Shown here piece by piece: positions 1-64,000 of a stretch of 64,000 bases of DNA (position 1 is its first letter; each line of letters begins with the position of its first letter). The stretch is from Diplolepis rosae (taxonomy: Eukaryota > Arthropoda > Insecta > Hymenoptera > Diplolepididae): contig JAPYXD010000484.1 in assembly GCA_030998225.1 (NCBI GenBank), forward strand, positions 4,030,001-4,094,000, read 5' to 3'. The notes under the pieces were generated by a model, which saw nothing but the letters and a program-made list of their open reading frames with translations, did not search any database and was not told the DNA's origin. The translations under genes were made by a program, and so were the position numbers.

Positions 1-518
1 ATGACTCCCTGAATCCGAAAAAAAAAGTTCAATAAAGTTTATAAAACTGTCCAAGAGTTGTGGATACAGTCATTTACGGAACCAAGTTATAGAAAATTTA
101 AAGAACTGTCCAGAACAAAATGCAGAACTTTCAATGGTTTTTCTTGAATGTAGATGATAAGAGATTATGTGTAGACTGTTCTCAAATAACACCGTTTTCG
201 GCAAAAAAGTAACGTCGGGAAAAAAAAAGTAAGAGATAAGTTTGAATCGATGTATATTTAAGGACAATTTCATTGCATGCCGTATTTTTTAGATGTAGAA
301 CCACATTTTCCAATATTTTTATATTGATCATGAACGGTATTTGAGCAAAATATTCCATACCTTATTCATGGAACACTAAGATACGCATGTCAATGCGCTA
401 CTCGAGCGATCGCCGCTGCACTTGGTGCGCGGCGCTATATAATACTATTTGTCATTAACCCAAAGAGCGAACACAAAAGTTTTAAAATGGATCTTTAATC
501 TTAAGCTTTTAGAGCTCC
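1..518. other. AT-rich DNA, no gene seen
   Basis: No coding region, RNA gene or repeat was recognised here. Short open frames lack codon structure and are treated as chance. Confidence 0.5.
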
Positions 519-1868
519 TACCCGTGCAGAAATTGTCTCGACTATGCCCTGCTAACGGTCGGGTCCTGGCCGGGCAATATCCGGGTAACTTTTACCCAAC
601 CGGGGCCTGGTCAGGCCTTGCCCGCGCAGTTGTTTGGAAAATTCTCCCTAACCAGGGCCTGGTCAGACTATGGCCATGCAAGTTGCTTTACGGTTTCTGC
701 CCGGGCACTGGACGGGACCCGACCAGGTCGTCTGCTTGTTTCGAAATTTGCATTTTGATGAATATGCCAACAAGTTTTATAAAAATAATGTATCTATAAT
801 ATATTAAATCAGATGTTAAAATATATGTGAGACCAAAAATTGTGTAGAAAAATTTAAAAACACTTTTGGCAGATATACTTACAGGTTTGAACCTTCATTG
901 AACGATGACAGAAAATTTTGTTTTACAAGATATTTAATTATTATGTTTATATTTGGGGTCCTTTAAATATACAATCGGCCATAAACAAATCACTATTGTT
1001 TTATTTTCTTAGGCAAAAACTAATCATTTCGTTTTCAAAAAAATATTTTCCATCGTTCAATGAACGTTCAGAACTGTAAGTACGTTTTTGCCACTGAAGT
1101 TGCAACCATGATGTCTTAACCTCAAAGTTTTCGTGCATGTTAACATTCTTGTGAATTTACTGTAAATTATAACGTATAGTATCGATTTAAATAATGGATA
1201 AACGTATTCGCGATGTAAATCGTAGGCATTCTAAGAAGCGCAGGTTAATAAAAAATAGTTCAATTTTACATGATTTAATCGAAATCGACATAGATGATTC
1301 TGATAGTGAAATTGAGACTCCCATTACACCTTTGGGTAAGTTCTGTTTGTATGTTTTGACATATATTTATGTTTAAATAATCAAAAATGTTTTATTTTTG
1401 TATCACAAAAGACCATGAAGAAAACTTTGATCACGAAATTCACCAGGACAATAATGAGCAAGAGCCTATTATAAGTGAAGATCCTGCTGATACAATTCAA
1501 TACATTCAACAAATGAACTTGATTTAATTTAAAGATTTGTCGCAACAAATATATTATGTATGACTAATAAATAGCAATTAAAAATGTATAATTTTCTGCT
1601 TTTATTTTAATATTTTAAAGTAATTTAGAGGATTACATCTTATACGTATACCTGACCAGGGACTGGCAGGGTACAGACCGGCAACTATCCGGTACCCGAT
1701 CGAGGATTAACCGGGCATCTAGCCCTACCGGGGCGCGCTTGATTCCCCGTGACGAAAATGACTGCGCCCTGTCCGGTATACCCGGCCGGGGCCCTGATAT
1801 TATCCAGGCTGATTATCCGGGGCCCGGCCAGGGCCCGATAAAAACCGGTTTAAATTTCTACACGGGTA
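519..1868. mobile_element. CCGGG-rich element with inverted tips
   Basis: The two ends are inverted copies of a 16-nt tip: TACCCGTGCAGAAATT at 519-534 and AATTTCTACACGGGTA at 1853-1868, with one mismatch. About 200 bp inside each tip is unusually GC-rich for this window and dense in CCGGGC/GGCCCGG words (540-735 and 1655-1850), so the subterminal regions resemble each other although they do not align base for base. A TA on each side could be a target duplication or part of the tip. The AT-rich interior (740-1640) carries a small intron-containing reading frame. This is probably a non-autonomous DNA transposon or a decayed autonomous one. The superfamily is not identified. Confidence 0.5.
1194..1527 (+). 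CDS. small two-exon acidic protein (hypothetical)
   Basis: I do not recognise the product. Exon 1 starts at the ATG at 1194 and runs to 1335. A consensus donor (G|GTAAGT) follows at 1336, and an acceptor after a T-rich stretch (ACAAAAG) ends at 1411. Exon 2 (1412-1527) continues in phase and ends with TAA at 1525-1527; AATAAA lies at 1566-1571. The spliced product is 85 aa. Its first 20 residues are basic (RRHSKKRR near residues 10-17, a possible nuclear signal). The remainder is acidic, rich in Asp/Glu/Gln, with no membrane segment. Read without splicing, exon 1 runs only 12 codons past the donor to a stop at 1374-1376. The gene sits between the inverted tips of the CCGGG-rich element, so it may be an element-encoded accessory ORF or the remnant of a captured host gene. 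The splice pattern is seen; function and expression are not known. Confidence 0.45.
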
Positions 1869-2485
1869 TTACTGAAAAAAATAATTAATTTTCGTGTGTA
1901 GAACATGGCAAAATTAGCATTTGTTTAATAAAAAATTAACAATAATAAATAATTGCTCGTTTTTGAGAATTTTATTGTTAATTTTATTTATTTTGTAACA
2001 TTCTTGCAAATTTTCATTAATTTTCTCTGTATAATTTACGAAAAATGATTCTTTTATCAAATGATGCAGAAATTTTCAATTGCACATTGTAAATAAACAA
2101 ATTAATTTTTCTAACAAATTTTTATGACGTTACTTTTTGCTACTTAGTAGATTATATTTCATTATTCATTTTTAATTTTTCTCACAACCTCGAAAAAGGT
2201 TCACTTGGGAAATTTTTACTCTTCTTCAATAGTAAAAACTCCTTTAGATCAGAAATAAATTTAATTGATTTTAAGAGAAAGAAATTTATTTACAATAATT
2301 TTTTTACCTTGAACGATGAAAATGTTATCATTAAATCAAAGAAAATATTTCTGTGAATCACATTACACATGTACTTTGCGACAGCGCAGACATTCATTTT
2401 TTTAATTCATAGGGAAAAACAATCAAGAAATTTCTTTAAATCAAAGAAATTTAGTTTTTAATTAAAGCAAATTTTTTCTCTGTTT
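1869..2485. other. AT-rich DNA, nothing recognised
   Basis: Homopolymer-rich intergenic or intronic sequence with no supported gene or repeat. Confidence 0.5.
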
Positions 2486-2504
2486 AGATGGTAGAATTTG
2501 AAAT

Positions 2505-2606
2505 TCTTTCTCACTCGGTCAATCGGCAATCGAAAGGCCCGGGTTCGAATCCCAGCGCAGTCAAAAGCGTCTCTTTTTCTACAAAAAGATTTAAAATTCT
2601 TGAATT
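2505..2606 (+). repeat. tRNA-derived SINE copy 1 (head-truncated)
   Basis: The block has a canonical B box (GGTTCGAATCC, about 2542-2552), preceded by an anticodon-arm-like CGGCAATCGAAAG and followed by the family-specific tail AAAGCGTCTCTTTTTCTACA. The A-box half has been replaced by unrelated sequence. Five other copies in this window share the same anticodon-arm, B-box and tail blocks, which argues for a SINE rather than isolated tRNA pseudogenes. Confidence 0.7.
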
Positions 2607-2609
2607 TAA

Positions 2610-3830
2610 TTTAAAAATATACCTAATATTTTGTCACATGAATAAAAAAAATCTGAATGTTATGGAAAAGTGAGTATTTTAAAAATAAGCAGTCATAGAG
2701 AACAACATTTTTGTCAAGATGATGTGAAAGTATTTTAAAAATTAACCAACATCATACCTATGTCGTTGTAAAGTGTAATCTAACCAATACAGACGTAAAA
2801 AAAATAATTTTTCCGAATTTTACACTTCTGTATTAACTTTTTTTTATTTTGTATTGAAATTGGAAAATAAATTTTTATAAATTTTGTTTAAATCTTTAAA
2901 AGCCCTGAAAAGGCTGAAAATGGTAGCCTAATCCTGGAAATGTATATGTATAGATGCTCACTAAAGGGTTTTCCATGTAAGATAGTTAGAGCCAAGGCTA
3001 CTTAGTTTTATACTACATCCTACACTGCTTTTTACTTGCTTTAACGACCTGCAACGTACATTTACATTGTGTTTACTGGTTCATAATTGTCTTGCGTACA
3101 GCAAAGCATTACGTTCATCCAAATGGTGAGAGACTAATTATCAAAGCTTATTATTTCAGTCCAATGGGTCGAAAGTACTTGGCTGATAACTATCTACTTA
3201 CCCCTAATCAGCCAACTGAATTTGGCATTAATTAATTAATATTTAATTTTCCAGCAGCCCTAACCATTCCAGCAATTGCTAGATAGTTTGTCTGATATAA
3301 TTTATTCAAAATATTCCATGAAAATCTATTCCAAGCAGGGGGAGGAATTGATTTTTTTATTATTTTCTTCGCATTGTATCTTGAACGAGTTTTGCGATAA
3401 AATCTATTTCAATTTTACGTATATTTTACCACATATCTTTCGTAACAGATCGTTTCGAGTATTGTTTATTTTTATTTTTAGAATTGAGTTCGAATTGGAA
3501 ATATGAAAGTGTGCACCATTCAAGTTGTTTGAGACCAGAATGGAAATTGCTTAATGTTTGAATAATATTAACAAACACATTCTACAACTGTTACATAACA
3601 ATCGTTAAATTGAGGATACATATCTTTCATATAAGAAGATGGTATAACAGCATTCGATAACACTTGTGATTAAATTATGTAAAATTTGTGTATTCGTTCC
3701 ATAATAGCGTTATGTTACCGATTTTTTATATAATGAGCGTAACAGCGTTCTAGAAATGATGCAGGACCGCAATATAACGTTATTTCAGAACTGTCATAAC
3801 ATTTTAACCATTATTAGGTATAGAATATGA
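2610..3830. other. AT-rich DNA, nothing recognised
   Basis: No supported gene or repeat. A 76-codon open frame at 3276-3506 has no recognisable protein features. Confidence 0.45.
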
Positions 3831-4328
3831 TAGTAATTTGATACTGATACATTTTCTCAAAGTTACTAAATTTGTTTTTGATTTCAAATGAAAAACGAAA
3901 TTCAATTTACTTAAGGCTCTATCAGCCTTAAGGAACACATTCTTATCATGACACTCACGCTTTGCGCTCGATTTTCTATATACATTTCCGTAACTTTCTA
4001 ATAATTTACATAATTAAAAAAAATTAATTTTCTTCCAAATATCTAAAAAAGGAAAAAAAATCGTAGACTGTTTTTAAGCAAACGATTTTATATTTTAACG
4101 CTTATTTTGTATCTCACACAATTTGGTTAAAAAACGGAATTTTTTATCTTCAATAGTGTTTTTTTAAAAACCAAAACATAAAATATACATCTTGTCAGAG
4201 CATGTCTCACTGAGAATTTGTAGACCTCATTTAGGAATCTAATTTCCCATCTCAACGTTTTTTCCGTATCTCACATATTTTGTTTAAATAATGGAATTTT
4301 TAAATTGTAATCGTATTTTTTGTAATTA

Positions 4329-5636
4329 GGGGAGAAGCGGCGAAATTGGCGCGTCGTCTAAATTGGCGCACCCTATTTTTCAGAAAATGATAACATAACA
4401 AAAAATAAAAATAGTTCTATCGTGTGCATTCTTGTATGATATGTATTTGATAGAAAACATTATAAAAATCTAATTGCTTAATACAGTTTTATTGCGATTA
4501 ATCGTTTTTTGGCATAATGGTTATGTTCGAAGCCATTGAGTTAAATCGTTAAATAATAGTAATTCAAGGTGAATTAGATTAATGCAACGATTTTATAATC
4601 TTTAATATTTAATCTTACGAATAGGATAGAATATTTGTATGAAAAAATAAGCATTTTACGTAAAAAGTATTTAATTAATGAACGATACACTTGCGGCAAA
4701 ATTGGCGCATACGAGATTCAAATCAGAGGCGAAGTTGGCACACGTGTTGTGTTTCTGGAAACCGGTGACTGAAGTCAAGTGCTCGGATGTTTATGATTGA
4801 AAATATAAAGAAGATAGTAAGTACACAATTATTAATATATAGATATATACATTTGAATGTTGCTGGACTTTTCTGCTAATCTTTTTCTTAAGATTTTTTG
4901 TGACATGGGAGGTAATGTGGTTCGCAAAACTGATGTAACGACTTTGTAAGGTTATATTCATTTGAACAATCAGTGGTTAAATTTTTTTTTAAGTTTGAGG
5001 TATTAAGGCATTTTAAAAGCGATTTTTAATAATTAATTTGCAGTCTGACAATGTTTTGAAAGTTTTCTCGATTTTAAGATGTGAAAGCAATGTAAGTAAA
5101 AAATTTGTATTTTTGATTGATTGTTTCTATTATTTATAAGTCTTCTAAAGTTAATAATTGTATATACTTCTGATTACAAATTCAAATAATTCTCTATAAA
5201 AATGATTTGAATTTGAATATTCACTTAAATATCCACAATTGCCAGTATTTTATTGTACAAATATAAAATATATTTTAACTTTGGCTGGTTTATGTGAATA
5301 AAGGTATAAAAAACTTCACATATCTTGATATACTATCTCAAATTTAGTTTCAAATTATAACTACCTCTTTTCATCAACCTTTGCTACTGAAATGTAATTC
5401 TAAATCTATGAAAATATAACTAATACGTGGCAAGAGAAGATTATAATATTAGTGCAGTCCTTCGGAAATCTGAATAAAAACCTGCTTTAATAATTTTCAA
5501 TGCAATCTTTATCTATTGGAAAGTATAGAAAAGATATCCAGCTATTAAATAAATATTTTTTCATAATTTTTAGTCATATACTTTCTTTTTAAACTCGCAC
5601 TTTCTATTAGGTGCACCAATTTCGCCGCTTTTCCCC
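4329..5636. mobile_element. TA-flanked MITE-like element (GGGG..GCGGCGAAATTGG tips)
   Basis: The terminal inverted repeats are GGGGAGAAGCGGCGAAATTG at the left and CAATTTCGCCGCTTTTCCCC at the right, one mismatch over 20 nt. TA lies immediately outside both ends (4327-4328, 5637-5638), as expected for a Tc1/mariner-type insertion. Removing it rejoins the roughly 165-bp tandem units of the surrounding element. There is no coding capacity. The subterminal word AAATTGGCGCA recurs several times near the left end (about 4359 and 4692, with degenerate versions at 4338 and 4730). Confidence 0.7.
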
Positions 5637-6585
5637 TAAAATGAAAAATATACGTTTTACCAGAAACTATTTTAGGCAAAATTTGTAGATCTTATTGAAA
5701 CGAACAATTTTGAAAACTTATGTTTTTTTCGTCTTTCACATATTAATGTTATAAAATTTAGTTTTGGATTATCAATAGTATTTTTTTAGATTAAAAATAA
5801 AAATATACATCTTGTGAAAAAATGTTGCGATTCAAACTTGTAGATTTTTATGTAGTAAAAAATTTTGTATTGTAACTTTTTTTCATATTTCGTATAATTT
5901 AACTGCAAAATGGAATTTAGATATTGACTTTTTTCAAGTTTTAGCATACTGCAATTTTTCTAATTTTAGTATAATCGAAAAATGTTATTAGAATAATTCG
6001 TACACTCTAAATAAAAAGTGTATTGATAGTGAAATTACGTTCCTTACAGAATGCATTCACTGAAATGAAGCATATTTCTTTTGTCTATTAACAGAATCGT
6101 TTCACTGTTAAAAAACTCATCTGTAAAATTTAAAACGTCGTCTAGTGCTTAACAGTGCAATTTGCGCTAGAAATTTTTGTGTTGCGCGATATATTCTTTT
6201 ATCATCGCGATTAATTAACGTGGTTGCGTGAAGGAAATGGACTTTTTTTAAATATTGAGAATCCCAGAGTGCGATGTAAAAATTTTGGGATGTACGTATA
6301 CCAAAATGAATCATTTTTATCCGCATAACCTCATTTTTAATTGCTTCAGACAATCGAAGCATTATAAATTTATTAATTTTTAATGCTTTTAAGCATCGAA
6401 GGGTTATCAGTCTTCTTTTTTTAAAATGATTTTGTAAAGCGTGCTTGAATTTAAATGATTATTATGGTTTTCATCAAAATTGTATCTTAAAATTTCTTTA
6501 AGCGAAAATCTAAGACAGATCGTTATTATAGTATCGAAAATGATCGATTTAATATTCGCATTTGTTAAAATTGGGCTTGTGTATA

Positions 6586-7693
6586 CACTGAGAGACTTTT
6601 CGTTAGAGTAAATGATAAAAATGAATCAAAATTTAGTATAATATCGTTTCAAAATGGAGAAAGCCGAGGCTTTATTAGACTTATTCATATTATGACATCG
6701 AAGTTTGATATAGTCATAACGGTCTTTAATACATGAAGAAGATAAAGTAGTATTTTAAATACTAAATATTATGAATCTCTATTCGAGAAATTGAAAGTAC
6801 AAGAAAATGATATTATGATTACTAAGTTGTCTAAAAATAATTTGAATAAGATGAATAATGAATATCACATTTTGGAAAGCATATTTGAGAAATTCATATT
6901 ATGAATATAAACTTGCTAGAAACCTGGCGAAGCGCAGCAAAAATCAAAATGTTTATTCTCGGTTTTTCGTATAATTCGTTTCAGAATGCAGTACGAGTGC
7001 TTCCGATGTTTTCCGATTGGCTTCGTAGACTCAATACAAGTCTGGCCAACTCAGCAGTGGCTTATAAGCGATATTTCTTTCGGAATATGGCAAGCGAGAA
7101 TAGCCGAGAGGCTTTAGGCGTTAGACATGCGTTTAGTTATGTAAATATAGGTAGGGTTAGAGGGTTCGAACCCAAAAAGCGGTTCTGAAATTTAATTCAA
7201 GTATGTTATTATAAAATAGTGTATTATTGCGTATTTAAATATGTGAATATAAATAAGGTATGATAATAATATTTGTGTATGTGTTTGAGAATGTCGCATC
7301 AGAAAAAGACACAAGAATTCCTTTTCTGAAGCCGTCACTTCTAAAGGTCAAACCTTTTGGTGGAGTGAGTGATTTTTCATATAGTGGTTTTCAGATTCTC
7401 ATATTCTTTGTTTGGAAATTTGAAAAGATTCTTTCAGGTTTTCAAATAAAATGTATTAACACCACTTTAAATTCGCTCTGCAACTTTAATATAGTGAATT
7501 TCAAATTCTCGTCGGTTTTGTAACAGATAGTAAAACATATATTCCATTTATACAAACGAAAATATCAATTTGCCCCTTGAAAACCACTATATTAATTTCT
7601 GATATGTAAACCATACTTGCCTCACTTTGAAACGATACTATACTAAAATATGATTCACTTTTACGATTTATTCTAACGAAAAGTCTCTCAGTG
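6586..7693. mobile_element. TA-flanked TIR element (CACTGAGAGAC tips)
   Basis: The first roughly 90 bp (CACTGAGAGACTTTTCGTTA onward) is repeated inverted at about 7600-7693, with TA outside both ends. A partial inverted copy of its left half lies at 45,800-46,070, so this is a dispersed family. A tRNA-like block sits in its interior (7093-7185). No transposase ORF is visible; the 95-codon frame at 6901-7188 merely translates the tRNA-like block. Confidence 0.65.
7093..7185 (+). repeat. tRNA-like block (class II type), SINE or pseudogene
   Basis: An A-box-like ATAGCCGAGAGG and a perfect B box GGGTTCGAACCC are spaced by a long variable region, as in tRNA-Leu/Ser. The acceptor stem does not close well, so a functional tRNA is unlikely. 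It differs from the other SINE family in the window. Confidence 0.5.
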
Positions 7694-9124
7694 TATCTCT
7701 TATTAGGATATATCATACAATTTGTTTTTCTTCTATTCTCGAAATTATATTTTCTTTGTACGACAAAGGATTTCATTTCCAGACCAAAGGAAATATTTTG
7801 ACAGTAAAAGGACAGCATTTGAAACGGCAGTCCTTTAACTGTTAAAGGATTTCCTCTCATACCAATTTTGGATAGAAAATCCTTTTATAAGGAAAGGAAT
7901 CATTTGACAGTCAATAGTCTGTTTTTAGAGTGTAACCGTTTATAAGTTATTCAGATTACAAATTTTAATGATACGGTACCTCGTATAAGAAACTTGTGTC
8001 ATAGACATACAAAATTCATTTTAGTTCGTTAATCAGCCACATCCAACAAAAATTGTCAAAATAAGAGCATTTTTTGTGTTTTTGAAAAAAACACTATTGG
8101 AAATAAAATATTCCATTTTTTAACCAAAATATGTGAGATACAAAATATAAAATCGTTTGCTTAAAAACAGTCTACGAATTTTGTTCTCTTTTTACATATT
8201 TGGAAGAAAATAATGCATATAGAAAATCGAGCGCGAAGCGCGAGTGTCATGATGAGAATGTGTTCCTTAAGGGGGTGTTCTCATCGAACGGTTTCAGAAA
8301 ATCGATTTTTTTTTGTATTTTTTCAAAGATTAGGGATCTAAGAACGATTCAAAGATGTACGACTTGTTTTACTATGGCAATTACGTCAAGAAAGTTAAAC
8401 TCAATTTGTCGCTTTTTTTTATTGAAAACTTTAAACGCGTTTTTCTCAAAACTACTTTTTCCAAACTGGTTCCCACGATTTCTAAGAAACTAGTAGACGG
8501 ATTTTGGACATTTTTTTTTTAAATGTGTGCAAATGTACTCGCTATCGCCTGACGGACATTTTTCCCCTATTGTTTATAACAAATGTTTAATGAATTTTGA
8601 AAGATGCAAAAAAGGTGAAAAAAACGATTTTTTTTTCTATAGACCGCCATTTTGAAAATTGTTATGATAAAAAAAAGCGTCCGTCAGACGATAACTACAC
8701 TACCATAGATTAAGACAAACATTTACTCTTGTGTTTCAGACCAGCCATTTTTGAGATTTGGTGGGAACCATCAACCAACTTTTTTTGGAAGGCCTATGTT
8801 CGCAAGGGTGCAGTGGCCAAACCGTGAAAATTTGTTGATACAAGTTTTCTGAATTTTGTAGTCTAAGGGTTAATGAAACTTTTAAAAGAAACCGCATTGA
8901 AAAATCAATTATAGTTTTCTCATGGTGAAATTCCAAAAAACGCTTCGAAATACGGCCAATCCATGAGAACAATCCCTTAAGGCTCTTAGAGCCTTAAGTA
9001 AATTAGATTTCCTTTTTCATTTAAAATCAAAAACAAATTTAGTAACTTTGAGAAAATGTAATTTACAAATACAGTATTATAAAATTGATTTGAGTTTCAG
9101 TATCAAATTACAAGAAATAAACTT

Positions 9125-10620
9125 ATATGTATGCGAAGAATATAAGAACGAGCGCGAAGCGCATGACAGAATGTGCCCGCGAAGCGGGCAGATTTCTTCA
9201 TTTCAAAACCCCTACAAATAAAGGCCCATATAGATTTCTAAAGAAATGTAATAAGTGAAAATTCGAGTCTTTTCACATAAGATAGAAATAATTACAGTTT
9301 AAATAAAAAAAATACCAATAAATGGACGTTTGCCAATATCGGTGGGATTTTTTCCTGCGGAAAGACTATCGATCTGTTCTCCCTTTCTTTTCATTCCTGC
9401 CTTATTTGCGCAATGTCATTTCTTTTTTTCTCCAGGCTCGTTTTTTTCTTTTCACCTCTTGCTTTTTCCTTTTATCCTATCTTCTATACACATTCCTCTC
9501 CCCTGTTTTCTATTTTCGTACGATAATATCAGACTTCTTTTTTTTCAATCTCTATTCTTCCTTTTCGTTTTCCATTTCTTATCTCTTCCGCCTCTTCTTT
9601 TTCCTTTCTTATTTTTCTTCTACTTCTTATCTTATTCTGTGCCAATTCGTCTCTTAAATCTCGCGGCTCAAGAAGTTCTGTGACGTTTCAAACAGACGGT
9701 TTGAATTGTTACAGTTCAAGTCCTTCAATATTTGAAGTGATTATTTTTTTCGTGAATAAATATTTTCAAAAATCTACTCGACCCTTTTCAGGTGCGCGCA
9801 CAAACATTTGTAGCGCACTTTTTATTTTGCAATCAGTTGTTTCTGACTGATGTTTTATCAAATCATTCAAAACACAGGGAAGAAACAAGGCATCAAAATT
9901 TTTGACCTTTAAAGTTTCTATAGAAAACTGTTTCTTAGGATCTTTCTAGTATTTCTAGTCGTTTAAAAAAATTTTAATTTCAATTTATAAAATTAAAAAT
10001 TAAATTTAACAAAACCTATATATAGGTACTTCTAACCAAAAATTTCTCTAAAACAAGTTTGTATAATTTTTTCTGTTAACATATTTTTTCACACCCCGTA
10101 CATGTTTTATTGCAAAATGATCCAAATCAAATGTTTAGATCTATTTCACACAAATACTTTTACTTTATCATTTTTTTTTCATACATAATATAGTTTGGCT
10201 GACAAATAGGATTTTTGATTTTTAATTGAATTTTTTACATTCTTATCACATATGAGGAGGCATTAGATTTTTTCTACAAATTTTCTCCAATGCATTTTTT
10301 GATTTGACATAAATTACCAAGGATATGTCAATCAATTTTTAAGTCAAAATATATATGAAATCCGGAAAATCCTATTTTTAGTCAAATTTTAATTTTGAAA
10401 ATGCTCCAAAAGTTCGAAAAATTTCCTTTTTCCAACTAAAATATAAATTTGCTCTGGATAAATTCTTGATGGGAAACATAATTTTAGTTCTTTTATTTTT
10501 TTAAGCACAATATTATTCGAAATGTAAAGATATGCCTTTACGGATAAAAAATGTACCAGAAACTTTACTCAACTTTTAGCAAAGTTGGGTGATATGGACA
10601 AGATGGAGATTATTTAATAT
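9125..10620. other. AT-rich DNA with polypyrimidine tract
   Basis: At 9150-9195 there is a further GCGCGAAGCGC block and a hairpin CCCGCGAAGCGGG. About 9340-9650 is an almost pure C/T tract on the plus strand; the two overlapping 111-117-codon frames there are artefacts of that composition. Nothing else was recognised. Confidence 0.55.
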
Positions 10621-10621
10621 T

Positions 10622-10722
10622 TAAAAAATTTGAAATCGTTCTGTGAAAAAAGACGCATTCGACTGTGCCGGGATTCGAGCCCGGGTCTTTCGATTGCCGG
10701 TCAACCATCTAATTCGAAATTA
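10622..10722 (-). repeat. tRNA-derived SINE copy 2 (head-truncated)
   Basis: On the minus strand the copy reads: head replaced, CCGGCAATCGAAAGACCC, B box GGCTCGAATCC, then CACAGTCGAATGCGTC and a T-run. It shares its broken head (TTAGATGGT) with copy 1 at 2505, so the two are probably of one sub-lineage. Confidence 0.7.
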
Positions 10723-11294
10723 TTTAATATTATTGTAATAATTTGTGACCTATCAAATGTTGAAAAAAATGCATTACACTTCGGTAATTATTATATACAA
10801 ATAAGCAGGAGTGAAACCCCCATTATTTCGGATTCAGGGTCTCATGAAATGTCGAGATTTAAAAAAAATAGGATGTCAAATTTTACACAAATCCAATAAC
10901 TTTTGATATGTAACCATAATGTAATATATTTATCATAAATTTCATTACAAAGGTTCTCTGATGTATTTTTAATTTAGCAGAGATTTGTATAAAGAGTGGC
11001 ATGATGGGAATGGGTATGCTATTAAAAATCATATTAACGTGAATTACAAAGCCTTTTAAATCTTGAGTACGTGAGCCCCTAAATAACAAAAAAAAGTCAG
11101 CCCGCATTAGATTCAATAAACGCAGCTGCTGGTCAACGTGTGCTACTGTCCAGACAGATTTCACATTGAATAAGCTGTTAATAACTGTTTTATGTCCAGT
11201 TTAGGAAAAATATATGTTATTAGTGATATAGCAAAGTAATTTTATTTAAATCTTTATTTTTGAACCATATTAATAAAATTATACTTGAATAAGT

Positions 11295-12244
11295 GCATAA
11301 ATAGTTAGTTTTACAGATTAAAAAATTATACTGAATTTTTTTTACAAAATTTAGTTTTTCAATTTTTTATAAACAATTACATTTGTGAGCATGTTTTTTT
11401 TTCAAAATTCATTTTCTCCAAAAGTCTCGATGAAACTTCATGAAATTTTGTACGTAAGCGTATTGATATTTGAACTTCGAGACAATAAGTTTTTCATTAT
11501 TAAACATTGAAATTTTTCAATAAAATTTTTTTCTTAAGTAAAAAAACTGCATTGAAAACATGTCCTCAATGAGTTTTGTCAATTTCGGTCAAATTTACGT
11601 AATCTAAATATTTCCGAAAAGAAAGGTTGGACTCAACGCGCTACATATTAACAATAATGCGCTTTTTAGTACAACTAGTATAAATTCCACTAATCAATAC
11701 TAACATTTATTGGTAATCACACTGATAGAAAATAATGACCGTTACAGCCATACATATGATTAATTTAACCTTATTTTATTACTGGGATAGATACAGCAAT
11801 ATAGGGATTGTATTTCAACCAACCGATTATGACTGAATGAATATGGGAGATTCAATCATATTATTGGTTGCTATAGCAATATTAATTGTTAACCTTACCA
11901 TATTATATTTCTGATTCGGCCAATTTCACTTACCATGTTTCGATTGCTATGGTCAACATACTGAATAGTTCAGACAACTGTATTGTATAATAAATACAAT
12001 TATAAATTCCCAATCTACAACCGAATGGCTATATCTCCCGAACCATTTCTATCAGTACACAAATATACCATATTTTGCATGTAACAATACATTGTTTAAA
12101 TGACATTCGATTTTTACATAATGAAATGACATAAAATCCGTGCGTGTTTTAACTTGTCGCGCTCGCAGATTCACATTTGTTTTTCACAGTCAGTGAACTT
12201 TTGCAGTCAACGAGATACATACGGATTACAATTGAATGCATTAA
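11295..12244 (+). repeat. Outer inverted repeat, left arm
   Basis: This stretch aligns in reverse complement with 37,530-38,340, diverged but collinear. Matching landmarks include GTACGTAAGCGTATTGATAT, TATAAATTCCACTAA, TTTTTCACAGTCA, and CAACGAGATA followed by CAATTGAATGCA at the inner end. It is the arm of a palindromic element older than the giant PLE that now lies between the arms. A weaker match may continue at 14,041-14,350 beyond the nested insertions. Confidence 0.7.
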
Positions 12245-12353
12245 GGCCATATGGTAGGCTCTGACGACACCAATTATATTGGGTTGTCCCAGAAGTAATT
12301 GCCGATTTTTTCATATAAATTAAACACATTTTTTTAAATACAAGGAATGAACT

Positions 12354-13682
12354 TTAATCAATGATATATTTTCCATTTTGTTCAATGACCTTTTGCCATC
12401 TTTCTGGTAACGTCATGATTCCACGCTCATAGAACTTCTAGTCTTCATCGGCAAAAAACTGAACCAAGTACGATTTCACAGCTTCATCATCATTGAAGGT
12501 TTTACCTTTCAAGGAGTTCTGCAAAGATCGAAATAAATAGTAATCTAATGGTGCAAGGTCAGGGCTATATGGTGGATGTAACATCTCTTCCCAACCAAGC
12601 CTTAATAATTATTGACAAGTAGTTAAAGATGTGTGTGGTGTAGCGTTGTCATGGTGAAAAACTACACCTTTACGATTCACCAATTCTAGCTGTTTTTCTT
12701 TGACCGCTGCGTTCAATTTTTTCAGCTGACGACAGTAGACATCCGAACTAATCGTTTGGTTCCTTGGAAACAGCTAAAAAATACCACACCTTTCCAATCC
12801 CACCAAACAGACACCATAAGCTCTTTTTGATGCAATTCAGCTTTCGATGTTGTTTGTGGTGGTTCATCACGCTTAGACCATGATTGTTTTCGAACGACGT
12901 TATTATAAACAATCCATTTTTCATCACCAGTGATAATTCATTTAAAAAATGATCGAATTCATTGCGATTAAGATGCAAATCACAAGCGTTGATGCGTTTT
13001 GTTAAGGTAGTTGATCCACGACAAATAAACCTTAGCCAAAAATAGATAATTTTGCTTTCAAGAATAGCAATATTATTATTGAAGGGCTATTTTGGAAGAG
13101 AAAAGATTAATTTCCATGAAAAAAATTTGGCTTGAGGCGATAAGAAAATAAGTTTGGGCAAAAATAAAATTTATTAATAAAATTATTTTTTTTGTGTTTC
13201 AAATTTTTTTCATGTAAAATAATCTTTTCTATTTCAAAATAGCCCTTCAATAATAATATTGCTATTCTCGGAAGCAAAATTATCTATTTTTGCCTGAAGT
13301 CTAATTTTCGTGGATGGAAACTACCTTAAATGAATTTCTTTAATTCATGTGGAATCGAAATATCAAGTTTTTTAACGAGTCCAAGACATTGTATATGACG
13401 CTCGATTGTTGATTTTGGAATTTATAATATTTTTTCAATTTCTCGCACAGTTACATGACGCTCCGATTCGATTATGGCTTTGATTTGGTCATCATCAACT
13501 TCATTTGTCTGACCTGAACGTTGCTCATCCAGAGCGGAATTTTTCAAACCAATTTCGACACTGTTTTTTAAGGCTTCCTCATCATACACATCACGTAACT
13601 TTTTAGCAGCCTGTGCTGCCTTCTTTCCTTTACGGCAATAAAAAAGCAAAATATGATGAAAATACTCGTTTTTACACTCCAT
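12354..13682 (-). pseudogene. mariner transposase, disrupted
   Basis: Cut-and-paste DDE/D transposase. The N-terminal HTH segment opens with MECKNEYFHHILLFY (ATG at 13680-13682). The catalytic core contains TGDEKW (first Asp kept, about 12,930), HHDNATPHT (second Asp kept) and APLDYYLF (third Asp kept), and the frame ends GKYIID-stop at 12354. Inactivation: a TTAA-flanked MITE at 13006-13325 splits the region before the catalytic domain; a one-base deletion adjoins that site; in-frame stops occur near 12,608 and 12,440. The catalytic triad therefore survives in a gene that cannot be translated. Confidence 0.85.
13006..13325. mobile_element. TTAA-flanked palindromic MITE, copy A
   Basis: Ends GGTAGTTGATCCACG and (inverted) CGTGGATGGAAACTACC are bounded by TTAA at 13002-13005 and 13326-13329. 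The terminal inverted repeats extend for about 100 bp (AATAGCAATATTATTATTGA versus its complement), so the element is nearly a foldback. A second, 634-bp copy is at 42477-43110. It landed inside the mariner transposase gene. Confidence 0.8.
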
Positions 13683-14040
13683 CTTGAAGTTGATGCCAAA
13701 CTAACAACTGTAAACGAAATTACGCGCAATTTGTTTGTAAAGCAAGCTTAGAGTAACAGCTAACAAATGCCAGAAGAAAAAGATCATGACATTGAAAGAA
13801 GCTATTTAAAAAAATGGTCAAAGACATCTATATTTGAAATCAGCAATTGCTTCTGGGACAACCCAATATACGACCGCTTGATAATTAAAATAATGATTTT
13901 AACAAATTTTCCAGAGAAGACAGGAATGCGTTACATTTTTCTGCATTTCTGTCTTCTCTGAAAAGTTTATTCAAATTATTATTTTATTAATAAAGTGTTG
14001 TATGTAATTAGTGACGTCAGACTCTACCACACGGCCTTAA

Positions 14041-14351
14041 TTCATTAATAAAACAAGAGTCTGCAATCAAGTCACCATCTTCATAAACACTTGCATCTTC
14101 TTAATCACAGTTGCTGTTATCGTCAACGATATTTGAAATCTAAAATCGAAAAGAAGAATGACAAATTTGCAAAGAGAAACAATAACAATTGTGAAAAGTA
14201 AATATGATTTTGCAAATTTTTCTGAAAATTTCATTTATTCTTTTTCTTGACAACAACTACATTTCAGTGATTAAAATTTTTTGGATTGCAAAATTTCGAA
14301 AAATATAAACATTGCAATTGGTGAATTCCTGTACTGATAGAAAATTTTAAC
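14041..14351. other. Flank left of giant PLE
   Basis: AT-rich sequence with no gene; probably the inner end of the outer inverted repeat, since weak resemblance to the complement of 37,360-37,530 is visible. Confidence 0.4.
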
Positions 14352-14366
14352 TTCCTTGGTAAATTT

Positions 14367-15394
14367 TTTTGTAATAGTTAATTTGGCATGGGGTCAGTTT
14401 TGATACGGATTTATTTTTTTAATTAAGTGATAGAACACATAAAAAATACAAAAGGCAAACGTTTCGGCCACAAATGGGGGCCCTCTTCAGTGCCAATTAG
14501 CTTAATAGTAACCTTTAAATATTTATTAACTAAGACATGCAACTTAATAATTATTGTATTTTTTGTTTTTTTGTTTTTTTCTTTGCTTATTGATATTAGA
14601 AAAAGATAGAGTAAACATGCGGAAAGACTTATGGGTAAGCGAGTTCCTAGGTGTGAAGGAACCAGACCGTTCCAAAAACTGTTCCAACGAGTAATCCTCT
14701 CCCACAGGAACCGTGAAAAATGCGACCGCGGAACACACTCTCTCAAGGGCACATATATAAACACGATTATTTCACCAAAGAAAGAAACAACACGATGGAG
14801 AATATAACGTGGATCCTTGGTAAAGCACGCACAGCAAATCACACACATTCACGAGCACCAGAAGTAAAGGACACTGAAGTTAAAACAATAAGAACGATGT
14901 AATTGGTACGGAAAAATTTTTATTTTGTATTTTCTCCGAAGCCGCAGAGATGACAGACGAAAGTAAGTCCACCACTCTGCCACATGGCTAAAAGAAAACT
15001 GATTTGGGAAGAAGTCGTATTTAGGAAGACTAGTGTTCAGAGTTTGACGTGTATAGAAAGCATTCTCCAGATAGGTCAGGTTCCAACACCAAGGGTTATA
15101 CACAGTAAAACCTTATTTTAATGTCCCCGGCACTTGAGATTATTATATGCTCAAGCGTCCGACAAAAGCAAAGACCCACCACATGTTCGAAAAACTCTGT
15201 AAAGAAAGGCACTCACTACGGTCCCGACGTCGTAAAAATTGTACACATTTCTGTGGATATAGAAAGTAAAATGCAACTAAAGTGGAAATTCACGAAAAAT
15301 TAAATTCCTGGTTTTTCGAAACCTCTGATTCTTAATAAATGGAACCCGGAAAAATACAATATTAAGTTTATAAGTATGATGTCCGAGTTTTTCA
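14367..15394 (-). repeat. PLE terminal segment, left (3' end in sense)
   Basis: This unique-sequence end of the element is repeated inverted at 35850-36877 and is translationally identical wherever frames exist. It carries the hammerhead motif (14454-14494, minus) and AATAAA on the minus strand at 14410-14415, about 45 nt before the end, where seven A residues (minus sense) abut the target duplication. It therefore looks like the true 3' terminus of the element RNA. A 141-codon frame (14423-14848) runs through the ribozyme motif and shows no protein family features; I do not call it a gene. Confidence 0.75.
14454..14494 (-). ncRNA. Hammerhead-ribozyme-like motif, left arm
   Basis: This is the mirror copy of 36750-36790, on the minus strand and sense with the full-length RT ORF, 3' of the satellite. 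Order: stem I GGCA, core CTGAAGA, stem II loop of 18 nt, GAAA, a minimal ACGT stem III, U17, stem I UGCC. Predicted self-cleavage lies between 14458 and 14457. Confidence 0.65.
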
Positions 15395-18300
15395 GATTAT
15401 AAGACTGTTGTAAAGTGGCAAAATATTACGAGAGTTATTCGAACTCTGACTTAAATAGAGTGGCCAATTAATACAGTAGCACTACGGATTCTAAGACTGA
15501 TAAAAAATGGCCAAGTAATGCGCGAGCACTTCGGACTCTAATTCTGAGTAAGGTGGCCAAGTAATGCGCGAGCACATCAGACTCTGATTCTGAGTAAGGT
15601 GGCCAAGTAATGCGCGAGTTCAATGGACGTCAGGACTGATATAAATGCAAAAATAGCCGCGAAATACGCGAGATCAAACGAAGTCTGACCTAAATAAGGA
15701 GGCAAAGTAATGCGCGAATTCTTAGGAGTACAGAATTTTTATATAAAGTGGCCAAGTAATTCGCGAGATCAATGGACGTCAGGACTGATATAAATGCACA
15801 AAAAGCCGCGTACTACGCGAGATCAAACAAAGTCTGACCTAAATAAGGTGGCAAAGTAATGAGCGAGCTCTTCGGACTCAGATTTTCAGTAAGGTGGCCA
15901 AGTAATGCGCGAGTTCAATGGACGTCAGGACTGATATAAATGCCAAAATAGCCTCGTAATACGCGAGATCAAACGAAGTCTGACCTAAATAAGGAGGCAA
16001 AGTAATGCGCGAATTCTTAGTACAGGATTTTTATATAAAGTGGCCAAGTAATGCGCGAGCTCTTCGGACTCTGGCTTAAAATTATGTGGCCAAGTAATTC
16101 GCGAGTTCAATGGACGTCAGGACTGATATAAATGCAAAAATAGCCGCGTAATACGCGAGATCAAACGAAGTCTGACCTAAATAAGGAGGCAAAGTAATGC
16201 GCGAATTCTTAGTACAGGATTTTTATATAAAGTGGCCAAGTAATGCGCGAGCTCTTCGGACTCTGGCTTAAAATTATGTGGCCAAGTAATTCGCGAGTTC
16301 AATGGACGTCAGGACTGATATAAATACAAAAATAGCCGCGTAATACGCAGTTTAACGAAGTCTAACCTGAAAAGAGTGGCCAAGTAATGCACGAATTTTT
16401 AGGGTTATAAGAATTTTTATAAAGTGGCCAAAAAATAATAATTAACACGTAGGCTCCTTAGACTATGACCTGAATAAGGCGGCCAAGTAATGCGCGAATT
16501 CTTAGTACAGGATTTTTATATAAAGTGGCCAAGTAATTCGCGAGTTCAATGGACGTCAGGACTGATATAAATGCAAAAATAGCCGCGTAATACGCGAGAT
16601 CAAACGAAATCTGACCTAAATAAGGTGGCAAAATAATGCGCGAATTCTTAGGACAGGATTTTTATATAAAGTGGCCAAGTAATGCGCGAGCTCTTCGGAC
16701 TCTGGCTTAAAATTATGTGGCCAAGTAATGAGCGAATTCTTAGTACAGAATTTTTATATATAAAGTGGCCAAGTAATGCGCGAGTTCAATGGACGTCAGG
16801 ACTGTTATAAATGCAAAAATAGCCGCGTAATACGCGAGATCAAACGAAGTCTGACCTAAATAAGGAGGCAAAGTAATGCGCGAATTCTTAGGAGTACAGA
16901 ATTTTTATATAAAGTAGCCAAGTAATGCGCGAGCTCTTCGGACTCTGGCTTAAAATTATGTGGCCAAGTAATGCGCGAGTTCAATGGACGTCAGGACTGA
17001 TATAAATACAAAAATGGCCGCGTAATACGGGAGTTGAACGAAGTCTGATCTGAAAAGAGTGGCCAAGTAATGCGCGAATTCTTAGGGGTATAAGAATTTT
17101 TATAAAGTGGCCAAAAAATAATAATTAACACTTAGGGTCCTTAGACTCTGACCTGAATAAAGCGGCCAAGTAATGTGCGAGCCCTTAGGACTCTGATTTA
17201 CAGTAAGGTGGCCAAGTAATGCGCGAGTTCAATGGACGTCAGGACTGATATAAATGCAAAAATAGCCGCGTAATTCGCGAGATCAAACGAAATCTGACCT
17301 AAATAAGGTGGCAAAGTAATGCGCGAATTCTTAGTACAGAATTTTTATATAAAGTGGCCAAGTAATGCGCGAGCTCTTCGGACTCTGGCTTAAAATTATG
17401 TGGCCAAGTAATTCGCGAGATCAATGGACGTCAGGACTGATATAAATGCACAAAAAGCCGCGTAATACGCCAGATCAAACAAAGTCTGACCTAAATAAGG
17501 AAGCAAAGTAATGCGCGAATTCTTAGGAGTACAGAATTTTTATGTAAAGTAGCCAAGTAATGCGCGAGCTCTTCGGACTCTGGCTTAAAATTATGTGGCC
17601 AAGTAATTCGCGAGATCAATGGACGTCAGGACTGATATAAATACAAAAATAGGCGCGTAATACGAGAGTTGAACACAGTCTGACCTGAAAAGAGTGGCCA
17701 AGTAATGCGCGAATTCTTAGGGTTATAAGAATTTTTATAAAGTGGCCAAAAAATAATAATTAACACTTAGGGTCCTTAGACTCTGACCTGAATAAAGCGG
17801 CCAAGTAATGCGCGAGCACTTCGGACTCAGATTTTCAGTAAGGTGGCCAAGTAATGCGCGAGTTCAATGGACGTCAGGACTGATATAAATGCACAATTAG
17901 CCGCGTAATACGCGAGATCAAACGAAGTCTGACCTAAATAAGGAGGCAAAATAATGCGCGAATTCTTAGGACAGGATTTTTATATAAAGCGGCCAAGTAA
18001 TGCGCGAGCTCTTCGGACTCTGGCTCAAAATTATGTGGCCAAGTAATGAGCGAATTCTTAGTACAGAATTTTTATATATAAAGTGGCCAAGTAATGCGCG
18101 AGTTCAATGGACGTCAGGACTGTTATAAATACAAAAATAGGCGCGTAATACGCGAGTTGAACGCAGTCTGACCTGAAAAGAGTGGCCAAGTAATGCGCGA
18201 ATTCTTAGGGGTATAAGAATTTTTATATAAAGTGGCCAAAAAATAATAATTAACATTTAGGGTCCTTAGACTCTGACCTGAATAATGCGGCCAAGTAATG

Positions 18301-21300
18301 CGCGAGCACTTCGGACTCAGATTTTCAGTAAGGTGGCCAATTAATGCGCGAGTTCAATGGAGTTCAGGACTGATATAAATGCAAAATAGCCGCGTAATAC
18401 GCGAGATCAAACAATGTCTGACCTAAATAAGGTGGAAAAGTAATGCGCGAATTCTTAGTACGGGATTTTTATATAAAGTGGCCAAGTAATGCGCGAGCTC
18501 TTCGGAATCTGGCTTAAAATTATGTGGCCAAGTAATGCGCGAGTACAATGGACGTCAGGACTGATATAAATACAAAAATAGCCGCGTAATACGCGAGTTG
18601 AACAAAGTCTGATCTGAAAAGAGTGGCCAAGTAATGCGCGAGCTCTTCGGACTCAGATTTTCAGTAAGGTGGCCAAGTAATGCGCGAGTTCAATGGACGT
18701 CAGGACTGATATAAATGCCAAAATAGCCTCGTAATACGCGAGATCAAACGAAGTCTGACCTAAATAAGGAGGCAAAGAAATGCGCGAATTCTTAGGAGTA
18801 CAGAATTTTTATATAAAGTGGCCAAGTAATGCGCGAGCTCTTCGGACTCTGGCTTAAAATTATGTGGCCAAGTAATGCGCGAGTTCAATGGACGTCAGGA
18901 CTGATATAAATACAAAAATAGCCGCGTAATACGCGAGTTGAACGAAGTCTAATCTGAAAAGAGTGGCCAAGTAATGCGCGAATTCTTAGGGGTATAAGAA
19001 TTTTTATAAAGTGGCCAAAAAATAATAATTAACACTTAGGGTCCTTAGACTCTGACCTGAATAAAGCGGCCAAGTAATGCGCGAGCACTTCGGACTCTGA
19101 TTTACAGTAAGGTGGCCAAGTAATGCGCGAGTTCAATGGACGTCAGGACTGATATAAATGCAAAAATAGCCGCGTAATACGCGAGATCAAACGAAATCTC
19201 ACCTAAATAAGGTGGCAAAGTAATGCGCGAATTCTTAGTACAGAATTTTAATATAAAGTGGCCGAGTAATGCGCGAGCTCTTCGGAATCTGGCTTAAAAT
19301 TATGTGGCCAAGTAATGCGCGAGTACAATGGACGTCAGGACTGATATAAATACAAAAATAGCCGCGTAATACGCGAGTTGAACAAAGTCTGATCTGAAAA
19401 GAGTGGCCAAGTAATGCGCGAGCTCTTCGGACTCAGATTTTCAGTAAGGTGGCCAAGTAATGCGCGAGTTCAATGGACGTCAGGACTGATATAAATGCCA
19501 AAATAGCCTCGTAATACGCGAGATCAAACGAAGTCTGACCTAAATAAGGAGGCAAAGAAATGCGCGAATTCTTAGGAGTACAGAATTTTTATATAAAGTG
19601 GCCAAGTAATGCGCGAGCTCTTCGGACTCTGGCTTAAAATTATGTGGCCAAGTAATGCGCGAGTTCAATGGACGTCAGGACTGATATAAATACAAAAATA
19701 GCCGCGTAATACGCGAGTTGAACGAAGTCTAATCTGAAAAGAGTGGCCAAGTAATGCGCGAATTCTTAGGGGTATAAGAATTTTTATAAAGTGGCCAAAA
19801 AATAATAATTAACACTTAGGGTCCTTAGACTCTGACCTGAATAAAGCGGCCAAGTAATGCGCGAGCACTTCGGACTCTGATTTACAGTAAGGTGGCCAAG
19901 TAATGCGCGAGTTCAATGGACGTCAGGACTGATATAAATGCAAAAAGAGCCGCGTAATACGCGAGATCAAACGAAATCTCACCTAAATAAGGTGGCAAAG
20001 TAATGCGCGAATTCTTAGTACAGAATTTTAATATAAAGTGGCCGAGTAATGCGCGAGCTCTTCGGAATCTGGCTTAAAATTATGTGGCCAAGTAATGCGC
20101 GAGTACAATGGACGTCAGGACTGATATAAATACAAAAATAGCCGCGTAATACGCGAGTTGAACAAAGTCTGATCTGAAAAGAGTGGCCAAGTAATGCGCG
20201 AGCTCTTCGGACTCAGATTTTCAGTAAGGTGGCCAAGTAATGCGCGAGTTCAATGGACGTCAGGACTGACATAAATGCCAAAATAGCCTCGTAATACGCG
20301 AGATCAAACGAAGTCTGACCTAAATAAGGAGGCAAAGTAATGCGCGAATTCTTAGTACAGGATTTTTATATAAAGTGGCCAAGTAATGCGCGAGCTCTTC
20401 GGACTCTGGCTTAAAATTATGTGGCCAAGTAATTCGCGAGTTCAATGGACGTCAGGACTGATATAAATGCAAAAATAGCCGCGTAATACGCGAGATCAAA
20501 CGAAGTCTGACCTAAATAAGGAGGCAAAGTAATGCGCGAATTCTTAGGAGTACAGAATTTTTATATAAAGTAGCCAAGTAATGCGCGAGCTCTTCGGACT
20601 CTGGCTTAAAATTATGTGGCCAAGTAATGAGCGAATTCTTAGTACAGAATTTTTATATATAAAGTGGCCAAGTAATGCGCGAGTTCAATGGACGTCAGGA
20701 CTGTTATAAATGCAAAAATAGCCGCGTAATACGCGAGATCAAACGAAGTCTGACCTAAATAAGGTGGCAAAATAATGCGCGAATTCTTAGGACAGGATTT
20801 TTATATAAAGTGGCCAAGTAATGCGCGAGCTCTTCGGACTCTGGCTTAAAATTATGTGGCCAAGTAATGAGCGAATTCTTAGTACAGAATTTTTATATAT
20901 AAAGTGGCCAAGTAATGCGCGAGTTCAATGGACGTCAGGACTGTTAAAAAAGCAAAAAAATCAGCGTAATACGCGAGATCAAACTAAGTCTGACCTAAAT
21001 AAGGAGGCAAAGTAATGCGCGAATTCTTAGGAGTACAGAATTTTTATATAAAGTAGCCAAGTAATGCGCGAGCTCTTCGGACTCTGGCTTAAAATTATGT
21101 GGCCAAGTAATGCGCGAGTTCAATGGACGTCAGGACTGATATAAATACAAAAATGGCCGCGTAATACGGGAGTTGAACGAAGTCTGATCTGAAAAGAGTG
21201 GCCAAGTAATGCGCGAATTCTTAGGGGTATAAGAATTTTTATAAAGTGGCCAAAAAATAATAATTAACACTTAGGGTCCTTAGACTCTGACCTGAATAAA

Positions 21301-24300
21301 GCGGCCAAGTAATGCGCGAGCACTTCGGACTCTGATTTACAGTAAGGTGGCCAAGTAATGCGCGAGTTCAATGGACGTCAGGACTGATATAAATGCAAAA
21401 ATAGCCGCGTAATTCGCGAGATCAAACGAAATCTGACCTAAATAAGGTGGCAAAGTAATGCGCGAATTCTTAGTACAGAATTTTTATATAAAGTGGCCAA
21501 GTAATGCGCGAGCTCTTCGGACTCTGGCTTAAAATTATGTGGCCAAGTAATTCGCGAGATCAATGGACGTCAGGACTGATATAAATGCACAAAAAGCCGC
21601 GTAATACGCCAGATCAAACAAAGTCTGACCTAAATAAGGAAGCAAAGTAATGCGCGAATTCTTAGGAGTACAGAATTTTTATGTAAAGTAGCCAAGTAAT
21701 GCGCGAGCTCTTCGGACTCTGGCTTAAAATTATGTGGCCAAGTAATTCGCGAGATCAATGGACGTCAGGACTGATATAAATACAAAAATAGGCGCGTAAT
21801 ACGAGAGTTGAACACAGTCTGACCTGAAAAGAGTGGCCAAGTAATGCGCGAATTCTTAGGGTTATAAGAATTTTTATAAAGTGGCCAAAAAATAATAATT
21901 AACACTTAGGGTCCTTAGACTCTGACCTGAATAAAGCGGCCAAGTAATGCGCGAGCACTTCGGACTCAGATTTTCAGTAAGGTGGCCAAGTAATGCGCGA
22001 GTTCAATGGACGTCAGGACTGATATAAATGCACAATTAGCCGCGTAATACGCGAGATCAAACGAAGTCTGACCTAAATAAGGAGGCAAAATAATGCGCGA
22101 ATTCTTAGGACAGGATTTTTATATAAAGTGGCCAAGTAATGCGCGAGCTCTTCGGACTCTGGCTCAAAATTATGTGGCCAAGTAATGAGCGAATTCTTAG
22201 TACAGAATTTTTATATATAAAGTGGCCAAGTAATGCGCGAGTTCAATGGACGTCAGGACTGTTATAAATACAAAAATAGGCGCGTAATACGCGAGTTGAA
22301 CGCAGTCTGACCTGAAAAGAGTGGCCAAGTAATGCGCGAATTCTTAGGGGTATAAGAATTTTTATATAAAGTGGCCAAAAAATAATAATTAACATTTAGG
22401 GTCCTTAGACTCTGACCTGAATAATGCGGCCAAGTAATGCGCGAGCACTTCGGACTCAGATTTTCAGTAAGGTGGCCAATTAATGCGCGAGTTCAATGGA
22501 GTTCAGGACTGATATAAATGCAAAAAAAGCCGCGTAATACGCGAGATCAAACAATGTCTGACCTAAATAAGGTGGAAAAGTAATGCGCGAATTCTTAGTA
22601 CGGGATTTTTATATAAAGTGGCCAAGTAATGCGCGAGCTCTTCGGAATCTGGCTTAAAATTATGTGGCCAAGTAATGCGCGAGTACAATGGACGTCAGGA
22701 CTGATATAAATACAAAAATAGCCGCGTAATACGCGAGTTGAACAAAGTCTGATCTGAAAAGAGTGGCCAAGTAATGCGCGAGCTCTTCGGACTCAGATTT
22801 TCAGTAAGGTGGCCAAGTAATGCGCGAGTTCAATGGACGTCAGGACTGATATAAATGCCAAAATAGCCTCGTAATACGCGAGATCAAACGAAGTCTGACC
22901 TAAATAAGGAGGCAAAGAAATGCGCGAATTCTTAGGAGTACAGAATTTTTATATAAAGTGGCCAAGTAATGCGCGAGCTCTTCGGACTCTGGCTTAAAAT
23001 TATGTGGCCAAGTAATGCGCGAGTTCAATGGACGTCAGGACTGATATAAATACAAAAATAGCCGCGTAATACGCGAGTTGAACGAAGTCTAATCTGAAAA
23101 GAGTGGCCAAGTAATGCGCGAATTCTTAGGGGTATAAGAATTTTTATAAAGTGGCCAAAAAATAATAATTAACACTTAGGGTCCTTAGACTCTGACCTGA
23201 ATAAAGCGGCCAAGTAATGCGCGAGCACTTCGGACTCTGATTTACAGTAAGGTGGCCAAGTAATGCGCGAGTTCAATGGACGTCAGGACTGATATAAATG
23301 CAAAAATAGCCGCGTAATACGCGAGATCAAACGAAATCTCACCTAAATAAGGTGGCAAAGTAATGCGCGAATTCTTAGTACAGAATTTTAATATAAAGTG
23401 GCCGAGTAATGCGCGAGCTCTTCGGAATCTGGCTTAAAATTATGTGGCCAAGTAATGCGCGAGTACAATGGACGTCAGGACTGATATAAATACAAAAATA
23501 GCCGCGTAATACGCGAGTTGAACAAAGTCTGATCTGAAAAGAGTGGCCAAGTAATGCGCGAGCTCTTCGGACTCAGATTTTCAGTAAGGTGGCCAAGTAA
23601 TGCGCGAGTTCAATGGACGTCAGGACTGATATAAATGCCAAAATAGCCTCGTAATACGCGAGATCAAACGAAGTCTGACCTAAATAAGGAGGCAAAGAAA
23701 TGCGCGAATTCTTAGGAGTACAGAATTTTTATATAAAGTGGCCAAGTAATGCGCGAGCTCTTCGGACTCTGGCTTAAAATTATGTGGCCAAGTAATGCGC
23801 GAGTTCAATGGACGTCAGGACTGATATAAATACAAAAATAGCCGCGTAATACGCGAGTTGAACGAAGTCTAATCTGAAAAGAGTGGCCAAGTAATGCGCG
23901 AATTCTTAGGGGTATAAGAATTTTTATAAAGTGGCCAAAAAATAATAATTAACACTTAGGGTCCTTAGACTCTGACCTGAATAAAGCGGCCAAGTAATGC
24001 GCGAGCACTTCGGACTCTGATTTACAGTAAGGTGGCCAAGTAATGCGCGAGTTCAATGGACGTCAGGACTGATATAAATGCAAAAAGAGCCGCGTAATAC
24101 GCGAGATCAAACGAAATCTCACCTAAATAAGGTGGCAAAGTAATGCGCGAATTCTTAGTACAGAATTTTAATATAAAGTGGCCGAGTAATGCGCGAGCTC
24201 TTCGGAATCTGGCTTAAAATTATGTGGCCAAGTAATGCGCGAGTACAATGGACGTCAGGACTGATATAAATACAAAAATAGCCGCGTAATACGCGAGTTG

Positions 24301-27160
24301 AACAAAGTCTGATCTGAAAAGAGTGGCCAAGTAATGCGCGAGCTCTTCGGACTCAGATTTTCAGTAAGGTGGCCAAGTAATGCGCGAGTTCAATGGACGT
24401 CAGGACTGACATAAATGCCAAAATAGCCTCGTAATACGCGAGATCAAACGAAGTCTGACCTAAATAAGGAGGCAAAGTAATGCGCGAATTCTTAGTACAG
24501 GATTTTTATATAAAGTGGCCAAGTAATGCGCGAGCTCTTCGGACTCTGGCTTAAAATTATGTGGCCAAGTAATTCGCGAGTTCAATGGACGTCAGGACTG
24601 ATATAAATGCAAAAATAGCCGCGTAATACGCGAGATCAAACGAAGTCTGACCTAAATAAGGAGGCAAAGTAATGCGCGAATTCTTAGGAGTACAGAATTT
24701 TTATATAAAGTAGCCAAGTAATGCGCGAGCTCTTCGGACTCTGGCTTAAAATTATGTGGCCAAGTAATGCGCGAGTTCAATGGACGTCAGGACTGATATA
24801 AATACAAAAATGGCCGCGTAATACGCGAGTTGAACGAAGTCTTATCTGAAAAGAGTGGCCAAGTAATGCGCGAATTCTTAGGGGTATAAGAATTTTTATA
24901 AAGTGGCCAAAAAATAATAATTAACACTTAGGGTCCTTAGACTCTGACCTGAATAAAGCGGCCAAGTAATGCGCGAGCACTTCGGACTCTGATTTACAGT
25001 AAGGTGGCCAAGTAATGCGCGAGTTCAATGGACGTCAGGACTGATATAAATGCAAAAATAGCCGCGTAATTCGCGAGATCAAACGAAATCTGACCTAAAT
25101 AAGGTGGCAAAGTAATGCGCGAATTCTTAGTACAGAATTTTTATATAAAGTGGCCAAGTAATGCGCGAGCTCTTCGGACTCTGGCTTAAAATTATGTGGC
25201 CAAGTAATGCGCGAGTTCAATGGACGTCAGGACTGATATAAATGCACAAAAAGCCGCGTAATACGCGAGAGCAAACAAAGTCTGACCTAAATAAGGTGGC
25301 AAATTAATGCGCGAATTCTTAGTACAGGATTTTTATATAAACTGGCCAAGTAATGCGCGAGCTCTTCGGACTCTGGCATAAAATTATGTGGCCAAGTAAT
25401 TCGCGAGTACAATGGACGTCAGGACTGATATAAATACAAAAATAGCCGCGTAATACGCGAGTTGAACAAAGTCTGATCTGAAAAGAGTGGCCAAGTAATG
25501 CGCGAGCTCTTCGGACTCAGATTTTCAGTAAGGTGGCCAAGTAATGCGCGAGTTCAATGGACGTCAGGACTGATATAAATGCCAAAATAGCCTCGTAATA
25601 CGCGAGATCAAACGAAGTCTGACCTAAATAAGGAGGCAAAGAAATGCGCGAATTCTTAGTACAGGATTTTTATATAAAGTGGCCAAGTAATGCGCGAGCT
25701 CTTCGGACTCTGGCTTAAAATTATGTGGCCAAGTAATTCGCGAGTTCAATGGACGTCAGGACTGATATAAATGCAAAAATAGCCGCGTAATACGCGAGAT
25801 CAAACGAAGTCTGACCTAAATAAGGAGGCAAAGTAATGCGCGAATTCTTAGGAGTACAGAATTTTTATATAAAGTAGCCAAGTAATGCGCGAGCTCTTCG
25901 GACTCTGGCTTAAAATTATGTGGCCAAGTAATGCGCGAGTTCAATGGACGTCAGGACTGATATAAATACAAAAATGGCCGCGTAATACGGGAGTTGAACG
26001 AAGTCTGATCTGAAAAGAGTGGCCAAGTAATGCGCGAATTCTTAGGGGTATAAGAATTTTTATAAAGTGGCCAAAAAATAATAATTAACACTTAGGGTCC
26101 TTAGACTCTGACCTGAATAAAGCGGCCAAGTAATGCGCGAGCACTTCGGACTCTGATTTACAGTAAGGTGGCCAAGTAATGCGCGAGTTCAATGGACGTC
26201 AGGACTGATATAAATGCAAAAATAGCCGCGTAATTCGCGAGATCAAACGAAATCTGACCTAAATAAGGTGGCAAAGTAATGCGCGAATTCTTAGTACAGA
26301 ATTTTTATATAAAGTGGCCAAGTAATGCGCGAGCTCTTCGGACTCTGGCTTAAAATTATGTGGCCAAGTAATGCGCGAGTTCAATGGACGTCAGGACTGA
26401 TATAAATGCACAAAAAGCCGCGTAATACGCGAGAGCAAACAAAGTCTGACCTAAATAAGGTGGCAAATTAATGCGCGAATTCTTAGTACAGGATTTTTAT
26501 ATAAACTGGCCAAGTAATGCGCGAGCTCTTCGGACTCTGGCTTAAAATTATGTGGCCAAGTAATGCGCGAGTTCAATGGACGTCAGGACTAATATAAGTA
26601 CAAAAATAGCCGATTAATACGCAAGTTGAACGAAGTCTGATCTGAAAAGAGTGGCCAAGTAATGCGCGAATTCTTAGGGGTATAAGAATTTTTATAAAGT
26701 GGTCAAAAAATAATAATTAACACTTAGGGTCCTTAGACTCTGACCTGAATAAAGCGGCCAAGTAATGCGCGAGCACTTCGGACTCTGATTTACAGTAAGG
26801 TGGCCAAGTTATGCGCGAGTTCAATGGACGTCAGGACTGATATCAATGCAAAAATAGCCGCGTAATACGCGAGATCAAACAATGTCTGACCTAAATAAGG
26901 TGGCAAAGTAATGCGCGAATTCTTAGTACAGAATTTTTATATAAAGTGGCCAAGTAATGCGCGAGCTCTTCGGACTCTGGCTTAAAATTATGTGGCCAAA
27001 TAATGCGCAAAGTTAAATGGACGTCAGGACTGATATAAATACAAAAAATAGTCGCGTAATACGCGAGTTCAACGAAACCTGACCTAAATAAGGTGGCCAA
27101 AAATGCGCGAGTTACAACGAAATCTGACCCAGACAAAGTGGCCAGATGTAAGAACATAAA
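15395..27160. repeat. Satellite array, left arm (about 240 monomers)
   Basis: Monomers of about 44-56 bp share a core GGCCAAGTAATGCGCGAG followed by one of several variable halves. Four types alternate to give a block of about 192 bp (for example TCTTCGGACTCTGGCTT at 16061 and 16253). Blocks form a 780-bp higher-order unit; identical 60-nt stretches start at 18601, 19381 and 20161, and again at 22741, 23521 and 24301. About 4 kb (16.62-20.63 kb) is further duplicated at an offset of about 4,140 bp (20.76-24.77 kb). Near both ends monomers are more diverged, as in satellites evolving by unequal exchange. The array lies inside the PLE, downstream of the RT stop codon. Confidence 0.9.
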
Positions 27161-27214
27161 CCGTGAAGGGACGACTGAAACACGGTGGGTCCCAATTTCT
27201 CATTTCACATTTTT
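27161..27214 (-). other. RT 3' leader into satellite
   Basis: Short unique sequence between the RT stop codon and the first satellite monomers. It is repeated inverted at 30114-30167, showing that the array is physically joined to the ORF in both copies. Confidence 0.7.
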
Positions 27215-29485
27215 TTATGACCCTTTTTTAAGTATAGTGTTGTAAATCTTAGAAAGGTTTTCTATGTCGGTTCTAAGATTCACCGCATCGTTCGTACCTG
27301 CAATGTGACACATTTCCAACAGCAACCTTTTTTTGTAGTTTTTTTCGTTAGCTAAGATTTTTGTTCTATCAAAATCGAAGAAGTGATCTCTTTCAATCGT
27401 ATGTTTTGTTAGCGCGTTTTGTTTATTGGGGCTTTCTCTAATGTTGTTTTTATGTTCTTTTAGTCTGTTTTTAAGGAATCGTTTCGTTTGACCTATATAG
27501 ACAGCCTTGCAGTCATTCCCTTTGCACGGAACGCTGTAGACGACGTTAGAAGATTGATCTTTGGGTATTTTGTCCTTGGTGGGTATGAAGATCGTTTTTA
27601 GGTTTTTTTGGTTTTTGTACGCAGTGTTTATGTTGTAGCTATGTAAGATTCCTGATATTCTCTCTGACAGAATTTCAACGTAAGGGATACTAATGAAGGG
27701 TTTGTTTTCTGTGTTTATGTCGGCCTGATTGTTACCTAATCGTGTCTTATGTTCAAGGGTAAGAAGTCTTAGATTTATAATCTCTTGCGTGAACTGTTGT
27801 GGATAGTCATTTTCTAGTAGTGTATCTATAATTAGTTTAAGGTTGTTTTTGTGAAATTCTTTATCTGAAAGTAGAATTGCCCTGTCAACTAAGTTGTTTA
27901 CAACACTTTTCTTGTATCTGAGGGGGTGATGGGAATTAAAGTTAAGGTATCTTCCAGACCAAGTCGGTTTCCTATACCAATTGAAAGAAAGTTTTTGATT
28001 CTGTTTCCTAGTCATAGTGACATCTAGAAAATTAATAGCACCATTTATCTCTTTTTCTAGGGTGAATTCAATATTGAGGGAATTGTTGTTGAAGATTTGC
28101 AAAATGTGGTTCACTTGTGTGTCAGGAACCACGATGAGAATATCGTCTACGTATCGAAAGTAAACAGGTACTTCAAAATCAAGATTAGAGAGCCTGTCTT
28201 TTTCTAGGTCATCCATTACTATATCTGCAAGGACGGGGGAGAAAGGAGAACCCATTGGTAATCCACGTTTTTGAAAATAGGTGGTGCCATCGAAATTAAA
28301 GTCTGTGCTATCCAAGCATAATCGCAACCCTTCTTCATATTCCTTCCATGGCAATGATACTTTGCGACGAATCTCTTCCCATCTATTTTTTACAGCAGAG
28401 ATGGCTGCTTCCTTGGGTATATTTGTGAAAAGGGACACTACATCCAAGGAGGCGAGAACAAAATTATCAGGGACACTAACATTTTTAAGTTTCTGGACTA
28501 GTTCGAAACTGTTAATGATTTTTGATTTTGGTGGCGTGGTGTTTTTAGATATGGTTGTGCTAAAGAAGGATGCTAGATTGTAGGTAGGACTGCCTACATA
28601 AGATACAATGGGTCTAATGGGGTTGCCTTCTTTATGGATTTTGGGTAATCCGTAGAATCTGGAGGGAACAGCATTAGAAGACTTTAAATCCTTAGCTAAC
28701 AGGTTGTTGATTAATTTTTTGTTTTCCCATGTTTTGACTAGACAATTTACTTTATTTTGTATTTTGGTTGTAGTGTCCTTGGAGCGGACTTTGTATGTGT
28801 TTTCATCATTTAGAAGGTTGAATACTTTCTCGTTGTAATCTGTTCGCGTCAAGGCTACTGTGGTGTTACCTTTGTCTGCCCTAGTAAAAACTATGTCCGG
28901 GTTATTTTTTACGAAATCCCTAGCTTCTTTAATTTCTTTAACAGGTTGTACGAATTTAGATTTGTGTTCATTCCCATTCTTCTTAAAATTATTAACGACG
29001 TTAGCAACTTTTAAGCGCAATTCATCTTGAGATTCAGGATCAATTTTATTAATGTTAGATTCGATGTCCGCGATTATATTATATGTAGGAATTTCCCGTT
29101 TTTTTATAATAACACCGAAATTTATTCCTAAGCTAGCTATTTTTGCGACATTCTCTGGAATTTGGTTTCCTGTTAAATTTTTGAACCACTTTTGGTTAAG
29201 TTTACTGTTGGAAACGGTCTTTTTATTGCAATCAAGAGACCTTATCAGTAAGTCGAGTTTCTTTTTGCATTTAAATTTGCTTTCTTCAAAACGGCGGGAG
29301 ACTTTCCCGGATTCGAGCTCAAAAAATCTGTCGGATATGTGGTTTGGAAAAATAGCAACTATTCTACTTTGAAAATACATAATTTGATTCACAAGGTACT
29401 TTAAATGTGCACATATGTCACAAATTTCAAGATTCAAGATGGACCTAAGAAAAGTATTATGCAGGTTTGAGAATTTGTTACTCAT
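27215..29485 (-). CDS. Penelope-like reverse transcriptase with GIY-YIG endonuclease
   Basis: Intact 756-aa ORF, near the usual PLE length of about 800 aa. It would nick the target with the GIY-YIG nuclease and prime reverse transcription of the element RNA there. Visible order: basic N-terminal region; ADKG near residue 203-206; fingers motif YGLPKIHK (278-285); catalytic SLDVVSLFTNIP with D348; GLPMGSP (408-414); YVDD with D447/D448; NFLDV (485-489); WYRKPTWSGRYLNF thumb region (503-516). After a linker come Cys654 and Cys659, VYIGQT (662-667), R674, KEH (676-678) and Glu724 in LLLEMCHI, the expected GIY-YIG catalytic positions. No frameshift, stop or missing catalytic residue is seen. ATG at 29485 is chosen because the sequence upstream is already the inverted truncated copy. 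The stop is followed within about 60 bp by satellite. The ORF is probably functional or very recently so. Confidence 0.95.
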   Translation of the reverse strand: MSNKFSNLHNTFLRSILNLEICDICAHLKYLVNQIMYFQSRIVAIFPNHISDRFFELESGKVSRRFEESKFKCKKKLDLLIRSLDCNKKTVSNSKLNQKWFKNLTGNQIPENVAKIASLGINFGVIIKKREIPTYNIIADIESNINKIDPESQDELRLKVANVVNNFKKNGNEHKSKFVQPVKEIKEARDFVKNNPDIVFTRADKGNTTVALTRTDYNEKVFNLLNDENTYKVRSKDTTTKIQNKVNCLVKTWENKKLINNLLAKDLKSSNAVPSRFYGLPKIHKEGNPIRPIVSYVGSPTYNLASFFSTTISKNTTPPKSKIINSFELVQKLKNVSVPDNFVLASLDVVSLFTNIPKEAAISAVKNRWEEIRRKVSLPWKEYEEGLRLCLDSTDFNFDGTTYFQKRGLPMGSPFSPVLADIVMDDLEKDRLSNLDFEVPVYFRYVDDILIVVPDTQVNHILQIFNNNSLNIEFTLEKEINGAINFLDVTMTRKQNQKLSFNWYRKPTWSGRYLNFNSHHPLRYKKSVVNNLVDRAILLSDKEFHKNNLKLIIDTLLENDYPQQFTQEIINLRLLTLEHKTRLGNNQADINTENKPFISIPYVEILSERISGILHSYNINTAYKNQKNLKTIFIPTKDKIPKDQSSNVVYSVPCKGNDCKAVYIGQTKRFLKNRLKEHKNNIRESPNKQNALTKHTIERDHFFDFDRTKILANEKNYKKRLLLEMCHIAGTNDAVNLRTDIENLSKIYNTILKKGS

Positions 29486-29497
29486 ACTTCTAGAATT
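29486..29497. other. Head-to-head junction of the two PLE copies
   Basis: Only about 12 bp separate the initiation codon of the full-length ORF (minus) from the first base of homology in the truncated copy (plus). No promoter-sized spacer exists, so any promoter for the full-length ORF must lie in the inverted copy or within the ORF. Confidence 0.7.
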
Positions 29498-30113
29498 AAT
29501 AGATACACTACTAGAAAATGACTATCCACAACAGTTCACGCAAGAGATTATAAATCTAAGACTTCTTACCCTTGAACATAAGACACGATTAGATAACAAT
29601 CAGGCCGACATAAACACAGAAAACAAACCCTTCATTAGTATCCCTTACGTTGAAATTCTGTCAGAGAGAATATCAGGAATCTTACATAGCTACAACATAA
29701 ACACTGCGTACAAAAACCAAAAAAACCTAAAAACGATCTTCATACCCACCAAGGACAAAATACCCAAAGATCAATCTTCTAACGTCGTCTACAGCGTTCC
29801 GTGCAAAGGGAATGACTGCAAGGCTGTCTATATAGGTCAAACGAAACGATTCCTTAAAAACAGACTAAAAGAACATAAAAACAACATTAGAGAAAGCCCC
29901 AATAAACAAAACGCGCTAACAAAACATACGATTGAAAGAGATCACTTCTTCGATTTTGATAGAACAAAAATCTTAGCTAACGAAAAAAACTACAAAAAAA
30001 GGTTGCTGTTGGAAATGTGTCACATTGCAGGTACGAACGATGCGGTGAATCTTAGAACCGACATAGAAAACCTTTCTAAGATTTACAACAATATACTTAA
30101 AAAAGGGTCATAA
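29498..30113 (+). pseudogene. 5'-truncated inverted PLE copy (linker plus GIY-YIG)
   Basis: Homologous to the last roughly 205 codons of the full-length RT (from IDTLLEND to the end), on the opposite strand. It keeps the complete Cys-linker, VYIGQT and LLLEMCHI motifs but none of the reverse transcriptase motifs. Only two amino-acid differences were seen from the full-length copy (Asp for Gly in TRLGNN; Asn for Thr near the C-terminus). An open frame of 232 codons starts at 29415, but its first 27 codons are antisense to the N-terminus of the other copy. It is the inner part of an inverted pseudo-LTR; whether a stand-alone GIY-YIG protein is ever made is unknown. Confidence 0.9.
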
Positions 30114-30167
30114 AAAAATGTGAAATGAGAAATTGGGACCCACCGTGTTTCAGTCGTCCCTTCACGG

Positions 30168-33100
30168 TTTATGTTCTTACATCTGGCCACTTTGTCTGGG
30201 TCAGATTTCGTTGTAACTCGCGCATTTTTGGCCACCTTATTTAGGTCAGGTTTCGTTGAACTCGCGTATTACGCGACTATTTTTTGTATTTATATCAGTC
30301 CTGACGTCCATTTAACTTTGCGCATTATTTGGCCACATAATTTTAAGCCAGAGTCCGAAGAGCTCGCGCATTACTTGGCCACTTTATATAAAAATTCTGT
30401 ACTAAGAATTCGCGCATTACTTTGCCACCTTATTTAGGTCAGACATTGTTTGATCTCGCGTATTACGCGGCTATTTTTGCATTGATATCAGTCCTGACGT
30501 CCATTGAACTCGCGCATTACTTGGCCACCTTACTGTAAATCAGAGTCCGAAGTGCTCGCGCATTACTTGGCCGCTTTATTCAGGTCAGAGTCTAAGGACC
30601 CTAAGTGTTAATTATTATTTTTTGGCCACTTTATAAAAATTCTTATACCCCTAAGAATTCGCGCATTACTTGGCCACTCTTTTCAGATAAGACTTCGTTC
30701 AACTACCTTATTACGCGGCCATTTTTGTATTTATATCAGTCCTGACGTCCATTGAACTCGCGCATTACTTGGCCACATAATTTTAAGCCAGAGTCCGAAG
30801 AGCTCGCGCATTACTTGGCTACTTTATATAAAAATTCTGTACTCCTAAGAATTCGCGCATTACTTTGCCTCCTTATTTAGGTCAGACTTCGTTTGATCTC
30901 GCGTATTACGCGGCTATTTTTGCATTTATATCAGTCCTGACGTCCATTGAACTCGCGAATTACTTGGCCACATAATTTTAAGCCAGAGTCCGAAGAGCTC
31001 GCGCATTACTTGGCCACTTTATATAAAAATTCTGTACTAAGAATTCGCGCATTACTTTGCCACCTTATTTAGGTCAGACATTGTTTGATCTCGCGTATTA
31101 CGCGGCTATTTTTGCATTGATATCAGTCCTGACGTCCATTGAACTCGCGCATTACTTGGCCACCTTACTGTAAATCAGAGTCCGAAGTGCTCGCGCATTA
31201 CTTGGCCGCTTTATTCAGGTCAGAGTCTAAGGACCCTAAGTGTTAATTATTATTTTTTGGCCACTTTATAAAAATTCTTATACCCCTAAGAATTCGCGCA
31301 TTACTTGGCCACTCTTTTCAGATCAGACTTCGTTCAACTCCCGTATTACGCGGCCATTTTTGTATTTATATCAGTCCTGACGTCCATTGAACTCGCGCAT
31401 TACTTGGCCACATAATTTTAAGCCAGAGTCCGAAGAGCTCGCGCATTACTTGGCTACTTTATATAAAAATTCTGTACTCCTAAGAATTCGCGCATTACTT
31501 TGCCTCCTTATTTAGGTCAGACTTCGTTTGATCTCGCGTATTACGCGGCTATTTTTGCATTTATATCAGTCCTGACGTCCATTGAACTCGCGAATTACTT
31601 GGCCACATAATTTTAAGCCAGAGTCCGAAGAGCTCGCGCATTACTTGGCCACTTTATATAAAAATTCTGTACTAAGAATTCGCGCATTACTTTGCCTCCT
31701 TATTTAGGTCAGACTTCGTTTGATCTCGCGTATTACGCGGCTATTTTTGCATTTATATCAGTCCTGACGTCCATTGAACTCGCGAATTACTTGGCCACAT
31801 AATTTTAAGCCAGAGTCCGAAGAGCTCGCGCATTACTTGGCCACTTTATATAAAAATCCTGTACTAAGAATTCGCGCATTACTTTGCCTCCTTATTTAGG
31901 TCAGACTTCGTTTGATCTCGCGTATTACGAGGCTATTTTGGCATTTATGTCAGTCCTGACGTCCATTGAACTCGCGCATTACTTGGCCACCTTACTGAAA
32001 ATCTGAGTCCGAAGAGCTCGCGCATTACTTGGCCACTCTTTTCAGATCAGACTTTGTTCAACTCGCGTATTACGCGGCTATTTTTGTATTTATATCAGTC
32101 CTGACGTCCATTGTACTCGCGCATTACTTGGCCACATAATTTTAAGCCAGATTCCGAAGAGCTCGCGCATTACTCGGCCACTTTATATTAAAATTCTGTA
32201 CTAAGAATTCGCGCATTACTTTGCCACCTTATTTAGGTGAGATTTCGTTTGATCTCGCGTATTACGCGGCTATTTTTGCATTTATATCAGTCCTGACGTC
32301 CATTGAACTCGCGCATTACTTGGCCACCTTACTGTAAATCAGAGTCCGAAGTGCTCGCGCATTACTTGGCCGCTTTATTCAGGTCAGAGTCTAAGGACCC
32401 TAAGTGTTAATTATTTCTTTTTGGCCACTTTATAAAAATTCTTATACCCCTAAGAATTCGCGCATTACTTGGCCACTCTTTTCAGATTAGACTTCGTTCA
32501 ACTCGCGTATTACGCGGCTATTTTTGTATTTATATCAGTCCTGACGTCCATTGAACTCGCGCATTACTTGGCCACATAATTTTAAGCCAGAGTCCGAAGA
32601 GCTCGCGCATTACTTGGCCACTTTATATAAAAATTCTGTACTCCTAAGAATTCGCGCATTTCTTTGCCTCCTTATTTAGGTCAGACTTCGTTTGATCTCG
32701 CGTATTACGAGGCTATTTTGGCATTTATATCAGTCCTGACGTCCATTGAACTCGCGCATTACTTGGCCACCTTACTGAAAATCTGAGTCCGAAGAGCTCG
32801 CGCATTACTTGGCCACTCTTTTCAGATCAGACTTTGTTCAACTCGCGTATTACGCGGCTATTTTTGTATTTATATCAGTCCTGACGTCCATTGTACTCGC
32901 GCATTACTTGGCCACATAATTTTAAGCCAGATTCCGAAGAGCTCGCGCATTACTTGGCCACTTTATATAAAAATCCCGTACTAAGAATTCGCGCATTACT
33001 TTTCCACCTTATTTAGGTCAGACATTGTTTGATCTCGCGTATTACGCGGCTTTTTTTGCATTTATATCAGTCCTGAACTCCATTGAACTCGCGCATTAAT

Positions 33101-35850
33101 TGGCCACCTTACTGAAAATCTGAGTCCGAAGTGCTCGCGCATTACTTGGCCGCATTATTCAGGTCAGAGTCTAAGGACCCTAAATGTTAATTATTATTTT
33201 TTGGCCACTTTATATAAAAATTCTTATACCCCTAAGAATTCGCGCATTACTTGGCCACTCTTTTCAGGTCAGACTGCGTTCAACTCGCGTATTACGCGCC
33301 TATTTTTGTATTTATAACAGTCCTGACGTCCATTGAATTCGCGTATTACTTGGCCACTTTATATATAAAAATTCTGTACTAAGAATTCGCTCATTACTTG
33401 GCCACATAATTTTGAGCCAGAGTCCGAAGAGCTCGCGCATTACTTGGCCACTTTATATAAAAATCCTGTCCTAAGAATTCGCGCATTATTTTGCATCCTT
33501 ATTTAGGTCAGATTTCGTTTGATCTCGCGTATTACGCGGCTAATTGTGCATTTATATCAGTCCTGACGTCCATTGAACTCGCGCATTACTTGGCCACCTT
33601 ACTGAAAATCTGAGTCCGAAGTGCTCGCGCATTACTTGGCCGCTTTATTCAGGTCAGAGTCTAAGGACCCTAAGTGTTAATTATTATTTTTTGGCCACTT
33701 TATAAAAATTCTTATAACCCTAAGAATTCGCGCATTACTTGGCCACTCTTTTCAGGTCAGACTGTGTTCAACTCTCGTATTACGCGCCTATTTTTGTATT
33801 TATATCAGTCCTGACGTCCATTGATCTCGCGAATTACTTGGCCACATAATTTTAAGCCAGAGTCCGAAGAGCTCGCGCATTACTTGGCTACTTTACATAA
33901 AAATTCTGTACTCCTAAGAATTCGCGCATTACTTTGCTTCCTTATTTAGGTCAGACTTTGTTTGATCTGGCGTATTACGCGGCTTTTTGTGCATTTATAT
34001 CAGTCCTGACGTCCATTGATCTCGCGAATTACTTGGCCACATAATTTTAAGCCAGAGTCCGAAGAGCTCGCGCATTACTTGGCCACTTTATATAAAAATT
34101 CTGTACTAAGAATTCGCGCATTACTTTGCCACCTTATTTAGGTCAGATTTCGTTTGATCTCGCGAATTACGCGGCTATTTTTGCATTTATATCAGTCCTG
34201 ACGTCCATTGAACTCGCGCATTACTTGGCCACATAACTGTAAATCAGAGTCCTAAGTGCTCGCGAATTACTTGGCCGCTTTATTCAGGTCAGAGTCTAAG
34301 GACCCTAAGTGTTAATTATTATTTTTTGGCCACTTTATAAAAATTCTTATACCCCTAAGAATTCGCGCATTACTTGGCCACTCTTTTCAGATCAGACTTC
34401 GTTCAACTCCCGTATTACGCGGCCATTTTTGTATTTATATCAGTCCTGACGTCCATTGAACTCGCGCATTACTTGGCCACTTTATATATAAAAATTCTGT
34501 ACTAAGAATTCGCTCATTACTTGGCCACATAATTTTAAGCCAGAGTCCGAAGAGCTCGCGCATTACTTGGCCACTTTATATAAAAATCCTGTCCTAAGAA
34601 TTCGCGCATTATTTTGCCACCTTATTTAGGTCAGATTTCGTTTGATCTCGCGTATTACGCGGCTATTTTTGCATTTATATCAGTCCTGACGTCCATTGAA
34701 CTCGCGAATTACTTGGCCACATAATTTTAAGCCAGAGTCCGAAGAGCTCGCGCATTACTTGGCCGCCTTATTCAGGTCATAGTCTAAGGAGCCTACGTGT
34801 TAATTATTATTTTTTGGCCACTTTATAAAAATTCTTATAACCCTAAAAATTCGTGCATTACTTGGCCACTCTTTTCAGGTTAGACTTCGTTAAACTGCGT
34901 ATTACGCGGCTATTTTTGTATTTATATCAGTCCTGACGTCCATTGAACTCGCGAATTACTTGGCCACATAATTTTAAGCCAGAGTCCGAAGAGCTCGCGC
35001 ATTACTTGGCCACTTTATATAAAAATCCTGTACTAAGAATTCGCGCATTACTTTGCCTCCTTATTTAGGTCAGACTTCGTTTGATCTCGCGTAATACGCG
35101 GCTATTTTTGCATTTATATCAGTCCTGACGTCCATTGAATTCGCGAATTACTTGGCCACATAATTTTAAGCCAGAGTCCGAAGAGCTCGCGCATTACTTG
35201 GCCACTTTATATAAAAATCCTGTACTAAGAATTCGCGCATTACTTTGCCTCCTTATTTAGGTCAGACTTCGTTTGATCTCGCGTATTACGAGGCTATTTT
35301 GGCATTTATATCAGTCCTGACGTCCATTGAACTCGCGCATTACTTGGCCACCTTACTGAAAATCTGAGTCCGAAGAGCTCGCTCATTACTTTGCCACCTT
35401 ATTTAGGTCAGACTTTGTTTGATCTCGCGTAGTACGCGGCTTTTTGTGCATTTATATCAGTCCTGACGTCCATTGATCTCGCGAATTACTTGGCCACTTT
35501 ATATATAAAAATCCTGTACTAAGAATTCGCGCATTACTTTGCCTCCTTATTTAGGTCAGACTTCGTTTGATCTCGCGTATTTCGCGGCTATTTTTGCATT
35601 TATATCAGTCCTGACGTCCATTGAACTCGCGCATTACTTGGCCACCTTACTCAGAATCAGAGTCTGATGTGCTCGCGCATTACTTGGCCACCTTACTCAG
35701 AATTAGAGTCCGAAATGCTCGCGCATTACTTGGTCATTTTTTATCAGTCTTAGAATCCGTAGTGCTACTGTATTAATTGGCCACTCTATTTAAGTCAGAG
35801 TTCGAATAACTCTCGTAATATTTTGCCACTTTACAACAGTCTTATAATCT
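30168..35850. repeat. Satellite array, right arm (about 115 monomers)
   Basis: Reverse complement of the left-arm family, with the same monomer types and 192-bp blocks, joined to the truncated copy through the same 54-bp leader. It is 6,084 bp shorter than the left array. The innermost and outermost monomers match left-arm counterparts closely, and the length difference lies in the middle. Small private variants occur (for example TTATTTCTTTTTGG near 32,411). Confidence 0.9.
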
Positions 35851-36877
35851 GAAAAACTCGGACATCATACTTATAAACTTAATATTGTATTTTTCCGTGT
35901 TCCATTTATTAAGAATCAGAGGTTTCGAAAAACCAGGAATTTAATTTTTCGTGAATTTCCACTTTAGTTGCATTTTACTTTCTATATCCACAGAAATGTG
36001 TACAATTTTTACGACGTCGGGACCGTAGTGAGTGCCTTTCTTTACAGAGTTTTTCGAACATGTGGTGGGTCTTTGCTTTTGTCGGACGCTTGAGCATATA
36101 ATAATCTCAAGTGCCGGGGACATTAAAATAAGGTTTTACTGTGTATAACCCTTGGTGTTGGAACCTGACCTATCTGGAGAATGCTTTCTATACACGTCAA
36201 ACTCTGAACACTAGTCTTCCTAAATACGACTTCTTCCCAAATCAGTTTTCTTTTAGCCATGTGGCAGAGTGGTGGACTTACTTTCGTCTGTCATCTCTGC
36301 GGCTTCGGAGAAAATACAAAATAAAAATTTTTCCGTACCAATTACATCGTTCTTATTGTTTTAACTTCAGTGTCCTTTACTTCTGGTGCTCGTGAATGTG
36401 TGTGATTTGCTGTGCGTGCTTTACCAAGGATCCACGTTATATTCTCCATCGTGTTGTTTCTTTCTTTGGTGAAATAATCGTGTTTATATATGTGCCCTTG
36501 AGAGAGTGTGTTCCGCGGTCGCATTTTTCACGGTTCCTGTGGGAGAGGATTACTCGTTGGAACAGTTTTTGGAACGGTCTGGTTCCTTCACACCTAGGAA
36601 CTCGCTTACCCATAAGTCTTTCCGCATGTTTACTCTATCTTTTTCTAATATCAATAAGCAAAGAAAAAAACAAAAAAACAAAAAATACAATAATTATTAA
36701 GTTGCATGTCTTAGTTAATAAATATTTAAAGGTTACTATTAAGCTAATTGGCACTGAAGAGGGCCCCCATTTGTGGCCGAAACGTTTGCCTTTTGTATTT
36801 TTTATGTGTTCTATCACTTAATTAAAAAAATAAATCCGTATCAAAACTGACCCCATGCCAAATTAACTATTACAAAA
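35850..36877 (+). repeat. PLE terminal segment, right
   Basis: Inverted duplicate of 14367-15394. It carries the hammerhead motif in plus orientation (sense to the truncated copy) and AATAAA at 36829-36834, 43 nt before the arm ends at 36877. Identity with the left segment is essentially complete where compared. Confidence 0.75.
36750..36790 (+). ncRNA. Hammerhead-ribozyme-like motif, right arm
   Basis: Layout on the plus strand: GGCA (36750-36753, stem I), CTGAAGA (36754-36760, the CUGANGA core), an 18-nt stem-loop II beginning GGGCC and ending GGCC, GAAA (36779-36782), C-G-T (stem III with no loop of its own), T36786 as the H17 position, then TGCC (36787-36790), which pairs with GGCA. Hammerhead motifs in PLE pseudo-LTRs are established; they often have a tiny stem III and may act as dimers through a self-complementary ACGU. 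Stem II pairing is imperfect next to the core (third pair G-G), so activity is uncertain. Confidence 0.65.
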
Positions 36878-36933
36878 TTATTATTGTGGGTCAATAAAAC
36901 ATTGAACATGTACGGAAACATGTCACGATATAA
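36878..36933. other. 56-nt asymmetric tail of the PLE
   Basis: This sequence lies between the end of the inverted arm and the right copy of the 12-bp direct repeat and has no counterpart at the left end. It contains a small hairpin, ACATGT-ACGGAA-ACATGT. A short one-sided tail next to an inverted pseudo-LTR is a known PLE trait. I found no source for it elsewhere in the window. Confidence 0.6.
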
Positions 36934-36979
36934 TTCCTTGGTAAAATTCAGTGAAACAAGATCGGCATATGTACTGATT

Positions 36980-37357
36980 CACTTTTAAAAAATGTCTATT
37001 GATAGTGAAATTACGTTCCTTTCAGATTACATCCATTGAAATTAAGCAGATTACTTTTGGCTATCAGCAGATTCGTTTTACTATTAAAAACGCATCTGTA
37101 AAATGCAAAACAAAAATAGTTTTACTGATAAACGATTTCTTTTGACTCTGAAAAGAAATCCTTTAACTATTAAATGATTACATTCGTAGGCTAGCGGGCG
37201 ATTTCCAGACCAAAGGAAGTACTTTGACAGTAAAAGGGCAGCAATTGAAACGACAATCCCTTTAACTCTTAAAAGATTTCCTCATGCCAATTTTGATTAG
37301 AAAATCCTTTGGTAGTGAAAGGAATAGTTTGACAGTAAATAGTCTGTTTTTAGTGTG
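36980..37357. mobile_element. Compact MITE of the CACTCTAAA family
   Basis: Tips CACTTTTAAAAAA and (inverted) TTTTTAGTGTG. The body matches both halves of the interrupted copy at 6003-7932, for example ATTGATAGTGAAATTACGTT and GATTTCCAGACCAAAGGAA. No coding capacity. It lies in the right flank of the giant PLE, within the outer palindrome. Confidence 0.65.
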
Positions 37358-37529
37358 TTGATAAATTCACCGAATGTATTTTTTTCCTATTGATCAGTAA
37401 TAAGCTTCAAATTTTTCATGACGCATTTTTGTCCTTTTTTTAAACGATTGCAACAAGTATGCAATCTTGGCATTGTTAAACTGCTTTGTTTCATCAATAA
37501 TTAATATTTAAACTCGATACGCACTAAAA

Positions 37530-38340
37530 GATTGCATTCAATTGCAAACCGTCTGTATATCTCGTTGACGACAGAAGTTGATTGACTGTGAAAAACAAAT
37601 ATGAATCTGGGAGCGCGAATAGTTAAAACATACACCTAATTTATATTATTTTATCATGTAAAAATCGAATAATTTAATTTAAACAATGTATTGTTACATG
37701 CAAAATATGGTTTATAATTTTTTTTATTATAGAAAATTAATTTAATATTTAATTTAAAGATTTTAAATTATTAAATAATTATAAATACAAGTAAATATAA
37801 AACAAGAAATAATATATGTATATAAACTATAAAAATTATTAAATTTAACAAAAGTTATATAGTTTTATGTAAAAACATTAGTTTTGTAAATTAAAATTAA
37901 ATAAAAGTTTATAACTATATATTTATTTGAATTACCAATAAATGTTATCATTGGTTAGTGGAATTTATACCAGTTGCACTAATAAGCGGTTCATGATAAA
38001 CACGTAGGGCGCTGAGTCCCTGAGCGTGCAGGGTTAATGGCATGTGATATTTCCAAAATTAGCAAATTTTATTGATTTTGTAGGTTTCTACATGTTTATG
38101 TCCATAGTACATACAAATTTTTTCAATGTTTGATTATGAAAAAATGATTGTCTCAAAGTTCAAATATCAATACGCTTACGTACAAAATTTCATAAAGTTC
38201 CATTGAATACTTTGGAAGAAAATACATTTTGAAAACAAGCATGCTCAATAGGTAATTGTTCATAAAAAATTAAAAATAGGAATTTTGCAAGAAAATTTTT
38301 CAGGATGATTTTCTCATCTGTGAAACTAATTATTTATGCA
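37530..38340 (-). repeat. Outer inverted repeat, right arm
   Basis: Reverse-complement partner of 11,295-12,244. Divergence is far greater than between the PLE arms, so this palindrome predates the PLE insertion. Confidence 0.7.
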
Positions 38341-38664
38341 TTTTCGTGCGAAATTTCCGACTTGACCTGAATTTGACGTCCACTTGATAAATTTTTACAC
38401 ATCTACTAAATTTCATCATTTTGGCGAATTTTGACTTGGAAATTTGTATATATACTTCTAAAAGTATGTACTTTAAGAAAATACACGAAAAACTATTTTT
38501 CTTTCCTTAGTAGGATTTTACCTTAGTGAAATTTTATATTAAATATCATACATTTATAAAAAAACTGATAGAATATATTAATTTTCAAATTTTAAACGAA
38601 TAAATCCAAATGAAATGAAAAGAGCATTTTGAATAAAATTAATGAGTAAATTTAATGATTGCAG

Positions 38665-38811
38665 CCGGAGGAGCTGAACGCTATAGTGGGTAATGCATTT
38701 CGTATGGCGTACGTGGCACAATTTCAACGGCAACCAATTGTTCAGGACGTAATTTCTTCCCGAACGTCGCCGCACCACCGCAAGAATAAACAAGATAGTA
38801 GGACAACGTGG
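38665..38811 (+). CDS. Internal host exon (possible end of a PTB-like domain)
   Basis: Acceptor TTTAATGATTGCAG ends at 38664, and the donor G|GTAAGAG begins at 38812. The 147-nt exon is open in phase 0, encoding 49 residues beginning PEELNAIVGNAFRMAYVAQF, then a basic segment SPHHRKNKQ. Base composition and codon use are clearly more coding-like than the surroundings. The opening helix (IVGNAFRMAY) resembles the final helix of PTB/PID domains; this is a resemblance, not an identification. The phase matches the exon at 55,191, so both probably belong to one gene whose intron is 16.4 kb. Upstream exons, if any, may lie left of the giant PLE. Confidence 0.65.
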
Positions 38812-39364
38812 GTAAGAGCTTCACTTAATATTTATATAATAAAACTTTACTGCTCTTTGCTTCATCTTCTTCAAAGCTTATCTCTTTTTATGGAATCTAA
38901 AATTCGTGAAAGTCTGGTACTTTTTTCATTCTATTTTATTTCTCCATTTATCGATTCTATTGGGTCATATAGTATTAACTATAAAAAAAATTTTACAGTC
39001 ATAATTTTATATTATTCTCAAATCTACATTCTTTCCAAATTCCAAATTTTTTTATTTTAACATGGTTTAATTGAAACTAGATTTCTCAACTTCAAAATTT
39101 TCCTGATCTTTATCTTATTTCTTCAACGGATAATTCACTCCCAAAAAAGAAAGTTTCAAATTGAAAAATGGTTTTTTTAAGGTCGCTCAAAAAAATTTCT
39201 TGAAATATTATACTTTATAAATTAGATGGTTCAGTTTAAAATCTGTCCCTGTCTATCTTATCGAAGGAACACCAATCTTAATATCAAAAACGATATTTTC
39301 CGAGAGTTGTCCTCATAGACGACTTCAGTCTCTTATATCGCATTATTGTAAAAAACTTAAAATT

Positions 39365-39520
39365 TAAAGAATTTACAATCTTTCTGTGGAAAAAGAGACG
39401 CTTTCGATTGTGCCGGGATTCAAGCCCGGATCTTTCGATTGCCGGTCGACTACTCTACCAACTAAGCTGTACAGACGTCAGACATCTCTTAATTCACAGA
39501 AAGACCTCGTTATATCAATT
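39365..39520 (-). repeat. tRNA-derived SINE copy 3
   Basis: Complete head on the minus strand: A-box region AGCTTAGTTGGTAGAGTAG, anticodon arm CGACCGGCAATCG, B-box region GGCTTGAATCC (one change), then the family tail AAAGCGTCTCTTTTTCCACA. A 5' extension before the tRNA part (GAGATGTCTGACG) is shared with other copies. Confidence 0.75.
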
Positions 39521-40484
39521 CTCAACATTGCCTTGCGGATAAGAGATTGAAATAAAGAGGGTAAAAGAAGAGTGTAGTCACTATCCAGAAGTCGGCTACC
39601 TTTGATACGCAAACTTAAAATGCGCGCGAGATTTTGACAGCATAAAAACATACTACTATAACTAAATTGTATTATAACTCTGTTTAAAAAGTATTGGAAA
39701 GATAAAAAATGTAATATGATGGATTTGATAAATATTGTTTTCTTTTATTAAAATATATATATTCGTAATAAATAGACAATATATATGATAAAAAACAATA
39801 AAGCGTAAAAAATGGAAAATATTTCTGGATCTGATCAGCTGGCACTTCCACAACGGAAAATTACTATTTGTTTTATGCTACATTTTGGGGCTAATTTTCA
39901 GCGGTGATGCCGATTTTTAGGCTCTTGTGTTTTTCTCAAAAAAGCAAATTTTAGTTGGAGGTGCTGAGTGCCCGTCCAGCTAGTACCTCCAATATATGAA
40001 AACCTTAAAGTTTTAAAAACTGACTATACCCGAATTTCGGGCTATTTTCGGGCTCTTGAAACACCCAAAAATAAATTTCTGAAAAAACAATCCCTATCAT
40101 TGACAAGAAGCCCTTAATTTTTAAAAATACTTTTTGGACAAGAAAAATTACTTTAGAACTTTGGGCTACAAACTTTATGTATCATTAAAAAGTTACATAA
40201 AAGAATACACGTCTGATCACTACGCAGCTGGTAAATACTGCTGAACATGTCAAATTACACTTGAGTATATCTTTCATATATACACATGGAAAACCGGAAG
40301 ATTTATCGGCAATGGCAGAGCCAATCAGCACTGCTTACATTAATTGGCCACACTCGCCTTTTATCCTCTCTAGATTGAAGTCGTCTATGAGGACACCGTT
40401 ACGTGACTAGTGATCCTCCGATAATTTAGGCAGTGGCAAAAATCTCGAACTTAACCACTTAATTTGAAATTATTACAGCCGTAA

Positions 40485-40645
40485 GGCGATATAAAGAGGT
40501 CTTCCTATGGAGGAGGAGATATCGGACGCCTGTGAAGATTAGTTGGTTGAGCAGTTGCCCGGCAATCGAAAGACCTGGGCTCGAATCCCAGCACAGTCGT
40601 AAGCGTCTCTTTTTCCACAGAAAGATTTCAAATTCTTTAAATTAT
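40485..40645 (+). repeat. tRNA-derived SINE copy 4
   Basis: The head ATTAGTTGGTTGAGCAG is followed by CCGGCAATCGAAAGACC, B box GGCTCGAATCC, and tail AAGCGTCTCTTTTTCCACAG. It carries the conserved 5' extension GGAGATATCGGACGCCTGTG. It is inverted relative to copy 3, about 1.1 kb away. Confidence 0.75.
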
Positions 40646-40884
40646 ACTTTATACGCTTATATTGTTACATGTTTAATAACGATATCAGGTGTTTTATTTT
40701 CTCTGAGTAATTTATGTATCCGAAAAAAAATTCGTTTTAATGGCTACAAACAGTTTTAAAAAATTACATTTAGCATAAAAATCATAATAATGAATCATTT
40801 TGATTTACAAATGCATTGGGATAACATCTTAATATTCATCATTTTTAATATTTGAAGGAAATGCTATGCTTTTTTTAAATTTAT

Positions 40885-40930
40885 GATACTGAAGAGGGCT
40901 TGCACATGCCTGCTAAAACGTTTGCCAATT
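40885..40930 (+). ncRNA. Fossil hammerhead-like motif (PLE remnant?)
   Basis: CTGAAGA (40889-40895), a GGC...GCC stem region, then AAAACGTTTGCC. The spacing copies the PLE motif at 36750, and the sequence after it (TTTCAAAACAAATGTGT) resembles the region after the intact motif. The G of GAAA is lost, so cleavage is not expected. Probably the decayed end of another PLE. Confidence 0.35.
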
Positions 40931-41946
40931 TCAAAACAAATGTGTAGCCAACAATAAGTTTGAATCAATGCCCAGATATAACATTTTTTGAATATATTAA
41001 TATAAACAGCATTTGGCCAAATTACGACAATTTATATTATCAAATATCAGGTTCAAAACTTTTCAGTTTTTAATTTTTAATATTAAAAATAATCATGTGA
41101 CAAAATACTTCAAATACAAAAAAGTTCTGTCTCGTCACTCTCGACATTCCAACACTGTCAAAAATATCAACGAAATTTTACACCGGTGGTCGTTAGTAAT
41201 AAAGGGACCATGCACCGACTTGGTAAACTTAGGAAGCGAACATAAAATTAAACCTTGATCCGAAAAATTCCATTAGTTGTCGTAGTATTAAAACAGGTAT
41301 TGTATGTGTAAAATTACTGATGCATGATAATATTACATTAGCTTTCGGAAAAACGTTTACTTTTTACTTTGTAAACTTACAACGAAAGTCGTTGAAAAAT
41401 CGCAATGGTGGCGCAGGGTCCTTTTATTGCCCTCAACGGTCGATGTAATTTTACGTAGCGAGTTATTAGATCCGGACCCTCAATTAAAAGGCCAAAAAAG
41501 AGTTTTTTAAGACTGGTTTATTTATTTTTTGACCAATGTTTTTTTACTCAAATAATACATGTTATACGAGCAATACGCAATTTTGTCAAGGTCCGAAAAA
41601 AGACGTTGTGTGATTTCCAATGCTGCTCAAACTGGATCATCTCCAATAAAAAATTCCAACGTGATTCATTAGTAAATTGTATTGGCTACTGCTTGGACGA
41701 AGGGTCTTTAAAATTTTTGATTTTTCACAAAATGACGGATTTGTATAGTCAAAGTTCATTTTTCTAGCATTTAGAAAACGAAATGCTAAACAATAGAAAG
41801 TATATGCATTTAACCAATTGCTTTCTGTCTATAAACAAAATACCGATTAAAAATTAGGAAGTAACGTGCTAAAATTTAGACAACAGTCTCAGGACGTTCA
41901 CTGTTCATATTATTCTGTACGAAGTACGACAATCATCTATAGTTAA

Positions 41947-42472
41947 GGTGGCTTGATCGTTTTTGAAAAAAATTATAGACTGCTCTGAAACTTAGAGATT
42001 ATCTTAATAAAATATGCTAGATTCATATGGAAAAAAGAAAAACCGTGGTTGACAATGTCATTGCCGAAAAAATCGCTACCGAAAAAATGTCAGTTTAACA
42101 CGTATAGTCTTATGGGATTCCTCGTCAAAATCGGCGAAACTCCGGAAAAAATCACAAGTCCCCATAAATTAAATATATACTAGTACTTTCGATTTCGAGG
42201 AATCTATTAGTATTATAAAAACGAAGGGTTGACGACTTCAATTAATAGAAAATTGCGAAAAAGGTACAGAATGTAGAAATCGCCTCGAGGTGAAACTAAT
42301 AATTTTTTACTATCGCTTTCTTCCGGAGACATTTCCGCGATTTCTTACCCTTCTACTCAGATGTTACTATAATACATATGATTATTAAAAAAATAAGTAG
42401 CAATGAGCATTCATGTAACACGTGCCCCCACGGTGCCCCTCACTTCATACGACACCAAACGATCAAGCCACC
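41947..42472. mobile_element. TTAA-flanked MITE (GGTGGCTTGATCGTTT tips)
   Basis: GGTGGCTTGATCGTTT at the left and AAACGATCAAGCCACC at the right are perfect inverted repeats bounded by TTAA (41943-41946, 42473-42476). 526 bp, no coding capacity. Its right TTAA is also the left TTAA of the next MITE. Confidence 0.8.
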
Positions 42473-42476
42473 TTAA

Positions 42477-43110
42477 GGTAGTTATCATCCACGAAAATTA
42501 GACCTCAGGCAAAAAAAGATAATTTTGCTTTCAAGAATAGCAATATTATTATTGTAGGACTATTTCGAAAGAGAAAAGATTATTTTACATCAAAAAAATT
42601 TGATTTTTGACCCAACTTTTTTTCTTGTCGTTTCTTACCAAATTTTAAAAAATTATGCGAATCTAATAAATCCAGAATCATTTTTTCAGAGAAAAGATTT
42701 CCCACAACTTCACCATTTCTGATTTTTAAAAATAAATTTTTTAATGGCTGAAACCATTAAAAAAACATTTTCCAAAATGAAATTTTTATAAACAAATTGC
42801 TGAATTTGATAATAATTTATTCATTTTCGGAAACTGAAAATGTTTAAGTTGTAGGGAATTTTTTTCTTGAAAAAGTGATTTGTAATTTATTAAAATCGCA
42901 TAATTTTTTAAAATTTTGTAAGAAGCGCGAAGAAAAAGAGTTGGGGCGAAAATAAAATTTATTGATAAAATTATTTTTCTGTATTTCAAATTTTTTTCAT
43001 GGAAATTAATCTTTCCTCTTCCAAAATAGCCCTTTAATAATAATATTGCTATTCTTAAAAGCAAAATTATCTATTTTTGCCTGAGGTCTAATTTTCGTGG
43101 ATCAACTACC
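42477..43110. mobile_element. TTAA-flanked palindromic MITE, copy B
   Basis: Same family as 13006-13325: GGTAGTTATCATCCACG at the left and CGTGGATCAACTACC at the right, TTAA on both sides, and the same subterminal block GCAAAATTATCT. This copy is twice as long, so copy A may be an internal deletion derivative. Confidence 0.8.
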
Positions 43111-43204
43111 TTAAGATGCGGGCGTATCTCCTCCGCAATCCAAGTTCAAACCCCAATGTAGGCAGTAGGCAATTATAATAAGCCCAGGAACATAAAAAAA
43201 AATT

Positions 43205-43400
43205 GTACATTCTTATCATATACGAGAAGGTATTGATTTTATGTGAAAACTAACTTTCCCAATTATTATCAAATGTTCACGTTTTGAGACTCTGTGTCTG
43301 TCTGTCGTCTTCAGACACGACAACTTTCGAAAGAATTACAGCATTGGATTGCGCTTTAGCACACATTTTTAAGGCATTAAAAGAAAAGAACAGTTCGTTA
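43205..43400 (+). repeat. Dispersed repeat with GTCTGTCTGTC segment
   Basis: The order ATTCTTATCATATACGAGAA, ATTATCAAATGTT, GTTTTGAGACTC, GTCTGTCTGTCGTCTTC, CTTTCGAAAG is repeated, inverted and diverged, at 53,200-53,375. Fragments occur near 10,240 and 52,280. No known family assigned. Confidence 0.5.
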
Positions 43401-45799
43401 ACAAGGCGTATTCGAACAAAACTCGAAAAATTAGAGCCATTTTAAACTCTAGCAAAACAATTTTTTTGGAAAATGAATATTTAAGGGCAGTCCTAAATAG
43501 CCTTTATAAAGCTCTACAGATTATCTTGATGACATTTTTCCAGTGGACCAATATTGATAAAGTTAAAGCATATATGTAGAAATTTTTAAAAAACCAATTA
43601 ATCATTAAATATACAAATTTTCTCACTAAAGTTACGCACATTCTCATAAAATTTCTATTCCAAGGTGCGTAAATATTGCTTGGAGAGCCCCAACTAACAA
43701 ATTCTTCATTTCAATATATATTCGATCCATTTTTGTGTTCAAATTTTGAATTTTTATTTTATTCAAACTGAAATAAAAAACAGTTTAGTTATCTTTTTAA
43801 AAATCCTAAGTGCTTTGAGAAAGTAAAAATTGATTCAATTCCTAAAGAATAAATAAGACGTTAATGAGTCACAAACATAATCGCGATCCCCAGGCGCTGA
43901 AACTTATTTTAGTAAGAAAGAAATGCAAGTATAATTCAAAAATTTCGGTAAATAATAAATGATATACTGAAGTATCAATATCTGGCGCGTTTCAGTTATG
44001 TCACGCAACATTAGTCGGGGGCTAGCCAGTTACACCTACTGACCCTAGTCAGGATCTAATCGAGTACTAATATGATCCATTCAACAACACGATACTTTTT
44101 TTCGACTTTAATAAAATTGCCACGTTTCACGTAAAAAAACAAAAGTCAGTCCTATCCAGCCCTTAGCATTTTACAAAACGCTTCGAAATACAGTACGTGC
44201 TTCAAATATATAAAGTGTTCCAACTAGTCACTGACTAACTGGTTTCACAAAAATGTGTCCCGACTATCGCCCTATTTTTAATAGGGCCATATGGAGCTAC
44301 ATTGAGAAACTTTTAGTTATAGTATCAGGTGTACAAATAAGTTTCCGCCGTTTGACAAAAGTTGCTGTCAACAGTAAGTTTTTCTTGAAATTGACAGATG
44401 TAAAACGTCATAAGCGTTACATAGGGAATAGTAAGGAGTTGAGTAAAACGTTATCGATGACGGGGCACCAACATACGTCAGTGGGTTAACATGAAATGTA
44501 TAAGTATATCACCGACGCTTGAGGTGCTTTAAACCGTAGTTGGGTAAAATGAGCATCGCGCGTATTATTTCAACTGTCAATGGTATGCTTCTCTCAAATA
44601 AAAAAAAATTCTTACCTCAAGCCTACCAATAGTCATCCGTTACATATACGTAAACAACTTACAAATACTTCCACACCATTCAGACGTAGCCAATCACATT
44701 TCAAATTACAAATACACTTAAACATATAACCTTACATATATAAACCTAATAACTACACTTATATATAGTACGATACGCTTTCGTCGAATCACGCACACGC
44801 TCGCTTACAATGCTGAGATATAAAACTTGGAACTTTCTTATATAGTGACTGCATGAGTTATTCAGAGCTTGTGAGAGTAAGTGCCGTCAATAAAATTTTT
44901 TAACCTTACTCAAGTAAAAATAAATCAACTTTTTTCATAAATGATTAATAAAATATTTTTAAAAATTAATATAATTACACAATTATTATAACTATGATTA
45001 TTGATATATATAATATGATTATTAAATTACATTTAGTATACATTTTTATTATAACAACGTATGAAGTTTAGTGAAACTAAATTTTCAAATGTACATTAAA
45101 AAATTGCATTATTATTAAGAAGTATCTTGTATAAAAACATTTAAAAGAAGGTTCTTTTATTGTCTGTGTTTTATATTCTCAAAATATGGATTTTACATTT
45201 GCGAATTCCAAATTATTATTCTGCCTGAGTAATTTATGTGATATTTCATATTTTATGTAATACACTTATCGACTTTTTTTTGTTTCAATTTTCATAATAT
45301 CAATTTAATTTTAAGAACTTAAGTTTTTGAAATTAAAATTTTTTTATGTGTGCCCAAGGCGCATATTACTTTCATTCGCTCCTGCGTGAATAGATGTAGC
45401 TGTTGGAATAAATCTTGCGATTCACGGTTTACTCAACTCTCAATTGAAGCGTAGAGTAGAATGAACGGAAAGCTCTACTATTTTTGTGATTTAATAAAAG
45501 ATTGGTTTTTTATAGTTATACTACGAGTAATAATATATATATTTAAAAATTTTTAATGCACGCTTTCATACTTCACCCTACACTTCTGAATTTTACTCAA
45601 CTTTGATTCATTTTCGAACATTTAATATATCACAAATAAATACAGTGATACTAAATAACTTCTAACATGTCCTTATGTCCCAAATTTCATCGGAAGTTGA
45701 GTAAAATTACTTCAACTATTTTTCTCCGTGTAGTCGCGTATCGGATAGGATACATTGCCGACAGGTCTCCTCGTACACAATTTCTAACTCTTATATATC
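43400..45799. other. Anonymous AT-rich intron/intergenic DNA
   Basis: No supported gene. TATCAGGTGTACAAATAAGT at about 44,324-44,343 resembles a mariner end, but no partner end or transposase was found. Confidence 0.45.
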
Positions 45800-46070
45800 G
45801 TTCGACTTATTGGAATTATTTTTAGACAACTTAGTAATCATAATATCATTTTTTCGCACTCTTAATTTTTCGAATGGAGCTTCATAATATGTTGTATTTA
45901 AAATACTTATTTGTCTCCTACATGTTTTAAAGACTGCTGTGACTATATTGAATTTAGATGCCATCATAAGAATAAGTGTAATAAAACCTCAGCTTTCCCC
46001 ATTTTGAAACAATATTATACTAAATTTTCATTCATTTTTATCATTTACTCTAACGAATAGTCTCTCAGTG
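45800..46070 (-). mobile_element. Partial copy of the CACTGAGAGAC family
   Basis: Inverted match to the left third of the element at 6586-7693, ending in the family tip CTCTCAGTG at 46070 followed by TA. The other end is missing. Confidence 0.6.
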
Positions 46071-46805
46071 TATTTCTATATGATCCACTACATGAATTTT
46101 CAATTACTTTTTAATAGTGTACTTTTCGCGTAACTGTGCTGGGGAAAAAATGCTATTTAATAAATGGGCAATTCCCCAAATACAGGGCAATTTGAAATAA
46201 GTAAATTTTTTTCGAAAATCTTTTAAAAATTTGTTTCTTTTAGTTCAAAGTAGGTTCATTACCATTATAAAAAAATATTTTTTAAGTGTTTACGCTACAA
46301 ACTTATTTGGAGGGCTTGAGTAGCTCCTTGACGTCATGAATTATTTAATTCCCTGTAATTCTAATTTAATCCTAAAATGTAGAAGAAAATAAAATAAAAT
46401 TTTCTAGAATTAAGAGAAATAGGATATAAAATAATTATTAAATAGAAAAAAATGTGAAAATAATAATTTTTTTCTATTGCGTTTATCATTTTTATAATTA
46501 TATTATTTTTTAATCTCAATATATTGTAAATTAAAAAAAAAATTATTGATCTAAAACTATATCCTTGAATTAGTTTGTGGCAAAACTTTTTCGGAAGGGT
46601 GCCATTTTTTTTCTTTTATTCCGACAAGCCAGAAAGTTGGGTTACGTCGATTGATATTACGTCAATTGATGTTACGTCGATGGAAAACAAAACAAAAATT
46701 GACTCTATAGTTTCAAGGTAGAAGGAAATGAAAAACCCTTCGGCAAATTGTTTTATACATCTTGGTTTTATATTTTTATTACCGATATAGGAACTTTTAC
46801 TGAGA

Positions 46806-46840
46806 AATGTTTTTTTTTTTTTTGGGGGGGGGGGGGAGGA
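46806..46840 (+). repeat. Poly-T/poly-G homopolymer pair
   Basis: A run of T immediately followed by about 12 G in an otherwise AT-rich context. It is a likely sequencing or assembly weak point and lies at the edge of the GC-rich block 46,840-47,160. Confidence 0.7.
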
Positions 46841-47160
46841 AAAATGGCAAAATCTTTGAAAGACGTTGTACAGGACTCTTTTAGGACGGGTCTAGACATA
46901 CCTGTTGAAACCAAAAACCCCCTCTCTCGAACCAATACACCGTCCGCGGAACCGCCTTTCGGCTTTAAACTTCGCGGACGGTTGGTTCCAGCTGAAAGTC
47001 GCGTGCGACTCTTCCGTCATCCGTTTAATCGGGACTCCCATCCGCGGCCACACGCCTGTTAGACAAACCGACTAGCCGCGCCAACCAGGGGAAGAATAAA
47101 AAGATTCCTCCCCCGAACGACGCGGACAGTCAAGTCCGCTCGAGACGCAGAACCGCGGGT
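46841..47160. other. GC-rich block of unknown origin
   Basis: Composition contrasts sharply with neighbours and it adjoins the 3' side of a LINE fragment (minus strand). Contains CCGTCCGCGGAACC and its partial complement GGACGGTTGGTTCC. May be LINE-derived untranslated sequence. No protein match recognised. Confidence 0.4.
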
Positions 47161-47164
47161 GCTG

Positions 47165-47870
47165 GCCCCAATGCGATTTCTACTGGCCGTAGTTGTCCTA
47201 AAGACAGGTAAAAGCCGACTTGACCGTGCTTTCTATCCAGCCAGGTGGCGAGCTCCGGGATTAGACGGCGTGTCCATCTCCCGGATTGGTCACCATGCCA
47301 TCTCGTCTACCATTTCTCGACGAGTTGAGGTTAAGCAGGTGAGCTCCTTACGAAGCTGAAAGGTCTCCTTCCTTCCCTCTGCCAATAAGTCTATTGGCGA
47401 GGCGCTTGCCATGATTAGCGTAGCACTCATCGACACAGTTCGGTATGCTGAGACTATTCTCAGCATCACACCTCTCTGAGCCGAGAACAGCTTCTTCTGG
47501 ATAGCATGGTTGTTAAGGGCACTTGTCCAGACTGGAGCTGCATAAAGCAGCTTCGAATTTACCACGTTCGCCACCAGCCTTCTCTTAGCTTCCCTGGAAT
47601 CACCAATGATGGGCATGAGCCGAGTCAGAGCGGCTCCACAGTGGATGGATTTGGCAGTCGTGATCTGCAGGTGTTCGCCGAAGCTAAGCCTTTGATCCAA
47701 CTGCACACCCAGGTACTTAATGCTCTTTTTCCACTCAATCGCATGTTTCCCGAGAACGATCTTCGGGTATTGGAAGGATCTCCTCTCCGTGACCAGCAAA
47801 GCCTCGGTCTTTTCAGGGGCCATTTTTAGGCATCTGCTATCCAACCAACGCTTTGCCCGCTACAGACTTT
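47165..47870 (-). pseudogene. R1-clade LINE ORF2, C-terminal RT fragment
   Basis: Minus-strand frame of 184 codons (47290-47844) with the R1/Jockey-group landmarks after the RT active site: MAPEKTEALLV, IKYLGVQLDQRL, LLYAAPVW and LRIVSAYRTVS. A frameshift near 47,290 is followed by another frame reading RWTRRLIPELATWLDRKHGQ, the usual continuation. The RT catalytic motifs and the endonuclease are absent. It is a dead, 5'-truncated insertion. Confidence 0.85.
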
Positions 47871-48130
47871 CATTGATCAAGGTACTTTGATAGAAATTAA
47901 TAACAATACGCAATGTTTTTTTGGATTTTTTCTTAATTTGCGAAAAAAAGTTCTTAATTTTCCCTCTGAAATCTTAGAAGAATGAGTAGTAAGATTTTTG
48001 ATCTAAAAAATTTACGATAAAACCATACTCAAAAAGATATTTATAATAGCTAAATAATAGCCGTTTATCGATCAACGTAACCGAAAAAATATTTTCGTGG
48101 ACACTCATATTTCAGTAAATATCGTATGTA

Positions 48131-49414
48131 GCAGGGGTGTTAGTTGAAATTTGCCGGTTTTACTCATAGATGTCGCTAGAGATATGTATACATTTCTGAT
48201 TTGGCATCTATGTCATATTTTTCTATGGACAATAACCTTCAAAAATACACAATTACATGCTGCCAAAATAATAGCATCATAGTTGTTTACCTCAGTGAAT
48301 ATGTCGAGTTTCGCTCCAAGTAAATAGCATTTGCGGCATTCGTTGCTTTTCTTATTTCATCAAAAGAAAAAAGCAGTTGAAGCTCATCGATTGCTGGTGG
48401 AAACCTATGGTGAACATCTTCCAGTGATTAGAACATGTGAGACATGGTTTCGTCAATTTAAAAGTGGAGATTTCGATCTAGTAGACAGTGAACATCCTGG
48501 TGCTGCGAAAAAGTTCGAAGACGAGGAATTGCAGACGTTATTGGATGAAGACCCAACCCAATCGCAACAACAATTGACACAAACACTAAATGTGACCCGA
48601 GGAGCAATTTGCCAACGTTTAAAAGCCATGGGAAAAATCCAAAAGTATGGAAAATGGGTACCACACCAACTGAACGATAGACAAATGGAAAATCGAAAAA
48701 CCATTTGTGAAATGCTGCTTCAACGGTTCGAAAGGAAATCTTTTCTGCATCAAATTGTCACGGGGGGCGAAAAATGGATTTATTTCGAGAACCCGAAGCG
48801 GAAAAAATCATGGCTTTCACCTGGTGAGGTCGGCCCATCGATTCCAAGGCCAAATCGCTTTGGCCGTAAGACAATGTTCTGTGTTTGGTGGGACCAGTGT
48901 GGTGTGATGTACTTCGAGTTATTAAAACCTGGTGAGACGGTGAATACGGATCGCTACCGACAACAAATTATCAATTAGAATCATGCGTTAATCGAAAAAA
49001 GCCGGAATGGGCCCGAAGACATAGCAAAGTTATCCTACAACATGACAACGCACCGTCTCATACCGCTAAAGTGGTGAAGAACACATTAAAAGCATTGAAT
49101 TGGGAAATATTATCGCACCCGCCGTACTCTCCAGACCTCGCCCCGTCCGACTATCACCTTTTCGCATCGATGGGACACACACTCGCAGAGCAGTGCTTCG
49201 CCAATTTTGAAGATGTCGAAAAATGGCTCGTCGAATGGTTTGCCTTGAAAGAGAAAACGTTTTTCTGGAATGGTATCCATGATTTGCCTGAAAGATGGGC
49301 AAAATGTGTAGAATCCAATGGTCAATACTTTGAATAAAAATTTTTTGAGATTCCCTTGAGAATTAAGTGTTTTCTTTATTGAAAAAACCGGTAAACTTCA
49401 ACTAACACCCCTGG
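48131..49414 (+). mobile_element. mariner-family transposon, near full length
   Basis: 1284 bp. Tips GCAGGGGTGTTAGTTGAA (48131) and, inverted, TTCAACTAACACCCCTGG (ending 49414), with TA at 48129-48130 and 49415-49416. The internal CCGGTTTT/AAAACCGG block extends the inverted repeat to about 30 bp. It is a different family from the other mariners here. Confidence 0.9.
48301..49337 (+). pseudogene. mariner transposase with mutated catalytic Asp
   Basis: The natural start is probably ATG 48301 (MSSFAPSK), where the ninth codon is TAG; the open frame resumes at 48331 for 215 codons. HTH region: KKAVEAHRLLVETYG and TWFRQFKSGDFDL. WVPHQL precedes the catalytic domain. The first catalytic Asp is replaced: TGGEKW instead of TGDEKW (codon GGC at 48766-48768). 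A TAG follows near 48,976. After a one-base loss in an A-run near 49,000, the last third continues in another frame with QHDNAPSHT and SPDLAPSDYHLF (second and third Asp kept) and ends SNGQYFE. Inactive on at least four counts. Confidence 0.9.
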
Positions 49415-52349
49415 TACATTTCAGTTAAATTAAAATATTATTTTTGAAAATTGTATCTTTTGACTTATCTTGCAAGGCTATTACGCTTGCATTTCAAAAC
49501 AATGTTCTATATATTTTTTATGTGACCCTAAATTATGCTTTCGGTATATGTTGACATGCTCCAAAGCCATGTTTCGGGTACATAATATTATTTTATTCTG
49601 ACTTAGGATAAACAAATCTAATTTTTACTTTGATATACATTATAAGGGACTAAAATAAAGACCTTTACGAGGTTTTATAACGTATCTACAAATAGTTTCA
49701 ATATAGTATATTGTGCAACGAGGGAAAAGAAAAAAAAAATTTTTCCGTGTTGCACACGATTTTTTTTCTACTGGGGAGTCAAAAATTGGAGTTGTTTGCT
49801 CCGCGGGGGGCCATAAAGTGCACTTTATAACCTGCTAGTAAAAAATATATTTTTTAGACACAAAAGTGCTCTGCACGCTACACATTTCGTAAGCGTTTTT
49901 ATTTGAATCAATAGCATCCGTTTTTAGTTGACAGTAAATACACATACTATAAATTCAATTTTTGTTCTTAATGGATTTATTCTTAAATTTATTTCTACTA
50001 TTAACTGAACTCTTTCGTATGGCAAGTAATTCAGTTAGAAATGTTAGGGATTTCATTGTTACCCTGGTCTTTGGGTAATTTACAAAAATAATTAATGTGA
50101 GCCCCATTACGTTGGAACCACAGTTTGTCTTCAGGACTACTTTAGTGGGCGTGGTATATATGTATATAGAGTTATAGAGAAGAACGAAAGCCACTAATTT
50201 GGAGATCACATAGGTACAATGTGAATAATCCTGCTGGGGCAGGATTGCGTAACTTTAGCGCTGAATTAGCGCCAAATTAATGAACGTTTTCGAACAATCA
50301 TTGTAGACCTTCCATTAAGCTGTAACAGAGATTCATTTTAAATATTCTCTAATTTAAACCAAAACTCCTTTATTAGCAGTTTAGAATTTCACCATAGAAA
50401 ATTAATTTTAATAAATAAAATAACTTTTGTTGAATTTCAAAGAGACATTATTTTTTAAATCAAAGTCAAATTAATAAACCAAATCTAAAATGTTAGAATG
50501 TAGATCAGGATTATAACTGATAATATTGAATAATATTGAGTTCAAGTAATTTTTTGTGGTAACTTTGTTACAATATAAATAACTGTAACTGTATTAAAAA
50601 AAATTAGTTAAAATCAATCAGAAACTTTTAACTTTAATTTAGTTATCTTAAAGTCACCTCTAATTCTTTAATTTACTAACACCAACTGCTCTCAAAAGAC
50701 AAAAAATATTTTTAAGACCATGGATTGATTAGATCACGGTATACTTGTAACTGCTAATCAGTGTATACACTATTAGAAAAATCTGTATTAGATTTGATAA
50801 TTACACTGATTCAGATTTATAAAGTTCAGATAAAATATGATTGTTCATCATATTTTTAATGGTAATTTTAACTGAGTTCAGAGAATTCTCAGTTGATTCC
50901 TTTCAACAATATTATACTGCATATAGTTACATAAATTTTTCTGAACTATTCTCAATTCTTTTCAAAGCTGTTCATCAGATTCCTATTTTAAATATGACTG
51001 AATTTTTTATGAGTTTTTCTTGTATCTTGAACTTAGAAACGGAGTTCGAGAATTTTTTATTAACAAATTTTTTCCATGTACAATACTGATTTATAGTATT
51101 CAATAGGTTATACGTATTTACATGCATACAATAAATGAAATCAATGCGATATTAATAAAAAAAAACTTTTAGACTCAAGATGTATTGTAACATGAGACAT
51201 TGTGGTTTTCGTGCAAAATAAAATAATAATTAGCATACGTATGAGACTTAAAAGAATGCGATCCAGATTTAGTCGGTTCGAAGTCGAATGGAATCGATTC
51301 CACAGTGAGAAGTGCCTTCCCATTTTAACCACATCGAAGTCATCTGCGGTTTACGTTTTTTTTTTTTTTGGTTAAAAAAATTAACATAACTAACTGAACC
51401 TATATTTTAAATTTGATATGCATAAATATCTATCTCCAGAGAAGAGTTATATGTAAATTGCTGACTCATTACCAAAATTACTTCCTTTCGTATTTTTTTT
51501 TTGCTTTTCATCCCAGAGACACCGAAACTTTTACATCCATCTCTTTTTTTCCTCCAAAAGAGGGGAAAATTTTAATTACTTGAATTTAAGGCTGAGGGCC
51601 AAATTGGTCACGTGACAAAAATTATATATTAATTCAACCATGTAAGATAACTTTAAAAAAAATAAAATATCATGCTCAAAATTTGGTAAATGTATCAGAA
51701 GACAATAAGGAACTTCTGTTAACTTCGTTTTGGTAAATCTTCTGTAATTTTTTTCATTTTAAATTATAAAACTGAAGTGTTATCGACAATTACAGCTCTG
51801 TAACTATTGTGCATTTCGACGGAGATTGAAATATCGCCTTGAAATTTTGGGAGATAAATCAAAATTTACTGAGACGGATCTGTTATATCTTGAATATTCA
51901 TAATAATATTTTAAAATGTTAATAAAAATTAGTAATATTAGCAAATTTATAGAGTATATTACCGACAGTGTTAGACCAGTGCAGCTGAAGTCGAGACATT
52001 TAGTTGGTATTATTAGTAAAGTTTTTAAAAAATTTCATTTTAATACACTATTCCTTCCCCTATTACTTCCATTTGTTATTATTTATCATTCCCTAAGTGT
52101 TGACAGATTTATTTTGATTCAAAATTTTATATATGGAGAAAAAATCGATAGTCTGGGACTAAATTGGTTATGTGACCTGTATGACCCATGGCCTTAAGTG
52201 AACATGAATTGAAGGTAATCATTTATGAATGAAAACAGAAGAAAATACAATATTTTTAATTAAAAAACTACTGAACTTTTTTACATTCTCATCATATATG
52301 GAGAAAATCCTACACTACTGGTTATTTCTTTTTACACGAATCAATCGTT
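49415..52349. other. Anonymous AT-rich DNA
   Basis: No supported gene. At 49,712-49,770 an imperfect hairpin pairs TGTGCAACGAGGGAAAA with TTTTTCCGTGTTGCACAC. On the minus strand at about 50,103-50,135, CCTGAAGAC...CCAACGTAATGG loosely recalls a degenerate PLE hammerhead. Both are weak. Confidence 0.4.
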
Positions 52350-52822
52350 TTTCGGCAGTAACTATTCGTGTCAGCCACATGAATGCTGCTACAGTCAAGA
52401 GTAGTGCCGTCTACACTACTCTGTAGTATTGCTACAAGACTGAGTCGTGTGGGCCACACGAATTTTTCCGACTGGCATAACGGAAATTTGTTAAAGTGAC
52501 AGTTGTAATTATGTGTTTTTGATCTTCTTTTTTTAAAAAAGCAGATATATCGGCTGATAATATGTGAAGGCGTGTGTGATAAAAGATTCGAAAATTTTCA
52601 TTTTTACGATTTTATATATTCGTCGATAAAATTTTTGCATATTTTATCGGTGCAGGTGATACTTGTGATCAAGTGAAAACACGGCCCCAAATTCATGTGA
52701 CATACACGACACAATCGTGTGGCCCACACGACTCAGTCGTGTAGCAATACTACAGAGTAGTGTAGACGGCACTACTCTTGACTGTAGCAGAATTCGTGTG
52801 GCTGACACGAATTTCTACTGAA
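52350..52822. mobile_element. Palindromic MITE with ~105-bp inverted arms
   Basis: Left arm 52350-52467 and right arm 52705-52822 are inverted copies. Shared words include GTCAAGAGTAGTGCCGTC, ACTACTCTGTAGTATTGCTA and GACTGAGTCGTGTGGGCC. Within each arm ACACGA and TCGTGT recur, so smaller hairpins are also possible. About 240 bp of unique AT-rich DNA lies between. It abuts a GCGCGAAGCGC/TCATGATGAGAATGTG block (52,828-52,862) like that of the 3.8-9.1 kb element. Confidence 0.75.
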
Positions 52823-52950
52823 AATTGAGCGCGAAGCGCAAGTGTCATGATGAGAATGTGTGTGAATTAAGAAATGTTAATTACTTAGAATTTTATATAA
52901 GAAATCCTAGGTTAGCAACCTTTTTTCTGAATTTTTTAGATTCAAAATAA

Positions 52951-52995
52951 ATCGCTGAAAAGGGCTTCTATCTGAGGCAAAACGTCTTATTGCCA
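52951..52995 (+). ncRNA. Second fossil hammerhead-like motif
   Basis: CTGAAAA, then GGGCTTCTATCTGAGGC, then AAAACGTCTTATTGCC. Same spacing as the PLE motif, but with core changes in both CUGANGA and GAAA. Regarded as a decayed PLE end. Confidence 0.3.
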
Positions 52996-53199
52996 TGCAG
53001 TTTTTTATTTATGATCATAAAACCAATATAATACAATATATATCAATATACAAAATGTTGATTTTTTTTAAAATTAATTTTTACAACTCCAAAAATCACC
53101 TTATTTTCAAAACATGTTGTCAGATACCGCTGAACAAGGAACTCATCCTTTCTTTTGGAGCATTAATGCGGTTTATAAAATGCCATTAAAATCAAATCA

Positions 53200-53375
53200 T
53201 TTCTTCAAAAGATACTGTGTCATCAAATTACAACAATAACAAACGGACGGACAGGCAGACACCAACGTAAAAATGATTTTTTCTTACTCGAAGGGTCTGA
53301 AAACGTTAAGATTTGATGATAATTCGAAGAGTCAAATTTCACATAAAACCAATACTTTCTCACATGATGGTGAAA
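53200..53375 (-). repeat. Dispersed repeat, inverted copy
   Basis: Minus-strand order matches 43,205-43,400: ATCATGTGAGAAAGTATTGG, TTTTATGTGAAATTTGAC, AATTATCATCAAAT, GTTTTCAGACCCTTCGAG, GTCTGCCTGTCCGTCCG. Confidence 0.5.
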
Positions 53376-53601
53376 GCGTAAAAATAAAAATATATGAGAT
53401 TTTTAAATTTTAAACTGCTATGCTTTTGACTATTTGAAATAGAATTAAAATGACATTAATTAAAATATTTAATTAAGGATTTCAAGAGCTTTAAGGGCTT
53501 TCAATACACTGTTAGAAATGTTTGAAAATTGACAAAATGTTGATGTTACAAAAGTAACGTAAAATTTGACATTTATAATTTTTTTGAGTAAAAGTGTCTT
53601 A

Positions 53602-54717
53602 TTGGGTTGGCAACAAAGTCATTTTGTGTTTTTTCAATGATTTTCAAAGCAAATTTATTAATAAAAATAACAAACATTAATCAATTATGTATTGGCCATT
53701 TTGTTCGATGACGTTCTGCCATCTTTTAGTCAGCTTCATAATTCCGCTTTCGTAGAAAGTTTGGTTCTTACAGGCAAAAAACTGAATCAACTCATTTTTG
53801 ACAGCCTCATTTGAATCGAATATTTTTCCATTCAAATAGTTTTGAAGTGAACGGAATAAATAGTAATTGGATGGTGCAAGGTCAGGACTATACGGTGGAT
53901 GAGGTATCACTTCCCAGTCCAACTCGAATAATTTTTTGCGAGTGACCAAATATGTATGTGGTCTGGCGTTATCTTGATGGAAGATGTCGCCTTTACGAGT
54001 TACCAGTTCTGGCCGCTTTTGCTTCATTTCTTTGTCTAATTTCATTAACTAGCGACAATAGACATTCAAATTGATAGTTTGGTTCCTTGGGAACAGTTCA
54101 AAATAAACAATACCTTTGAAATCCCACCAAACACTCAGCATAACCTTCTTTTGACGAATATCGGCTTTTGATGTCGATTGTGCAGGCTCATCTCGCTTGC
54201 TCCATGACCTTTTTCACACGACGTTATCGTAAACAATCCATTTTTCATCGCCCGTTATGATTCGATTTAAAAATGGATCAGTTTCGTTACGTTTCAGCAG
54301 TGAATAGCAAATGGAAATTCGTTTTGTGAGTTGAATTTCGTTCAATTTGTGAGGAACCCAAATATCGAGTTGATTAACGTAACCAAGTTGTTTTAAATGT
54401 CTTTCAACGCATTTATGTGATATGATAAGCTTCTCTGTGATCTTTCGTGTCGTACTAGGCCGGTTATTTTCTATCATTACTTTTATTTTGTAATAAAGTA
54501 AAATGTGACGAAAATGACCGTCTGGAATCTCCATTTCAAATCAATGCAAAACAGTAAATAAACAAGAAAATTTAAAACTTTTTTTTTACTTAATAATCTT
54601 TGAAACGTCAGCTGTCAAATACCATTTACGGTCTGAAATTTGCAATGAAGAAGAACGACTTCGAACGACTAAAGTCATCTAGCGGAAAAAAGCGAAATGA
54701 CTTTGTTGCCAGCACAA
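53602..54717 (-). mobile_element. mariner-family transposon, internally deleted
   Basis: Tips TTGGGTTGGCAACAAAGTCA (53602) and, inverted, TGACTTTGTTGCCAGCACAA (ending 54717), with TA outside both. 1116 bp, shorter than the usual 1.3 kb. Confidence 0.9.
53677..54534 (-). pseudogene. mariner transposase, two stops, in-frame deletion, D to N
   Basis: One continuous minus-strand frame from MEIPDGHFRHILLYY to NGQYIID. About 50 residues expected between the first HTH helix and the STTRKITEKL segment are absent without loss of frame. TGDEKW and HQDNARPHT keep the first two catalytic Asp. The third motif reads SPDLAPSNYYLF, with Asn in place of Asp. In-frame TGA (about 54,211) and TAG (about 54,050) interrupt the core. 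Not functional. Confidence 0.9.
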
Positions 54718-54719
54718 TA

Positions 54720-55190
54720 AAATTGTGAAAAATGTGCTGAATTTTCTGAAATTTTCCTTAATATTATGAAACTCAACTGAATTTTCATAGAATGTATCTT
54801 AAAAGTACCAAACTGTAACAGAATTTTCATAAAATTTATCATAAAATCACAAAACTGCAACAAAATTTTCAGTTACCCAAAACGTAAAATTATTCCTGTT
54901 ACAAGATTCAGAATTTCCAGTTACAAGTATCAGAACTTCCAACACTTTGTAACTGAAAATTAAGAAATTTTTCTTTAAATTTACTAAAAATTAACTAAAT
55001 TTTCTGAAATTCTATCTTAATTTTAAAAAACTGTAACTAAATAAAACTCCAGTCACGTGTTTCAGAAAATAACGGTAGAAAGTTCTAACAGTGTAGGCCA
55101 TGATATTTATTAGACTAATTTATTGAATTTTGACAAAAAATAAAAACTGATATTTTAGGCTCATTGATTTGTAAAAATATTTTGTTGCAG
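54720..55190. other. Intron sequence before host exon
   Basis: Locally repetitive: words of the type ACTGTAACAGAATTTTCA and GAAATTTTCCTTAA recur between 54,720 and 55,050, giving a degenerate short-period repeat. It ends in the polypyrimidine-poor acceptor TTTTGTTGCAG at 55190. Confidence 0.5.
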
Positions 55191-55403
55191 ACTAAACAGG
55201 AATTGGGAGATGGTAGCATGAGCAATGGTATCGTCGGTGGGGGAGTAGGAGGAGGTTGTCGAATTCCATTGTCAATTTCGTGGCTGAAGAGCCAAACGTC
55301 GTTGACGCCCACATCTCGAATTGAAAGCGGTTCACCCGCAGCGGATATGAACGTTCAAGTCGACAGCGCCGGTTCACCTACGCTGCGACTCGTCAGCGTA
55401 AAG
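55191..55403 (+). CDS. Internal host exon (Gly/Ser-rich)
   Basis: 213 nt between acceptor TTTTGTTGCAG and donor AAG|GTATGT, open in phase 0 for 71 codons. Contains a glycine-rich stretch (GIVGGGVGGGC) followed by ISWLKSQTSLTPTSRIESGS and a Ser/Pro segment ending LRLVSVK. No domain recognised; it looks like a disordered linker. Phase and strand match the exon at 38,665, and both phase-0 exons join without frame disruption, so I infer one gene. The next exon is not seen before the window ends. Confidence 0.65.
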
Positions 55404-58400
55404 GTATGTCGCATGTCCCCCATACACTTTCATATGATAAGCCAGGGCTAACTTATCCTACATTGACACGGTCAAGACTAAACTTATACCATGCACAAAT
55501 TTTCCTCGCAGAATCCACTTCAATTAAAAGCCTTTCTTCTTACCTAAAATCCTTAAAACAAACAAAATATTTCTAATAGATTTATTATCTCTTCAACTTA
55601 TTTTATCTATTTAATTACATATTTCAATAACATCAATTGCAAGTAACTAAATAGGAACAAGAGGTTTAATCCATGACTAAATAATTATCTCATCTTGGTT
55701 CAAATATAATTCTTGATAAGAAAATTCATAATATGCCTGATATATATGATGATTACTATAAAAATTCCTAGAATTCGTTTCTGAATTATTTGTTTAGAGC
55801 ATCTGCTTTCCGCGATCAGAAATAATTAAGCTTCTTATTAAAATAATATCTAAACGGTTTATTTAAAGTTTAGTGTTAAAATGAGTCATTTATTAATATT
55901 TGATAAAAGCAACCCGAGTTAAATAAATAAAGAAAGAAGAATTCATACGAAAAAAATAGGCGAATTTTGAGAAATAATCAAATATATAGAGTGGAAAACA
56001 TTTAAAGACTTTCATATTTTTATGATTCTTAAGATTGAGAGTTATCTATAAATAAATCTTCTTCGGATCCAATAATTTCCTGAATCATTTCCAAGTTCAT
56101 TTATAAATCCAAAATCTTCCATATTGCATATGTTAAAATTTATCATTTTCAAAGTCTCCTTATTTTATTTTTACTTTGCTTTACTTCAAATTTATATTAT
56201 TTATAAAAAAAGGACTCTTCTTGAATGCGCAATGATCGAAAACTGTTTATTCTTTTAAAATTCAAAAATGCTGAACGTCAGTATTTTAATTTTTTAACCA
56301 ATCACTCCATTTTAGCGGCAAAAAGTTGGTTTCAGCGTAGTTAATTTTCAGCTAGTTTGAAAATAAAGATTAGTCACATTTGAATTCGAAAGTATGTATG
56401 TCATTTAAAAATAATAAGAATTAAAAATCCTCTGGTTAATAGTGAAAAATGATTTAAATACGTCTTCTTTCATCATATTATTTATGAAACTATAACAAAT
56501 ATCGCGTTTATATTTTAAAAAGAGAAAAAATCTTGACAGATTAAAGAGTTTAAGTTTCCAAGTATATAATAGAAGAAAAAAAGGAAATAAGCTAATGGAT
56601 CTGAGGTCTGTTATAAAATAATAACCAAAAACCACTCAACATAAAATTATGAAACTTTTGCTAGAATATTAAAACTTACGGAACGCTTTTTCCGAAACAC
56701 ATACTATAAAGTCTTTAAAACTGCTTATTACGATTTTCCAAGACATTCAAATGAGAAGATCTGGAAACTCTTGAAATGCTTAATGCAGATGCCTCAAGGA
56801 AAAATATTTTGCGGGAAAAAATATTTAATTATACTTTCAGTAATTGTAGTTGTTTATTACAAAAATAGTTTGTTCTCTTTTAAATGATATCATTAATAAT
56901 AATATTGCAATTTCGAAAAGTATAATTTTTATTTTATAGTTTCAAAGATTATTTCTAGTAGCATAAAAAAGATTTATTAATCAAATCAGTAAGTTTATAT
57001 AATTATTAGATACTTATGAAATCCGCTTTAACATCGTACAGCAACTGGAATCTGACGATTATTCATAGTTCGAGACAATATTTAAGATAATTTCAAAAAT
57101 GCCAAGAAATGCATTTGTCATTGCTAAACTTAAAATGGAAAAACTTATTTAAAATCCTAGATTAGAAAATATTCAACAAAGCAGCGGGCTGTAAAGAAAA
57201 CGGAGTACATTTCAATTAGTAGACCTGCTAGGAACACAGACATTCCATGATTCCATCTTCATACGAGGGGATATACGAGGAATATCTATGGAATTCTTGA
57301 CGTGCCCCCAGGCTTCATTGGCATTCCCTGATATGTGAATTTAACTCTGACAGTCGCAGACATTTTTGAAAAATTAAAATTGAAATAAGAGAAGTGTAAA
57401 ACTAAAAGTTTCTTGGAATGAAAGATTCCACAGAGCTTAATTAATAAACGCTAATCTTCATAAAATTTCTACGTTTGCGTAAAAGTGGATGTTAAAACAC
57501 GGCCTCCACCATTTTTATAATTTACAAATTCTTAAAAGTTGATAAAAGTGAAAAATAATGTTTATCAGAGCATCATCAGGGCAACGATCCCAAATTTTAA
57601 AATATAAATTCATATCAAACTTTTTGCAGTCCTCTGACTAATGAATGCCTTTAATTTTTGATCAAACATGATCTAAGTAAATCTATTATTTTAATTAATA
57701 AAGAAGTCAAAAGAATTTATAATTACTGATGTATGGAAAAATAATACTTAGTTTGTAATATTTATCTAGGATGATTGGTAAACTATACACTGATAAACAA
57801 ATATGGCTTAAAATTTAGATGCGCAATTGAAAAAAGATTCCGTTACGAGTATCTTAAATTTAAATTAAATTGTATCTTAGATTTAAAATTCACATTACGC
57901 GTGAGTCAAGATTTGATTTGAAGATTGTCATATTTTAGACTTTAATAAAACAAAAAAAATTACATCCGAAAAATTTCAAATGGCCGAGTAATCCACGTTT
58001 TGCGGCAGCGTCTCGACATGGTCGGAGTCAAACTGCGGGAACTATAGCAGCCGTTATTTTCATCTGAAATCAAAATTTTTTTTTGATTTCTTCGTTAGAC
58101 TTATTTGTTCTACGTGAACTACGGAAATTTAGACGAAAAATTATGATTTAAAATAAAAAGTGACTTTTTTTTTAGTAATTTGTTTATAAAAAAGGTATTA
58201 AAAATCGGAATTTCTTAAAATCCGTAGTTCACATAGAGTATCTTTTTATACTGAATAAAAAAAACTTTGGTTTAAGAAAATCGGTTAAGAACTTTTTTAG
58301 TTATCTTTCCCGCAAAGTGTAAAAACATGGTTTTGAGAAAACGCGCTTTAGATTTCGTAATGTACGTGACCGACTGAATTTCCGTGTACTCCCGAAATAC

Positions 58401-58820
58401 TTCGAATTTCGAGCTAAAATTTTACAAACATAATCTTGAATAGTTACCTAATCGATTAGGCAGAAAAAAAAACGATTTTTTGAGACCTCTTGAGGGGACT
58501 GTCCCCTTAAGGTGCACGCATGTATGTATCTAAAATCTAAATGATAAACCATAAAAAATTGTAGTATATTTTTTTAAATGATCAAATAAGCAACATCAAT
58601 GATTTATAAAATTTATTTTATAAAATTGAATATTTTCTTATTGAATATGGGGAAACTACTATTTATTGTGTAATTTTGTATTTGATATGATTTTTAACAT
58701 AAACTGCAATTGATATTAATATTCTAAAATTAGGTGAGAGAATCCAAACTCGATAAATTACGGTTTTTTTCCTTTGCATCACGCCATTAAATGTTAGATA
58801 TTTTTGGATGCCTAAAACAT
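55404..58820. other. Anonymous AT-rich intron/intergenic DNA
   Basis: No supported gene or named repeat. At 58,110-58,240 a short inverted pair (CTACGTGAACTACGG and CCGTAGTTCACATAG) flanks about 100 bp. Confidence 0.45.
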
Positions 58821-58829
58821 ATGTTGTGT

Positions 58830-60920
58830 ACCTGTTAAAAAAACGCCAAGCCTTGTCTGGACGTCGATCCGGGGGTACAGACTCCAATGGCGAATTTTTT
58901 CTTGGCCCTACCCGAATCTTTCAACCCATCCGCTCATTGAGATTCTTAGTCGTTATCACTTGCGTAACGAAGGACTCGATGTGCTTTCAGGACTCCTCTG
59001 ACTTGAGGATTAGAGGGACCATCGTATCGGGGATGAGTTCAGCACTCACCGCCCGGCCTACAAACCCTTTTGCCACGCGCCACTTGTCGCAGACGAAGAA
59101 TATGTGCTCTGCATCCTCCACAGGAAAACCACAGTAGCCACACGCCTCTTCGTCCCTTTCCTTAAAGCGCTTCAGATATGCGTTGACTCGTGAATGGCCG
59201 GCTCCAGGTAGAAGCCGACTTCACCGTGCTTCCTTTCTAGCCAAGTGGGGAGCTCCGAGATTAGATGATGTGTCCATCTCCCTGTTGGTTCCCCATGTCA
59301 TCTCACCTGACATCTTTCTACAAGCCTCCTTCTAGCCTCCGTGTGGATGGCTTCCTTCACACGAGCGTTTTCCTGTTTGTTATTGGTACAGAAATTCTCC
59401 TTGTCGGGCTAAAAGGTCTCCTGCCATTCCTTCGCCAATAAGTCTATTGGCGGCACTCTCGTCGGGACCAGCACCGCGCTCACAAAATAGTTCGGTATGC
59501 TGAGATGATTCTCAGTATAATACCTCTCTGTGTCAATATGAGGCATGAGCCAAGACAAGTTAGCTCCACATTGGATGGCTTTGGCAGTAGCGATCTGGAC
59601 GTGCTCGCCGAAGCTAACATAAGCTTTCGATCCAACTGCACTCCCAGGTATTTAATGCTCCTGCTCGACGCGAATTCTCGTCCGCCTCGCACAATCTTCG
59701 GATATGTAAAGGATCTCCTGTCCGTGACTAGCAAAGACTCGGTCTTCTCCAGTGCCATTTTCAGACCTATGTTATCTTAACATCGCTTGGCCCGGCACAA
59801 AAGTTCACGAAACCGATTATTTTGGTTTCTGCCGGCATCTCCATGCGCAGGAAGTCGTTGTAGACGACGTTCCACACGAATGGCCCTACTCGCGATCTCT
59901 GAGGGGGACATCATGTCATCTTTTTTTCAAGAAACCATGTGTCGCCCTCCTAAAACACCCACCTGTCGCTTAGATAATTATCTATCATCCCCAACAGATA
60001 ATCTTGAACTTTCTTATGTGTCATCGACTTGATGCTGTTCTTTCATCTTGCGGAGTTAAACGCATTTCATAGGTCGATGCTGATCAACGCGCTGAATTCC
60101 TTACGTTTACCAGTTCCTCTTTTTGGTTCCGTAGAAATATCCACCACTGCCTTAATGGCATCAACTATAGATCTGCCTTTCCGAAAGCCAAACTAGTTCT
60201 CTGACAGACGATTTTCGCCTTACATATGACTCGAAAAAGTTTGCAGAATCACTCTTTCTAGCAGCTCACCCATTTTATCCTACAGACATATTGGTCTGTA
60301 GGTTAAAACTTTGTCTAGAGGTTTTTCATCCTTTCTGAATAGGACCAATCTCTGCTTCTTCCAGTCTCTGAAGAACAACTCTTCGTTCCATCAATACACG
60401 GAGCTCTTGAGGAGCCGCCCGCACCTTGCCGTCCATCGGCTCAGCAAACTTTATCCAACCAAACTCATCAATGAGTCTGGTTCTCTAAAGATGTTCTCAG
60501 AGTTTATCTATGCAGAGCGTTTCCTCTCGCCACCTTTTCCTTTACTCTTCTTCGAGCTCCGTTCCTTAATGCTGAACTCAATGCACGGGTGGTCACTTAC
60601 GGTTGTTTCCCCGAGAACCCGCTAGTCGCTTGTATTTAATGCAAGCCTCACGGAGGCTTTCTTTAAGAGCATGAATCTGAGATTTAAAGATTGCAAAGGG
60701 GTCGCATGGAAAGGAGTAGTAGCTGGAAAAACACACACCCGACACTTCCACCCAGATAAACCCCCTGTTGCTCGCTAATAAGCAGCATATCAGCCTTCCT
60801 CTCCCTGGTAGTCTATATCAGTAGGTTCTGGGCGTTTCTCCTCCTCCCGAGGTTGAGCTACAAGAACCTTATCTCCTGCACCTCAGCCTCTTTAATTCTC
60901 CCCGGAACACCGGGAATCAG
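58830..60920 (-). pseudogene. R1-clade LINE ORF2, multiply broken
   Basis: Reading the minus strand from the right: an AP-endonuclease start (FLQLNLGRRRNAQNLL then MLLISEQ, about 60,870-60,770), then directly RT domain pieces (YRPICLQDKMGELLERVI, then LSENQFGFRKGRSIVDAI near 60,200), then MALEKTESLLV and IKYLGVQLDRKL (59,480-59,758), and finally a zinc-knuckle end with CGYCGFPVEDAEHIFFVCDK near 59,100. Most of the endonuclease and part of the RT are missing, and stops and frameshifts separate all blocks. Same clade as the fragment at 47.2-47.9 kb but a different subfamily. This is a retrotransposon relic, probably old. Confidence 0.85.
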
Positions 60921-61244
60921 TAATGCAAAAATAACTGTCAGCGCAGTTGCACATGCGTACATTGATGAAAACAATACGTTCCCTTTACAACTTCCCACGC
61001 ACCCGAAATTACAGAAAAATCTAAAGAAACCATGCAGTTCTAACTCGTGTGAAGATTGCAACACTCATCTCCCGCTGGTTTTTTATTACATCTTGCCCTT
61101 TGGACTAGAAATGGGGCCTGACCCTTCGAAAGCATAAATTTACTAGATTCACTGGTATCTACTATATGGTAATAAATATAGTAGATTAATTTTACAAGTT
61201 TGATGGTAGAGTTGAAATGTCACTGTCTACTTTACCAGGACATA

Positions 61245-61490
61245 AGTCTCAGTATCAGATAGGATACTTTTCCGACAGGTGTCCTCGCAGACAATTTCAA
61301 CTCTTGAATCATGGAAAGCAATTAATAATTTTCAAATTATTTTGAAATATTTCTGTGGAAAAAAAAATGCTTTCAACTGTGCCGGGATTCGAGCCCAGTT
61401 CTTCCGATGGCCAGTCGGCTTCTCTAACCAACTGAGCTCGCAGGCATCCGACATCCCTTTCTCTACAGGCAGACTTCGTTATATTGCGTT
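61245..61490 (-). repeat. tRNA-derived SINE copy 5 with 3' body
   Basis: Head GAGCTCAGTTGGTTAGAGAA on the minus strand, B box GGCTCGAATCC, tail AAGCATTTTTTTTTCCACAG, then a further 3' body including GAAATTGTCTGCGAGGACAC and GTATCCTATCTGATACTG. Matches to that body occur near 39,300, 40,380 and 45,750, suggesting that the full SINE is longer than its tRNA-like part. Confidence 0.75.
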
Positions 61491-61550
61491 TTGGCAATTT
61501 TTAATTTTACAATTTTTATGGTAGAGTTGAAATGTCACTGTCTACTTAGT

Positions 61551-61685
61551 GTTCCTATGAAGAAAGGGATGCCGGAAGCCTGTGTAGCTCAGTTGGTTAG
61601 AGCAGTCGACTGGCAATTGAAATACCCGGGCTCGAATCCCGACACAGTCGAAAGCGTCTTTTTTTCCACAAAAAGATTTTTTATT
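61551..61685 (+). repeat. tRNA-derived SINE copy 6, best preserved head
   Basis: A-box arm GTAGCTCAGTTGGTTAGAGC, anticodon loop CTGGCAA (GGC if read as an anticodon), B box GGCTCGAATCC, six-pair acceptor CTGTGT/ACACAG, then the SINE tail GAAAGCGTC and a T-run. The anticodon stem is weak and the family tail follows directly, so I call it a SINE and not a tRNA gene. It is head-to-head with copy 5. Confidence 0.75.
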
Positions 61686-61689
61686 ATTT

Positions 61690-62140
61690 GAAAAATAGTA
61701 GATTAATTTATGATATTAATATGGAGTGAACCTCGCTAGTAAAACAAATTATAATTTTTTAGATGGTCAAAAAAAATAAAAAAAATAATCTTCACGCATT
61801 TATAACTTATTAAAAACTGCTTTTTCGAGGTTATGTGAGGAATATACTTATAATTCATCGAAAACTGTAATTTTTGACACATATAACATGAATAGAATTT
61901 CACGCGCATCAATATCGGGAATAAAACACAGAAACCGAGGAATGCAAGTCGAGTACTGAGCCTAGTAACCTAAACTACGCACGTACACAGCAACTGCGAA
62001 ATACCGGAATGCATTCCGTACATGAATATTTAATCTTCTAACCTTGTTATAATTCTTGAATGAAACAAAGTAGTAGTCTGAAATGAATACTTTTAACACA
62101 CTAAATAAATTATAAGTATGTAAGAATTGATTGGAAAATA
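61690..62140. other. AT-rich DNA, nothing recognised
   Basis: No supported gene or repeat between the SINE pair and the next mariner. Confidence 0.45.
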
Positions 62141-62143
62141 TTA

Positions 62144-62853
62144 GGTGCGCAACTAAGTTCCCGATGTTTTTTTGATGAAAATGCAACTTTATTGTGAAAA
62201 AATGGTTACAAATTAATCATTCAAAGTATTGCCCATCGTTAGCTACAATTTTTGCCCATCTTTCTGGTAGAGCTCGAATACCGTTACGGTAAAAGTGTTC
62301 ATCTTTTGAGGCCATCTACGAATGAAGCCATTTTTCGATGTCTTTATATGAGCGGAACTCCTGATCAGCCAGACCATGTGCCATTGACGGGAACAAGTTA
62401 TAATCGGACGATGCAATACGGTCGATATTTGTTAATAAGTTGTCATGCTGTAGAATCACTTTTTCGTGCCGCTGCTCGTATTGTGGCCGTTTTTTGCGTA
62501 GCGCTCGGCTCAAACGCATCAATTGCGTTCGATACCGTTTCCCAGTGATGGCTTCGTTCGGTTTCAACAGCTCATAATAAATAACATCAGCGTCTTCGAA
62601 GGTTTTTGGCCTTCCTTCACGCGGACAGTCGTCAACATTGAAATCACCTTCTTTGAAGCGACGGTACCAACCACTGTATATGTGTATATGTGTATAAAAG
62701 TATATGACGCCAACACAAAATCACTAATGTGTCAAAACGGTTTGTTTACCATATGTCTAAGCTTGGTTCATGACGTTTTGGATAGGTCAAAATCGACCAC
62801 AACTTACTGCTGGAGCCATCTATTGACAAACAGCGGGAACTTAGTTGCGCACT
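62144..62853 (-). mobile_element. mariner-family transposon, deleted to 0.7 kb
   Basis: Tips GGTGCGCAACTAAGTTCCCG (62144) and, inverted, CGGGAACTTAGTTGCGCACT (ending 62853), TA on both sides. 710 bp, so about half of a normal mariner is missing. Confidence 0.85.
62217..62675 (-). pseudogene. mariner transposase remnant (HTH joined to C-terminal core)
   Basis: WYRRFKEGDFNVDDCPREGR (second HTH, about 62,670-62,610) runs after a short piece into VIYYELLKPNEAITGKRY and LQHDN, then SDYNLFPSMAHGLADQEF, and ends near the stop at 62217. The whole region between the HTH and the strand after the first catalytic Asp is gone, as is part of the segment between the second and third Asp. It is typical of mariner deletion derivatives and cannot be active. 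Confidence 0.8.
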
Positions 62854-62859
62854 TAATAT

Positions 62860-63659
62860 ATGAATTGGTACCAGAAATAGAATAAAAATGCGAAAATATC
62901 GTCTTCGAGTTTCATAGTTTGAAAGAATGTAAGAACTGAGTTTTCATCATTTCTGGACCCTAAAGCCAATTTACACATATATCGAATATTCATCAAAGGG
63001 TCGATACAAGTCCTATCTATAATTATTTCATAGTATTCCTTACGCCCTATTCTTCCTCGATTAATTAATAATAACATAAACTAAGTAAAAATTTCCCCGT
63101 GAAATGTAAATTGCATTAACTTATATTGACCCTGAAGGGTGCTTACACTGTTAAAAATCGTAATTTTCCAATACATAGGTGATGAAATTTTTCAATAATA
63201 AATTGAAAAAATAATCTTCTATCGAATTATTTTAATAATTTACAAGAAATAAGGTAAATGCACCAGTCCTCGAACAGTTAAGACATCAGAGCGGAAAAAA
63301 TAATAAACCTTTCCATGAAATTGCTATCTATTGTTCATTTATCATAGTAGAAATATTAGGGATATCATTTTCTTCACAAAAATATACTTGATAATGGTTT
63401 TGAGTCATCAATTTTGATAATATAAAAGAATTATGATGATTGATACACGTGTGCCAGTCCCCGGACAAGTCAAATGTGATTGCGTGAGTGGCCGAAAATG
63501 CATGCTCGAGTCTCCGGACAAGATAATTATTAAAAGTACATTAATTGAAACAATATATAACACGTTTATTATTGTTTTTAACGAACTTTTTAATACAATC
63601 AATCAATATTTGTGTTGAACAAAAATTATTTCATTATTGAATTACAACGCATACGAGCG
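62860..63659. other. AT-rich DNA with repeated CCAGTCC..GGACAA words
   Basis: CACCAGTCCTCGAACAGTTA (63,260), GTGCCAGTCCCCGGACAAGT (63,451) and CTCGAGTCTCCGGACAAGAT (63,506) are three related words with varying spacing. They may be subterminal repeats of a transposon to which the following reading frame belongs; this is conjecture. Confidence 0.35.
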
Positions 63660-64000
63660 CTAGTCATCGTTAATATCTTCGTCGATTGCTTTGGCCTTTT
63701 CTGTCTTCTTCCTCTTGGTCAGTGTTTGATTCTCAACTGCTTCTGCTTTTCGATTTTCTTGTCTTCGTTTGTCCTTTTCAGCTTTTTCCTCTCTTTTGAT
63801 CCTTGCTTTCGTTTCGCTTTTTCAATCTGCTTCTCTTTCTTAATCCTCTCAAACTCACCACACTCCTCCGTCTTTTTCTTCGCTTATTCTATTGCTTTCT
63901 CCTTCTTAATTTTTGCCAACACTGGTTTTCCTTCTTGTTGCTGTTTTCTCAGCTTTACCCTTTCTTCTTTTTCAAGCTGAATTGCGAGTTTCTTTTCCTC
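63660..64000 (-). pseudogene. Lys/Glu-rich C-terminal reading frame, broken
   Basis: The minus strand encodes a highly charged, coiled-coil-like sequence (KKEKAIE, RIKKEKQIEKAKRK, then in another frame KREEKAEKDKRRQENRK) ending in acidic IDEDINDD and a TAG at 63660-63662. A one-base frameshift lies near 63,800 and an in-frame TAA near 63,890, so this copy is not translatable as one protein. The family is not recognised. Such tails occur both in pogo-like transposases and in host proteins. The gene continues off the right edge of the window. Confidence 0.5.

Follow-up and report, generated by a model that had tools for sequence, protein, structure and literature searches.

In the window, the 64,000-nt stretch of Diplolepis rosae DNA that was analysed (contig JAPYXD010000484.1, positions 4,030,001 to 4,094,000), a 12-bp target duplication flanks a 22.6-kb block of two head-to-head copies of an ORF part, satellite and leader, which from its sequence appears to be one retroelement insertion of the Penelope class. 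The best overall explanation, to which we assign a probability of roughly 0.8, is a Penelope-like family with satellite inside its unit, two-sided priming and cDNAs joined head to head; such a family has probably been active recently, and may be active at present. Satellite arrays of ~0.8–11.6 kb as a mobile part of a Penelope unit and a near-strict one-tail rule of inverted insertions are new. A preliminary description of this DNA had proposed a Penelope-like element that arose in one insertion event and whose satellite moved with it, and both proposals were supported by our analysis. Its inverted pseudo-LTRs, described as mostly satellite, are better regarded as a pair of cDNAs, both derived from one kind of unit and joined head to head.

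Architecture of the window insertion

The unit order, the ends, the target duplications, the head-to-head order and the arm identity are directly observed. The features of the insertion are as follows.

14352..14363, left 12-bp target duplication, TTCCTTGGTAAA
14367..15394, minus strand, leader (unique part of the pseudo-LTR), copy A, tail-less end, 99.9% identical to the right leader
14454..14494, minus strand, hammerhead ribozyme-like motif, copy A
15508..27129, minus strand, satellite array A, 11.6 kb
27128..27214, minus strand, 87-bp post-ORF segment, copy A
27215..29498, minus strand, RT/GIY-YIG ORF, copy A, beginning inside codon 83 of 843 through 5' truncation
29494..29499, point where the two cDNA copies meet head to head, overlap of up to 6 nt
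29499..30113, plus strand, 3' portion of the ORF including the GIY-YIG domain, copy B, 5'-truncated
30114..30200, plus strand, post-ORF segment, copy B
30199..35733, plus strand, satellite array B, 5.5 kb
35850..36877, plus strand, leader, copy B
36750..36790, plus strand, hammerhead ribozyme-like motif, copy B
36878..36933, plus strand, 56-nt tail, made up of the leader end and the initial 26 nt of the ORF
36934..36945, right 12-bp target duplication, TTCCTTGGTAAA

The direct repeat reported earlier at both extremes, the inverted arms and the one-sided tail were confirmed. A search of both strands of the window found the duplicated sequence in these two copies only, and random pairs of 57-bp flanks shared an exact match of at least 12 bp in 5 of 2000 control trials. 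The inverted arms (14362–15725 and 35519–36882, 1364 nt) are 100% identical in the repeat listing and show 5 mismatches in an alignment count. Over 7382 columns the longer arm alignment stays collinear and contains 37 mismatches; except for some of 2–3 nt, all of its gaps were additional satellite in the left arm. Only 3 differences were found over ~1,730 sites of unique (non-satellite) arm sequence. The left arm apparently has ~3 extra T beside the target duplication.

An intact RT/GIY-YIG ORF had been described beside an inverted truncated copy; the inverted 3' part was recovered, whereas ORF copy A is an open frame without its first 82 codons. The closest full relatives of this ORF have 841–843 aa, and tandem genomic copies have 843 aa. 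Pfam analysis identified RVT_1 in copy A (E 8.5e-11) and GIY-YIG in copy B (E 2.2e-5), but it reported no GIY-YIG match for ORF A (E ≤ 0.001) or, at E ≤ 1, for the 843-aa frame. Despite this missing call, ORF A aligns throughout with collinear homologs of 841–843 aa, and both Pfam domains are present in homolog P0002. The family shows the arrangement of endonuclease-bearing Penelope-like elements, in which one ORF encodes both reverse transcriptase and a C-terminal GIY-YIG. The nearest named proteins are from ants (~36–45% identity). A solved-structure search gave weak RT-core matches only, and viral contigs searched by protein and by a satellite 18-mer gave nothing informative.

The copy A leader stops ~30 nt before the position of the ORF start codon. 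The tail contains an ATG at 36908, encodes MYGNMSRY and ends in codon 9. It had been treated as an added piece; its sequence indicates that it is instead the leader/ORF junction of a next unit, a known signature of reverse-transcription start in Penelope elements.

The leader motif, a minimal hammerhead-like candidate, consists of stem I GGCA/TGCC, CTGAAGA, a 4-bp stem II and GAAAC-GTT. The first hammerhead descriptor gave no match, and a version with a spare base before stem II matched the two window leaders only; a ribozyme inside the satellite monomer (hammerhead retrozyme or ribozyme satellite) was therefore ruled out. The exact 41-mer of the motif also occurs in otherwise dissimilar leaders, which were chosen by that match. 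Rfam searches detected no hammerhead at a permissive E ≤ 10, and at gathering and permissive thresholds yielded only tRNA-like matches and two weak ones outside the element.

Satellite content and genomic copies

Both satellite arrays had been noticed before, at 11.8 and 5.7 kb, slightly above the lengths measured here. Array A comprises ~46-bp monomers within higher-order repeats of ~145/192/337 bp. We checked 19 ORF loci among the 42 matches listed in the window's genome (758 Mb), and at all 19 the 87-bp post-ORF segment is followed by 91–97% satellite across the next 1.4 kb; thus, the satellite belongs to the element. The satellite–leader junction recurs at 17 of these loci, and copies of leader and ORF without satellite were absent from the 19. 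The ORF 3' junction is present in 117 genomic copies at ≤3 mismatches. In all eight arrays compared, both core repeats closest to the ORF deviate at 5–6 of 18 positions, and the leader-side repeats are less uniform than the ORF-side ones; one BLAST form of repeat comparison gave almost no matches. Paired arms of single insertions differ in satellite length (11.6/5.5, 4.1/1.9 and 1.8/3.0 kb, as assembled and possibly including assembly error), which speaks against one shared template because slippage or later change would be needed.

The preliminary description had suggested looking for copies with the same order and different target duplications, and these exist at other genomic loci: in four fully annotated insertions the duplications lie outside the satellite, in different flanks. 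Satellite occurring only as an independent array, which would have spoken against that description, was not what we found, though the 28.2-kb contig C2 looks satellite-only, with leader and ORF absent from the initial 1.5 kb and the final 10 kb, the parts that were read. Matches to the satellite 18-mer, which has 59,335 genomic occurrences, continue in C2 to at least 17.8 kb.

The tandem copy C359 has the order leader, ORF (843 aa), 7.4 kb of satellite, leader, ORF (843 aa), 5.2 kb of satellite and leader. Its units of 11.2 and 9.0 kb exceed the compact Penelope-like unit of 4–6 kb given in the consulted part of PMC6431247, the surplus being satellite; size is a typical trait, not a defining one. 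ORF spacing in C352 is 5.65/5.84 kb, which gives units of 5.7–5.8 kb. Tandem or partial-tandem units that give pseudo-LTRs, a tail matching the leader/ORF start, and short target duplications with inverted head-to-head copies are further Penelope characters found here.

A tailed end is paired with a tail-less one at 19 of the 23 inverted loci examined, and 17 of these 19 carry a target duplication of 9–16 bp. The one-tailed loci C45 and C40 (L052) gave no clear target duplication. Four of the 23 fall outside the one-tail rule; at C86 (L055) both ends are tailed and the flanks are palindromic, with no target duplication, and C28 ends at +34 and +94 without duplication. Among the 13 insertions that have a window-type leader, 12 place the tail-less end between -22 and -30 relative to the ATG; C352 (~-39) is the exception. 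All 16 tailed ends fetched, which were taken from 40 matches to a query containing the tail, stop at ATG+26 to +34, each against different flanks. The 100 places listed include 22 opposite-strand neighbours no more than 12.5 kb apart, of which 20 face outward.

The three differences between arms A and B in the unique sequence of the window are each private to one arm (23 ORF rows and 26 leader rows compared), and the arm differences in the C415 leader are likewise private. C94 shares a single base and a 3-nt end gap with one other row. Given such private differences (3 of 3 in the window), an origin of the two arms from different RNA templates was not supported; two RNAs of identical sequence could have served.

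Proposed integration model and rival explanations

The insertion ends suggest that both cut strands were extended from two narrow RNA start zones. We propose that the template would be an RNA covering the ORF, satellite, leader and start of the next ORF, presumably transcribed with this structure, and that the element endonuclease would cut an AT-rich target with a stagger of ~12 nt and probable 3' overhangs. Both target 3' ends would prime reverse transcription, one cDNA starting near ORF nt +26 to +28 and the other ~56 nt upstream, at ~-29 from the ATG; the pairing of a tailed with a tail-less end fits such target-primed reverse transcription from both cut strands, starting in two RNA zones ~56 nt apart. 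Both cDNAs would be extended upstream across leader and satellite, terminate at varied positions and be joined head to head, perhaps by end joining, and fill-in of the staggered ends would give the target duplication; the order of these steps is our suggestion. As part of the template, the satellite would travel with the element, and its length would change fast by block duplication. The purified protein of PAc, a Poseidon-type element of Anolis carolinensis, cuts and extends both strands; its two start sites are internal to the RNA, adjacent to each other and mark the limits of the tail, as is proposed for the window family (PMC11167929).

Inverted arms could also arise if the 3' end of a single cDNA folded back and primed copying of itself. 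The head-to-head Penelope copies of Adineta vaga were proposed to result from self-priming on an antisense template (in the part of PMC3846280 consulted), and the junction overlaps are short, as such an origin would have it. The copied arm must then reach less far upstream; at three loci (the window, C94 and C73:937k) the arm with the shorter reach is the tailed one and its supposed template has no tail, which contradicts the explanation. The narrow placement of the tail-less ends also argues against it, and we consider it very unlikely. The palindrome might also be put down to an inverted duplication at a later time, to recombination of two elements or to an assembly fold-back, since satellite arms of 99% identity are hard to assemble and one locus, C86, has palindromic flanks; yet independent loci repeatedly show unequal arms, a tail on one side, a direct duplication and flanks that are not palindromic, which makes such an origin very unlikely. 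The satellite might instead be host DNA in or beside which a Penelope element landed, as the abundance of the 18-mer and the appearance of C2 would allow. This is highly improbable in view of the recurrent ORF–satellite and satellite–leader junctions, the deviating repeats next to the ORF, and target duplications that lie beyond the satellite in different flanks.

The chances are about even that Penelope integration is a coupled, asymmetric two-sided event in which each RNA start zone is used once, one per target strand, and whose machinery in this family routinely carries kilobase satellite arrays. The two cDNAs would then not be independent, because each zone is used once per insertion, and the element would be a vehicle seeding a satellite of ~1% of the genome into unique DNA.

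What follows second-strand synthesis and repair in Penelope insertion still awaits validation (PMC11167929), and young, cleanly bounded, nearly always one-tailed insertions offer a genomic footprint that separates two-sided priming from self-priming. A retroelement whose unit normally includes a long satellite offers a direct route that could scatter satellite arrays into unique sequence, and satellite so carried could alter in length within very young copies.

Comparison with known systems

Tat-lineage LTR retrotransposons use an integrase mechanism. Variable, untranslated tandem repeats in the 3' UTR that are able to form satellites are common to these elements and the window family, which differ in that the former are LTR retrotransposons of plants (PMC10794571, consulted part). 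Tetris of Drosophila virilis, compared together with the TIR-220 satellite, likewise has inverted arms and tandem repeats that also form longer satellite-like arrays, but it is a foldback DNA transposon, apparently non-autonomous, without RT and with another mechanism (PMC4079207, consulted part). For the window element, a foldback DNA transposon, which would be mobilised by transposase and have terminal inverted repeats but no RT, was rejected: the unit contains an RT ORF, and the RT start zones coincide with its ends.

Terminons, which are giant relatives of Penelope found at the telomeres of rotifers, share the Penelope RT clade and large size, and their hammerhead motifs have a hammerhead-like candidate as counterpart in the window family; in the consulted account they owe their size to extra ORFs and are attached to telomeric repeats, whereas the window family owes its size to satellite and has GIY-YIG (PMC6431247). 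Pen families of Adineta vaga resemble the window family in their inverted pLTRs, target duplications of 9–10 bp, head-to-head order, an optional 31-bp tail on one inverted pLTR and ORFs of 838–842 aa. They differ in pLTRs of ~200 bp and in the self-priming to which their head-to-head order is ascribed, and the word "satellite" is absent from the main text of the source, as consulted (PMC3846280).

PAc and the window family are alike in RT with C-terminal GIY-YIG, tandem units and AT-rich targets, and the hammerhead motif of PAc near the leader/ORF junction corresponds in place to the hammerhead-like candidate of the window family (PMC11167929). Satellite is unmentioned in the abstract and main text on PAc, in contrast to the satellite-bearing window family. 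Reverse transcription starts ~111–118 nt into the ORF in PAc, and at ~-29 and +26 to +28 in the window family. No difference in the PAc start site between strands was seen in vitro, whereas an insertion of the window family usually uses one of each (PMC11167929).

Organisation of the insertion and its reading frame

The features claimed in the preliminary description were all found in place, including the direct repeat at both extremes: the window contains the 12-mer TTCCTTGGTAAA at two places, 14352 and 36934. Inverted arms, copy A and copy B joined head to head, fill nearly the whole interval between the two TTCCTTGGTAAA copies.

Features of the insertion (window positions, strand)
14367-15394, minus: leader, copy A, read from the left outer end inward
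15508-27129, minus: satellite, copy A
between satellite and ORF, minus: post-ORF piece, copy A, 87 bp
up to 29498, minus: ORF, copy A
29499-30113, plus: ORF part, copy B
between ORF part and satellite, plus: post-ORF piece, copy B
30199-35733, plus: satellite, copy B
35850-36877, plus: leader, copy B
36878-36933, plus: tail, 56 nt, directly after the copy B leader

The aligned copies differed by 37 mismatches over 7382 columns, and all gaps, except those of 2-3 nt, represented surplus satellite in copy A. In unique sequence, 1 difference was found in the 1028 positions of the leader and 2 in about 702 of the ORF end and post-ORF piece. An inverted repeat of 53 nt with a 13-nt loop lies just outside the element (13877-13995) and gave weak, sub-threshold Rfam matches.

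The ORF had been described as intact, and this part did not hold. ORF A lacks the N-terminus of its homologues, which are proteins of 841-843 aa (P0001, 86%; P0002, 73%). An 843-aa frame starting with MYGNMSRYNF is present in two tandem copies on contig C359 of the same genome; the window copy starts 248 nt inside this frame and is therefore 5'-truncated, with these 248 nt missing. Without a leader upstream of its truncated ORF, the window copy was probably dead on arrival. The Pfam reverse transcriptase domain was detected in ORF A and the 843-aa frame. The GIY-YIG model scored above the cut-off in copy B only and was unreported for ORF A and the 843-aa frame, and GIY-YIG-bearing homologues align across the same stretch in the longer frames where the model gave no report.

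The 3' end of the tail is ATGTACGGAAACATGTCACGATATAA, encoding MYGNMSRY, and the tail thus reads as the leader end followed by the initial 26 nt of the ORF. Such a tail signature has been attributed to reverse transcription initiating within the RNA at two adjacent sites (PMC11167929). Both window leaders carry GGCACTGAAGAGGGCCCCCATTTGTGGCCGAAACGTTTGCC; a minimal type I hammerhead could fold from it, in which stem I is GGCA/TGCC and only ACGT is left of stem III. The first ribozyme descriptor gave no match in the window; the second, which allowed one spare base before stem II, matched nothing on either strand of the window but the two leaders, and the motif was unreported by Rfam models. The exact 41-mer also occurs in otherwise dissimilar leaders (45-47 nt at 100%), and these copies were picked by that match, so selection accounts for part of their identity. 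Penelope elements are known to contain minimal hammerheads that lack helix III (PMC7761336).

The satellite array within the element unit

The suggestion that the satellite is part of the element and moved with it was borne out by the tandem order on C359 and by the other ORF loci. On the minus strand of C359, the order is leader, ORF, 7.4 kb of satellite, leader, ORF, 5.2 kb of satellite and leader. Nineteen ORF loci (L002-L020) were checked among 42 matches listed (40 scored of 757 candidates). All 19 carried the same post-ORF piece, and the next 1.4 kb was 91-97% satellite in each. At 17 of the 19, all but L004 and L019, the leader was nearly complete, and the 75-89 bp read upstream from its edge contained satellite. 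An open 843-aa frame was present in 14; by the same measure, the other five comprised L020 with 866 aa, three shorter frames and one without a start. The unit order thus recurs across the genome and target duplications differ between loci, as a search for further copies had been proposed to establish. The satellite, judged by this recurring arrangement, belongs to the element.

The ORF 3' junction has 117 genomic copies at up to 3 mismatches. Estimated satellite between the ORF end and the paired next leader was 0.8-11.1 kb in 22 of 25 pairs, with a median of 5.2 kb over all 25; the three larger spacings (16.8-26.6 kb) probably reflect missed leaders. The two core repeats nearest the ORF deviated at 5-6 of 18 positions in 8/8 arrays compared, and leader-side core repeats were less uniform. 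The 18-mer core has 59,335 exact genomic occurrences, which at the density in element arrays (6.1-8.8 per kb) extrapolates to roughly 7-10 Mb of satellite, about 1% of the assembly. Arrays of satellite alone appear to occur besides the element arrays, because the first 1.5 kb and last 10 kb of contig C2 (28.2 kb; L049, L080) are satellite, and no leader or ORF was found in these 11.5 kb; 18-mer hits in C2 extend to at least 17.8 kb.

Satellite array length changes fast. In the three insertions with both arms annotated through to the ORF, the arms of one insertion held 11.6/5.5, 4.1/1.9 and 1.8/3.0 kb of satellite, a difference that may stem from slippage in cDNA synthesis or from later unequal exchange. 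Array A contains a 4,140-bp block duplication (2242 bp at 0 mismatches, then 1821 bp at 11) and further duplications of 1,164 and 780 bp. On the ORF side the arms are offset by 1,669, on the leader side by 7,753, and because this increase of 6,084 bp is the exact sum of the three duplications, either A gained these blocks or B lost them.

Penelope elements are already known to have inverted copies, tails, short duplications and hammerheads; their typical length is given as 4-6 kb in PMC6431247, and Penelope-related satellites are mentioned in PMC12692304 and PMC11955569. Among the titles and abstract starts listed, with most subscription papers outside the scope, none described a Penelope unit with a long satellite array, and none counted one-tailed insertions.

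Insertion ends and target duplications

Sixteen tailed ends were fetched from 40 matches listed, using a query that included the tail and so would miss ends short of it; all 16 stopped at ATG+26 to +34, with differing flanks. The inverted loci examined numbered 23, namely, the window, C415 and C352 (via the ORF) and 20 neighbour pairs, which were all those facing outward within 12.5 kb among 100 exact ribozyme-motif places listed (7,810 places at up to 3 mismatches, including other leader types). Neighbouring motif copies within this distance among the 100 places formed 20 outward, 2 inward and 6 tandem pairs. The outermost leaders were used for C94 and C84.

At 19 of the 23 loci, one end is tailed and the other tail-less; none had two tail-less ends. 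Thirteen of the 19 have the window-type leader, including an older relative of about 73-86% (C73:518k). All 13 are flanked by a direct duplication of 12-14 bp: TTCCTTGGTAAA, TCTATTTTATCT, ATAATTGTATTT, CCAACAAATAAT, AATTTAAAAAAA, ATTATAAAAATA, ACAATATTGATAAC, TTAAATTGAAAT, ATTAATTATATA, AAAAGTGATAAC, TTTAATAGTATT, ATTGTCATGAGAA and TAAAATATATTAT. Their A+T content is 86%, compared with 65% in the window. Relative to the ATG, 12 of the 13 tail-less ends fell between -22 and -30; that of C352 was at about -39. The assignment of the tail to a strand looks free, since 4 loci have it at the left end and 9 at the right. Independent choice of start sites would yield one-tailed loci at most half the time, giving 13/13 a P of about 1e-4 (C86 and C28 left out).

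The six one-tailed loci with other leader types included four whose duplications (16, 9, 12 and 14 bp) abut the ends; no clear duplication was seen at C45 and C40. At C35, one end is tailed and the opposite leader continues into the ORF; both leaders do so at C95, where neither true end was reached. The ends of C28 are at +34 and +94, with no duplication found. C86 (L055, C86:460001-463600) is inverted with two tails, its flanks palindromic beyond the element, and lacks a duplication. Other Penelope leader types (L054, L057, L059, L052, L056 and L064/L065) also have the ribozyme-like motif and inverted ends with a single tail; the five short copies that were annotated (L052, L054, L056, L057 and L059) showed no satellite.

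Proposed route of insertion and neighbouring features

Because the outer ends match the reverse-transcription start zones, cDNA seems to have been primed from both target 3' ends. Direct duplications flank both sides, so the geometry suggests that the target cut would leave 3' overhangs, each 3' end carrying the overlap. The template would be an RNA with the ORF, satellite, leader and the beginning of the following ORF. Tandem units like those of C359 could supply it; circular RNA would also do. In the five insertions whose centre junction was measured (window, C94, C415, C73:937k and C32), the arms overlapped by 0-6 nt, as in end joining.

Alternatively, a single cDNA could snap back and prime itself, along the lines of the self-priming suggested for Adineta vaga elements (PMC3846280), and the arm reaching less far upstream would then have been copied from the other. 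The supposed copy in the window, C94 and C73:937k, however, carries a tail that is absent from its supposed template. In vitro, both strands are cut and extended by purified protein of the Anolis carolinensis Poseidon-type element PAc, with no apparent strand difference in start site (PMC11167929); the genomic pattern here adds that one insertion usually uses each start site once.

Elsewhere in the window, three tRNA-like hits (39405-39476, 40528-40599 and 61578-61650), whose flanks are related and whose neighbours are inverted, resemble a tRNA-derived SINE family. The stretches 47205-47872 and 59205-59807 are collinear, about 12 kb apart and 71-88% alike; they may stem from an old duplication of a gene or element. 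A mariner-like transposase fragment (48328-48978, plus strand) contains HTH_48 and Transposase_1 in a single frame.
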